Positions 1 through 64,000 of a DNA stretch of 64,000 bases are shown one piece after another. The stretch covers positions 14,854,340 through 14,918,339 of the forward strand of contig NC_087081.1 of assembly GCF_026151205.1 (NCBI RefSeq), in the 5' to 3' direction. A model generated the notes under the pieces. It was not told where the DNA came from, did no database searches, and worked only from the letters and a program-made list of their open reading frames with translations. This stretch comes from Bolinopsis microptera (lineage: Eukaryota; Ctenophora; Tentaculata; Lobata; Bolinopsidae). The stretch's first letter is position 1. Every line of letters starts with the position of its first letter. Made by a program: the position numbers and the translations under genes.

Positions 1-219
1 ATATTATGTGCTTCAGATCTTTGATCTAATTTCTTACATGGAAATTAAATTGCTCAATAACCCTGGAAGGGGTGCCTTCAACAAAGGTGCAGTCCTACAC
101 CCCTGTGATGTTGGCTGTTAAGGCCCTGAAATTGAATCACGGACTTTATAAATCACAGTTGACTTTTCAGACTATGATCTAACTAGTCTGAATTAACGGT
201 GAACCCGAAGTTTGTAGGA

Positions 220-342
220 GTTCTATACGTTCTATAATGAGGTTCTATATGTTCTAAAATTAGTTCTATATGTTCAATAATAAGTTCTATATGTTCTATA
301 ATAAGTTCTATATGTACTAAAATAAGTTCTTTATGTTCTAAT
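220..342. repeat. ~22-bp minisatellite
   Basis: About five degenerate copies of a unit like ATAAGTTCTATATGTTCTA. Confidence 0.8.
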
Positions 343-489
343 GTTCGAACATTCAACAGGTTCCAGGTCATCACGCCTCATTCCGACCACACTGTGCACC
401 ATCATTCCTGCACTCTGTAATTAAATCTGAGCTGCTGATTAGTTGATGGTGCTGCGACCAGCAGTAATCACGACCCCGCTGTACACAAT

Positions 490-600
490 CAACTAATCAC
501 GCACCACCATCAACTAATCACGCACCACCATCAACTAATCACGCACCACCATCAACTAATCACGCACTACCATCAACTAATCACGCACCACCATCAACTC
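490..600. repeat. 21-bp minisatellite
   Basis: About five copies of a unit beginning CAACTAATCACGCACCACC. Confidence 0.9.
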
Positions 601-1027
601 AACTGAACGGACTTCAAATGCGGTGAAAGTTATTTACTAAATTTAAAGGGGTTCACACATTCAATAAAAGATAGTTCTTCAGACTTGTTTGTTGATTGGT
701 GTTCAAGGATCACCACTAAAGCACTAACTAACTACACCACCATATACATCAGGGTGAGACGGTTACAGTACGGTGCTCGTAGTACCACTAAAAATAGCGG
801 CTGCGCTCGAAGGCTTATGTTGGGTAAATTCTAAAGAACTGATGACAACACTAGAAAACTGATGATACCAGAGCAACTGTGCTTTGTAGTGCTGATGATC
901 TTAGTTATCTGCACACTACAGTACAGCTAGTAGTTGTTATCTGCAGAGTTGAGCCTCCTTGTGTGTTTAAAAACATAACAGGAAAATTCCAGGGTTCGCC
1001 TGGTTCGGTTGGTAATCTCTTCAACGA

Positions 1028-1581
1028 AATAATTAAACATTTAGTTATTAAACATCTAGTCATTAAACAGTTAGTTATTAAACAGTTAGTTAATAGCATA
1101 ATCTCTCTTATAATTGTAATTAAACATCTAGTTATTAAACTTAGTGACATTTGGAGGTGTGACTTGTTGTATCGGTATTTCTGGATTGTTTAATTAAAAA
1201 GCTTGCATAACTAACATGTCATACGTTGTAATTGTTAGTTAACATTTATTTGTAACATTGTAGCCGAGCCACTGTCTGCATATCATCACTGTGAGTATAA
1301 CTACTAACATTACTACTAATAGTTTTAGTTATTACTAAAGAACAAATGATAAGTCAGCCTCTGTAGGTGACTCTGGGTCGCTTTATTTGTAAGGTAAAAG
1401 AGCCTCCTAGTTTATATTTGGTGTTAAACTACATAGCAGAAATATTCCTGGGTTCGGTCAATATTTGATAAGTTAATCCGTGCAACAAAATTGTAATTAA
1501 ACATTCGATTATCAAACTTGAGTTAGTGACAATTGGAGGTGTAACTTGTTGTATCCATATTTCTGGATTGTTTAATTAAAA
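1028..1581. repeat. 14-mer array and ~90-bp direct repeat pair
   Basis: ATTAAACANYTAGTT-type units at 1028-1150. The block TTGTAATTAAACAT...GGATTGTTTAATTAAAA occurs at 1112-1199 and again at 1489-1581. Confidence 0.75.
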
Positions 1582-1865
1582 TACTTGAACAAGCATTGAA
1601 GCGCGCGAGCCACTGACAGTGACTGTATATTACAACTAGTATCAGTATTAAACAAGTATCTCAGTTAGCTGTGTTTTGTAAGAAGATTGAATGTTATTCA
1701 TAATCTGTTTATGAACAGAAAAAGCCCGAGGTCCCCAATTGCCAAGTAAGCCAAATTAAAATGTTGGACTTGTCGACGGTCTTGGAGCAAATATTTTACG
1801 AGTATCATTTGTATCGATGCAAGGATGAATGATAAATGAATGAGATTCAAAGCAAAATATCTTGG

Positions 1866-2966
1866 CCATGGCTTGTCATTGTTAATGGACTAACCCGGCG
1901 CACGCACGCTACTTCGTAGCACTTGCCTCGGGCTATTATGTAGTATTTCAAGAAGAAAGCGGCGTTATAGGTACACCTACAGCCACAGGATAAAATAATC
2001 AGCCGGGATAGAATAATCAATTCTGATAATCCCGGCTACCGCTGTTAGTGTTAATTTATTCCCGCTTAACAAATAATCCCAGCACAGTTCTACTTTTTAT
2101 AATCCCGCTTTGGCGAGTTTGCTAAATCACTCTACTGCTACAGTCTGTTCTTAATAGGACCCTCGACAGTTGGAACCAACTTAAATCGATGTATTTCCGA
2201 ACGCTGATTTCGAATCACCCCCATGACAATATGACATAGGGCCGAGTTAAAATGCTCCCCTGCAGATATTGGCGAAAAGCTGTCTTGATCACGTGATATG
2301 ACCGTATAATGAAGTTTTAGTTAGTCTAATTTCTCGTTAGGATTAAGATTTCAGCATATTATGCTAAATGCTTTTGTGAGGGATTGGGATCGATTAGAGG
2401 GTAATTAGGGAATTCGAATAGTCATTCAGGGCCACCTAGAGTCTAGAGTACGGGTCAAAAAAGTCACGTGACTGTAAAAACATGAACAGTAACTGTCACC
2501 AAGATGCATCATGCAGTTAGGCCTAACGCCTAATTTAGGTCTGTAATTTAGGCCTAACTGGCCTGGTTAGGTCTAATTGTTGATTCACAATGTTAATCCT
2601 TCGCATCTCGCCGATCTGCATGTGGTCGCGAGAAGCATTATTGGATGCGCGGCGCGGCCCAGAAGTGGGCTACAAGTCTAACTGGTTATAGACCTAACTG
2701 CATCTTGATGACAGTGACAATCAAGTGTTATAAAGTAATCAATTGTCATTCCCGCTTTGGCTCAACTTGAACTAAATTTGGTTTGTTTTAATATTCCCAT
2801 GATAATCTCATCCGTGTTTTGATGTTGACGGATGTTACTCGTCTAAATTTCTTCGAAGTAGCGCGCGCTGCTTTCTTCTTGAAATGTTAAATGGCCCGAC
2901 GGCAAGTGCTACGCGACGAAGTAGCGCGCGCCGGGCCAGATCATTAACAATGCACAATGGTCAAGT
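1866..2966. mobile_element. Foldback element, ~100-bp inverted arms
   Basis: The left arm (1866-1962) and the right arm (2871-2966, inverted) share TCATTGTTAATG, GCTACTTCG, TAGCACTTGCC and ATTTCAAGAAGAAAGC. No coding capacity is visible inside. Confidence 0.65.
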
Positions 2967-3284
2967 TTTTATGACGCGCATCACGTAATTAACTACTATT
3001 ATTATTATATATACTAGTATATAAGTATATTATTATTAAATATTATTACTAGTACTACATGACAACGCGCATTGAAATTGGTCAAAAATGTTACGTAACT
3101 TTTTAATTTGACCGAATTGCACCTTTCAACAATTAAAATAATATAACACTAGTATTACACTGGACCTGATAGATCGGTAAATATGCTTATCACTTATGCT
3201 ACATTCAACATTATTTCAATTTGAGCACTATTAGCAAAGTTTTAACTTTCATTCTCATTATTAACTTATACTTATAGTTAAAGT

Positions 3285-4188
3285 AGAAGAGAAACATCTC
3301 TTGGACACTGTGACTGATTACGCTGATGACATGGCCATGTTAGATAACTCAAAAGAGGGGCTGCAGGAAACCACTGACCTTTTCTGCAAATACAGTGCCT
3401 ATGCGGGTCTGAAGATTAATGCTGGAAAAACACAGAGCATGGTTGTCAGCAAAAGTGCATCGCAGAGGCCGTATTCTAAAGACGACACTATGGACATCAA
3501 TGTGGAAGGTCTCCCAATACAGCAGGTCAGCAATTTCATTTACTTGGGTGCAATCATCAGTGCAAATGGAACAATTGACAAAGAACTATCAGCTCGAATT
3601 CAAAAGGCCTCTGGGGCATTCTATCAGCTTAGCAGTATATGGTACAGTCGCAGCATCAAGACTCCAACAAAAATCAGGATTTACAAAGCGGCTGTTCTCA
3701 CTATACTGCTCTATGGAAGTGAGGTATGGAATACCACACAGACGCAGATGAAAAGATTTGAGGTGTTCCATCATGATAGATGTCTGAGGAGCATCCTGAA
3801 AATCAAATGGTTTTATCATGTATCTAATGCTGATGTACTTAAGCGGGCTAACATCGCCCCTGTTGATACTTTCGTACGAGCAGCTAGACTCCGATGGTTT
3901 GGCCATGTGGTGAGGATGCCAGAAGAAAGAATACCAAACTATCTTCTGCACTGGATCCCAAAGCATGGTAAAAGGTCAAGAGGTAGACCTAGGAAAAACT
4001 GGTTGTCATGTGTCCGGGAGGATGCAGCAATCTTCACAGGTGTCGATAACATCACGATAGAAGATGCAGAACAACAAGCTACAGACAGGGTTCACTGGAG
4101 AGGTCTAATACACCGGAGAAAGGAGTTACTATGTGGTGCAGGCCACTCCAACGACTAGGAGGAGACCTTTCCAAGTACAAGTAAGTAG
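3285..4188 (+). mobile_element. 5'-truncated non-LTR retrotransposon (LINE)
   Basis: The direct repeat TATAGTTAAAGT flanks the insert (3273-3284 and 4189-4200), the mark of target-primed insertion. There is no poly-A; the 3' end is AAGTACAAGTAAGTAG. Only the end of the reverse-transcriptase ORF remains. Confidence 0.85.
3301..4158 (+). pseudogene. LINE reverse transcriptase C-terminal fragment
   Basis: 285 open codons begin just before the catalytic box (TDYADDMAMLDNS) and continue through the thumb region (FIYLGAIIS), ILLYGSEVWN, LRWFGHVVRMPEERIP and SRGRPRKNW, the usual end of RTE/CR1-like LINE proteins. The endonuclease and most of the RT are missing. The frame is clean, so the insertion is recent or the copy is lightly mutated. 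The TTG first codon is an artefact of truncation, not a real start. Confidence 0.85.
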
Positions 4189-4376
4189 TATAGTTAAAGT
4201 TATACCCGTTTTTGGATTTTGATTTAACGGTAATACTCGTAAAATATTTGTCCCAAATATTCGTCCGTCGACGAGTTCAACTTGGCGCGCGATTTGGTAG
4301 GTTTTTACTTGTTATAAACCTACAGGATTTTGATTCGCATGACCATATATGGAATAAAAGCACTTCATGAGATACG

Positions 4377-4826
4377 CCACAGGAGGGGCTAAGTGCAAAG
4401 AAACTGCTGCTCACTGCTGCTCACTGCTGCTCACTGCTACTAACTGCTGCTCACTGCTGCTCACTGCTACTAACTGCTGCTCACTGCTGCTGTCGCGCGC
4501 GCGCCCATAGCAGCAGTGAGCAGCAGTTAGTAGCAGTGAGCAGCAGTGAGCAGCAGTGAGCAGCAGTTGCGCGCAGCGTGCGTTGCCCAGTAAAGACACG
4601 CATATAACTGCTGCTCACTGCTACTAACTGCTGCTCACTGCTGCTCACTGCTGCTCACTGACAGCAGCAGTGAGCAGCAGTGAGCAGCAGTGAGCAGCAG
4701 TTTCTTTGCACTTAGCCCCTCCTTTGTCATACGTTGTATGACCCGCCGCGCACGAAGTGCGCGGCTCCCCCTGTATCCATAGTGAAACGACCGTGGGGGT
4801 CGCAACGTGATACAAGCCCCTCCTGT
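4377..4826. mobile_element. Palindromic CTGCTGCTCA foldback element
   Basis: AGGAGGGGCTAAGTGCAAAG with CTGCTGCTCA repeats at 4381 is mirrored at 4723, with further internal inverted arrays around 4500. An outer CACAGGAGGGGCT copy closes at about 4826. A related element is at 60409-60583. Confidence 0.7.
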
Positions 4827-4829
4827 GAC

Positions 4830-5732
4830 GCGTGCATTTTTGGGAGAATCGCGCACGCATATATATGAACAATTTAGTTGCGTTCTGTTCTCGTCATCAG
4901 TCATGCGCGACGTTGAGCCGTGATCTACGATTTTTTTTCTTCAGTGCACAATTGTGAATTAATTTTATCGCTTTTCTAAGATGGCTATGTTCTTCGAACA
5001 AATGTTTTGCTATTTTCAAAATTAAGTTTCACGTTTTGTTCTTTATAATTACTAGCAGGAACCCGTCTAACCCTAAAGTGGTGTCAAGACTGAGAGACTG
5101 AGAGACTAAAATAATTATTACCTATTTAATTCGCGTTTTTGACACCACTTGGGAGTCCAAATTTTGGGCACTTAAATTCTTATTCCTTGGCCAATTTTTT
5201 ATTTTTTCATGCTGATTTGAAGGCCATTAAAGCATTTGACCCAGTCAAAAAAGTTTCAGTTGCATATCTTTTACGGTTTTTGCGGAAAGTCGCGCTAAAG
5301 TTGATGCCGTGGTGTCAGTAAAATGGCACGGATCCATATATCCATATATATCGTCTCGCTTCATATATAGTAAGATAGTAAACAAATTAGACTATATTAG
5401 TATTTAGAATCTATTTTTCTGCTCTTATAAGTGAACTATATTAATAGCCAATAGGTTATTAGGCAGACTAGTCCCGCTTTTACTTTTTGACATTCTTCAT
5501 AATTTGGGGTAATTTTGGTGTTTCCAAACCACGAATGACAAATGTAATTACTATGTTTATTCTGGCGCATTCATATTATTGTATGAAACATTTCGATACA
5601 AAACACTGTAATATTAAGCAATAAATCAGAAAGGAAGCACAATTAAATAATAGTAATACTTAGGTTAGTGGGTGAAACTATTTGCAAGTTTTAATTACTA
5701 GCCTTAATTACTAATATATTTGTACAAATGTC
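4830..5732. other. No gene seen
   Basis: AT-rich sequence between the foldback element and the tRNA-like sequence. Short ORFs here show no family resemblance. Confidence 0.5.
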
Positions 5733-5807
5733 ACCTCAGTGGCACAATTGGTTGATAGTCTTGGGCCTTTAACCCGGAGGTTGCGAGTTCGAATCCCGGC
5801 TGGGTCA
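5733..5807 (+). tRNA. tRNA-Lys(TTT)-like sequence, probably pseudogene or SINE head
   Basis: 75 nt with A box TGGCACAATTGG, anticodon stem TTGGG/CCCGG around loop CCTTTAA (anticodon TTT at 5768-5770), a five-base variable loop and B box GTTCGAATC. The acceptor stem has two mismatches at its end and the T stem has two, so a working tRNA is doubtful. Confidence 0.5.
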
Positions 5808-5940
5808 AAATTTCAATAATCGTCAATTAGTTCATGCATTAAAGGCTTGTGTATACATGTTTCTGAAAAATAGAACTAGTCACCCACCAACGTTATTACA
5901 CAGTAATATAAGATTTAATACCGTATTGTAGGTTTACAAC

Positions 5941-8334
5941 CTACCAGGACGCGCGCCGAGTTGGACTCGTCGACGGTCCAATATATGGAACAGATATTTT
6001 ACGAGTATCACCCGTTAAATACCGTATAATGTGGGCAAAGCTACTCAGTTTACGTAACAAATGTAACATGTGAGGTGTATCGTCTAATGTTTCACCCTCC
6101 CATGGGAATATAACAACAGAGCAGTAAACACGTGCTCTGGATAACGCTAAGTAAAGGTTAGTCAGCTCAAACTCAGCCCTGCACCCCTTCACACTGTACA
6201 GTACTATTACAGCTGGCCACTGAGCAGAATAACTAGACCCACTGCGACACACTGCTATCTTACTATCAGTGTAAACACATCTCATATTAACACTGTCCTT
6301 AACAAGTGACAATACACTACTATCGACATAAGTAACTATACCTATATCAGAATAATTTAATTCATGCATAGCAGTACACAATCTATCTAATTCATTATCA
6401 AATACACGCATAATACTAGTAACATTGTAATCAGTAAACACATGCATGACAGGTAATGTACCGTGTATAAAATGTCCTTGTAATTGTGTAGGTAAAATCA
6501 TATCTAATACATTAGGTTTTCCTGAAGAATATAATTCTCTTAATTGTTCTCGTATTACACATAAGATGTCAGATAAATCACATGTGTTTCTAAGGCTCAT
6601 TGATAAATGTACAAACTGAGTGGATGATAGTTTGAAAGTTATCATTCTTAGTTTGTCAATAATTCCCGTTTTATTCAAACTCCAATAACCCTGTGCCATG
6701 TCACATGCAACCATGACAGAGTACTTTAATAATAACAACTTGTCCCTCAGTTCACTACACTTCACAATTGAGCTGCAATATAATAACTCCTGTATATCAT
6801 CAATAAATATGTGACAGTTGGTCACAGCACTGATTGTGTCTGTTAACTTCTGTATATCCATACGTGTTATCTCTACAATGATAACTTTACACTTACTCTC
6901 TGATATTAGAGTAACTAGTTCTGTGACGTCAGACATGCTGGTATCTTCGTATTCTACACCAGCTTTCTTTAATGAACGCTGATAAAGCTGACAGTTATTA
7001 CCTTTACCACCGAATTTGAATAACACAACCTTATTGTCCTCATTAAATTGTTGTACAAGTTTGATTATTCGACCGCAAAGTATTACACTTTTTCCCGCTC
7101 CAGCGGGTCCATTAATCCACAACAGATTCTCGCTTGATTCGAACGCTTTACATTGTTCTGCTGTCAGGTTATCCACTTCAACATAGTTTCTTATAACATC
7201 AGGAGCTGTTACAACTCCAGGATTCTGTGCACGATTCTTACCTTTTTTTGGTAAAAATATAAATTTTCCTGATCTGAGCTGTTCATCAATGTTTAATATG
7301 CAGTTTGCTAAACTACATTTCGATTGATCGCAGTTAGCCCATATAACAAGTAAGATATTTCTTACTTTTTGAAAGGCATCACAATTAATTATTGTATCTT
7401 CAGCTATTGTTGCATTGTTATTCCACCAAGAACCAAAACTTGATAAGTCGTCGTCTGATGAGATGTCATCGCTGGATAAGTCATCGCCTGATGAGATGTC
7501 ATCACTGGAGATTTGTCTTTCTGTATCTCTGACTCCGAGAAAGCAGCCCCTCAAACAACTTAAAAACCGAGAGAAATAACCTTGCTCTTCTTCAGGGCTG
7601 GTTTCTCTGGTTTCTCTGACTTCTGTTGATGTTCCTGAATTTATGAGTTCCCCACTATCATTATCGTTGATTTTGTTAACATCTACAATGTCCTCATGAA
7701 ATATCACGGTTGATAATTCTGAATCGCTTAGCCGAAGTTTTGTATCTTCACTAGCCTGGAACTGTCCTTTAAATTGTTTACTGAAATTAGGATACGCAGT
7801 GAACTGACGGATAGTTGTGTCCTTTTCTATACATTGAATCAGAGATTCTATCTTCTTTCTCTGCTCAACTGACTTTTTGAACGTACCATATAATGCTCGG
7901 AAGTGCTTTTCCTTGTCAATCGCAATATCATCGATGTCAATGTGAGACATGTTCTTAACTTCAATTATAACAATGGAGCCTGGACATAAAATTAAAAAAT
8001 CACATTCTCCTTCAATTACCGGCTTTTTAGATTTACATTTAGGACAACCCCTTCTCACATGATTTTTATCACACGTACGGTATTGATGGTGCGTGTATTC
8101 AAAGTTATGAAGAACGACGATCTTACCGTCCGGTAATTTCTCTAATGCCCTATACACCATAACTTCAGCCTCATAATCAGACTGACGTTGTCGTTCGTCT
8201 TTGAAGTCACTACTCTCCGGGTACCTGTCTATATACGTCTGATCTGGAGCTCTCGGCAGCATAATAGGTCGTTCGTGATCAGAGGTGCAGAAATTGAGGA
8301 ATATTTCTTCTCCGTTCTTTTCGTAGTTGTCCAT
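5941..8334 (-). CDS. NERD nuclease-domain / SF1-like helicase fusion protein
   Basis: An intronless ORF of about 797 residues. Near residues 50-130 is a NERD-type PD-(D/E)xK core, GECDFLI followed by GSIVIIEVKN, preceded by a small Cys cluster (RRGCPKCKSKK). An acidic Ser-Asp repeat (around 270-300) links to a P-loop ATPase: Walker A INGPAGAGKSV (about 405-415), a Walker B-like CHIFIDDIQELL (about 508) and a motif VI-like YLALSRARVYCSVV (about 730), as in UvrD/DUF2075 helicases. The Met at 8334 (MDNYEK) is preferred. The frame runs 23 codons further up, but that stretch contains two splice acceptors (TTTCAG, TTTACAG), suggesting a 5' intron. The last 20 or so codons run into a dispersed repeat also seen near 1770 and 4250. 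Role unknown; nucleic-acid cleavage or defence is inference. Confidence 0.8.
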   Translation of the reverse strand: MDNYEKNGEEIFLNFCTSDHERPIMLPRAPDQTYIDRYPESSDFKDERQRQSDYEAEVMVYRALEKLPDGKIVVLHNFEYTHHQYRTCDKNHVRRGCPKCKSKKPVIEGECDFLILCPGSIVIIEVKNMSHIDIDDIAIDKEKHFRALYGTFKKSVEQRKKIESLIQCIEKDTTIRQFTAYPNFSKQFKGQFQASEDTKLRLSDSELSTVIFHEDIVDVNKINDNDSGELINSGTSTEVRETRETSPEEEQGYFSRFLSCLRGCFLGVRDTERQISSDDISSGDDLSSDDISSDDDLSSFGSWWNNNATIAEDTIINCDAFQKVRNILLVIWANCDQSKCSLANCILNIDEQLRSGKFIFLPKKGKNRAQNPGVVTAPDVIRNYVEVDNLTAEQCKAFESSENLLWINGPAGAGKSVILCGRIIKLVQQFNEDNKVVLFKFGGKGNNCQLYQRSLKKAGVEYEDTSMSDVTELVTLISESKCKVIIVEITRMDIQKLTDTISAVTNCHIFIDDIQELLYCSSIVKCSELRDKLLLLKYSVMVACDMAQGYWSLNKTGIIDKLRMITFKLSSTQFVHLSMSLRNTCDLSDILCVIREQLRELYSSGKPNVLDMILPTQLQGHFIHGTLPVMHVFTDYNVTSIMRVFDNELDRLCTAMHELNYSDIGIVTYVDSSVLSLVKDSVNMRCVYTDSKIAVCRSGSSYSAQWPAVIVLYSVKGCRAEFELTNLYLALSRARVYCSVVIFPWEGETLDDTPHMLHLLRKLSSFAHIIRYLTGDTRKISVPYIGPSTSPTRRASW

Positions 8335-8431
8335 TGTTCTGTAAATTAAGATATTCTGAAATAAATGAAACTTTATAAGTTTAAAGCTATATGTAGTAAT
8401 CATAGTTTGTAAATGAGATAGCAGGTGTTCA

Positions 8432-9087
8432 GGATAAAGAACGAATTTTGATTAAGGGGAGCTGTGAGGGGTGGAGTTTTACATTCATATTATTACCTTG
8501 ATATTTAAGATTAATGTTAATCTTTAGTACGGAAATATTTGAAACGCAGCTGAATCTCTGTCCGGAATCTGCAGGTACTTAAAATATATTATCTTGTCAA
8601 TTATTGCGAGCAAGGTAGACCATTTTTTGATAAGATATCATGGACTACTGCAAATGTGCGGGGCGGAATATTTTAAATTATTGTTTAGGATGAAGAATGA
8701 GTCATGAAAGGGAGCTGTATAGTGTATAATAGCTGGATAACTATAATTAGTCTAGATCCAAGACATATGGCTATATTGGAATATCAAGCCAATTAGTGGT
8801 AGTAAACATACATATTCTTACCTTGATATTCAAGATTGATGTTGTTCTAATTTACGAAGAAATTGGAGCACGCTGCTTGATCGCTGACCTGAGTCTAGTA
8901 CCTAAAATACAACATCTTGTTAGTCACTGAGCACTGATATGAGCAGGTTAATCATATTGTGATTATCCTGTCAATTTTCGCGAGCAAGATATCATGATTC
9001 ATGGACTACAAATGACGTGTGGGGCGGAATATTTTGAAATATTGTTTAGGATGAAGAATGAGTCATGAAAGGGAGCTGTATAGTGTA
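8432..9087. repeat. Tandem ~365-bp units, left part
   Basis: A partial copy (about 8432-8686) and a full copy (about 8687-9051) share TTGTTTAGGATGAAGAATG, GGGAGCTGTATAGTG and ACCTTGATATT blocks. They continue beyond the DNA transposon at 12776. On the minus strand each unit holds ATCAAG|GTAA, a plausible splice donor (exon ends 8497 and 8822), upstream of the NERD-helicase gene. Confidence 0.8.
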
Positions 9088-12000
9088 CAGGGACAAAAGG
9101 ATTTCGCGATTATTTTGGTCAAAAATCGCGGTACCGCGAAATTTAACAGGCTATACATTAAACTATACATAGTGTAGTCATTCTGGCAAAATAACGTGAA
9201 CAATTTTTTTACAAAGGATTTTTGATTTCTACTTGTAGATATAGGTCTCAGCTAACTTCTCTCAAAATTCCCAAGAAAAAAAAGTTGTGCAATTTGCGTG
9301 GAGGCCACGCCCCTTTTTTAATATTTGCTCGTAATCGGAAACTATTGAAAATCGTAATTTTCGTCAATTTTCACAAGTTTGATGGCTAAATCTTTGTATT
9401 TTTGCACGAGAAATCGATTCCCGTTGATGTTTTTGCTCTATAACGAGTTTTTAGGCGACAACGCCCTTTTTGAACAGACGCATGTGCCGATTTAATTTGA
9501 AAATCGAAATTTTGGACAATTTTCACATAGATGAATCTATGGAACTTCTCCCGAAGAGGAATGAACATGAGCCAGTGAAAAGTATCCTTAAGAAGGAAGA
9601 TGTTGCAATATCAAATTCAATCGGTAATCACTAATTCTCAGACTCTCTCTCCTACCTCGCAGACATGTTACCTTACCTTGCGGCAACAGGACACAATCTG
9701 TACACGAAGGATGTTTGGTTGTACCTTCAAATAATGCAAGAGTTGAAACAAGAGGATTCTGAAGGTTACAAGATGTTCGCCGAAGGGTATGCCACCATCA
9801 GAAGGACTGAAAAGCAATACGGTGGCATCCCTTCCGATCAGATTATTGAACAACTGCTCATGAGGGCCCTGAAAACACGAGTTGGACTGACACGTGGAAG
9901 GGGGTTAACAGAAGTGCAGCAGGCAGTGTGGTTACTGTCGAGAAATGTGTGTGCAGAGGTCACAAATGCTGTGCACGACGATCTCTTGGGTCTCAAGGGA
10001 GGATCTTCTGAACAGCATGTGAGAATGGGCAAAACGTCCGACAAGAGGAATAAGGAAGATTATGAGAACACACTCACCTTCATCAGATTGAGAAATCCCT
10101 TCGACACATCTCACAATGAACTCGAAAACATAGTCACGGGCAAACAGGCCAGTTCTGCTGTGAATATCTATGATGCAAAAGCTATACTTAAGAAAATGGA
10201 GGGAATACCTGTTAAGTTCACATTCAAGCGTAAAGAGCAAGCAATAACCATGGGTTCTAAAGTCCGTAGGAAGGATGGCAGTATCATGCAGATAAATCCT
10301 CAGAACCTCTTCGACCGATTGATTGCTCTGGCACTAGTCAGCTCACATGAGAAAGAGACAGATCTGGACGAGATGCTCTCGTATGAGCTGGCACCATTCC
10401 CTCCCTCCCTGTTCGAGGGTGAGGAGCTAATGAGAGAAGCAAACAAGCCGCAGATAACAGAACTACTGAAGAAGCACTACAGTCCAAAGATGCAGAAGCT
10501 TGAGGGTACTGTGGTTCTGGACGGAGGCAGCTTGTTTTACACGATAAACTGGACGAAAGGAACTAAGTTCCAAGAAGTTGCAGGTTTATACACTAAGTTC
10601 GTCACTAAGAACTACCTGAAGCCTGACTGCGATGTTAAAGTCGTTTTTGACTCTTATCCCGAGGAACCAACAACGAAGGATTCGACCCATCTAAAGAGGA
10701 CTCGCCAATCCTGCACCAAGATAAGAGTGGCTGATGAAATGGTCCTAGATATTTCGAAGCAACAGTTCCTATCGAATAGTAACAACAAACAGAGCTTCGT
10801 CGAGCTTGAAGTTGACCGACATCGAAGGATTACAGGTTGTGAGCGCATGAAGTGATGCCGACTGCTTGATTGTACTTGTAGACACTGCAATGACCGCACT
10901 AATCGAATGCCCAGCTAAGTGTGTAACAGTGGTTGGTGAATGGTGATGATACCGATCTCATAGTGCTACTCCTACAGCGCACCAAGATGCATGTGCCTGC
11001 AGCAGGAAAGCTGTACTTCCAGACCAAGAAATGGAGCTGGGATATAGCCCTCCTTACTGATAGCATCAAGGAAAAGCCCTTCATGAAGCATTCGATCATC
11101 AGTCTTCGTGCCAACTCCGGGTGTGATACAACCCCTCGAATATTCGGTAAGGGGAAGTCCAAGTTTTTCCTTGTCGATGAGAGCGTTGTGGATTATTGGG
11201 CAGCTGTCGATATGTTTGAGCGGAGCAGTGCAACCAAAATAGACATTGCCGAAGCAGGAAGAACAATCCTGAGAACAGTATAGTCGACTACGAAAGACAT
11301 AAGAGAACAACTCACTCTGAACAAAATGAGGGCAGCGAGATACTCCGATAAATCCCTTGCAGCAGCCACAGTAGTTACTGCCGAGTCTCTTCCTCCTACT
11401 TGTGATGCCGCCGATCTATATGCTCTACGTGCATATCTCCAGGTCCAGCAATGGCTGGGGAATGAACTTGACCCTACTCGTTATGGATCCTTTTTAACAA
11501 ACGGGATGTACATGCCATTGGCGATGTCGAATCAAGTAGCCCCTGATTTCCTGTTGGATGGAATATTCTGCAAATGTAAAGGTCTTTGTAATACAAACAG
11601 TTGTAAATGCTATAAGGCACAGTTGCATTGTAATAAAAACTGTGGTATCTGTGAGGGTACAATATGTAATAATAAGGAACCAGAAAGGGTAAACCCTTTC
11701 CAAGATGATTAAGGGGGCATACACCAAATCTGTCCAGACCAAATGACCTAATAGGCAGTTCAGTGACCTTCTAGGGCACCGTTTCCACACCAAAAAAAAT
11801 AATTTTGAGAATACCTATTTTTGTAATCGAGCATTTCCTGGTTAAGAGTGCAATTTTCGGAAAAAATAATTTTTTGGTTGAGACGCTACAAGTTAATCAT
11901 TTCTTGCGGTATCGGGTTGAAATTTTGCTCGCCGTTTATTCACATCTATTTCAAGGTGTGTGTAAAATCTTGATATCGTATCTAAAAAGGCTGGTGTGTT

Positions 12001-12775
12001 ATAAATTTTTAAAGTTAAAAAGCTAAAATTTTCCTTTTCAGGCTTATTTTAACAAAAAGTCAGTCAGGGAAGATTGGATTGATTTGACGGTTGACATCAA
12101 CTTGTTCTCTGAATTCTGGCGCAGTTTTTGATGCCCTCAAAAATGTTTTTACTCATTTATCTTCAGATCTATTGGACCTCAAAGCCAAACAACAAATTTA
12201 GGCACATTTTTCGTTTTTATTATTTACTGATTTTTCTAAAACTTTGATAGCAATGTGCTAGTGACTTTTTGAAGGGCGCAAAATAACCGCAACTAGCACA
12301 TTTATATATGAGTTATGAACAATAAAACACCCTAAAATGCTTCCCTTTGAAGTTATGGGAGAAAATGTGATTTTTTATCAAAATTTTTAAAAATAAATTT
12401 TGACAACAAAAAATCTATAAAAGTGTCTAAAAACTTGTTATAGAGCAAAGAAACCAACGGGAATCGACTTTTCGTGCAAAAATACATAGATTTAGCCATC
12501 AAACTTGTAAAAATTGACAAAAATTGTGATTTTTAATATTTTCCAAATAAAAAAGGGCGTGGCCGCCACGCAAATTGCACAAGGTTTTTTTCTTGGGAAT
12601 TTTGAGAGAAGTTAGCTGAGACCTATATCTACACGTAGAAATCAAAAATCCTCTGTAAAAAAATTGTTCATATTTCTGTGGATTTTATGCCAGGACGACT
12701 ACACTAACATAAAATTTGTCACGGAGAATGGGAAATTCGCGATTTCATACAAGCCGCGAAATCCTTTTGTCTCTG
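9088..12775 (+). mobile_element. 3.7-kb DNA transposon with long inverted ends and 8-bp TSD
   Basis: The ends CAGGGACAAAAGGATTTCG and, inverted, CAGAGACAAAAGGATTTCG head imperfect inverted repeats of about 350 bp (9088-9446 and 12432-12775), which share the GGCCACGCCC and GTTAGCTGAGACCTATATCT blocks. ATAGTGTA flanks both sides (9080-9087, 12776-12783). Other copies of the host tandem repeat show a single ATAGTGTA, confirming the insertion. CAGGG ends and 8-bp duplication resemble hAT-like elements, but the encoded protein does not look like a hAT transposase. Confidence 0.88.
9665..11712 (+). pseudogene. Broken transposon ORF, PIN/FEN1-like with Cys-rich tail
   Basis: Three open segments (9665-10855, 10933-11283, 11326-11712) belong to one protein interrupted by a frame change near 10835, a TGA at about 10852, a second frame change near 10935 and an in-frame TAG at 11281. 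Motifs in order are VVLDGGSLFY, VVFDSYPEEPTTKDS, NGDDTDLIVLLL and SGCDTTPRIFGKGKSKF. Their spaced acidic residues suggest a PIN/5'-nuclease-like fold (inference). The tail CKCKGLCNTNSCKC...CNKNCGIC is a Cys cluster, probably metal binding. Similar repeated proteins occur in invertebrate genomes, but I cannot name the family. It may be the mobilising enzyme or a cargo gene. Confidence 0.7.
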
Positions 12776-13430
12776 ATAGTGTATAATAGCTGGATAACTA
12801 TAATAAGTCTAGATCCAAGACATATGGCTATATTGGAATATCAAGCCAAGTGGTAGTAAACATACATATTCTTACCTTGATATTCGAGATTGATGTTGTT
12901 CTAATTTACAAAGAAATTTGAATACGCTGCTTGATCGCTGACCTGAGTCTAGTACCTAAAATACAACATCCTATTACTCACTGAGCACTGATATGAGCAG
13001 GTTAATCATTTTGTGATTATCCTGTCAATTTTTGCGAGCAAGATATCATGATTCATGGACTACAAATGACGTGTGGGGCGGAATATTTTGAAATATTGTT
13101 TAGGATGAAGAATGAGTCATGAAAGGGAGCTGTATAGTGTATAATAGCTGGATAATTATAATTAGTCTAGATCCAAGACATATGGCTATATTGGAATATC
13201 AAGATCTTGTGAAACAGCCAAGTGGTAGTAAACATACATATTTTTACCTTGATATTCAAGATTGATGTTGTTCTAATTTACGAAGAAATTGGAGCACGCT
13301 GCTTGATCGCTGACCTGAGTCTAGTACCTAAAATATAACATCTTATTACTCACTGAGCACTGATATCAAAACCGAGATGATCATTTTGTGATTAATATTA
13401 ATGCAGATTGTGCAACGAATATAAAATAAA
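12776..13430. repeat. Tandem ~365-bp units, right part
   Basis: This is the rest of the unit split by the transposon plus one more unit (from about 13104). Donor-like ATCAAG|GTAA sites on the minus strand fall at 12876 and 13248. The intact TATAGTGTATAATAGCTGG at 13134 gives the pre-insertion target sequence. Confidence 0.8.
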
Positions 13431-14678
13431 CGTATTAATACCGTAACAAGTTATGAGTACAGATAACGTTAATTGACGATGTCAATTCATGGCAGCTCGG
13501 CGCGGCACAGTAGCGCATCTCGCCGATCTAGCCAGTCGCTGTGAGAAGCCTTATTGAGTGCGCGGCGCGGCACAGTAACGCATCGCGCTACAAAGATAAC
13601 GGAGAGGCTTAAAAATGCAAAAGGATGATGGAGAGTTGTAAATTAAAGAATTAACCTGAAGTGTGCACTAGGTTCTTCTCGAGAGTTGCAATCAGTAATT
13701 GCACAGTTAGGAAACAGGTTGAATATCTCAGTACTGAAGTACAGCGTGTATTCAAATAATTTATTATGTTTTAAACACTGCTGCCTGAAAATGTATGCGA
13801 ATATCAGCCATAAATATAATTGTGTACATCTAATTTAATATAGATCAATTTTAATTTTACACAGGTTGCATAACATTTTAAATCAGAGTTTGAATCAACA
13901 TGTTTAATAAAACCTACCGAATAAATATCGACGCTGCGGATTATTAAGTCGGTAAATCAAAGGAACACACGGAGAAAACAAGGCTACGGGTTTGCAGACT
14001 ATATTAATATAAAGAGAACAGAGCGAGGTTAACAACACAGATATCTGAAACTATGCTTGGTGTAGCTCGTTGGGATAGTATAGGAATTCTAGTTCCTATA
14101 GTTGGGAATGAGGTAATTGTCTGTTCACAGATCGCCCTCTAAAACTTACAGTTACAAGGAAATATTTCCTGTAGATCCTTGGTATATAAGCAACATTTGA
14201 CAGAACATAGTGTGGAGTTAGCTATGTGCCCATCCTTGGAGAACCCGGTGGATGTCCTTGCTGTACAGCAGTGTTAAACAAGGAACTGAAACCGAGGGGT
14301 TCCGTTCAGGCCCTTCACACTTTGTTTCTGTCTAGTTCTTATGTACCGTCACAATAGTGACTTTAAATATAAGATGTAGAGTAATGTAATTAGAGATGGA
14401 TATTTTCTTGGATGGATAAGTCACCGGTCACGTGGTACTGTCACGTGGTGTCACGTGGTGCGCTGCAATGAGTTTCAGGATATCATGTTACTCTGCAATC
14501 TCTACTAAAAGTGGGGTTCTACAAATAGCAGTAATACCAAGAATTATATTATCTTATCATGTGACAACTGATCATGGCCAGGAGTTAATGATCATTTAAA
14601 ATCTTGCGTGAGTCTTGTGTAAATCCTGAGTAAATACTATTAAATCCCGTGTACATGTACTGTGTCAGTAGCTGTAAT
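13431..14678. other. No gene seen; dispersed repeat pieces
   Basis: It contains a CATCTCGCCGATCTAGCC...CGCGGCGCGGCACAG block (13514-13583) shared with 2604-2670 and 60797-60865. Otherwise nothing is recognisable. Confidence 0.5.
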
Positions 14679-14686
14679 GGGCTACA

Positions 14687-14718
<32 letters not shown>

Positions 14719-15258
14719 CAGGGGGGGCAGCTGCCCCCCTGGGATTTGGGGAACAAGTTTACAAAAACATGAAAATTTATTCTTCAACATAACATTAAAC
14801 CAGACGGCTATGGTATACAGTTTTGTTTTCGCACCCACTGCTCTGTAGCCCCACTGCACTGTAGCCCCCCCCCCCCCTACATTATGTTATTTTTAAATAC
14901 CATACCAGTTACCACGAACGATGGATGAATTCCGTCCAGGGGGTTGAAGAGAGAGGGAGGGAGAGTGGGAGCACAGCATGGTTGCGTGTTAAGTTTATCT
15001 CGCGCTGCCTATTTTACCGTTACACAAACAAAAGATTCCAATCAGTGTCAGGGTCACCCTGACACTGATTGGCCGGGCATGTTTAAGTGTGAAAACGGAA
15101 TGTCATGAAATGTCACGGAATGTCAAAATTGTCTAATTTCCTTAAAAATTTTCCGGGGGGCTTCGCCCCCCTACCCCTCCCGAAAGGGGCTCCGCCCCTG
15201 GACCCCGCAGGGGGCTTCGCCCCCTTGCCTCCCCTGGGTTGAAGACGTGATGTAGCCC
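14679..15258. mobile_element. Non-autonomous DNA element with TIR GGGCTACATCAC
   Basis: GGGCTACATCAC at 14679-14690 is mirrored by GTGATGTAGCCC at 15247-15258. The interior has a G tract (14692-14730), GGGGGCTTCGCCCCC-type hairpins (15150-15225) and a perfect 17-bp-arm palindrome at 15038-15072. No clear target duplication. Confidence 0.6.
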
Positions 15259-17040
15259 CTGTGACAGTATCACGTGTAGCTAATCTGCTCCAGTCTGTAG
15301 CTCACTGCAAAAGATAACGCATTCTACGTCTGATGTTAAACAGCTTACATATCTTCCAACCGAGCCGTCAGGAATTATATGGCCAAACTCACTCCCCTAC
15401 GTCATCACGTTTCAAGTGAACGTTCTCGAATTTAATTCAATCTGTCTCTACAGAGGAATATTTTTAACACGTGGTTTAAAAGAACTTGTGTCACTGGCCA
15501 GCTAGATGAAGGAATTGTATCAGCGTGGTATGAATTATTGAAACCCAATACAGGTGTGGGTTATGAAGAGAGAGAGATGGTTGATCGTCTAGGTTTGAGA
15601 TAGGTTGATTAGTTTCAGGACTTTAGTTCCAACAGACTATCTGTCTGTTCCCACAATGGAACTTGTAGGTTGCGTTGTGTTTTAGTTAGAGTGAGTTGAC
15701 CAAATAATACGACTTTAAATCGGGTTGGTTGTAGCTATGTATCAATGTATCAGTGTATAAATGTATCAATGTATCAATGTATTAATGTATCAATGTATTA
15801 ACAATTAGGAACGATGATAGGTTTTACTATGTCTTTGGGATGCAGTCAGGAAGTCAAGAAGTCGGGAATTAAGGGTGTGTCTAGGGTTTTTATAGGTTGT
15901 ATCATTGACGTAGGGTTTACAATCACGGAAACGATTATCTTGGTCATCGTTTCCGCTACTCGAAATCATGAACAATGAGCGTACACTGGACAAACGGGAC
16001 AGAACAATGAGAACCCTCGCTCATCTATTACTCCATTAATTACTTTTTCCTATAAGATGATTCACCTATAGATGATTCACCTTTACGTTGTGAAGCCAAT
16101 TGTTTGTTAACCTCTGGCGTCACAATCAGTTCCGGTTTGCAGTCACAGGCCCTGTCTGTGACCTATTAACTATAAGTTACCTCATTTGGAGATGTGCCAA
16201 GCACAAGTTGACAGCTGGCAACCTGCCAACAGGGGATAGCAATGTTATATGGCTTAGAGTGTGCAAAGGGTGGTCCACACAGGCGCGGATAACATAATTT
16301 TAATCGGGCAATGCACGGCTGGGTGGTAACCATGGTAACTGTGTTGTTGTAATGCAGACTGGTGGTAACCATGGTAACCAATACAGAATACTGAGGTTCA
16401 GGAACTGGTTTCATCATTTTATAACAGGTAGTTCTACTTCTAGCTACATCATAATGTAGACATTGTACGTCGACCCGGGGATATACTTTAATATACTTTA
16501 ATATACCTACAATATTTAATATATCCCTATCTCCTTGGAGGCCTACATCAAAAATTGTTGCCCAAAATAAGCTTGAAATGCAATTCCTAATCGATTCCAA
16601 AAAGTTCTTTAAAAAATATTGAAAATTGATGGAGTTATTTCAATTTTAATGAAGTCATTTTGGCTTGTATTCCGAACCGAGATATTATGTGCAATTTTCC
16701 CAATTTTGTTCATGGAGGTCTTTTTACTTAGTATCCACTATATTCAACAAACACTGAGTTATATCTTTCACATAGAGTTAGTCTCATTAAAAAATATTGA
16801 AATTTTATCGAATTTAGGCAAAAGCGAATTTGGGCAAAAGCGTATGCCCAAATATGGGCATATTTTTTTAAGCTCATAGCTCAGCCAATTTTTGACCAAT
16901 CTGGATGGAAATTCATGTGCTAGTCCTAAAACAGGCTTATCTTGCGAATCTGAGTGAAAAATATAGTTCATCATGTAAATCTTAACGAAGAATATAAATC
17001 TTCTAATTGTACCGTAGGTATATTAAAGTGTAAAATCCGG
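15259..17040. other. No gene seen
   Basis: AT-rich. It contains an ATCAATGTATCAGTGTAT microrepeat (15740-15800) and two GGTGGTAACCATGGTAAC copies (16323-16380). No ORF resembles a known protein. Confidence 0.5.
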
Positions 17041-17121
17041 ATTGGAGTATTATTTATGAGTCGCATTGTTGTAATGTATTCTGTGTAAAATTATTTTTAT
17101 CCCGGTTGTTGCGACAAGTAA

Positions 17122-17676
17122 CAAGAAATGCGGCCGCTTTTCTTTGTGGATGGCCGCTCAATTTCCCGATCCGTGATGGAGTATTTGATCATATTCCATA
17201 CCACCTGGGGACCCCAGTCTTTACTGTTTATAAGCATGCAGATATTATATGGCAGAGTGACAGGCCGAGCGCCGCCCAGTTGATATAATTCCATATTGAA
17301 AATCGTGTATATTTCTATGTAACCATATGTTTATTGTTTATGCAACCTGACATGACACGGATCTGTGCAAAATAGTAATACTAACTCAAAATAATAATAA
17401 TATGTTATCAATTAGTCCCTAGCGGGATGCGTATATGGTGAAATTAACAATGTACTTGAACATTTCAGCACCGCGCGCCAACAATTGTTTAATTCAGATT
17501 TTCGCGCAAAATAACTTTGCGCAGGCAGACACGTGGGCGACACGTACGCAGGCACGCACGGTGGTCGGTCGCTCGCACGCACGGTCGCAAAGCTACCATA
17601 TCCCAAAAAACCTCGATCGCTAACCCTTGTCCTTGACTCTTTTGTGCCTTCGGCACTTTGAGTCATGGATCGGGAA
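17122..17676. mobile_element. Dispersed ~570-bp repeat, copy 1
   Basis: It begins CAAGAAATGCGGCCGCTTTT and ends near a GACTC-TTTT-GTGCC-TTC-GGCAC-TTT-GAGTC stem-loop (17635-17664). It interrupts the left arm of the surrounding foldback element, whose right arm shows the empty site. Confidence 0.8.
17201..17287 (-). mobile_element. ~80-bp MITE, nested copy
   Basis: Flanked by ATTCCATA (17193-17200 and 17288-17295). Reverse complement of the CTGGGCGGCGCTCAG...CCCCAGG element seen at 60911 and 61384. Confidence 0.65.
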
Positions 17677-18628
17677 AAAATGCTCTTATTAGGGAAAGGA
17701 GATGGATAATGATTAATCACTCTACACTCGACTAGACTGTCACGTGACTTTTTTAACTCATTCTCTAGCTGGTTCTGAACGACTTTTCGAAACCCTAACC
17801 CTCTAATCTGATCCCAACCCAAACCTTAACCCAATCCTTAACAAAAACATATGCTGAAACCCTAACCCTAACGAGAAATTAGACTAACTTCCTTATACGG
17901 TCATATCACGTGATCGATACAGTTTTTCGCCAATATCTCGTCAGGAGAGCAGTTTAACCCTATGTCATGGGACATGGGGGGTAATTCGGAATCAGCGTCC
18001 GAAAATACATCTATTGAAGTTGGTTACAACCATCTGGGGCCCTTTTAGAACAATCTCGAAGATCGACTGTAGAGTGATTTAGCACGCTCGAAAGGAGATT
18101 ACTCGACGTTTCAATGTAAGTGTAACTACGTCGTATTCATGATCTCAAATTATTTGTTATATAGTAGTGTTGAAAGTATTATTTTTAATACTTTCAACAC
18201 TACTATATAACAAATAATTTGAGATCATGAATACGATGTAGTTACATTGAAACGTCGAGTAATCTCCTTTCCCTAATAAGAGCATTTTTACTTGTCGCAA
18301 CAACCGGGATAATCATAAAGATAATTTTACACAGAATACATATATTAAAGTATATTAAAATGTAGGATTTTTTCCGATTTTGGCCCGGGGATATAGTGAT
18401 ATACTTTAATATACATTAATATGGTTGGCCCCCCCCCCAACTGTTAATGTTTTGGGTGAATTGTTTTCCTCCCCTACTTAAAAGACCGTCAGAAATAAGG
18501 GAATAGCCAAACTCACTCCCCTGCTGACCTATGACTTAACGTAAGAACCATAGATCTGCTTGATCTACGTACAGGGTGTTTCAAGACTCGTGTCAAAATT
18601 TTGAAAGGCCCTTAAAATCTAACAAATA

Positions 18629-19457
18629 CCTTATCGGACCTTATTTGGACGGACATTACTTAAACGCTGGAGGCCCTAGCGTTCACCTTAATGTCCGTTC
18701 AAATAAAGTCCGTTCAATTAATGTCCGTCCAAGTTAAAGTCCGTTCAATTTTTTTCAAAAATTTTTTCATTTCGAACTTTTTTTCCAGAATATAACAACT
18801 TTTTAATTTCAGTCAATTTCAATAGCTATCATTAGACTAAACTATATCGTTGAATCAATAAAAACAAGGTATTATAAAATTTTAACAATCTGAATTGTAA
18901 ATATCACATTATTGCATGATCACTATCTTGAAGTTGATCTTCGGCTTCTTCTATCTCCACATTTTCTCTTACAACTGGTTGCCTGTCCAACTCGTAGTCG
19001 TACCGGGCAATGAACGATCCCAACTGCTCTACTAGAGAGATACTTGAATGCCTAAAGTACAGCTTAAGCTTTATCTCTAGCCCCCCACTTGGTATATGCG
19101 ACTTTCGGTGGCTTATGTCAGCTACGATACCTTCTACCATACCACCCATCTCGATAAAGTAGAAGACAAACCGGGATATATCCCTGCACGAAAACCCATT
19201 TGATGAAGAAGATATGTGATATTAGATAATGATCACGTACACATATTTTAACATTTTTACTGATTAATAAGACTGCTTTTCTTGCTTACTGTATGAAAAA
19301 TGGATTGAAAAATCATTTGCTAAAATTTAAAAAACGTAAAAAAAAATTAAAAATATTCGGATTTTTGATGGTTTTGATTGCCTTCTAGCGTTCATATTAA
19401 TGTCCGTTCATAATATGTCCGTTCAAGTAATGTCCGTCCAAATAAGGTCCGATAAGG
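18629..19457. mobile_element. 829-bp TIR element with TA flanks
   Basis: CCTTATCGGACCTTATTTGG at the left is mirrored at the right, with TA immediately outside both ends. Subterminal AATGTCCGTTCAA motifs repeat at both ends. It holds an 81-codon minus ORF (18904-19149) of no recognised family, perhaps a transposase remnant. Confidence 0.75.
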
Positions 19458-20453
19458 TAGGTCAAACAGTTCGATTTTTGTTTTAAATTATAGATAAATT
19501 ATTACATTTCAAAATTAACCCAAATATTTCATCAACTTTCCGAACCAAGCCCCTTTCCGGCATAACAGGTTTGGAACCCTCAAAATCAAATCATATAAGT
19601 ACGTAATATAATAATGGTCGAATTGCAGGTGCTGGCAAAGTTCCAACACACTGCTTAACATCAGTATTACATTCCTATAATTGGAACAGTACCAGAACTT
19701 GACGGTTACATTTGTGATTGTCAGGTAAATTTTGTCGAAGCGATTTGAAGGGGGGGGGGGGGGGGGTGGGGGGGGCATGTATTATAGTTATACAGTATAG
19801 CGATTGCACTGTTTAATATGAGCCATGTATTATAGTGGTCTTCTTTAATGAACTTTATGACACGATATCGACTGATCCACCTTTTTTGCTTGCCAACACA
19901 TCAAAACGTTTATGTTTTTAGAGTTATAGTCAGACTCAGATACCAAATTTATATCTATCTGCTTTATGTGGGTTGTGGACAAGTAAAAGGCAGTTATTTG
20001 AGTGAAGGTGCGTCAACAGTAAAATTGAAAATGTATAACAACTTTTAACTCACTTATAGTTATGACTCACGCACACCTTGTCACACGTTGTGTGATACAA
20101 CGCACACCAACATTTCTTTAAACTCGCCTAACAGACTTAATCTATATAATAAATCATCTTCATATCTATACTGTAGACTCCTGTTGCTACAGGTGAGGGG
20201 GCGCTCCACCATTCTTTTTACACGTGCAACTTGCAGTTAACTGCACGTGCAACTTACAGTTGCAGCGTGTGAAAATAAACGAGCATCGCCGCTCCACGGG
20301 TAGTAACTACTTCCAAGCAGAGCTCTTTGACAAGCTCAATAAGGGCAATTAATTGATTAACTAATTAACTAATTAATATTGTTAATACTAAAATAATAGT
20401 ACTCTTAAGTTAACCCTCTTTTAGTTCCCGTAAATCTCAGGGCTGATCTGTAA

Positions 20454-20505
20454 CATTACCTTATATGGTAGTGTTACTATGGTAACCCCACCATATAAGG
20501 TAATG
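20454..20505. repeat. Palindrome around TACTATGGTAAC
   Basis: CATTACCTTATATGGT and ACCATATAAGGTAATG flank GTGTTACTATGGTAAC. It is a single unit of the array at 21067. Confidence 0.8.
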
Positions 20506-21066
20506 ACATGTACTAACTACAATAATGCATGAGTATCTTAAGCTCTAGAGATTAGTAATAAAGTTCGGCTTATTCAAATATTCAAATATTCATATTGAAT
20601 GAAGGGATCTAAATTTGGAAACACATTTTTAGAAGAAGAGCATTATAAAGGAGCAACATAAACTAATTACCTCCTCTAATCGCACTAATTAAATCAGGGC
20701 TAATTACTAATTAGTAGCAGAGTGTAGTAATCGACCAATCTTAAATCTAATTATGAAAGTGCACCAAGATAATATGTTCAAACTTTAGATTTCAAATATC
20801 AATGTAATAGCGAAAATTGATACAATAATTTCAGTTTCAATAAAAGAATGGAAAGTAATATTATGGAGTTTTAGAGGTTTGGAATTTATGCAGCTTGGAA
20901 AAACAAGCTTTAATAGGTAATTGTATCCAGTTTTAACAATGAAATAATACTGATATTTGCACTGTGTTACCATGGTAACTAATATATTACATGTCATAAT
21001 ACGTGCCCCTCTTATCCCGCATAAACTGTGATAAACACTTACACCGACTCTGTAGGTAGTACATAT

Positions 21067-21476
21067 AACATTACCTTGTAAGGTAGTGTTACCATAGTAA
21101 CAATACCATATATTATGGTAGTGTTACCATAGTAACATTACCTTATAAGGTAGTGTTACTATGGTAACAATACCATATACGGTAGTGTTACCATAGTAAC
21201 AATACCATATACGGTAGTATTACCATGGTAACAATACCATATAAGGTAGTGTTACCATAGCAACAATACCATATAAGGCAGTGTTACCATAGCAACAATA
21301 CCATACAAGGTAATGTTACCATAGTAACAATACCATATAAGGCAGTGTTACCATAGCAACAATACCATATAAGGTAATGTTACCATAGTAACAATACCAT
21401 ATAAGGTAGTGTTACCATAGCAACAATACCATATAAGGTAATGTTACCATAGTAACAATACCATATAAGGTAATGG
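21067..21476. repeat. ~31-bp minisatellite of TACCATAGTA units
   Basis: About 13 copies alternating GTGTTACCATAGTAAC and AATACCATATAAGGTA, both palindromic. Confidence 0.9.
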
Positions 21477-22423
21477 TTATCACACCAAACAGACTCGCTA
21501 CTCAAGTGTTTACCACATTGTATAGTAGTGTAGTTATATCGGCTACTAGAATATGTCACAAACAGAATGCAAATTTGTACATTCGTAACAAATAAAAAGT
21601 ACACAAAGTTAAAAAGAAAAACTACATTAAACCACGTATAGATGTTAAAACTCAATATATTATATTCTTACACTTCAATCATATATAAGCTTGAAAATAA
21701 TCGCACATTTGCTCTTATTATAATTGATCCGGGACATTTTGAAATGATGATTGTGGAACATGTTTTTTGAAAAATCATTGATGATAGTAATACAGTAATG
21801 TACTGAGTGAATTTCTGGACAATAATTACAGGATCTTTCTACAAAATTTATAACAAATCACCGAAACTTCAACTTTAACATATCGGACATTGTTTTCATT
21901 GATCTAACGCAGACAAGTTGCGCGCACAGAAACTGCACGTGCAGACAAGTTGCGCGCACAGAAACTGCTCGTGCAAAAAATGTGCGCATTGCAAACGCCG
22001 GGTATATTGAAATCAGATTTATTCTTCCCGTTTTTGAGTTTTACTTCCTCTTAATTATTTACATATTATAAGTCTGTTGCCAGCATTAATATCAAACACA
22101 ACTTAATCATAGGACATATCATATTATCATATATCTCTCAAATAAAATCTTAAGTTAAACTCTTGAAATACGCTACCATTAAAATCAATATCTCGAACAG
22201 AAATCAATATTCTATAATTGCGAATAATAAAATGTTCACCATTGCCAGTATATACTGAGTATTTGAGTATATATCACAACATTCTCCCGAAATATATTCA
22301 ATATCATGATAAACACACATATTATGTTACATATGTTAACATATTCTCAACACCATGTTTCTTAAGCTGCGGGCATCGCGTGACACTCGTATATTTACGT
22401 ATATATTTATCAGTCTCCTTTCA

Positions 22424-22510
22424 TCACTGCTCAATAAACCCAATGGCTTGGATTTCGTTTTCAAGCCTCTCAATTTCACTCTGAGTATCCTCGTCGAATT
22501 CTTTTATTCG
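22424..22510 (-). CDS. plcb: PLC-beta terminal exon 32
   Basis: 28 codons and a stop: [20 protein letters not shown], then QAIGFIEQ and TGA followed at once by a second TGA. The acceptor CTTTTTTCCAG sits in one copy of a 14-bp duplication (22510-22523 and 22555-22568). The C-terminus does not look like a PDZ ligand. Confidence 0.85.
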   Translation of the reverse strand, partial: RIKEFDEDTQSEIERLENEIQAIGFIEQ

Positions 22511-25500
22511 CTGGAAAAAAGAGTCATGTTACCATGGTAACTAATATACTATTAGCTGGAAAAAAGAGGACATCTGATTAGAAAATAGTTATAAAAAGCT
22601 AGAGTTGCTAGCTGACATCTGATTAGGAAATAATTCATAAACGATAAGAATCATTTAGCTACAGAGATTATTGAATCAACAACATGATAAATTGATTAAA
22701 TAACTGCTTGTTATACCGTTTTAGAATCTAGAAAATTATGATGAATCAAATAGCTGTAGGAAATAAATAATGTTTCAATCTACAATTTTAAATTGAGGTA
22801 ACTGACAATAATCAGAATTACAACCAAATATCAAAATCTAGAGGCTATCCAATATGATAACAATTGTGTTACTATGGTAACTAGTAGTGTTAACATAGTA
22901 ACATATCCAATATGATAACAATCTTTATGCTACCTGATGAAGTGAGTACCAAGAATGGAAGTAAGTGGCTTCAATAACGCGAACAGAATGATTTATTGGG
23001 GCAAAAAATTTGAGGTTAGATTTCACGAGTCTTTTTGGGCAAGAATACCCACTGGTGGGTGGAGGGGGGGGGGGGCGGGTGGGGAAGTGCTGCTTCTTTA
23101 ATCGTATTAAAATTCCCGTGAGTTTCACGAGCAAATCACTTTCAATAGTTGCAGCTCCAATTTCGGCTGCACAGTAGTGTTACCATAGTAACTGGGCTGC
23201 ACAGTTTACTCAATTACTGTTCAGAAGATTTTCCTTTTTTTAATCGGGAGAAATAGTGTGATACCTGACAATGTTAGAACAATGTCGGAACAATGTGAAA
23301 TATGGGCTGGGGTGGTAACTATAGTAGTGTTACCATAGTAACTGGGCTGGGGTGGGCAGCCTTACTTGTCGCCATGAACTCGAGAGCAACACACATACCC
23401 ACGCTTACCGCATCTAAGCTCAGTTGTGAACTTTCAAATTCACTTTCCATTACCTCAATGCGCTAGAAATGGTAAAGCAGTCCAAAAATCATTTCATTCC
23501 GGAAATTGACAGCCGAGTTCCGGAAATCGTTCAAAAATTACGCTATTTCTGATTCAAACTCCAAATTTCTGATCCAAACTTTGATCAAATCACACTTTCT
23601 TTGAACGCTCCCATCAGAAATAAGCGTTATATTTGAACGACCCCTAAAAAGCTAAATTCGATCATTTCATGAGCAACTAAAGAATAGCATTCCAAAAGAA
23701 TTTTCAGAGTACGAACTGTAACATGCGTGTTAAAGACAAAGCTGCCTATTTTAATGATTACGTATTTAATTAGTTAATTAGATAATTAGTTTATTAATCA
23801 CCTTGAGGTAGACTTGGCCCATGAGTTTCATCTGTTCCTTATGTTCGGCAACAACTTGCTCTCTTCGAATTTCTTGGTTCTTTGCCAGCTGAAGGGGATG
23901 TCATCGTAACAATCGTAAACATCTTCTTAATTAATACTTCTCCAAGTCAATATGAACATAATTTCGGACGACACTGCAGCTAGAAGGAGGGGGTGTGGGG
24001 ACTTAATTAATCTAGGAGTTAGAAGGAGCTGGGGGGGGGGGCTTAATTAATCTAGGAGTTAGAAGGAGCTGGGGGGGGGGGGGGGGGAGGCTAAACTAAT
24101 CTAGGAACTAGAAGGAGCTGGGGGGGGGGGGGACTAAATTAATCTAGGAGTTAGAAGGAGCTGGGGGGGGGGGGGGGGCTAAACTAATCTAGGAACTAGA
24201 AGGAGCTGGGGGGGGGGGGGGACTAAATTAATCTAGGAGTTAGAAGGAGCTGGGGGGGGGGGGGGGGGAGGCTAAACTAATCTAGGAACTAGAAGGAGCT
24301 GGGGGGGGGGGGGGACTAAATTAATCTAGGAGTTAGAAGGAGCTGGGGGGGGGGGGGGCTAAACTAATCTAGGAACTAGAAGGAGCTGGGGGGGGGGGGA
24401 CTAAATTAATCTAGGAGTTAGAAGGAGCTGGGGGGGGGGGGGGGGGGGGCTAAACTAATCTAGGAACTAGAAGGAGCGGGGGGGGGGGACTAAATTAATC
24501 TAGGAGTTAGAAGGAGCTGGGGGGGGGGGGGGGGGGGGCTAAACTAATCTAGGAACTAGAAGGAGCTGGGGGGGGGGGGGACTAAATTAATCTAGGAGTT
24601 AGAAGGAGCTGGGGGGGGGGGGGGCTAAACTAATCTAGGAACTAGAAGGAGCTGGGGGGGGGGGGACTAAATTAATCAAGGAGTTAGAAGGAGCTGGGGG
24701 GGGGGGGGGGGGGAGGCTAAACTAATCTAGGAACTAGAAGGAGCTGGGGGGGGGGGGGGACTAAATTTATCTAGGAGTTAGAAGGAGCTGGGGAGGGGGG
24801 GGGGGCTAAATTAATCTAGGAGTTAGAAGGAGCTGGGGGGGAGGCTAAACTAATCTAGGAACTAGAAGGAGTTGGGGGGGCTAAATTAATCTAGGAGTTA
24901 GAAGGAGCTGGGGGGGGGGGGAGGCTAAACTAATCTAGGAACTAGAAGGAGCTGGGGGGGGGGACTAAATTTATCTAGGAGTTAGAAGGAGCTGGGGAGG
25001 GGGGGGGGGGGCTAAGCTAATCTAGGAACTAGAAGGAGCTGGGGGGGGGGGCTAAATTAATCTAGGAGTTAGAAGGAGCTGGGGGGGGGGGGAGGCTAAA
25101 CTAATCTAGGAACTAGAAGGAGCTGGGGGGGGGGGGGACTAAATTAATCTAGGAGTTAGAAGGAGCTGGGGGGGGGGGGGGCTAAATTAATCTAGGAGTT
25201 AGAAGGAGCTGGGGGGGGGGGGGAGGCTAAACTAATCTAGGAACTAGAAGGAGTTGGGGGGGGGCTAAATTAATCTAGGAGTTAGAAGGAGCTGGGGGGG
25301 GGGGGGGGAGGCTAAACTAATCTAGGAACTAGAAGGAGCTGGGGGGGGGGACTAAATTTATCTAGGAGTTAGAAGGAGCTGGGGAGGGGGGGGGGGGGGC
25401 TAAACTAATCTAGGAACTAGAAGGAGCTGGGGGGGGGGGGGGGGGACTAAATTAATCTAGGAGTTAGAAGGAGCTGCGGGGGGGGGGGGGGGCTAAATTA

Positions 25501-28464
25501 ATCTAGGAGTTAGAAGGAGCTGGGGGGGAGGCTAAACTAATCTAGGAACTAGAAGGAGTTGGGGGGGGGGGGGCTAAATTAATCTAGGAGTTAGAAGGAG
25601 CTGGGGGGGGGGGGGCTAAACTAATCTAGGAACTAGAAGGAGCTGGGGGGGGGGACTAAATTTATCTAGGAGTTAGAAGGAGCTGGGGAGGGGGGGGGGC
25701 TAAACTAATCTAGGAACTAGAAGGAGCTGGGGGGGGGGGGGACTAAATTAATCTAGGAGTTAGAAGGAGCTGCGGGGGGGGGGGGGGGCTAAATTAATCT
25801 AGGAGTTAGAAGGAGCTGGGGGGGGAGGCTAAACTAATCTAGGAACTAGAAGGAGTTGGGGGGGGGGGCTAAATTAATCTAGGAGTTAGAAGGAGCTGGG
25901 GGGGGGGGGGGGGCTAAATTAATCTAGGAGTTAGAAGGAGCTGGGGGGGGGGGCTAAATTAATCTAGGAGTTAGAAGGAGCTGGGGGGGGGGGAGGCTAA
26001 ACTAATCTAGGAACTAGAAGGAGTTGGGGGGGGGGGGGCTAAATTAATCTAGGAGTTAGAAGGAGCTGGGGGGGGGGGGGAATAAATTAACCTAGGAACT
26101 AGAAGGAGCTGGTTGGGCTTAACGCAGCTAAATTGAAATTACTTTGTTAGATTGATTGTTGATTTCTCTTTCACAGCGTTCGTCCAACTGTCTCTTCTTC
26201 TCCGCTAATTCGTCCTTATCTTTTACTTCAGCTATCAGTTTCGCTAGCTGGTCCGCTTTTTTACCTTCTATTACTTTCATCTGAAATGAAATTAAATTAT
26301 ATTATGCCCATACAATATTGAAAAAAGAAAGATATCAATCAAACCGCTCTTATCTATTCCTAAATGTTTACACAATTCTATCGTTGAAAACATTTACCCT
26401 CCGAACTAGTTAAAGGAAAAAACAAATCTTTTTATTTTAACTAAATACGATCTATATGTCTATATTATATCTCTCTATCTCTAATTTCTATATCTACATC
26501 TACCCTATCTATATATCTCTCTTTCCAATGTTTTCTGATTATGTTACTGAAGATAGTAATGAAAATGTTTTAACACCTCAGTACTGTGTATTACTACAGC
26601 TCTTGAACCTAACCTGCTCAGTCTGACTAATTGGGAATTTAAACTCTATATTATATCTCTCTATCTATATTATAACTCTCTATCTATATTATATCTCTCT
26701 ATCTATATTATATTTATCTATCTATATTATATCTCTCTATCTATATTATATTTATCTATCTATATTATATCTCTCTATCTATATCATATCTCTCTATCTA
26801 TATTATATCTCTCTATCTATATTATGTCTCTCTATCTTTATTATATCTCTCTATCTATATATCTACATCTACCCTATCTATGTATCTCTTTTTCCAATAT
26901 TTTCTGATTATGTTACTGAAGATAGTAATGAAAATGTTTTAACACCTCAGTACTGTGTATTCAGTATTACTACAGCTCAACCTGCTCAGTCTGACTAATT
27001 GGGAATTTAAACTCTTGATTATATCTCTCTATCTATATTATATCTCTCTATCTATATTATATCTCTCTATCTATATTATATCTCTCTATCTATATTATAT
27101 CTCTCAAGAGTTTAAATTCCCAATTAGTCAGACTGAGCAGGTTGAGCTGTAGTAATACACAGTACTGAGGTGTTAATACATTTTCATTACTATATTCAGT
27201 AACATCCTGAATCAGAAACTCGGTTAATATCAGTTCCTACAAAGTGTATATAGTAACATTGGAAATGAAATGACACAACTAAAAACGATATGAATATTTA
27301 AAAAAAAAATAACTCTTGTGCCCCAATGCAATAGAAAACCTTCAAGATAAATCCAATTATGGAATCCCAAACGGGTCCATGGCATTGAGCCCCAATGGAC
27401 GTATAGTTCTTAGTTTCTGAATATAACGTGGTGTTCATCCACTTCTAGAGTTCTTGGGCTACTATTACTGAGAATTGACACTTTATAAGCCTGGTTGAAA
27501 TTGTCACGTTGTTTCATATTATGAACTTCTACAAGGTGTTTGCCCAAGCTGAATCCGTCGTCGTTTTCTTCAGGGACAAACGTATTGTCCGAAATGAGTT
27601 TGTAGTAATGGGCGGTATGTTCGTTTACTCGTGCCCTGAGGGGCTGGACCGTTCTTCCTACATAACACATATTACAAAGTTGGCAACTGAAGAGGTATAC
27701 AACATTGTAGCTGACACATGTACCAGACACTGCTTTGGCTCGCTGTCCATTGGCTGTTATTGATGGATGTGGAGATATGATGTTACAGGTACTGCAGTGT
27801 CTGCCCCCACATGGTCTTGTGTGAGGTTAGGTTAAGTCATCCGCAAACTGTTTTGCTTTGACTAACTTCCTTCTAAAAGATGTTCCAGTACGTCTGACGA
27901 ATTTGAAGATAGGGCGTGATGTACCGGCTCTAGATGATATTGGGGAGCCTAGGGTGTTTCCACTTGTATGGGAACCAGATAATCCTGAGAAGCTCCTGGT
28001 TCTACTGAGTTCTGGTTACAATCGTTGTACCGATTCTACTAACTCTTGATCGCTGCCAAATGTCTATCTATATTATATCTCTCTATCTATATTATATCTC
28101 TCTGTCTATATTATGTCTCTCTATCTATATTATATCTCTATCTATATTATATCTCTCTATCTATATTATGTCACAATGACTGAAGAATAAACCGATACAA
28201 GATCACTCGGATAGACGAATGGTTATATTTATTATTCATAGATGAAATAAAACAAAACAAACTGAATAGTTTGGTAGTAAGTAGAAAAAACAAGGAAGCA
28301 CTCTAGGATAAGATAAATGGAAAAGATGATCCATGTTCAGAACTTACCCCCGATTTTCTCTGATAAAGTTTAAACTGGTTAAAACTTAATATTCAATAAG
28401 AGTTAACAATATCATATTATGTGAATATCACCCGAGTAGAGTATCATATATATTCAATAACTTT

Positions 28465-28498
<34 letters not shown>

Positions 28499-31400
28499 GG
28501 GGGGGGGTCCCCCTTAATCATAATAAATAATTGTATATTACCCGAGTAGAGTATCATCTATATTCAATAACTTTCCATTAAGGGGGCCGGGGGGGGGGGG
28601 GTCCCCCTTGATTATAATAAATAATTGTATATTACCTGGTCGGCCAGCTCGTTCCTCTGGTAAAGCTCGAATCCTGCAAACTGGGCTTCGTGTGCTTCCT
28701 TCTTAATCTTCTTGTACATCTCGTGGTTCTCCTTCATTTCCTTCCTGTCGTGAGTAAACTTCTCGCTCTTATGGATCTTCTCCACTCGGAAAGCTTCGCT
28801 CTTATGTTGCAGTGTCAAGTTGTTAACCTGTTATTACACATGTTACTATGGTTACCAGCAAGTTGTTAGCCTGACCAGTGACAAGGTGGGTTATTACACA
28901 TGTGATCAACTATCTGGTAACCATGGTAACGGTCTCTACTCAGGTGGTTATTAATTTGCTGGTTCTTGTCTTATTAATATATATATTATTAGATTAAAGA
29001 AAACCTTAAGAAATTATATAAAAGTAATGACTATTAGAATAAGTATAAGATTATATAACGCGATAATATTATCGTACTTCTTTAGCTTGCTTCTCGTCAT
29101 GCTTCTTGATAAAGGCATCGAACTGTTCTTTGGTATCACTGAAGTGCATCTCAGTTAGAAGAGGTAATGGAATATTTATACAGCTGATAGCTTGAAAATC
29201 ATGCTCAATATCGGTCAATTTGCATTTACGGATCAGGAAGTTGTGATTGATTTGAATTGAGTTTACAGATCCTTATTACACGAAATAATTAAGTTATCAA
29301 TTCATCAACCAACATAAATCAGACAGGAAGAAAAGGGACTGTCAATTGCAATATTGAATCAGCAGAATGTGCTGGTAACCATGGTTACCAGCAGAATGTG
29401 TTTTAAAATCAGATCTTGTTTGAATGATAACTTATTTCGTGTAACAAGGTGATATTAATCGAATATCACAGACAAAGTCACTACATGCAACACATGCACA
29501 AATTACGCTATTCCTCTGTCCCTTAGTATATAATGCAGTTTAAAGATATTTCCTTGTGTTTGATTACTCGTCCTACTCAGGGTATAGCTCCAAGCAATGA
29601 CGTGCTGTGTCGTGCTGTATCAATCTCGATATTTCACGGGCTTCAAAAATACGAGGCTTCCAATTAATCTTACAGCTAACAGAGAGACTACAAGAAGTAG
29701 TGAGTAGTCGTAAACACTACTAATAAAGTAGTAGTAATTAACAAATTAGGTTATTCAGGAGCTGCAAGCAGCAAAGTTATTACAATGCACTGTTGCATTG
29801 TTGCCTGGCAACAGTTTCTCATCAACTGGTGTCTAGAACAATGATAGTCTGTAAGGAGTAAAAGCTACACCATAGGATATTGAGATGAGGTGCTTAAAAT
29901 GGTGTTTGTAAAACTAACTTAACATTTATTAATTAATTATAACATGAAGATTTGTTCCGCATCGGTAATTCTGCTCTTTACATACGAATAACTTACTCAA
30001 ATTTTAAACAACTTTTAACGTCGCGGCAAGTGCATCGGTCAAGTAATCTACAACAGTACTTGTCAAATGATCTATAATCATATTTACTTACCTATTTAGT
30101 CAATTGTAAGTTAGAGTTACACGTGATGCCCATATAAGGAGTTATTATCCTGTACTCATTAAAACTGTCGTTAGTATTACCTGATTAACCCGCTGTACCC
30201 CTAGTACCTAGTACTTAGTACTTAGTACTTAGATCTAAGTACTTAGTACTTACTACTAAGTACTTAGTACTTAGTACTTAGAACTTAGTACTAAGTACTC
30301 AGTACTTAGTACTTAGAACTAAGTACTTAGCACTAAGTACTTAGAACTTAGTACTTACTACTAAGTACTACTAAGTACTACTAAGTACTAAGTACCTAGA
30401 ACTTAGTACTTAGTACTAAGTACTTAGTACTTAGTACTTAGTACTTACTACTAAGTTCTTAGTACTTAGTACTTAGTTCCTAGTAACAAGTACTTAGTAC
30501 CTAGTAACTAGTACTTAGTACTTAGTACTAAGTGCTTAGTACTTAGTAGTAAGTACTTAGTACATAGTAGTAAGTACTCAGTACTTAGTACTTAATACTT
30601 AGTACCTAATGCTAAGTACTTAGTACTTAGTACTAAGTAACAACGTACACGCAACAACGTACACGCAACAACGTGCACGCAACAACGTACACGCAACAAC
30701 GTGCACGCAACAACGTGCACGCAACAACGTACACGCAGCAACGTGCACGCAGTAACGTGCACGCAGTAACGTGCACGCTTGAGTGACGTGACCTTACACT
30801 GAGCCTACCTGTCCATGTACAAATGTTTAGTTTTCCCCCTCAAACGCCGACAACACATCACACCTTGATTGTCGTCAGTATTGTGTCCGTCATTATCATG
30901 TCCGTCATTATTGTGTCCGTCCGTACTGTCTCCGTCATTATTGTGTTCGTCATTATTGTGTCCGTCCGTACTGTCTCCGTCATTATTGTGTTCGTCATTA
31001 TTGTGTCCGTCCGTACTGTGTCCGTCCGTATTGTGTCCGTGAGGAGTCGAATTAACAGTGACCGGTAGTTTGTTTAGTTCTGCATGTTTGTTAGTCGAGG
31101 TATCGGAGGACTTACAGCGATAATCTTTCCGTTTTCTACTGTAAAGCAAAGTATTATGTATACTATATCTCTACATTATATACAATAGTTCAGTATAGTA
31201 TAGTATAGTATAGTATAGTATAGTATAGTACAGTACAGTACAGTACAGTACAGTACAGTACAGTACAGTACAGTACAGTACAGTACATTATAGTACATTA
31301 TAGTATAGTATAGTATAGTATAGTATAGTATAGTATAGTATAGTATAGTATAGTATAGTATAGTATAGTATCGTATAGTATAGTATAGTATAGTATAGTA

Positions 31401-34400
31401 TAGTATAGTATAGTATAGTATAGTATAGTATAGTATAGTATAGTATAGTATAGTATAGTATAGTATAGTATAGTATAGTATAGTATAGTATAGTATAGTA
31501 TAGTATAGTATAGTATAGTATAGTATAGTATAGTATAGTATAGTATAGTAGCTTAGGACTTTACTAGATAAACGTGTATGGAGGCCATCAGGCCAGGGCT
31601 GACAATGAAATACATATATTGCATGCAAAAATAGCATGAATCGGTAAACATTATGATAAAATACGCTCAATATACATCTAACATAACATAGTTACTAGTT
31701 ACTAATTACTTGTTACTAGTTACTAGTTACTAGTTACTAGTTACTAGTTACTTAGTTACTAGTTACTAGTTACTAGTTACATTTTAGCTACGATTACAGG
31801 CTCATTAGTGCAGCGCTATCATTCTGCTAAAATCAAAATGTGATTTTTATGATTGTGTGGAGCAAATTAGAAATTAAATAATTAATTAATTAATTAAATA
31901 ATCGGATAATTAGGAAAATTTCACAGCATGCAAGAAAATCAAGAATCACAGAATACATAAAAAGACATGCCACAAGTAAATACAAGTAACTACATGTAAC
32001 ACTGTAATTCACCCTTATTAAAAAACCTCGTTAAAAGACAAAGTTGCTTTGTCAGCAAATAACATGCACCCTAATCATATGATACCATCAGTTACCATGG
32101 TAACACCATAATACCATCAGTAAACACACACAAATATTGCAGCGAAAGACATTTTAATCAACAGTGATTGTAGCCCAGTAACTACTGCATGAAACAAAAT
32201 GAAATGTGATTTGTCATTTGATTTGTCATTTGATTTGTCATTTGATCTGCCATTTGAATTGTCATTTGACTTGGTACGTGATTTGTCATTTGATTTATAA
32301 TAAAGTTCGTCATTGAATTTGTCATTGAATTTGTCATTGAATTTGTCATTGAATTTGTCATTGAATTTGTCATTTAATTTGTCATTTAAATTGTCATTTA
32401 AATTGTCATTTAATTTTTCAGTAAATTTGTCATGTGATTTGTCACGTATGTAATCACGTGATTTCATGATTTGTAATGTGATATGTTCCAGGCAGTAGTA
32501 ACGGGTGATAACAGAGATTACGAGCATTAAGCATGATTACCTTGTTACCATGGTAACAAGGTGTTATTAAGCATTATAATATCCCTACTCTTTGCAGTTA
32601 AAGTCAAGCCCTTTACTGAGCGCCGGATCTGTTACGGAAACACAAAATGCTTTACGTCCGAACCTAGACCAATAACATGATTAATTAAATAATTAGGGTA
32701 ATTAGTTAATAGGGCCGGGCCTATTAGTTGATTACAAATAACTTAAAATTTCATCAGCTCATTGTAATCAGGGCTCTAGTCGTTGTTGCAATTTGTGGCA
32801 GCGTTCAGTTAATACTTTGACAAATCGTCAGAGAGTCAGAGGGTCAGTCGTGTGTAATAAAGTAATAACATGTTTACCATGGTTACTGTATAAAATGTAG
32901 ATTCAGCTTTTTTATTCTACTATTCTACAATGTTTCGATGTAAACATTCAATTATTATTCCTCATAGTCATAAGCTATATAAGCTATGTAAGGGATTATT
33001 GGATAAGGGCCAAGTTTTATTGATCAGCCATTCAAGCGGGATATGCTACCCTTCAGAGCTTACGGGGCGTTCATTCTTTTCATAATTAGTCATAATTACC
33101 TAATTATAAACCCATTAGGTGACTTAATGTACATTTGCAGCATTTCCCACGCTTCATATCACATGAACATACCAAATCACACACACTTTCTTTTTCATCG
33201 CACATCACAAGAGATTACAGTAGCCCAGGACATCCTTTCCAAAATAATCACCAGTTTTTTAGCCAATTTTGAAAATAAAGCTTATCTAAACAATTGGAGG
33301 CCTCCACTCCTTTACAAAATCTGTTATCTTATTTGGCAAGTAGCTGTGTCGCGTAAAAAATGGGAAGATAATACGGGCAATTCCTTAGTCCTCACCCTAC
33401 TAAATGTAGCTAGGAATGCTTTGACGCGAGATTTTATTGAACCTTAAATAAACATGCAATTGTGCGATTTTAGTGCCAAAAATTTGTGCTGAAGGCTGAT
33501 ATTCTAATGGACCATGGTTACTGGTGAAACGGCATTAAAATAGGGATGTCCTGGGCTATGGTCGAAAAACATGAACAAAGAGTCCCAGATTATATACATT
33601 CTCAATATATACATATGCGACTATAGCATACAATGTTTCTGCGTCTGAAGAACTCTTCCCTCGCTTTCTGGAAAACAAACTGTAAACTTGTTAGTCAGAG
33701 TGTTTAACACAATGATAACACCATGGTAACACCAAGGTAACACCATGATAACACCATGATAACACAATGGTAACACCAAGGTAACACCATGATAACACCA
33801 TGATAACACAATGGTAACACCATGGTAACATCAAGGTAACACCATGACCATGATAACACCATGGTAACACCATGGTAACACCATGATAACACCATGATAA
33901 CACCATGGTAACACCATGATAACACCATGGTAACACCATGGTAGCACCGTGATAACACCATGGTAACACCGTGGTAACACCATGGTAACACCATGGTAAC
34001 ACCGTGATAACACCGTGATAACACCATGGTAACACCATGCCATGGTAACACCATGCCATGGTAACACCATGCCATGGTAACACCATGCCGTGGTAACACC
34101 ATGCCATGGTAACACCATGCCATGGTAACACCATGCCATGATAACACCATGCCATGATAACACCATGGTAACACCATGATAACACCATGGTAACACCATG
34201 TTAACACCATGGTAACACCGTGATAACACCATGGTAACACCATGGTAACACCATGGTAACACCATGGTAACACCGTGATAACACCATGGTAACACCGTGA
34301 TAACACCATGGTAACACCATAGTAACACCATAGTAACACCATAGTAACTACATGGCAACGAGTAAATTAGTCAACCTGTTATTCGGGGAGGTTAACTGTC

Positions 34401-37400
34401 AAAATTTAGGTAATTGCAATTAATTAATTATAACATGGTGATTGGCTGACTACTAACTAAATCTAGCAAACACTCCGCAGTAGTTTCACCAGAATAGTCC
34501 GTGTAAAGTACAATACACTGTGTAAAGTGTAAAGTGACTACTTACCGCACATTACCACACATTTCCCTATATTATAAGCCTATAGTTCACTTACAATACA
34601 TTGTCTGTAGTCGGGTTATTTTTATTGTTCGTCAAAAACGTTTTATAAAATTCAACTTCATAAATATGATTACTGACTTCTCGTAATTAACCGACTGAAA
34701 TTCAGGAAAATTAGATATTAAAAAAAGCTCACCCAGGTTTCCGAGCCTTCTCTTGTGCTTTTATCTGGTTTGCTCGCAGTACCTGGTTCTCTTTTAGCAA
34801 TTTATCCATTTGACCTTTTTGCGATTTTTGCAGCATTTGCTTTTCCTGAAAGTAAATTATCTCGGTTAGTTAAAGATATTTCAACTCAGTCATGTGGTTG
34901 TAAAACTTCTAATTTTTACAAAAATTTGCTGAAACGAAATAGGAATATTCAGGAATACTCAGGGATATTCAGTAATATTTAGAAATATTCAGTATTATTC
35001 AGTAATATTCAGTAATATTCAGGAACATTCAGGAACATTCAGTAATATTCAGGAACATTCTGGAATATTCATAAAATAAAATGAGAATCAGCATACCTTC
35101 TCTTGGTTCTTCTGAATATCTTGATTCTTTTTATCTTGCTTTGAATAATACTTTAGCCACGCCTGACACAAGATGTTTATAAATAAATAGCATAACAACA
35201 CAATTTAATGTCATTGTATTGGATTTATAAAGCGTTATATTGTCATATCCTTTGTTTAAGAAGTTGAATTGTAATGACTATTTCCAAACCTTTCCTTTTT
35301 TGATGCTTTCCTCGGTGATTTCATTCCAGTCAACACCCTGGATCTCTGTATAATGTTTAAATTAGACAAATTGGGTAAAATATGACAAATTCAAAATATA
35401 TTATATATGCGGTAAATGAACAGTGAAACCGATTATTTAACATAATATGACAAGATGTGTAAAATACTGTGATAAACTGTGACACGTGATCTATAAATTG
35501 TGTGTCTTTGTGTAGTAGACTAGTAGTGTCCTAGTGAAAGGAGTTCTTACCTCTGAGTCTAACCCTAACCCAAACCACTACTAGACTATTTACTATGACA
35601 ACCACACCCCAACCCTACATCTTTTTAACCCAACACTAATCTAAACACTTCGGACCAGGGTGTTATAATCTGAGAGGTAAAAACCTTTTACCCCTAATAA
35701 GTGCCTTATATAACAGTATAACTAGTATATTAGGAGTAAAATATGTTTCTGTGAATATTTAAATAAAATCAACAGATTACAGTGCAAAAAAAATCAGACA
35801 TTCTGACTTTAGAGAAGGAAGAGAGAGAGAGAGAGGCGTTACGATGGTTACCATGACTGTAGAGACGCGCTCACGACGATCTACCACGAATATCAAGAGA
35901 AACAAAAGATATTAACCAAGATACAGGCAAAGTAACCAAGTAACAAGAGTAGTAGCACTGCTAGTTATAGTTAGTTTATACTAACTACACTACAGTACTA
36001 CACTACTTTACACTACTACAGTACTACAGTACTACTATTAGTGTAGAGCTGGGCGAGCAATAATTATTGTTTCAAGGGACCTTGAATCTCTTGAGTTTTT
36101 CAAATGCGAAATCGAAGGTGTCTACTGTCTAGGTCATTCTGAATTGTCTTCAATTTTGGTTATTCTGTCAATTACATGTTAAACATACATATGCAGTTAA
36201 TTAAAACAAGCTAAAAGAGAGAAAATACAATTGTAACCATGGCAACTAGAGAAAATACAATTGTACAACCTCAGAAGTAAGAATGATTTAATTTAAAAGC
36301 TCAAAAAAGCCAGCACTAATTTTGAACAAGCTAGATAGGTAACCAGTCACGTGGTATGACGTCTTGTCACGTGATATTACGTCTTGTCACGTGGTATGAC
36401 GTCATGTCACGTGGTATGACTGGTTGCTAGGGAACCAGCTGAGAGCACAGACCTATAGTGACGGACTTGTCCTGGATGTGGCGCGGAACTGGATTATTAG
36501 TTACACGATTGATGCGGTGGTTGCAATTGTTGTTAGTGTGACAGAAACAACGCTTGCCTCTTCGACAGTTCACCTGAGTGTGTCAGGAGATCAGTGCCTA
36601 GTTACCATGGTAACACCTGGCCTGGGAGACAGAAAGTGGAACTGATACTCAAAAGCGAAACTAATTGCGAACCGAAAAGCGAAACTAATTGCGAACTGAA
36701 AAGCGAAACAATAAAACTAAAAGCAAGCCCCCTAGTTATCTTATTATCAGCGAACAAGCATACGGTGTATTTAACGGCGAACTCAACAAAAAAGCAAATG
36801 AAGTGAAACAGTAAAAGTGAGAAAAAGCTGAAGTCTCAAACATTAGAAAGTGATTTTACATCGGTGAAAAGAGATGATAATGCCTTAAAAATGACACTGA
36901 TGTAGTGAAGTGATGATATTACATTGAAATTAACAAAACCCCTTACTGGGCAGCATTCTCTCGTCATCAGCGGGCACATCGTCGACAGGCAGGTCCCAGG
37001 GTAACACAGGAGCAGTACTCTTAGGTTTCCCTGCTTTGTCGTCCGTAACAAGCTTTGCACTGTCGTCTCCCACATACAAACCACCCACAAACTCTTCCTT
37101 AGGCTTAGGGTTCTTGTCTGGCACGGCGCCAGCTTTAGGCTGCACGTTAGTGAACGTTTCCAGCCCGGTGATGACAATAGCTGCCTGTTTGGGGGGAGCT
37201 GGTGCACTGGCAACTGGAGCAGCGTTAGGATTGTCACGACCCTGGGGGCACGACGGGTAAACCAGCGAACAAGCGAGAGAAGTGACATTATGTGAGAGAA
37301 GTAGGTAGTAACCATGGTAACTGTACAGGTGATGCTGCCTGGTAACCATGGTTAGTAGGTACCAAGGGTTAACAAGCACAATATTCAAATGTTAAGCCAA

Positions 37401-40400
37401 AGAGTTGAAGTTTTAGTGATCAGCGGGAAATCTAAATACTCTAGAAGCAGAGTGCAGTTACATATTACTGCACCCTGCAGAGTGTAGCTACACCCTGCAG
37501 AGTGCAGCTATACCCTGCATAGTGCAGCTACACCCTGCAGAGTGCAGCTACACCCTGCAGAGTGCAGTTACACCCTGCGGAGTGCAGTTACACCCTGCAG
37601 AGTGCATCTACACGCTGCAGAGTGCAGTTACACCCTGCAGAGTGCAGTTACACCCTGCAGAGTGCAGCTATACCCTGCAGAGTGCAGTTACACCCTGCAG
37701 AGTGCAGTTACACCCTGCAGAGTGTAGTTACACCCTGCAGAGTGCAGTTACACCCTGCAGAGTGCAGTTACACCCTGCAGAGTGTAGATACACCCTGCAG
37801 AGTGTAGATACACCCTGCATAGTGCAGCTACACTCTGCAGAGTGCAGTTACAGCCTGCAGAGTGCATCTACACGCTGCAGAGTGCAGTTACACCCTGCAG
37901 AGCGCAGCTACACCCTGCAGAGTGCAGCTATACCCTGCAGAGTGCAGTTACACCCTGCAGAGTGTAGATACACCCTTCTACTCCAGTAAAATACAGGTGA
38001 GCAGGAAGCTCTTACCCTGACTCTTCTGTTTCTCCTGTTGTTAGTGGTCTGAGCGGATGCTGGTTTAGCCGCGTCTAAAGCTTTCGCTTCTGCTGCTGCA
38101 ACAGCTTCAGGGTCTATCAGATCCTCCTGGTCCACTAGTGTAGTCAGCATGTCCTCTCTGCGCTTCATCAAATCATCCTGAAGAAATAGGTTTAAATACC
38201 TTGGTAACACATGCCTAGTTACCATGGTAACACATACCTTGCAATTAGTCAACCAGTCGGTAAAAAAAGTCTAGTTTATAGCTAGCTAAAAGTAATTTAA
38301 AAAGAAGAAACTTAAACTAAACCTAGAATTAGAACTAGAATTAGAACTATAAGCTAAAACGAGAATCTAGAATAAGAAACTAGAATCTAGAATTAGAAAC
38401 TAAACCTAGAGTCTAGAATTAGAAACTAAAACTAGAATCTAGAATTAGAAACTAAAAATAGAATCTAGAAACTAGAACCTAGAACTAGACACTAGAAACT
38501 AGAACCTAGAACTAGACATTAGAAACTAGAACCTAGAAAGTTAACTCTTACCTTTGACAAATGAGCGATAGGGTCGACGAGAGCGTTAGCAAAGTCAGCC
38601 ATCTCGGAGGGAATGTAGTCTTTAACGTCTATCTTAACGAACAGAGAGGCCATTCCTGGTGGGTGGGAGCTATTAATCTCACTGATTAAAAAGTGTATTG
38701 CTTTGTTGAAATGGGTCTCCATGGTTATCTCTCTTAGTAACCCTCACTACCAACCAATATTAGGTACAGTTAGGAATCATTCATTATAAAGTGATTACAC
38801 AGATCCTGTAGTCCTAATCAAAGTGATTGGAAATTACACATGAACTAAACGTGAAATGAGAAAGTGAGTTCTACAATAGTGACCCTGAAAGTTAACTGGC
38901 TAATCAGACAAATGAAAAGCTTCAGTAGTCAGCAGTTATTTTGAGGGTAGCCCTGTACTTCAATCAAATCAGATTGATTGCTCTAACTAAGAAATCCTGA
39001 CAAAGAAAGCTGTCCCTCCGCAAGCACCCCTCCAAATCCCGTTTAATATTGACAAAATGGGTGGTGAATAAAACATGGCGCTGGGTTTAGACGAAAATAG
39101 CTGTGTTTTAATCAACGTTTTCAAAATGCCCATATATAGAAGGGATAGAAAGGCCATTTTGGTTTTCAATCAACGTTTTCAAAATGCCCATATATAGGAG
39201 GGATAGAACGGCCATTTTGGTTTTCAATCAACGTTCTCGAAATGCCCATATATAGGAGGGATAGAATGGTAATTTTGGTTTTAGTCGACGAATGTAAATT
39301 AGTAAATTAACTGTAAACATACCGATAGGAATATTGAAATCATTCCTCAAGCTGATGAACCGGTAACCACTCTGGATACTCTCCATAGGGATAATCCTCT
39401 GTCCGATCATCTTTCCAGCGTCGTCATTAACAATAAATCTCATCATCGCCAAATCAGGGATCACAATCTGAGAGTAATACCGTCGTTATCAACTGCTTGG
39501 AAAAATTGGCAGCTATATTTGCCAAGCCGTTTGAAGACTTATCGTCTTTCCTTAAAACTTAAATAGCACTAAGCACTATTACCGTTTAATTCCAGGTAAA
39601 ACTGTAGAGTATACATTACATAACCTTTAGTAACCATGGTAACACATTACCTTCGAGAAGACGAATGGATCCTCGTTGTCCCAGCGGGGGCAGATACTGT
39701 TGTTAATAGTTTTAGTAACCAAGTAACCAGTTCTAGTTACTATAGTAACCAGTTCTAGTAACCTAGTGACCAGTTCTAGTTACTGTAGAAACCAGTTACA
39801 GTAACCTAATTACCTTTGCGAAGACGAAGGGGTCCTCGTTGTCCCAGCGGGGGCAGATACTGTTGTTAATAGTTTTAGTCTGATGTTTCCTCCTCACAGA
39901 GTCATTAGCAATTCCGTACATCTCCAGCTCCACCTTCACTCCGCACTTCTTATCGCTCAGAAACTGTCCTGTAGATTCAATTCTATCACTCACCCCATTT
40001 ACCACAAACCCTGATTTACTGCGACTGTATTCTCTCCCAAACCCCGATTTACCGCGACTGTTATCTCTCCCCGGGATTTTAATGTAATATGATCGTGCGA
40101 CTAACATATTATGTAAGACTGAAAAAATGGTCGGCAAGTGTTTCGTCCGTCAAGGTGTCGTTGTTATACAATGTGTTGTTTTAAATGACAGTGTTATGTC
40201 ATTATTTAACTAAACCATACCAGATAAGACGTGGTAACCATGGTAACTACATACCAGATAAGACGTGAACTTTGAGCTCCGCTGCGACCACACCCTCTAC
40301 TGACATTTCCAAGAAGGGGTTGAAGGTCGTCTGAGTTTTAGTCATGAAGTCGGGTTTTAGGAGGTACCCCGTCTTATTGTTAAACTCAAACTTTCCTGTG

Positions 40401-43400
40401 AAATAAAGCTTAGTTAGCTTACAGTTAGGTTACAGTATTGTTATTACAATAGGAAGATTAGTTGCAGATGTTCGTTTGGGGACTGGTTTATTTGCCAGTC
40501 AATGTTTGTTTACGAATATAATAACTTTATTACATAATTATAAATGTATATTTTAATGAATGTGTTCCTTGTCTACACAAATTAAGGGAAAGTACCAATA
40601 TTAAGCTGCATGGGCATGTCGAGTGTTTGGAAGTTGAGTGCCACCATCTGACATCCAGTGTTCCAGAACATCTGGGGCTGGTAGTTATCTGAGGCTACTC
40701 TGGCACCTGGGAATATGGCAGGTTATTAGGTAGTTAGTTTAGTTAATACTTTAATAATATACTTTAATAACTGAGAATAAGTTTTCTAATAAATGGATAT
40801 AATAACAAGAAATGCGGCCGCTTTTCTTTTGTGGATGGCCGCTCAATTTCCCGATCCGTGATGGCGTATTTATCATATTCCATACAACCTGGGGACGGCC
40901 CAGTCTTTATTATTTATATAAACATGCAAATATGGCGAAGTGACATGCCGACTGCCGAGCGCCGCCCAGTTAATATAATTCTATTTTGAATTTGAAAATC
41001 GTATATATTTCTATGTAACCATATGTTTATTGTTTATGCAGCCTGACACGGATCTGTGCAAGATATATATATAAATAGTACTACTATACTAACTCAAAAT
41101 AATAATAATATGCTATCAATTAGTGCCTAGTGGGATACGTACATGATGAAATTAATAATGTACTTGGTTGGTTCAGCGTCGCGCGCCAACAATTATATAA
41201 TTCAGATTATCACATAAAATAACTTTGCGCAGGTAGTCACGTGGGCGATAACAGTGCGCGAGGGCACGTATGTACGCTCGCACGCACGCTCGCACGGTCG
41301 CAAGCTACCATATACAAAAAAAACCTCGTTCACTAACCCTTGTCTTTGACTCTTTTGTGCCTTCGGCACTTTGAGTCATGGATCGGGAAAAAATAACTTG
41401 TATTATTGGTATAACCTTTAGGGTAGATCCTGCTGACTTCTCTCTTGTTGTAATTAACGTTATTAGTTAGTTAGTTTAGTTAAAATAACTTGTATTATTG
41501 GTATAACCTTTAGGGTAGATCCTGCTGACTTCTCTCTTGTTGTAATTAACGTTATTAGTTAGTTAGTTTAGTTAAAATAACTTGTATTATTGGTATAACC
41601 TTTAGGGTAGATCCTGCTGACTTGTCTCTTGTTGTAATTGACGTTATTAGTTAGTTAGTTTAGTTAAAATAACTTGTATTATTGGTATAACCTTTAGGGT
41701 AGATCCTGCTGACTTGTCTCTTGTTGTAATTAACGTTATTAGTTAGTTAGTTTAGTTAAAATAACTTGTATTATTGGTATAACCTTTAGGGTAGATCCTG
41801 CTGACTTGTCTCTTGTTGTAATTAACGTTATTAGTTAGTTAGTTTAGTTAAAATAACTTGTATTATTGGTATAACCTTTAGGGTAGATCCTGCTGAGTGC
41901 TGACTTGTCTCTTGTTGTAATTAACGTTATTAGTTAGTTAGTTTAGTTAAAATAACTTGTATTATTGGTATAACCTTTAGGGTAGATCCTGCTGACTTGT
42001 CTTTTGTTGTAATTGACGAACTCCACTGGGTTCTCCTTCAAGTGGTTCAGAGCTGCTGTTTCCACAAACGAGGACATCTCATAACTCACATTCTTCTTAG
42101 CTGCCTGGTCAAACCCTGAAATTTAATATTTATTAGTTACTAGTTACTAGTTACTAGTTACTAGTTACAAGTTACTAGTTACTAGTTACAAGTTACTAGT
42201 TACAAGTTACAAGTTACAAGTTACTAGTTACTAGTTACTAGTTAATAGTTATTAGTTACTAGTTACTAGTTACTGGTTACTAGTTACTGGTTACTAGTTA
42301 CTAGTAACAATTAAAACAGTATAATTAAGTAACAATTAAAACAGTATAATAATAATATGAATATAATAATATAAGTTGTAACCTCTGAATTTGGGGGCCG
42401 GCATGATGTAGTTAACAAGTTTCGAGAGAGAAGTTTCAGCTTCCTCCTCGCGATCTTCCCAAGACTGCAGGTAATTATATTGTTACATAATTATGTAATT
42501 ATATTGTTACATAATTGCATAATTTAGCATTAATTCCGAGATAAACTAGCTAATTAATGGAGAGTAGGTATACAGATTACTGGATATAACAGCGGCTGAA
42601 GGAGTATTTACAAACTGCTAGTAAAGTAGTAAAGTAGTGAAGTAGTAAGTAAATGTAACAAGATAACACTTGAAACTGATATGAAGACACCCAATTTGAA
42701 CTGCAGCCCAAAAATAGGCCCTATTTCCGCATATAAAGGTGGTAATTTCCGGCTATTTTTGCATAAAAGTGGTGGTAATTTCCGGCTATTTCCGCAATTT
42801 CGGGCAATTTCCGCATTAGAGGGTGCATTCATATCAGAAATAAAAGATAAAATTAATAATAGTTTAGAGTTTTTAAGACTAGTTTACCGAGTGTAATAGC
42901 CTCATTCCAATTATACACAGCAAGGTTATATCTAAAATCAGACAAGACCGTGCAACAGAACAGGTAGATTATTGTAGTAAAGTGATTAAGGGGGCCGGGG
43001 GGCAAGACAGGTAGAGTATTGTAGTAAAGTGATTAAGGGGGCCGGGGGGGGGGGGGGGAGGTAGAGTATTGTAGTAAAGTGATTAAGGGGGCCGGGGGAG
43101 GGGGGGGGGGGCCCCTTAAGACTAAACTACAATAATATCTAGCTGGTAGATAGATAATAAGACCCTCATGCCACATAACATAACATAATTAGTATGTTTT
43201 TATCACTGATTATTAGTAGATAGTTAGTTTAATTAGATTGTGTCCTCATGCCAGCGTTGTGATTGTCGTTTTTATCATACTGTGTATACTATGTATCAAA
43301 GTGACTCTCATTATTTAGTATTGACAAAATGATTAAAAAACTATATTTATTCACTTCGAATAAAATCCCACGATAAAAAGTCCCCGTTTTCATAATGCAA

Positions 43401-46400
43401 CCACATCTAAATATGATTATGCATGAATTATGCATTAATCTACAAAACAATTATAAGATAATTATGCACTAATCTATAAACTAATTATGCAATAATCAAA
43501 CACTAACTATTCGTTAATTATACACTAATTGTACATTAATTATACACTAATTATGCGTTAATTATACATTAATTGTACATTAATTATACACTAATTATAC
43601 AATAATTATGCACTAACCATACATTAATTATACACTAATTATACATTAATTATGCACTAACCATACATTAATTATACACTAATTATATACTAATTATACA
43701 TTAATTATACATTAATTATACACTAATTATACAATAATTATACATTAATTATACACTAATTATACAATAATTATGCACTAACCATACATTAATTATACAC
43801 TAATTATACAGTAATTATACACTAATTATAAACTAATTATACACTAATTATACACTAATTATACACTAATTATACATTAATTATACAATAATTATGCACT
43901 AACCATACATTAATTATACACTAATTATATACTAATTATACATTAATTATACACTAATCATACATTAATTATACACTAATTATACAATAATTATACATTA
44001 ATTATACACTAATTATACATTAATTATACACTAATTATACATTAATGATACACTAATTATACACTAATCAGCTGTAAGATCCACAGAATTATAGTACCAC
44101 AACACTTCACCACAACAAGATTGTAGTACTACAATGTAGTACTGAGGGGAGAGACGCTCTTTATGGTGCTATGTAGATAGATCTTGCTACTTTCTTATTA
44201 GATGCTTCTCCCCGAAACGTCTCTCCCCAAGTAATTTAGATTGTAACACTAAGTTCAATAATTAATTAATTAATTACAATAATTAATTAATTAATTATGA
44301 TTATTGTGATATTATATGAGACACATGACAGAATGATCGCATGCACGATTATTGACGGGTTGACTCACAGTCGGGGCTTTGGAGGCCGCATCGGTCTAAA
44401 CATGGATATGTGAAAATACTGCATCAGTAACCATGGTTACAACAGTTAAATACTGCATAATCACCGAATAATTACTTCAAATGATTAAGCAATGGTTATT
44501 AAATAAATATCCCAAGGATATTATTTGATGTACCTAGTATTGGAAGGCACACTACGGTGATATTCCAACATTTAAAAGGCAGTAAAACTCACTGCTGAAA
44601 ATTATACACCTGGTCCAAATAAAAATATAATTTTAACTACGCAGATTGCTTGCGGAGGTTTAGACGCTTGTTTTTTACAAAGGAGTAAATAACCTACCCC
44701 TTTGTTGTTTTCTTCGTCTTCTCCTTCTTTGGGAGGCTCAACACCGTCTAGATAAATACCTGAAGAGAGAAAAAGAGTGTCACTTTATACGTATATAGTT
44801 TCACTTTTAACACAAAGAGTTTCACTTTTAACACAAAGAGTTTCACTTTTAACACAAAGAGTTTCACTTTTAACACATAATAGCGGTTCACTTTCAACAC
44901 ATAGAGTTTCTCTTTACCATCACGACATGCTCCATTGTGAAACAACAGCTGACAATTAGTGTAATCAGGATAAGATCACCTCAATAAAAAAGATGAATGT
45001 TGATAAAGTGATAAAGTGATTATTCATTTTCATTAAGAACATTCAGTATTCAATATTCAATCATTTACATATCACATGTAAAATAGTTTTAATTTCTTTA
45101 CATCAAAAATTCACATGAACAAAAGAAGCATTTATATGTTTACAGTAAAAATGGCAATTTGACCAGAAAACAGTGTCAATTTAGCGAGACTTTGAACAGT
45201 AAAAAGGGTAAATTTAGCGAGATTTCAAACAATAAAGTGTCTGTTATGCGAAACTTTGAACAGAAACTAGTGTCAATTTAGCGAGACTTTGAACAGTAAA
45301 AAGGGTAAATTTAGCGAGATTTTAAACAATGAAGTGTCTGTTATACGAAACTTTGAACAGAAACTAGTGTCAATTTAGCGGAACTTTTAACAGTGAACAG
45401 TGTCAATTTAGCGACACTTCGAAAAATAAACAGTGTCAATCTAGCGACACTTTGAACAATAAACAGTATCAATTTAGCGACACTTTGAACAGTGAACAGT
45501 GTGAATTTGGCGTCACTTTATAACCACATGCACCATGCTACATGTGTAAATGACAGAACAGAAGAATACCTCAGTAACCATGGTAACAACAGTTAAAAAG
45601 ACGGCTCCCAACTTACTTTTATCTCCTTGGGGAGTGACTGGGAGAAGAGATTAATTAATCCTGTTTAATAGATCACTATATTATATATATATAATATATA
45701 TATAATATAGTTGTATATATACCACTCTTTATATTCATATCATAACTAGTCACGTGATAATATCACATTGTTATCACGTTACGTGACGTCACAGAGCCCT
45801 CACGTGACGTCACACACTCCCTCAGCTCACGTGACGTTACACACTCCCTCACGTGACGTTACACACTCCCTCACGTGACGTCACACACGCCCTCACGTGA
45901 TGTCACACACTCCCTCACGTGACGTTACACACGCCCTCACGTGACGTTACACACGCCCTTACGTGACGTCACACACGCCCTCACGTGACGTCACACACTC
46001 CCTCACGTTACGTTACACACGCCCTCACGTGACGTCACACAGCCCTCACGTGACGTCACACACTCCCTCACGTGACGTTACAAACGCCCTCACGTGACGT
46101 CACACAGCCCTCACGTGACGTCACACAGCCCTCACGTGACGTCACACAGCCCTCACGTGACGTCACACACTCCCTCACATGACGTCACACACTCCCTCAC
46201 GTGACGTCACACACTCCTTCAAGTGATGTCATCTTAAACCATAACTAACCTGTCCCAGAAAGAGCTGGTGCGACTTCCTCCTCTTTCTTCACGACGATTT
46301 CCTCATCTTTCTCCATCTGATCGGGCATATCTTCTTTCCTCTTCTTGTTCTTCACCAGGATCTTATACTTCAACATCTCGGGGGAGGGCAACATGCAGCC

Positions 46401-49400
46401 CGGTTTTAGCTGAAGAAATACAGATAACTGGCAGGGCAATCAGTCAACATTTTAGGAGGGAAATCTAGAGCCAATATCGCCACTACAATTAATTTGTCAC
46501 CAGCGTTACAAAGCGTTACAAGCGTTACAAAGCGTTACAATACTACATTATATCTTTAGATTTGTTTGGAGAGGCGAATCATACGGAGTTTACTACATTA
46601 TGCTACAAACCTGAGCTTTTGGGTCATCAAGAGGCTCCCTAAGGAGTTACACACTCTCTCACGTGACGTCACACACTCTTTCACGTGACGTCACACACTC
46701 TTTCACGTGACGTCACACACTCTCTCACGTGACGTCACACACTCTCTCACGTGACGTCACACACTCTCTCACGTGACGTCACACACTCTCTCACGTGACG
46801 TCACACACTACATACCTGAGCTTTTGGGTCATCAAGAGGCTCCCTAAGGAGTTTATCTCCGAAAATGTCCATGCAGTATTTAGCCATCTTCTGCTGCTGT
46901 CGCGGCGTACAATGGTTCTCAAATGAGAGGATGAGAGGGTAGGGCGATGTTTTGAATGCTGTTTCGTTGATAGCAAGGATTACATCCTGAAAATGGGAAA
47001 CTCAGTTGAGAAACGCAATTTTATCATAACACAATTTATCAGCTTGGGATCAGCTTACTGTACTACAGCTGCTCTACATAACACTTTATGTGGTATGTAT
47101 TGTCGCCTAGAAAACGTTTTTCACAGTAACAGTCAAACCTCAATTTATCGTACCAAGAGGCTAGGTTAATGATAGATAGGCTGTATGTGTATAACAATAT
47201 AACTGTACTAGAAAACCCGTGGTCACAGGGAGGAACCTAATAGTATTGTTTGGAAGTCAGTTTTAATCGTGTCAAAAAGTATTCATCCCCACCGAAGATA
47301 CAGCCAAATAAAATGTTGATCGTACTAAACACGGCGTAATATCAACAAAACTGATCAAAATGACGTTAAAACAATCATTGCACGTGCGTGTAACAATCCT
47401 CGTTACTATGGTGACTACGCAACTTCCTATTTATCGGCTGATTTGCACGTGGGCGGTCGTACAGTGTACAAAAACAATTCTTTGAATTATAGTAGAGACT
47501 AGAAAGCCCGTGGTCACAGGGAGGAAACTAATAGTATTCTTTGGTAGACAGTTTTTATCGCATCAAAAAATATTCATCCCAACCGAAGATACAGCCGATT
47601 AAAATGTAGCTCGCACTGAACACAACGTAATTCGACAAAACCGATCAAAATGCCGGTCGCAAATCTTTGCACGTGCACGTGAGCTTTTGAACACCGTTAC
47701 CATGGTTACTACGCAAGTTTATATTTTTCGTCTGATTTGCACGTGGGCGGTCGTACAGTGTACATACAGAATAATTCTTTGAATTATAGTAGAGATAAGC
47801 TAACAGCTAAAATATGCCACCAATAAACTTACTTTGAATTGAATAGAAGAACAGAGCGTAAAACCGTGGGTAATTTGAGGCTCATTATCTTCGCCGTCCC
47901 AACAATCCAACTCAATACATCTGCAGCCTGAGTTATAGACGTGTAATAAAGCTAGAAGTCAAGCATCAAGTATCAATGAACTTATCAAAAAGTATTAATT
48001 AACCTAAAGTTACCTGAAACTACTAGTTACCATGGTTACACTACTAGTTACCTGATAAGAGAACTTGTCTGTAAATCTCTACACTAGATTTCCCAGAGAA
48101 CTGGTCACCAGTAAGGTAGGTGTTATGAGAACTGTTGATGAAGTAGTGAGAGATAGGCTGGTCCATGCTCTGGTAGACAGGGAGGTTTAGAATGTTGGTG
48201 GGGAGGTTGTCTGGAGACATGAGGAAGTTTGTGAACCCCTCCAGAGTCAGCTGCCCTATCTTCTGCTTGGATTTGTCTCCCTCGTACATGTGGATCAGTC
48301 TCTTTGTTCCATCCTTGTTGTGGTGAGGGAATAAGATTTCGTTTAATCGCGGATCTCGCTGGAACTTGTTGAGGAAGTCCACGATCTGATCGACACTGAT
48401 GTAGTTCCGTCTGTTTCCCGCCTTGATCTCGTCAAATACTTTGGCCACTTCTGGCCTGTCTCCTAGCATTTCTTTGTAGAATTTGTAGAAATTCTCGAAC
48501 GTAAACTTATCTTTGCTGAGCTGATCATTTTTTCTATCAGTTGGTTTAAGACCAGCTGTTTTTAGCGCTTCTACAACTTTCTTTTTCTCGTCTTTTGCTG
48601 TGACCTTGATAATTCTGAAATAATAATTATATTATAATAATAGTACAAAAACTGAAAACATTAAAAAACACAAACATTTTGTTTAGTTACGAGCAATACT
48701 GTGCCGATGAATATGACGCGTAGTTTACAATAATAACACTTACTCTTTCATTGAAACGTTTTTATCGTCTTTACTTGACAACAATATCCGCTTGTGCCTG
48801 AAAATTGAACGAGTAACTTTTGAACGAGTCCTGAACATAGCAGAAATTAAAAATTAACAGTCTAAACATTTAAGGTCATGAGTTGGAACATAGTAACACA
48901 ACTTACATTTTTCGTACGAAGTCCATTTGAGATAGATTGATATTCAAGAAATGGTGACATATCGAGAATAGATCGGCAGCGAATGCCTGAAATAAAGTTG
49001 CTATGGTAATGATGGAAATTGACGCCCAATTAATTTTTCGGGGTTTGCATAAATATTTTGGTATTATTAAAATTGTGATAAGTGCAAAGTGATAAGTACA
49101 AAGAGTTGGTTTACTTTAGCAAACTTAATTTACTTAATAATTAACTTTTCGTTAGTAAATTCGAGTTGACTAGTTCAATTAACTGATCCAGGTAGAGCGC
49201 ATGCGCGCGGTAAACATTGCGCGTTATCATGCGCGGAATTGACTACACTTGAGTCACAATGTTTGCACCGCGCCTTACAGTAAGTTGGCTACTAAAAATA
49301 GCATTCATCAACTAACTTCACCACTTTTAGCGCGTTCAGCGTGACTGCCAGTTAACTTATCATTAAATACGTGGGATACTCTTTAAATTTCACAAATTCT

Positions 49401-52400
49401 GATGGAAATATTCGCAAAGCTCCAGGGAAAGTTGAATTAAGATTTATTTAAAAGTTCCAAGGGAATTTAAATAACCATTTACCTTGCAATCCTCTTTAGT
49501 GAAAGCCATGAAGTTATAAAATTGATTTTCAGTAAACTTCTGATCAGCAGTGACGATTTGGAAGCATCGTTCGTTCAAGGGATCATCAGAATCACCCACG
49601 TGCTTGAAGTTCTCGATAGTCTTAGGATCCTGCAAAAGACAGCTGTTTAACAACAAGCTGAGACATGCATTCTGAACATAGTTTAAAATCTTCAAAAACC
49701 TACCATAAAAATTTACATTCTCTGTTAATGACGAGAGTGAGCTGTGTGTAAAACAGACTACAAGTCTGAGATAATATGCCATATTATACACGCAGCACAG
49801 GGTGGCCTGTATTATAAATGGTATTATATTATGCGGCACGAATTACAAACGACCATCAGCTCAATGGAATTATTTAAGTTTGCTTAATAAGCTAGATTAA
49901 GTACGGGTAAGTAACTGGAATATATAGTTAAGTTGGGGATTTAGAAATTGAAAGGTATTTAAAAGTGTATTTTGTGTAGGGTTAATGTGCAGACACTAGA
50001 CAGTGATGAAACTGTAAAAATGCAAAACAGCTGTTATACTGTATATAGCTAGTGTATAAGTGTGTGTTAAAACACTAAAACACTGTATATACTACACTAA
50101 ACATTACTAATCCTACTATGTATATACTACACTAAACATTACTAATACTAGGTATATACTACTAATCCTACAATTTATATACTCCAAATATTAGGATTCC
50201 TAAAAATAGTTCTATACATCACGCACCACTAGTAATCCTCTAATATCGGTGGTAGTTCTATATATCACTTTATATAACACTAGTTCTAACCAGCCTGCCC
50301 TCTGTGCCCCATTTCAAGCTTTGAACCTTTGTATAGTGGGTACAATGCACCATCTAGCCTGTGTACCCTGTACCCGGTACAGGGTACACAGGCTAGATGG
50401 TACATGTCCACTGTCCAGGGAGAGTACTAATGCTACAAGGTACAATGGTACATGTGAGACTGTGAGTACACATTGCTCCTTGCAGGTGATTAGTGCGTAT
50501 CTTGTATCCCCCCCCCCCACCTCTCACCATTATACTCTATTTGGGAGGGTGTCCTCTGTAATGCACTGACAAATGCATCAGTGATGAGCAGAATGTCTCC
50601 AATTAGTAGTACAATAATAGCTACATTAAACGCGCAGCTACATTAAACGTGCAGCTAGATTAACATTACACGCGTAGCTACATTAACATTACACGTGTAG
50701 CTACATTACACGTGTAGCTACATTACACGTGTAGCTACATTACACGTGTAGCTACATTACACGTGTAGCTACATTAACATTACCCGTGCAGCTACATTAC
50801 ACGACGTGCAGCTACATTACACGTGCAGCTACATTACACGTGCAGCTACATTACACGTGTAGCTACATTACAAGTGTAGCTACATTACACGTGCAGCTAC
50901 ATTAAACGTGCAGCTACATTACACGTGTAGCTACATTACACGTGCAGCAACATTACAAGTGTAGCTACATTACACGTGTAGCTACATTACACGTGTAGCT
51001 ACATAACACCTACAGCTACATTATACGTGTAGCTACATTACACGTGCAGCTAAATTACACGTGTAGCTATATTACACGTGCAGCTACATTACACGTGTAG
51101 CTATTGTCACTACATTACACGTGTAGCTACATTACACGTGCAGCTACATTACACGTGTAGCTATTGTCACTACATTACAATTAAACCATTAGAGTTAACA
51201 CTATTGTTATACGTTTTACCAGTGTGTAATGTGTTTAGTACGTGTGTGTGTGAGACATGTGAGTGTAACTGTGTGATTATACATAGTATGATTGTACATA
51301 GTATAACGTATTGTAACGTACTGTGTGCCGTGAGAGAGCAGTAAAAGTCGCCCAAAATAAACATTTATGAACAATTATAGAACAATGGTGCACTAATAAG
51401 TTTAATAGGTCTTATAAATTTAATAGTGATATATATTTACTACTACTACTAATAAGTTTAATAGTGATATATTTACTACTACTAGTAATAAGTTTAATAA
51501 GTCTAATAAGTTTAATAGTGATATATTTACTGCTACTACTAATATGTTTAATAGTGATATATTTACTACTACTGTACTACTAAGTTTAATAGTGATATAT
51601 TTACTACTACTACTAATAAGTTTAATAAGTCTAATAAGTTTAATAGTGATATATTTACTGCTACTACTAATAAGTTTAATAGTGATATATCTACTACTAC
51701 TACTAATAAGTCTAATAAGTTTAATAGGTCTAATAAGTTTGATAGTGATATATCTACTACTACTACTAATAAGTTTAATAAGTTTAATAAGTGGGACCCA
51801 CAATCCAATAGTTCGTGCTAAATAAGGGTAAATAATCCTAAATAGCTTACCTTTGGACATTTATCAGTTCTTATATCGACTATGTGTGCCACATCAATAA
51901 CGTTACCCTCCTGCAAATATAACATGTAACTCATAAAAATATTCAATAGAACATAAGAATATTCAATTTAAACACATAATTAGGTAGTGTAACTATGGTA
52001 ATTAGTAGTGTAACTATGGTAATTAGGTACATTCGATAACGTGTCGTGTGAGTCTGTAATATGCAAGTTAAAATTGCACTGTTATAATATAGTAGTGTTG
52101 AAAGTATTAAAGCTTTATTATTATCATAGTGTATTGAAACGTAAATTGTACGATTTAATGTGTGTTCAACGAATCTTTATTCGGCACTTTTAAGTAGCTT
52201 CAGCTTTACTGCTATCATAATAGGTGGTTACCATGGTTACAATGTGTAATCATTAGTAAAGCTAAAACTACTTAAAGTATTATTTCACGATACAGTGATA
52301 AATATGACACGACTTTATTACCTCTAACTTCCTAAGTTTATGGAAGGTATCAATAATAACCTTAGACTAACAAGAAATAACACATCTCGTGTTAAGGACT

Positions 52401-55400
52401 TAGTGAGTAAGTGTAATATTATAGCTAGTTGTTATTACTCCTTACTCCTTACTCCTTACTCCTTACTCCTTACTCCTTACTCCTTACTCCTTACTGTTAT
52501 ATTATAATCTGGTGGATTCGTGTAGTGTTTTTGAGTCTCATGATTTGATAGTTCTTTTATTCAAATTTCTGATTGTTTCTGAATAGACTCAGTGAAGACA
52601 GATTCTAATGGAAATAAATAGCTGAATAACGTATCGACATTTCTACGTCATACTCATATTCTGAAATAGTATTAATTCAATTATAACGATCAATATTCAC
52701 ATTAAAAATTTGACGACGAAATTTATTTCAAACAAAATATATAACTGTAAAATAGTTATCAACCGTAAATAGTTTTTAACGAAATCGGAGCAAATATGAA
52801 CATAAAACTGACAACATTATCAAATAGGGCTCATCTGAAAATTAACGAATAGCGTGACGTTATACAGGAGATAAAAGATTAAAAGAGATAAAAGAATTAA
52901 ACGAGAATATTACTATTTACACGTCACTCAACTAAAAACTGTGTTAGATTGTTCAACTCTGTTTTATCGTTGAGTGTTGGTTTATTTTCAACTAAAAATC
53001 GGGCTTCTTTAATCTTTCTGCTGATGAGTGATGTTCCTCTATCTACGATTTGAAGTTTAAGTTTTGGGGGGCCTTTGTGCTGAGGGTGACTTTCCCTGTA
53101 GTGCTTTGCTAGTGGCTTATCTTCGTAAGATTTTGCTGTTGGATTTGCCGCACTACGGTAATGCTCGTCGAACCTGCACTTGATCGGTCTGTATGTTTCC
53201 CCACCATAGTTCTCGGTACAATTGTCTACTTCGCAAGTGATGTGGTAGACGGTATTAGTTGTGGTGCATTCTCCATCGGTTAAAGCTGCGCATGTTCTGC
53301 AGTTTGATGTTGTACAGGATTTCTTGTCAAGGGGTCTGGAGTCTGTAAGGAGATCCTTCAGTTTCCGTCCAGGTTTCTCGACAATTTTGATGGGGAGTCC
53401 ACTATGTCTGACAGCATCTCTGTATTTGCGACTAGTAGCTTCGTTGACATAGGGTAGTTTGAGAATCGCTCCGTCTTGGTCTTTGTTCTGTACGTTCTGA
53501 TTAATTCTCTTTCTACGTTTTCTCTTGTTCTTTATGGTTTCTAAGACTCTATCAGTGTAGCCGTTGTTGATGAGAAGTTTATCTATCATCTTTTCTGAGT
53601 ACTTCTCGTTTTCTCTGTTGTTAGAGACTGCCTCTGCGGTGTTGTACATACTCTCAACAGTAGCATTCTTTGTACGTGTTGTATGATGAGAGTTGTAGTG
53701 GAGGGTGAGTGGCTTTTTCTGTGGTTTTCTGTAGAGTCTAGAATGTACTATTCCATCTGAGTCGATCTTTATTTCCGTGTTGAGGAAGGGAACAAAGTCG
53801 TTCTGATTGTCAGGGTAGTCTACAGTTAGTTTGATAAGTTTGTCAGGATCTTGTTGTTCGATGAGGTTGCACAGTTGCTGAGCTTTTCGTCTGTTGGTGG
53901 TGGCTCCGTTTAGATCGTCGTAAAACCTGCTGTAGGTGGGCAGTGTTATCCTCAGGTCTACGTAGACTGAAAGTTTTTCCAGTTTCCACATTTTGACAGT
54001 AGCTAGTATAGGTGCAGGGTTGGTTCCCATGAACAATCCAAGAAGCTGTAGGTAGACTTGATTGTTGTAGACAAAATATGACTTTCCTAGGGTTGTCTCT
54101 AGTAGTTCTTGTAAATCAGAGAGATGGAGACCGTATGTACTGATTGACTGTCTATTTTCTTTGGCAAATTCCATGACATCTTCTATTGCTGTTAGTACGT
54201 TGATATTGGTGTATAAAGCTTCGACGTCTGCTGTAAAGAAAGTAAGACTCTTCAGATCATTTGGTGTGATGTTTCTAATCCTTCGAAGAAAATCGTGAGT
54301 GTTTTTCAAATGAGAAGGTACTAGATTCATCAGAGGAGATAGAATGTGACAGACGAACCAAAGGATTTTGTGGAAAGGGGAGTTGCAGCCTGAAACAATA
54401 GGTCTAGTTTTCATTGTGTCAGGGTTAAGAGTCTTGATCTCATCACTTGTGTACTTGTGTGTTTTAAGCATCACTCTTGCAGTAGCGAGGGTGGTGTGAT
54501 GGCTCATTAACAGGTTAGTAACATCTTGAGGGAGATTACGACTCTTGGCAATGTTCTTGAATGTTGAGTTAACATCGTCTTCTAGAGTTTTAGTTAACTT
54601 GTTTATGTACTTTTGTTTGCCCAGTTTATCCTGTGGTATGTCGATCTTCTTGTAGACGTTTCCATTGTTGAGGTGAGTTGTAGTTGTCCTGATGTGATCT
54701 TCTTTAGGCATTACTACAAACTCTGCTGTTTTGTCAGCGACGGAAATTTGAAGGTCTTCATTGTTCTTCAGGTTTCTGAGGGCAGTTCGTTGTTTTGGAG
54801 TGAGATTGGGTGTGACTTGAGCTGTCTTGGTGATGTTGATCAGATCTCGTCGAAGTGCACCCAATTTGTTCTCGACGGTAGTGTCTGCTAGAGGTGGAGC
54901 ACGAGTGTAAGTTTGCTCGAATGGTGCAATGTTCTTCAAATGTTGTTTAAGCGTCTTAGTTGAGTAGGTGTTAGCGAATAACTCTTTCCAACGCACATTA
55001 ATGGCCATTGCAGCAATATTCTCCTGTACCGTAGTGAGTAAGGCCTCCTTTCCTTTCTTGTCCAGTCGTGGGGTTAGGGCATACCCTGGACCGAGGCTGA
55101 GTAGGCTTACAGTGTCATCATTGATCATGTTCTCTGGAATGTTGACGAACGTGACCTTTTCTCTCGGGGTAGCGAGTGGAGGGGGATGAGTAGGGGAAGT
55201 AGGATTGGAATTGGAGTGTTGATAAAGCGGGCGAGGAGGGGAGGTAGAGGAGGATGAACGTAGAGTAGGACGATGATCGAAAATGGTATATAGAGGGGGT
55301 GGTAGTTGGTCCTGTTTCTTAATGTGGTGGTACAAGTGGATATAAGAGAAGTTCTGATTGAATTTTTCTCTGTTTTTCCAACAGGGGAGGTAGTATTTGT

Positions 55401-56456
55401 ATACTAACCAGCTAAATTTGTTACATAGTCTTGTCTTAGAGTTTTGTTTAGTTTGATTATTGTTGTGAAAATAAAGCTGCGAAATGAAAGCAAAATGTTC
55501 AGGTGTAGAATCACGTAAAAAGTTCTTCAGTTGGAGTGAGTCCTTCTTTAGTTGTTCGATGAGTACGTATTTGAACTGAATGTGTTGGTTTAAACATGAT
55601 TTCCTGAGTTCGAATAGTGTTTTTTGTTGAAAGGCTGAGAAATTTAGAGGAAATGACTGTTTCAAAGCTCTGACACTGTTCTGAATGAATACTGGAAATA
55701 TTTGCTCCGATTTGCAGCGTTGTAAAAAGAGAAGGGCCTGTTCGGTTCCTTTTAGTTTTTCTCCATATTTATTTCCATTAGAATCTGTCTTCACTGAGTC
55801 TATTCAGAAACAATCAGAAATTTGAATAAAAGTGTTATATTATAGCTAGTTGTTATTACTCCTTACTCCTTACTCCTTACTCCTTACTCCTTACTCCTTA
55901 CTTCTTACTACTTACTCCTTAGTCCTTACTCCTTTCTTATTACTCCTTACTCCTTACTCCTTACTGTAATATTATAGTTAGTTGTTATTACTCCTTACTC
56001 CTTACTTCTTACTGTAATATTATAGCTAGTTGTTATTACTCCTTACTTCTTACTTCTTACTGTAATATTATAGCTAGTTGTTATTACTCCTAACTCCTTA
56101 CTCCTTAATCCTTACTCCTTAATCCTTAATCCTTAATCCTTACTCCTTACTCCTTACTCCTTACTCCATACTCCTTACTCCTTACTCCTTACTCCTTACT
56201 GCATTATTATAGCTAGTTGTTATTACTCCTAACTCCTTACTTCTTACTGCATTATTATAGCTAGTTGTTATTACTCCTTACTCCTTACTTCTTACTGTAA
56301 TAATATTATAGCTAGTTGTTATTACTCCTAACTCCTTACACCTTACTCCTTACTCATTACTCCTTACCCCTTACTCACCATATCCTGAGTGACGTACTCC
56401 ACAAAGAAACCGTTCTCTTCCACCCTTATCTCGCATATTGGTGTAGCAATAGAGTC
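22424..56456 (-). CDS. plcb: Phospholipase C-beta gene, 32 visible exons, 5' end missing
   Basis: This enzyme hydrolyses PIP2 to IP3 and diacylglycerol at the plasma membrane, normally under Gq and G-beta-gamma control. Exons read on the minus strand give, in order: PH-domain end, EF-hands and PI-PLC X box ([21 protein letters not shown]), acidic X-Y linker, Y box ([25 protein letters not shown]), C2 domain ([14 protein letters not shown]) and a long Lys/Glu-rich coiled-coil C-terminal domain, ending GFIEQ and tandem TGA TGA stops. Every exon has AG/GT borders, phases agree throughout, and the 4,074 nt divide by three. The visible 1,357 residues match the size of PLC-beta (about 1,200-1,300) plus extra linker and C-terminal sequence. 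The 5' exon encoding the PH-domain start was not found below 64000. Introns are packed with minisatellites, and a Penelope-like element sits in the first visible intron. The AATAAA on the minus strand near 22020 is a possible polyadenylation signal. Confidence 0.93.
23409..23462 (-). CDS. plcb: PLC-beta visible exon 31 (coiled coil)
   Basis: 18 codons, [18 protein letters not shown], acceptor TTTCTAG, donor GTAAGC, phase 0/0. Confidence 0.8.
23802..23888 (-). CDS. plcb: PLC-beta visible exon 30 (coiled coil)
   Basis: 29 codons, acceptor CCTTCAG, donor GTGATT, phase 0/0. It encodes [20 protein letters not shown] and KLMGQVYLK. Confidence 0.85.
23972..26110. repeat. G-tract minisatellite, ~2.1 kb
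   Basis: About 45-50 copies of CTAAATTAATCTAGGAGTTA or CTAAACTAATCTAGGAACTA plus GAAGGAGCT, each followed by 8-20 G. The two unit types largely alternate. It fills the PLC intron between exons 29 and 30. G lies on the template strand, so the RNA carries C tracts. Confidence 0.95.
26143..26280 (-). CDS. plcb: PLC-beta visible exon 29 (coiled coil)
   Basis: 46 codons, acceptor ATTTCAG, donor GTAATT, phase 0/0. It encodes [20 protein letters not shown], then [14 protein letters not shown]. The poly-G minisatellite begins about 35 nt past its donor. Confidence 0.85.
26645..27213. repeat. TATCTATATTATATCTCTC array with inverted flanks
   Basis: The microsatellite fills 26645-26870 and 27018-27106. 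The block ending CAGTCTGACTAATTGGGAAT appears twice direct (to 26652 and 27019) and once inverted (27106-27213), so the second array is the loop of a ~100-bp-arm hairpin. More units lie at 28062-28168. Confidence 0.85.
27412..28045 (-). pseudogene. Second Penelope-like fragment (GIY-YIG end)
   Basis: On the minus strand, [18 protein letters not shown] followed by [25 protein letters not shown] and [10 protein letters not shown] shows the Cys cluster and GIY-YIG-like endonuclease of a Penelope-like element, ending [10 protein letters not shown] at 27412. Upstream, [19 protein letters not shown] can be read in another frame, so the copy is truncated and frameshifted. It differs from the element at 52507-55832. 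It lies in the PLC intron between exons 28 and 29, next to TATCTATATTATATCTCTC arrays. Confidence 0.75.
28418..28635. repeat. Duplicated block with G tracts
   Basis: CCCGAGTAGAGTATCAT...AATAACTTTCC, a G tract (28467-28508; about 28588-28600), TCCCCCTT and ATAATAAATAATTGTATATT occur twice. The second copy ends exactly at the splice donor of PLC exon 28. Confidence 0.85.
28636..28827 (-). CDS. plcb: PLC-beta visible exon 28 (coiled coil)
   Basis: 64 codons, phase 0/0, encoding [20 protein letters not shown] and [21 protein letters not shown] nearly identical copy of its acceptor lies 43 nt upstream in the intron (28859-28873). Confidence 0.85.
29078..29138 (-). CDS. plcb: PLC-beta visible exon 27 (coiled coil)
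   Basis: 61 nt encoding [20 protein letters not shown] then E. The acceptor CACTTCAG was chosen because it keeps the coiled-coil frame; the donor GTACGA is weak. Confidence 0.72.
30196..30780. repeat. ACTTAGTACT array then 14-bp ACGT array
   Basis: Self-complementary AGTACTTAGTACTTAG units to about 30640, then about nine copies of CAACGTRCACGCAA. Intron between PLC exons 26 and 27. Confidence 0.9.
30809..31138 (-). CDS. plcb: PLC-beta possible cassette exon 26 with coding minisatellite
   Basis: 330 nt, acceptor GCTTTACAG, donor GTAGGC, open throughout and symmetric (phase 2 at both ends). It encodes [14 protein letters not shown], then a His/Asn/Asp repeat (unit [15 protein letters not shown] about twice, with partial copies), then [16 protein letters not shown]. 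Frame agreement supports it, but it could be an intronic minisatellite that happens to be open. Confidence 0.5.
31196..31551. repeat. TATAG pentanucleotide array
   Basis: (TATAG)n with a (CAGTA)n block at 31226-31285. Confidence 0.95.
31690..31780. repeat. ACTAGTT 7-mer array
   Basis: About 11 copies. The same 7-mer forms the array at 42131-42306. Confidence 0.9.
32200..32440. repeat. 12-bp GATTTGTCATTT array
   Basis: About 20 degenerate units in the intron between PLC exons 25 and 26. Confidence 0.9.
33043..33447 (+). other. Unrecognised 134-codon ORF in a PLC intron
   Basis: It is open from ATG to stop and not a simple repeat (e.g. [20 protein letters not shown]). I recognise no family. 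It may be a decayed transposon piece or chance. Parts are flanked by a 14-bp inverted repeat AGCCCAGGACATCC (33222; inverse at 33544). Confidence 0.2.
33632..33667 (-). CDS. plcb: PLC-beta possible cassette exon 25 (36 nt)
   Basis: Acceptor TTTTCCAG, donor GTATGC, encoding [12 protein letters not shown]. It is symmetric (phase 2 at both ends), so including or skipping it keeps the frame. The sequence is not conserved, so it is a tentative call. Confidence 0.45.
33715..34350. repeat. GGTAACACCAT minisatellite
   Basis: Over 50 units of 11 bp, with a 16-bp variant containing CATGCCATGGTAACAC at 34025-34160. Same core as the dispersed TACCATGGTA palindrome. Intron between PLC exons 24 and 25. 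Confidence 0.95.
34733..34845 (-). CDS. plcb: PLC-beta visible exon 24 (coiled coil)
   Basis: 113 nt, acceptor CTTTCAG, donor GTGAGC. It encodes [20 protein letters not shown] and related helix, ending in phase 2. Confidence 0.82.
34960..35070. repeat. ~11-bp ATTCAGTAAT array
   Basis: About ten units of ATTCAGTAAT or ATTCAGGAAC. Confidence 0.85.
35097..35162 (-). CDS. plcb: PLC-beta visible exon 23 (coiled coil)
   Basis: 22 codons, [20 protein letters not shown] then EK. Acceptor GTGTCAG, donor GTATGC, phase 0/0. Confidence 0.82.
35290..35345 (-). CDS. plcb: PLC-beta visible exon 22 (C-terminal domain)
   Basis: 56 nt encoding [19 protein letters not shown]. It starts the charged helical C-terminal domain that binds G-alpha-q in this family. 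Confidence 0.82.
36347..36425. repeat. 20-bp CACGTGGTATGACGTC array
   Basis: Four copies with CACGTG and TGACGTC cores, as in the array at 45768. Confidence 0.9.
36947..37241 (-). CDS. plcb: PLC-beta visible exon 21 (Pro/Ala/Asp-rich linker)
   Basis: 295 nt, acceptor GCCCCCAG, donor GTAAGG. It encodes a low-complexity linker ([15 protein letters not shown], then [15 protein letters not shown]). Frame agreement with both neighbours supports it although the sequence is poorly conserved. Confidence 0.82.
37450..37977. repeat. 20-bp CTGCAGAGTGCAG minisatellite
   Basis: About 26 copies of CTGCAGAGTGCAGTTACACC in the intron between PLC exons 20 and 21. Confidence 0.95.
38016..38177 (-). CDS. plcb: PLC-beta visible exon 20 (linker to C-terminal domain)
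   Basis: 54 codons, phase 0/0. It encodes [20 protein letters not shown], then an Ala/Asn/Arg-rich tail. It lies in the variable region after C2. Confidence 0.85.
38318..38535. repeat. TAGAATTAGAAACTA-type array
   Basis: Degenerate units of TAGAATCTAGAATTAGAAAC running up to the donor of PLC exon 19. Confidence 0.85.
38552..38655 (-). CDS. plcb: PLC-beta visible exon 19 (C2 end)
   Basis: 104 nt, acceptor CACCAG, donor GTAAGA. It encodes [20 protein letters not shown], matching the 'FVYIEVKDYVP' end of the C2 domain in relatives. Confidence 0.92.
39105..39275. repeat. 59-bp tandem repeat
   Basis: Three copies containing AAAATGCCCATATATAGG and GGCCATTTTGGTTTTCAATC. Confidence 0.9.
39323..39467 (-). 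CDS. plcb: PLC-beta visible exon 18 (C2 domain)
   Basis: 145 nt, acceptor CTCTCAG, donor GTATGT. It encodes [20 protein letters not shown] and [16 protein letters not shown], the C2 beta-sandwich core. Confidence 0.93.
39646..39716 (-). repeat. Intronic copy of the end of PLC exon 17
   Basis: 71 bp matching 39809-39879 with four mismatches, including the exon 3' end and a GTAATG donor. It encodes FVFSK where the exon has FVFAK. No good acceptor precedes it. Confidence 0.85.
39814..39968 (-). CDS. plcb: PLC-beta visible exon 17 (C2 domain)
   Basis: 155 nt, acceptor TCTACAG, donor GTAATT. It encodes [20 protein letters not shown], then [16 protein letters not shown] diverged 71-bp copy of its 3' end and donor lies downstream at 39646-39716. 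Confidence 0.93.
40255..40395 (-). CDS. plcb: PLC-beta visible exon 16 (Y-C2 junction)
   Basis: 141 nt encoding [20 protein letters not shown] and [11 protein letters not shown]. The splice donor is part of an 18-bp duplication around a TAACCATGGTAA core (40216-40267). Confidence 0.93.
40596..40706 (-). CDS. plcb: PLC-beta visible exon 15 (Y domain)
   Basis: 111 nt, acceptor TTCCCAG, donor GTACTT. It encodes [20 protein letters not shown], then [15 protein letters not shown], a diagnostic Y-domain stretch. Confidence 0.95.
40806..41388. mobile_element. Dispersed ~570-bp repeat, copy 2
   Basis: Same start (CAAGAAATGCGGCCGC) and same terminal stem-loop (41348-41377) as copy 1. It lies in the PLC intron between exons 14 and 15, directly against the 92-bp array. 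Confidence 0.8.
41389..42013 (-). repeat. 92-bp array carrying the end of PLC exon 14
   Basis: Seven copies (the last is the exon itself) of about 40 nt of exon end ([13 protein letters not shown]), the donor G|GTTATA and 52 nt of intron. One copy has a 7-nt insertion. All donors are intact. Confidence 0.95.
41975..42115 (-). CDS. plcb: PLC-beta visible exon 14 (Y domain)
   Basis: 141 nt encoding [17 protein letters not shown] and [17 protein letters not shown], core Y-domain motifs. The last 40 nt with the GTTATA donor are repeated six more times in the downstream intron (41389-41974). Only the exon-proximal donor keeps the frame. Confidence 0.93.
42131..42306. repeat. ACTAGTT 7-mer array
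   Basis: About 24 units with ACAAGTT and ACTGGTT variants. Intron between PLC exons 13 and 14. Confidence 0.9.
42383..42464 (-). CDS. plcb: PLC-beta visible exon 13 (end of linker, start of Y domain)
   Basis: 82 nt, acceptor CTGCAG, donor GTTACA. It encodes [19 protein letters not shown], the 'LVNYI' entry to the Y domain. Confidence 0.9.
42960..43120. repeat. ~53-bp repeat with G tracts
   Basis: Three copies of GTAGAGTATTGTAGTAAAGT followed by GATTAAGGGGGCCGGGG, the last closing with GGCCCCTTAAG. Confidence 0.85.
43430..44070. repeat. 11-12 bp ATTAATTATACACTA array
   Basis: Over 50 AT-rich units in the intron between PLC exons 12 and 13. Confidence 0.95.
44369..44395 (-). CDS. plcb: PLC-beta visible exon 12 (27-nt microexon)
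   Basis: Nine codons, TDAASKAPT, acceptor TGTTTAG, donor GTGAGT, phase 0/0. It lies in the X-Y linker. It could be an optional exon, because skipping it keeps the frame. Confidence 0.65.
44698..44759 (-). CDS. plcb: PLC-beta visible exon 11 (X-Y linker)
   Basis: 62 nt, acceptor CTTCAG, donor GTAGGT. It encodes the acidic linker [20 protein letters not shown]. Confidence 0.8.
44785..44905. repeat. 21-bp GTTTCACTTTTAACACAAAG array
   Basis: About five copies just upstream of PLC exon 11. Confidence 0.9.
45150..45520. repeat. ~30-bp AGTGTCAATTTAGCGA array
   Basis: About 12 degenerate units, some joined into 120-bp higher-order copies. Confidence 0.85.
45617..45637 (-). CDS. plcb: PLC-beta visible exon 10 (21-nt microexon)
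   Basis: Acceptor TCTCCCAG, donor GTAAGT. It encodes VTPQGDK (first and last codons shared with its neighbours) and preserves the frame. It falls in the variable X-Y linker, where small exons are tolerated. Confidence 0.7.
45768..46232. repeat. E-box/CRE minisatellite (CACGTGACGTCA)
   Basis: About 22 units of CACGTGACGTCACACACTCC. Each combines CACGTG with TGACGTCA or a near variant. Intron between PLC exons 9 and 10. Confidence 0.95.
46250..46409 (-). CDS. plcb: PLC-beta visible exon 9 (end of X domain, X-Y linker)
   Basis: 160 nt, acceptor TTCTTCAG, donor GTTAGT. It encodes [19 protein letters not shown], then an acidic linker ([20 protein letters not shown]). The acidic linker is autoinhibitory in this family. 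Confidence 0.92.
46603..46808. repeat. Copy of the end of PLC exon 8 followed by a second E-box/CRE array
   Basis: 46603-46648 matches 46808-46853 (one mismatch), including the exon end and a GTTTGT donor. About eight CTCTCACGTGACGTCACACA units lie between the two copies. Confidence 0.92.
46816..46986 (-). CDS. plcb: PLC-beta visible exon 8 (X domain)
   Basis: 57 codons, phase 0/0. It encodes [18 protein letters not shown] and then [15 protein letters not shown], conserved X-domain sequence. The last 38 nt of the exon plus the donor are copied in the downstream intron at 46603-46648. Confidence 0.93.
47211..47797. repeat. 290-bp tandem duplication
   Basis: Two copies starting CTAGAAARCCCGTGGTCACA and containing TTTGCACGTGGGCGGTCGTA; about 85% similar by eye. 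Confidence 0.85.
47833..47927 (-). CDS. plcb: PLC-beta visible exon 7 (X domain)
   Basis: 95 nt, acceptor AACTCAG, donor GTAAGT. It encodes [20 protein letters not shown], then [11 protein letters not shown]. It holds the metal-binding Glu/Asp pair and the second catalytic His (THGFT). Confidence 0.93.
48052..48614 (-). CDS. plcb: PLC-beta visible exon 6 (EF-hands and start of X domain)
   Basis: This is the longest exon, 563 nt. It carries the EF-hand-like region (ending [20 protein letters not shown]) and the beginning of the catalytic X domain: [20 protein letters not shown] with the first catalytic His, then [10 protein letters not shown]. The splice donor lies inside a local 13-bp duplication (48019-48031 and 48040-48052). 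Confidence 0.95.
48744..48797 (-). CDS. plcb: PLC-beta visible exon 5
   Basis: 54 nt, acceptor TTTTCAG, donor GTAAGT. The phase fits both neighbours (AT|G at the start, GA|A at the end). It encodes [18 protein letters not shown], equivalent to the start of the EF-hand region. Confidence 0.85.
48907..48986 (-). CDS. plcb: PLC-beta visible exon 4
   Basis: 80 nt, acceptor ATTTCAG, donor GTAAGT, ending in phase 2. It encodes [20 protein letters not shown], the helix after the PH domain. Confidence 0.85.
49483..49629 (-). CDS. plcb: PLC-beta visible exon 3 (PH domain end)
   Basis: There are 49 codons, phase 0/0, acceptor TTTTGCAG and donor GTAAAT. It contains [20 protein letters not shown], equivalent to the last PH-domain strands ('FLNFMA' in relatives). 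Confidence 0.88.
50349..50401. repeat. Perfect palindrome, 26-bp arms
   Basis: ACCATCTAGCCTGTGTACCC and its exact inverse around a single-base loop (C50375). Confidence 0.95.
50625..51180. repeat. 17-bp TACACGTGTAGCTACAT minisatellite
   Basis: About 30 units. The core ACACGTGT is self-complementary with an E-box CACGTG. Intron between PLC exons 2 and 3. Confidence 0.95.
51425..51790. repeat. TTTAATAGTGATATATTTACTAC array
   Basis: About nine irregular units mixing AATAAGTTTAATAG and ATATTTACTACTACT. Confidence 0.9.
51851..51910 (-). CDS. plcb: PLC-beta visible exon 2 (PH domain)
   Basis: There are 20 codons, phase 0/0, acceptor TTTGCAG and donor GTAAGC. The peptide [20 protein letters not shown] matches the PLC-beta PH-domain stretch 'D-L-x-x-I-x-D-x-R'. 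Confidence 0.85.
52434..52494. repeat. ACTCCTT array, left of Penelope insertion
   Basis: Nine 7-mer units. The array resumes at 55853. Confidence 0.9.
52507..55832 (-). mobile_element. Penelope-like retroelement with inverted 5' end copy
   Basis: The insert lies in the intron between PLC visible exons 1 and 2, in the same orientation. TGTTATATTATA flanks it (52495-52506 and 55833-55844). The first 67 bp of the element (55766-55832) recur as a perfect inverted copy near its 3' end (52554-52620). The target is an ACTCCTT minisatellite found on both sides. Confidence 0.88.
52924..55794 (-). CDS. Penelope-like RT with GIY-YIG-like endonuclease
   Basis: 956 uninterrupted codons. RT motifs: MLKTHKY and [17 protein letters not shown] (about residue 465), [13 protein letters not shown] with the motif A Asp (about 520), [12 protein letters not shown] (motif B), then RFYDDLNG, the catalytic YDD (about 623), and FLNTEIKI. 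The C-terminus has paired Cys residues ([10 protein letters not shown]) and [19 protein letters not shown] and RFDEH, a GIY-YIG-like domain as in Penelope elements (about 840-956). The open frame begins at GTG after a TGA and has no ATG until about residue 223, so the 5' end is probably truncated. Absence of stops suggests a young copy. It replicates by target-primed reverse transcription in related elements. Confidence 0.9.
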   Translation of the reverse strand: MKTDSNGNKYGEKLKGTEQALLFLQRCKSEQIFPVFIQNSVRALKQSFPLNFSAFQQKTLFELRKSCLNQHIQFKYVLIEQLKKDSLQLKNFLRDSTPEHFAFISQLYFHNNNQTKQNSKTRLCNKFSWLVYKYYLPCWKNREKFNQNFSYIHLYHHIKKQDQLPPPLYTIFDHRPTLRSSSSTSPPRPLYQHSNSNPTSPTHPPPLATPREKVTFVNIPENMINDDTVSLLSLGPGYALTPRLDKKGKEALLTTVQENIAAMAINVRWKELFANTYSTKTLKQHLKNIAPFEQTYTRAPPLADTTVENKLGALRRDLINITKTAQVTPNLTPKQRTALRNLKNNEDLQISVADKTAEFVVMPKEDHIRTTTTHLNNGNVYKKIDIPQDKLGKQKYINKLTKTLEDDVNSTFKNIAKSRNLPQDVTNLLMSHHTTLATARVMLKTHKYTSDEIKTLNPDTMKTRPIVSGCNSPFHKILWFVCHILSPLMNLVPSHLKNTHDFLRRIRNITPNDLKSLTFFTADVEALYTNINVLTAIEDVMEFAKENRQSISTYGLHLSDLQELLETTLGKSYFVYNNQVYLQLLGLFMGTNPAPILATVKMWKLEKLSVYVDLRITLPTYSRFYDDLNGATTNRRKAQQLCNLIEQQDPDKLIKLTVDYPDNQNDFVPFLNTEIKIDSDGIVHSRLYRKPQKKPLTLHYNSHHTTRTKNATVESMYNTAEAVSNNRENEKYSEKMIDKLLINNGYTDRVLETIKNKRKRRKRINQNVQNKDQDGAILKLPYVNEATSRKYRDAVRHSGLPIKIVEKPGRKLKDLLTDSRPLDKKSCTTSNCRTCAALTDGECTTTNTVYHITCEVDNCTENYGGETYRPIKCRFDEHYRSAANPTAKSYEDKPLAKHYRESHPQHKGPPKLKLQIVDRGTSLISRKIKEARFLVENKPTLNDKTELNNLTQFLVE
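55853..56375. repeat. ACTCCTT higher-order array
   Basis: 7-mer runs separated by ATATTATAGCTAGTTGTTAT spacers, running up to the donor of PLC visible exon 1. Confidence 0.9.
56379..56456 (-). CDS. plcb: PLC-beta visible exon 1 (PH domain)
   Basis: There are 26 codons between a ..TTTCAG acceptor and a GTGAGT donor, phase 0 at both ends. The peptide includes [14 protein letters not shown], matching the 'R-x-D-x-x-GFF' strand of PLC-beta PH domains. The preceding exon with the initiator Met was not found. Confidence 0.85.
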
Positions 56457-59039
56457 CTGAAAGGGATAAATATCATTAGACGCTAATTATATTTCTATTG
56501 ACTAGCATAATTAGTATAATTAGTATAGTTATATAAATCTTTGTGATATCATGTAGAGAGTGTGGGAGACCCATTTTAAACTGTTTTACAGGTGTCTGGT
56601 ATCGGGGATGATAGCTGAGCCTATGTAATAAACAATAGGAAATATAAACAATATGCTCTACCTCCGTTAATTAAAAGAGTTCTTACACCTCAGAACCTCA
56701 TGTGAATTTTGAAGGAAACATCATGAAATAACGTGTGTTAGTGACCATTGTAACCGTGGTAACCTTGGTAACCATGGTAACCACCTCCCCCACAATGCGC
56801 AGCTTTCTTTCAGCTCCCTCTTCCCAGTGTACAGTACAGTGTACAGTGTTTAAGTGTGTAAGTGTTAAGTGTGTATAATACAGTTATACAGTACTGTAAT
56901 ATTGTGTGAGAATGTGGCTGTAACTAGAATTAATGGTGTTAACTACAGTTAATTAATGGTTTATACTCCTTGATACAGTTCCACAAATTATACAAAGGTA
57001 ACCGACAAAGCAGTGTTTTCTACAAACTTTGCACAAAATGTTTCTTCAATTCCCCTGATTCAGCTACCTATATAATATATATAGCATATATTACGGCTAG
57101 AATGGGCAATATAATGGTAACTATAGTAACCAATAGAATCACTTTAAACTTCTAATCATATTATATGCATCCTTCGTAAAAAACTATGAATAAGTCTTTA
57201 GTAGTTTATTAAGCAGTAAATAATACTGGGTGGGGGGGGGGGTACGGTGGGGGGCACCCTTACTCCTAAGATAATATTATAAACTGAAAGATTAATTTCG
57301 TACAACTACAAAATTACAACGAAGCCTTGGTCATGATAATTATATATTATAAAGGAGTAGTGCTACTACATTAGAGTTCCTAAGGGGGAACCCTTATAAG
57401 TTTCTATTCATCATTCTTCCACTAAAGTAGTTCTTCTCTAAATTACAAATAAAGTGTTAATTGAAATGTTGGTTCATAACTCTGTATAAATGTGATAACA
57501 TAATAAGTGGTAGCCATAACCATGGTAACTATGGTAACCATGCCATGGCTGTTCCGATACTTTTATTGTAGTAAAGTAGTAAGATTCAAATATTATTATC
57601 TATATATATATATAATTATAGTATATTTTAATATGCATTGTCTTGCAGAAATTTCAATAAGTTATGCGTATTAAAATCTTTTATTCTATTATGTATTATA
57701 ATATATATATATATTGCAACCAATCTATCATTATATTTGTAAAATGTTATCTCCCAGACAATAAGCAACGTATTTTCTCAGTGGTCACATAGCTACATAG
57801 GTAGGTGGTTCTCATTGGCTCACAGTAAGACAGTAGTCCACACCATCTCAACATTTACGCATCACTCATCGGTTACAGAATATTATATTCTATAGATAGT
57901 ACAATAATTTATTTTGTATCACATAAAGTAAAACACCCGCACTGCACCCCCCCCCCCCCGGCCCCCCCCCCCCCCCCCCCCCCCCCCCGGCCGAATAAGA
58001 AAGTTATAATATATAACAAAGTTTTACAGATTTGTACAGATTTAGAGGTTAGAAAGGTTACGTGGTGTGTGCCTTGAATCCTTTGGAGTGAAGTAATACA
58101 AGTATTATAAAGCTATAAAACTACAACTACTACAACTACTTATATTATCATATATTTTAACCTGTGAATCTGTAGAACGGGTTTTGTAATGAATAAAATC
58201 TACTATTTTCGTTATAATAGGCTCAGTTTTGTTATCCTATGGGTTTATCATGTCTATATCATAGCACCTCCAGGTATATCATAGCATGCTATCATCCAGT
58301 CATATTATGTGAACTTAGTTTAACAAATATTACTAACAAAGTAACATGTTATTTTAGTAGTAGTGGTAGTTATAATCTGATTAAGTTGTGTATTTGTTTA
58401 GTTGTACACATAAACATTTATACATGTATATTACTATACCATTACACGTTATAAACACTGTGCACGTGTAATGGCTCCCTACAGTTAGTAACGTTTATTC
58501 CGCAGTACTTACAAAGTATCACTATGTCTAGTAGCTAATAACACTACACGTGATCACTGGGAGGAGACACTATATTGATTTGATTAGCAATTTCTTAATG
58601 AAATAGTGGTTTTATCGCTGAGAACAACAACAACCATGTTACTAGTTACCACTAAACTACCCTGTTACTTTAGCTGTAGAAACTACTAGTGACTACTAAA
58701 CTACCCTGCCTAAAGGGAGGGTTTTGTTGCTGATGATATAGGTGCACACTACACAGTATAGCTGTGTTAAGTAGTACTATTAGTGCCCCACCCCCGATAA
58801 TACTGGTTAATATAGGGTCCCTAATGGGTTAAGGGTTAACGCACCATCTCACGCACCATTTTCACACAAAAAATGTCTCTGGAAACATCTATTTCTGTTC
58901 TGAAATCGAGCATTTTTTTAAACAAAAAACTGAGATAAGCCCCCCATGCCAGAATGATGCAATATTACTTTATGGTTGCACTAGCAGTTCCATAACCTAC
59001 CATAACTTATTACTTAATATCGATGATATCATAACACAC
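56457..59039. other. Putative PLC 5' intron; no exon identified
   Basis: It contains GTAACC-rich pieces (56750-56790), G tracts (57231-57257), a C tract (57946-57992) and AT-rich DNA. No PLC N-terminal exon was recognised. Confidence 0.5.
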
Positions 59040-60035
59040 ATAACCCCGGCATGCGCAGGGATTATATTTCAATTTTTCCCGCGACGCGCGGGAAAAGTTT
59101 ATAATAATTTCGAGTGCGATGCACGAGGGATTATTGGCAAGTTTCCATAACTAATTTTTTGTGATCAGCGGTAATAACCGCTTTTTTTACGCTAAAAAAG
59201 CGCTTATTGATAAAACCCACCGTTATTTGGCGATTATAAAGCGATTATAAACGGTCCCGTTAATAAACGATTAAAAACGATTATAATCGCTTTTTTCATA
59301 AAATATTTTTGCAAAAGCGATTATTAGCGCTTTAAAAGCGATAATAAATCGCGAATTAAAATTATTAGTGATAAAAAAACGCTTTTATTTTAGGGTTGTC
59401 GATTATTATCGCTCCGTAAGCGCTTTTCAAAAAACGCTTATAAACCGTTTTTTGGACCGTTTTTTAAAACGCTTTTAATCGACTATAAGCGATTATATTC
59501 ACTAGGGAAAGTTCCAAATTAAAAAGCGCCTACTAATCGTTAAAAAAACGCTTTTTTATTTTAAGTTAATAAGCGGTTTAAATCGATTATAAAACGATTA
59601 TAAGCGACAATAAGCGATTTTTTGAATCTGCTAAAAAGCGATATTTTCACTATGATCAGCGCTTATAACCGCTTTTCTTGAAATTTTCCTACTGAAAAGC
59701 GTTTATAAGCGCTTATTTATTTGCTGTCTATAAGCGATTATAAACGATTATAAGCGCTTTTTTACGTATTTGAAACGAGGAAAAAATTGTCAGGTACGAG
59801 ATATTATAAGCGATTATAAGTGATTATAGAATATCGTAAATGTTATTGCGTAAATGTTATTGCCTTCAATTTGTCGCTTATAAGCGATTATAAACGATTA
59901 AAAGCGCTTTTTGACGCATTTTAAAACTATGATCAAAATATGTTTTGATTTGATTTATTTGGGGTATATAAGCGATTATGTAAGCGGGGTATATAAGCGA
60001 TTATAAACGATTATGAGCGCTTAATTGTTTACGTA
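59040..60035. repeat. AAGCGATTATAA-rich block
   Basis: Dozens of AAGCGATTATAA and AAGCGCTT motifs. A longer unit, AAGCGATTATAAACGATTAT then AAGCGCTTTTT-ACG, recurs near 59729, 59876 and 59990. Confidence 0.8.
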
Positions 60036-60102
60036 TTTGGAACGAGGACACAACTACTCAATAAACAACAAAAATTACGCGATAGCCGGAGGTCCCCAGG
60101 TA

Positions 60103-60231
<129 letters not shown>

Positions 60232-60910
60232 TCTCTGTCTCCGTCTCCGTCTCCGTCTCCGTCTCCGTCTCCGTCTCCGTCTCCTTCTCCTTCTCCGTCT
60301 CCTTCTCCTTTTTTAATTCGATTGTTTAGGGCTAGGGCTCGGGTTAGGGTTGTGGTAAGGGTATCGGATAGCTTCGGGGTTATATATTATGGTCGTTAGG
60401 GTTGGGATTACGCAGGAGGAGCAAAGTGCAAAGAAACTGCCACAAACTGCTACAAACTGCTACTAACTGCTACAAACTGGCACTAACTGCCACAAACTGG
60501 CACTAACTGCTACAAACGGGCACTGACTGCTACAAACGGGCACTAACTGCTGCAATCGCGCCCACGCATTGCTCCTCCTGTGATTAGGGTTTATATAAAA
60601 CCGTTTTTTACGGCTGCAAAACTATAAAAACCTTGTACCCCCATCGTTGTTTCATTATACCCCTGTAGATTTTCTACGATACAGGGGGAGCTGCGCAATT
60701 GTGCGCAGCGGGTCATACAACGTATGACAATAAAACCAAAGTCACATAAAATTTTTGGGCGAGCGAATTAGTAAAAGCCAGCTCGGCATTTTGCCGCAAT
60801 CTACGTGGTTGGGAGAAGGATTATTTGATGCGCGGCGCAGCCCAGTAGTGCATCGCGCTACAAGTAATTGTTCTACTTTATTGTATCCCAGAGTGGTATT
60901 TGACGCACGT

Positions 60911-60983
60911 TACTGGGCGGCGCTCAGCCTGTCATTCCGCCGAATCTCTATTATGAACATAATAGCCTGAGGTCCCCAGGTAA
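60911..60983 (+). mobile_element. 73-bp MITE with 9-bp TSD
   Basis: TACTGGGCGGCGCTCAG...GTCCCCAGGTAA flanked by GACGCACGT (60902-60910 and 60984-60992). Ends are weakly inverted, TTACTGGG versus CCCAGGTAA. Confidence 0.8.
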
Positions 60984-61383
60984 GACGCACGTTATAATTG
61001 TTTATATTAGGCGTGCAGAATTTTAACAAGAATTTCAACAAAAATTTTGCCGCGGTTAAACCACGCACGATCAATTTTTCTAATTGCCAAACACCACTCT
61101 GGGATATACAATAAAGTAGAACAATTACTTGTAGAGCGATGCACTACTAGACTGGACTGCGCCGCGCATCAAATAATTCTTCTCGCAACCACGTAGATCG
61201 CTGCAAAATGCACTATTGGGCCTTGCCGAACTGGCTTTTACTAATTCGCTGATTTGCTCGCCCAAAAATTTCATGTGACTTTGGTTTTTATTGTCATACG
61301 TTGTATGACCCGCCGCGCACAGGTGCGCGGCTCCCCTGTATCGTAGAAACTATACAGGGGTATAGTGAAACGGCAATGGGGGT

Positions 61384-61463
61384 TACTGGGCGGCGCTCAG
61401 CCTGTCATTCCGCCGAATCTTTATTCTTTATGAAACATAATAGCCTGGAGTCCCCAGGTAACG
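61384..61463 (+). mobile_element. 80-bp MITE with 8-bp TSD
   Basis: Same family as 60911-60983, flanked by ATGGGGGT (61376-61383 and 61464-61471). The other arm of the surrounding inverted repeat lacks it. Confidence 0.8.
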
Positions 61464-61954
61464 ATGGGGGTCACGACGTGATACAAGGTTTTTATAGTTT
61501 TGCAGCCGTACAAAACGGTTTTACATAAACCCTAATCCCAACCCTAACAACCATAATATATAATCCCGAAGCTATCCGATACCCTTACCACAACCCTAAC
61601 CCGAGCCCTAGCCCTAAACAATTGAATTCAAAAAAGGAAAAGGAGAAGGAGAAGGAGGAGGAGACGGAGACGGAGACGGGGGCGGAGACGGAGACGGAGA
61701 CGGAGTATCATATCAAATTGTTGTTATTCTCTAGCCGACGGCTTGCTAGTTAAATAAATCGTACGCGTAATCAGTTTCAATCCCGGCCTCACGGAAAATC
61801 CCGAAACACGCGGTATCATAAACGTATTCGTAAACGGATGAAAGGCGACCATGTTACTAGTTCTATTATATAGATTATAGCTATAAGTATTAGTAGAAGT
61901 GTTACTGAGAGATGTGCACTTTGTGTTCATGTGTCGGCAAGAGAATAACCTCAT

Positions 61955-63045
61955 TTGATCTCCTTTTCCTTCTCCTTGTCTCCTTGTCTCATTGTCTCCT
62001 TATCTCCTTGTGTCCTTGTCTCCTTGTCTCCTTGTCTCCTTGTCTCCTTGTGTCCTTGTGTCCTTGTGTCCTTGTCTCCTTGTGTCCTTGTCGCCTCGTG
62101 TCCTTGTCTCCTTGTCTCCGTGTCTCCTTGTCTCATTGTGTCCGTGTGTCCTTGTGTCCTTGTGTCCTTGTGTCCTTGTGTCCTTGTAGTTGTATCCTTG
62201 TGTCCTTGTGTCCTTGTCTCCTTGTGTCCTTGTCTCCTTGTCATTGTCCTTGTTTCATTGTCTTTGTCTCCTAGTCTCCTTGTCTCCTTGTCTCCTTGTC
62301 TCCTTGTCTCCTTGTCTCCTTGTCTCCTTGTCTCCTTGTCTCCTTTTCCTTGTCTCCTTGTCCTTGTCTCCTTGTCCTTGTCCTTGTCCTAGTCTCATTG
62401 TCCTTGTCTCCTTGTCCTTGTCTCCTTGTCCTTGTCTCTTTGTCTTTGTCTCCTTGTCCTTGTCTCCTTGTCCTTGTCTCCTTTTCCTTGTCTCCTTGTC
62501 CTTGTCTCCTTGTCCTTGTCCTTGTCCTTGTCCTTGTCCTTGTCCTTGTCCTTGTCCTTGTCCTTTTCCTTGTCCTTGTCCTTGTCCTTGTCCTTGTCCT
62601 TGTCCTTGTCCTTGTCCTTGTCCTTGTCTCCTTGTCCTTGTCTCCTTGTCCTTGTCTCGTTGTCCTTGTCTCGTTGTCCTTGTCTCGTTGTCCTTGTCTC
62701 CTTGTCCTAGTCTCATTGTCCTTGTCTCCTTGTCCTTGTCTCCTTGTCCTTGTCTCTTTGACCTTGTCTCCTTGTCCTTGTCTCCTTGTCCTTGTCTCCT
62801 TGTCCTTGTCCTTGTCCTTGTCCTTGTCCTTGTCCTTGTCCTTGTCCTTGTCCTTGTCCTTGTCCTTGTCCTTGTCCTTGTCCTTGTCCTTGTCCTTGTC
62901 CTTGTCCTTGTCCTTGTCCTTGTCCTTGTCCTTGTCCTTGTCCTTGTCCTTGTCCTTGTCCTTGTCCTTGTCCTTGTCCTTGTCCTTGTCCTTGTCCTTG
63001 TCCTTGTCCTTGTCCTTGTCCTTGTCCTTGTCCTTGTCCTTCTCC
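61955..63045. repeat. CTTGTC hexamer satellite, 1.1 kb
   Basis: TCCTTGTC/TCCTTGTG units at the left merge into pure (CTTGTC)n at 62805-63040. Open frames in all phases are translations of the repeat. Confidence 0.95.
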
Positions 63046-64000
63046 TTATTACCAACATCTTATCATCGTTGTTCAATTTTTGTGGTTGCAAACTTTCAGT
63101 TCTCTGGCAACAAGGATTAAGATAGATCGCTAAATGTTATGTCAATGTGTACAGTGTAACCATATATTTCCATATAACATATAGTGAAACAAATGTAATT
63201 AACTCAAGATTAAGAAGCGGTTGTAATTTATCAAAACGCAAATTATTAAAAATCAAAACGCAAATTATCGTCATGACGGCAAAAGATATATCTTTTATTT
63301 CCAATTTGCTGCGAAAATATTGGCAGATGTGCAAAAAATCCCAAGCTTCCCTAGAATTCATGTTTTACTAGCCTGTCACGTGACCAAAACGGTTTTTTTT
63401 GCTTATAACTCTCCAGGGAAGCATTTTTACCCTACGTCATGGGGGGTGATTCGGAATTAGCGTCCAAAAATACATCGATTTAGATCAATTTCATACCCAA
63501 AGGGCCTTTTCACAAGAATTTTCTTAAAATTTGGGCGAGCGATTTAGTATGAGCGCGCCGAGCTATGTCATTTATAATTATAATACCTCATAATCGCTTA
63601 TAGTCCAGTCATTTATGGAAATGAACCTGCAAATTTTCAGATACTCACGAAACTTTGCACAGACCTTCCCAAAGGTATGAATAAACGATTTTCGGTTGGA
63701 GACATTTTTTTACCATGGGGAAAACCCAGGAGGGCCACGCACATATTGACCCAATAATGTAACCGACCCTTTGCTTCTGAAGGTCGTAGAGACTTCAAAA
63801 TAGGCTTAAACGAAGCCGCATATGCATGTTTATATAGAAGTTATTGATCAACACATGGCCTAAAATCCTTAATTTTCGAGAAATTCGCCAAAAACCATTT
63901 TGGGCGAGGCGCTGAGCCAATTTGCTAACTTTTGATATAATCGTGATAGAGTCTTCGGACAAAGTGCAAAAGAACTGCAATTGGCATATTTATAGATGAC
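63046..64000. other. No gene seen
   Basis: 63377-63520 matches the dispersed repeat at 17740-18040 (TCACGTGAC, CATGGGGGGTGATTCGGAAT). The rest is unrecognised AT-rich DNA. Confidence 0.5.

Follow-up and report, generated by a model that had tools for sequence, protein, structure and literature searches.

A short palindrome that recurs within a phospholipase C beta gene of the ctenophore Bolinopsis microptera is associated with direct duplications of the DNA that flanks it, and our counts confirmed this association both in the window (the whole 64,000-nucleotide stretch analyzed) and at loci sampled elsewhere in the genome. The resulting structures, in which copies of a local target enclose the palindrome, look like nascent minisatellites. 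The studied interval (22510–48052) corresponds to the interior of that one gene, which extends over 22427–49629 on the minus strand and whose 21 exons we placed by eye, some of their edges being approximate.

The longest exact repeat common to both flanks was taken as the score of each site, and 27 window sites located >60 bp from any TRF array were counted. A flanking repeat of at least 9 bp was detected at 14 of these 27 sites but at 194 of 4000 positions chosen at random in the window (Fisher P = 7e-12), and one of at least 12 bp at 7 of 27 sites compared with 51 of 4000 positions (Fisher P = 6e-8). Other perfect 10-bp palindromes in the window showed a repeat of at least 9 bp in 4 of 67 cases (P = 0.41). 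Removal of the sites at 47402 and 47696, which belong to a dispersed repeat, and of the double count of one site (s2, see below) left repeats of at least 9 bp at 11 of 24 sites (P = 6e-9) and of at least 12 bp at 6 of 24 (P = 7e-7). Loci elsewhere were taken by TTACCATGGTAA (27 loci) or by two other core forms (57 loci, hand-picked for few close neighbors), with flanking repeats serving as a criterion for none of them, and 14 and 13 sites in the two sets were excluded beforehand as lying within arrays. Repeats of at least 9 bp were present at 5 of 20 sites in the former set and 14 of 44 in the latter or, without the loci that hold the word of the dispersed repeat, at 4 of 19 and 11 of 40. The pooled value of 15 of 59 differed from those for random genome positions (184 of 4000, P = 8e-8) and for positions away from the core in L025–L051 (59 of 1620, P = 1e-8), and the smaller set alone gave P values of 0.01 and 0.005 against these two controls. 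A previous sequence-only reading of this DNA had described the palindrome as repeatedly enclosed by local duplications, and this observation was upheld in the window and at the sampled loci. No flanking repeat of at least 9 bp was found at about half of the window sites and ~70% of those elsewhere. Among the exact repeat pairs of at least 12 bp in the window, 9 of 16 have no core between their copies, and the process, if it is one, is therefore not confined to the core.

All 12 of the duplicated pairs listed in that reading are present, 11 of them exact and the pair at 28816 with the one mismatch ascribed to it. A 31-bp insert is enclosed by duplications of 14 bp at s1 (22510–22568) and of 9 bp at s8 (32526–32574), and contains GTTACCATGGTAAC and CCTTGTTACCATGGTAACAAGG, respectively, whereas GTAACCATGGTTAC lies in the 17-bp insert of s6 (29360–29400, 12-bp duplication) and the 23-bp insert of s11 (44414–44458, 11-bp duplication). 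The 19-bp duplication of s2 (22846–22922) surrounds a 39-bp insert with two cores and a 7-bp TAGTAGT spacer, corresponding to a 21-bp period. Sites s3 (23165–23205, 11-bp duplication, 19-bp insert) and s4 (23303–23355, 13-bp duplication, 27-bp insert) share a 27-bp identity (23173–23199 and 23323–23349). The duplication itself contributes two core bases at s7 (32082–32121, 11-bp duplication, 18-bp insert) and three at s9 (36218–36265, 18-bp duplication, 12-bp insert). The remaining sites, together with s1, involve exon edges. Read on the minus strand, the segment duplicated at s1 represents the last coding exon's 3' splice site (CTCTTTTTTCCAG/C) with one exon base; that of s5 (28816–28873, 15 bp with one mismatch) spans the 3' splice site of a PLC-beta exon together with the initial 12 nt of this exon; and that of s10 (40216–40267, 18 bp, with a 16-bp insert) comprises the last 13 nt of a coding exon located before the C2-domain region and GTATG of its 5' splice site. 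At s12 (48008–48055), two copies of TCAG/GTAACT on the minus strand (exon end and 5' splice site) enclose a 28-bp insert made up of the 21-bp unit. This last site had been given as a pair at 48019 and 48040, which does exist, as 1.6 copies of the 21-bp unit, but it is better described as TCAGGTAACT at 48008–48017 and 48046–48055 (minus strand).

A palindrome had been said to lie between the duplicated copies; a palindrome-like site was indeed found in every pair, but the exact core TACCATGGTA in only three of the 12 (22510, 32082, and 32526), with the other nine holding close relatives, be it GTTACTATGGTAAC, GTTACCATAGTAAC, a second palindrome (GTAACCATGGTTAC), or versions with mixed arms. Counts of the core variants ranged from 1069 to 3818, and those of reversed controls from 2 to 22. 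The 14-bp core matches the degenerate palindromic consensus of the RFX X-box, GTNRCC...RGYAAC. All 20 window sites of the form GTNNCCATGGNNAC outside two arrays read GT[A/T]ACCATGG[T/C][A/T]AC. The dispersed repeat mentioned above, present at 47402, 47696, L019, L034, L109, and L110, carries TTGCACGTG on either side of an internal core. A literature search found the exact 14-mer in none of the papers covered and nothing joining RFX, X-box, and minisatellite or ctenophore, RFX, and X-box; among the matches listed, we took none as describing such structures. The ctenophore chromatin-loop motif was rejected as a candidate, given that the relevant passage of PMC12221973 describes a GC-rich motif with two CpG, unlike the core.

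In a hand-picked set of 28 events, the duplications were 9–39 bp and the inserts 12–57 bp in length, the latter with varying content. The duplicate copies showed eight mismatches in 417 bp and so look recent. The duplicated target supplied two to five core bases in six of the 28 events, as might arise through microhomology; the core was whole within the insert or shared just one base with a flank in 22 of 28, and any microhomology is thus a minority feature. Inserts with multiple units (s2, s4, L036, and L048) hold the 21-bp spacing, and arrays at C1:433 kb, C1:574 kb, and C2:483 kb have this same period.

Two window arrays had been proposed to be amplified forms of the palindromic unit. This description suits the 32-bp array at 21062–21472 (12.8 copies), whose unit holds the core as GTTACCATAGTAAC, but it suits only in part the 11-bp TAACACCATGG array at 33705–34359 (61 copies), whose unit holds CCATGGTAACA, a part of the core, and not the full 14 bp. 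Growth into arrays gained support outside the window, where tandem units of target and palindrome were found at L117, L121, and L131, the units at these loci and at L132 consisting of an open-frame end, a 5' splice site, and the palindrome. L131 and L132 form a near-identical paralogous pair, one with 1.5 units and the other with a full second unit and what look like decayed further units, and this pair fits growth or shrinkage alike. In the window, copies of an exon end and its 5' splice site flank two further arrays: a 22-bp array at 46603–46853, whose unit contains GTGACGTCAC and is not an X-box, lies between 46-bp copies (97.8% identical) from a PLC-beta exon, and about 92 bp of GGTTACT/AGTAAC repeats at 39646–39879 lie between 71-bp copies (94% identical). 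The core was present in 32 of 265 TRF arrays of the sampled DNA, in which the motif is overrepresented and some loci overlap, with periods that include 9, 20, 21, 22, 24, 27, 32, 53, and 84 bp. The idea that large arrays in general are insertions with duplications was rejected, flanking repeats of >8 bp having been found at only 2 of 32 window arrays.

Four of the 12 window duplications (s1, s5, s10, and s12) span a splice site, with the extra copy at each sitting within an existing intron. The duplicated piece holds exon bases together with the splice site at s5, s10, s12, the two exon-end arrays, L099, and L130, which gives the direction of copying as exon to intron. Duplicated segments overlapped exon edges more than expected in a post hoc test that omitted two weaker 8-bp cases (37308 and 38218), neither of which spans an edge. 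Within the gene, 4 of 23 cores lay no more than 60 bp from an exon edge, and the cores were thus not significantly nearer to such edges than a random placement would give (P = 0.26). A genome-wide preference for exon edges was also not clearly apparent: a 5' splice-site word lay within 12 bp of the core in 34 matches and a scrambled word of comparable abundance in 13 (the two words occurring 47 and 45 times in 200 kb), values that correspond to 15 and 10 places after merging of arrays and near-identical copies.

We favor, at about even odds, a mechanism in which repair of a break or stalled fork, or template switching, copies in a piece of a palindrome-bearing repeat and duplicates the target, thereby generating a nascent minisatellite. 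During such repair, a piece of 12–57 bp would be copied into a new place, bringing the core GTNACCATGGTNAC and at times one to three 21-bp units (GTTACYATRGTAAC plus ACTACTA). The DNA beside the break would be copied twice to yield target-palindrome-target, with duplications usually of 9–23 bp, and some of these structures would then grow into arrays by slippage or unequal exchange with the local target as spacer, which would explain why one core is common to arrays of many periods. These structures lead us to infer that the palindrome piece was brought in from elsewhere and that break repair was its route; the palindrome may be favored through a binding protein such as an RFX factor or by its sheer abundance. 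A more specific version appears rather doubtful. In it, the X-box palindrome would be the minimal unit of a nuclear system, and a protein that binds it would deliver it to breaks, with a preference for exon-intron junctions in active genes. The junction would be duplicated as the palindrome is copied in, so that minisatellites would repeatedly be made from exon ends of the host. Of the earlier suggestion of a small insertion unit or duplication-seeding hairpin, duplication far above controls and array growth were supported, a hairpin and recognition of the sequence by a protein would fit these data alike, and movement of the palindrome is hypothetical: searches with the joined flanks of six of the 12 sites matched solely the window itself and revealed no empty site, and near-identical copies of L130 and L122 likewise hold the core, with no empty site there.

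We judge it distinctly less probable that the palindromes, already in place as dispersed X-boxes or parts of older repeats, promoted local duplication beside them with no insertion. At L123, L127, and L128, where an open frame is followed by a 5' splice-site word that the core adjoins, the exon is not clearly duplicated, and the intronic copy at 39646–39716 is followed by another core; these cores fit a palindrome that was present first, as do the repeat-free half of the window sites and the internal core of the dispersed repeat with TTGCACGTG. Plain tandem duplication of target and palindrome would, however, give two palindromes rather than target-palindrome-target, and both the identity between s3 and s4 and the presence of inserts of the same 21-bp repeat at unrelated loci have the appearance of copying in. 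An ultra-short MITE-like DNA transposon, with a transposase that recognizes the palindrome arms, is improbable: whereas the copy number is very high and the inserts by eye often start near GTTAC and finish near GTAAC, resembling terminal inverted repeats, their length and content vary, and the duplication length (46 and 71 bp at two arrays in addition to the range for the 28 events) is not fixed, which disfavors a classical element with a fixed duplication. The window is very array-rich, and the pair at 48019 and 48040 as well as L035 are partial copies of units that form arrays elsewhere, as would be expected if the sites were ordinary minisatellites shrunken to 1.x copies and the palindrome were common merely because arrays are common here; the pieces duplicated at the 12 sites, however, look by eye mostly unrelated to one another, those of s5, s10, and s12 hold exon sequence, and flank searches for six sites gave no other place, so that we find this account very improbable. 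Chance or assembly error is scarcely credible: repeats of at least 9 bp do occur at 4.6–4.9% of random positions, but the enrichment seen for three sets of sites refutes chance (P from 7e-12 to 2e-3 in the first count and from 6e-9 to 1e-2 after cleaning), and the loci are spread over several chromosomes.

The origins of minisatellites have mostly been a matter of guesswork based on old arrays. In the present case, a single short core is tied to many apparently young duplications, some of exon sequence with a known direction of copying, and one locus with 1.5 units has a near-identical copy with several. These features make a model of repeat birth directly testable across ctenophore species and individuals. 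If correct, the copying-in mechanism would lengthen introns at splice sites and would raise the question of spreading X-boxes in the gene regulation of a ciliated animal.

Models of minisatellite birth invoke slippage between short non-adjacent direct repeats. The structures described here likewise offer target-spacer-target as a substrate and array units of target plus spacer, but many different arrays here have one particular palindrome at the core of their spacer. Insertion points of introners, or of intron gain by break repair, are similarly marked by splice sites and short direct repeats, whereas the introns extended here, at their edges, already existed (s1, s5, s10, and s12) and no new intron was seen. 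Mitochondrial repetitive and double hairpin elements are, in the passages of PMC2800124 concerned with them, very short dispersed palindromes with suspected mobility; the present palindromes are similarly short and dispersed but are nuclear and accompanied by flanking duplications. The relevant portion of PMC2246262 describes mammalian interstitial telomeric repeats as short tandem-repeat pieces inserted at double-strand breaks, some with target duplication and often with microhomology of 1–8 nt, as established via empty sites; its table gives target duplications for 4.6% of the loci in rodents and 16% of those in primates. On the basis of that account, the present structures, for which our searches revealed no empty site, differ from such repeats in that the core is palindromic and non-telomeric and in that duplications are common and not restricted to a minority of loci, but they resemble them in the presence of short repeat pieces at internal sites together with duplication of the target.

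The core, a 14-letter palindrome with variants that resembles the RFX X-box, reads GT[A/T]ACCATGG[T/C][A/T]AC across 20 window sites of the form GTNNCCATGGNNAC outside two arrays, and its variable third base corresponds to the free base of the X-box. Across the genome assembly (264.65 Mb, 232 contigs), TTACCATGGTAA occurs 1069 times (reversed control, 22), GTTACTATGGTAAC 617 + 761 times (2 + 0), and GTAACCATGGTAAC 1991 + 1827 times (0 + 2). Seven copies of TTACCATGGTAA lie within the 64-kb window (C10:14854340-14918339), which is a hot region for this sequence. The window also contains an 836-amino acid open frame with matches to NERD (nuclease-related) and NPHP3_N at 5944-8451 (-), as well as long open frames at 52924-55803 (-) and 27413-27826 (-) that by eye resemble parts of Penelope-like retroelements and for which no Pfam matches were obtained. 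Contigs C1 to C13 measure 15-26 Mb apiece and total 258.07 Mb, or 97.5% of the genome; the published Bolinopsis microptera assembly places 97.23% of bases in 13 chromosome-scale scaffolds (PMC10232365). Among the matches listed for C1, 84 of 86 GTTACTATGGTAAC places fall inside the initial 2.64 Mb of this 26.2-Mb contig, the opposite end having none of the 86 near it, and several splice-word matches on other chromosomes are likewise <1 Mb from an end.

The 12 repeat pairs that the sequence-only reading had described around the palindrome are all present in the window. An unbiased search there for exact repeats of at least 10 bp, spaced 5-45 bp apart and outside arrays, yielded 46 pairs; of the 16 pairs of at least 12 bp, 7 have the palindrome or a close relative of it between their copies (counted by eye). 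The same scan of 20 regions of 10 kb from C1-C12, in which TTACCATGGTAA has one copy in 200 kb, yielded 67 pairs, none of them by eye around the palindrome. A flanking repeat of at least 9 bp was found at 14 of 27 window sites (core with up to two mismatches, >60 bp from arrays); random positions gave 194/4000 and other palindromes 4/67. A dispersed repeat that carries TTGCACGTG on either side of its own X-box-like core (47402 and 47696 in the window; L019, L034, L109, L110, and L115 elsewhere) is a confounder of this test, given that some of the counted flanking repeats (all of these places except L019) are built into it; it is also a possible source of the palindrome. Removal of these sites, and of one site (s2, 22846-22922) taken twice in the first window count, gave 11/24 for the window (P 6e-9). 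Two further sets, from C1 and the start of C2, were selected without regard to flanking repeats; after removal of 14 and 13 sites inside arrays they gave 5/20 and 14/44, and after cleaning 4/19 and 11/40. The pooled 15/59 differs from random genome positions (184/4000; P 8e-8) and from positions away from the core in L025-L051 (59/1620; P 1e-8), with corresponding values of 0.01 and 0.005 for the smaller set alone. The cleaned counts are lower and the conclusion is unchanged. The association of the palindrome with flanking duplications is real, and apparently recent.

A minus-strand phospholipase C beta gene occupies 22.4-49.6 kb, with Pfam matches to EF-hand-like and PI-PLC-X domains in the 48-kb exon and, near 40 kb, to C2 across three exons joined together. 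Placement by eye gave 21 exons, with several approximate edges and incomplete placement for at least one exon. A 2.1-kb array of 43-bp units, each including a stretch of ~12 consecutive G, lies between two of them (23989-26112). At 4 of the 12 sites (s1, 22510-22568; s5, 28816-28873; s10, 40216-40267; s12, 48008-48055), the duplication extends across a splice site, compared with 0.36-0.41 expected (P 0.0002-0.0006, 20,000 placements, post hoc). With the addition of two exon-end arrays, 46603-46853 and 39646-39879, the count becomes 6/14 versus 0.60-0.67 expected, a value reached in none of 20,000 placements (also post hoc), and all six spanned edges carry canonical GT or AG. Copying runs from exon into intron at s5, s10, s12, and both arrays; the s1 duplication includes one exon base only. 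The array at 46603-46853 lies between two 46-bp copies of an exon end and splice site; its 22-bp unit has a CRE-like palindrome, GTGACGTCAC, which is not the X-box, and a related array occupies the next intron (45781-46231). Elsewhere in the genome, the end of an open frame is duplicated with its splice-site word at two loci (L099, L130); at L065 the duplication ends at GAG|GTGAG, and the preceding open frame resembles a sushi domain by eye and has no Pfam match. The L062 duplication is at most a few bases away from where a laminin-EGF coding stretch (Pfam 1e-8) ends. Given that the placement test was post hoc, that core positions in the gene are no closer to exon edges than chance, and that a genome-wide splice-word test gave no support for a strong edge preference, we treat such a preference as a lead only.

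Among 28 hand-picked events, some from loci removed elsewhere as arrays, the duplications are 9-39 bp long (46 and 71 bp at the exon-end arrays), inserts vary in length and content, and microhomology of 2-5 bases occurs in six, a count that carries no null expectation. The duplications may have originated by break repair or template switching, a mechanism to which we assign an about even chance of being correct, both before and after cleaning of the counts. We favor it over movement of the palindrome by a transposase because of the variable duplication length, insert length, and insert content, together with the occasional microhomology. Simple tandem duplication is also disfavored, as it would not leave target-palindrome-target without a second palindrome. 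The palindrome may have come in with the duplication or have preceded it, given that three loci (L123, L127, L128) have a core at a splice-site word without clear duplication and that the searches revealed no empty site: with six window flanks as queries, common words being skipped, matches lay in the window alone, and near-identical copies of L130 and L122 carry the core too.

At several loci, units that contain the core are repeated. At L121 (C5:538.9 kb), the open-frame end ...CAAACAGAGACCTGCCCGACAG|GT is repeated in a 32/53-bp array with GTTACCATGGTTAC, and at L117 (C9:604.7 kb) an 84-bp unit in nine copies combines the core and GTGAGT with the end of an open frame that reaches back 44 codons to the preceding stop. 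Two places on C13 are 98% alike over ~190 bp ending at the duplication; that at 15754 kb is target-core-target, and that at 15843 kb has a full second unit, followed by what by eye resemble further units in decay, and then N. In the multi-core inserts of s2, L036, and L048, a 7-bp spacer between cores gives a 21-bp period, which is common to arrays at C1:433 kb, C1:574 kb, and C2:483 kb. A 30-bp array of 28 copies at L118 (C11:5204.8 kb) has AGGTGAGGAGGGGG joined with GTAACCATGGTAAC as its unit. The core is present, with differing spacers and periods, in 32 of 265 arrays of the DNA examined, which is no genome rate because that set is motif-enriched and some loci overlap; the corresponding counts are 1/126 in the 20 random regions and 2/74 in the window. 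The association between palindrome and duplication behaves like the birth of minisatellites.
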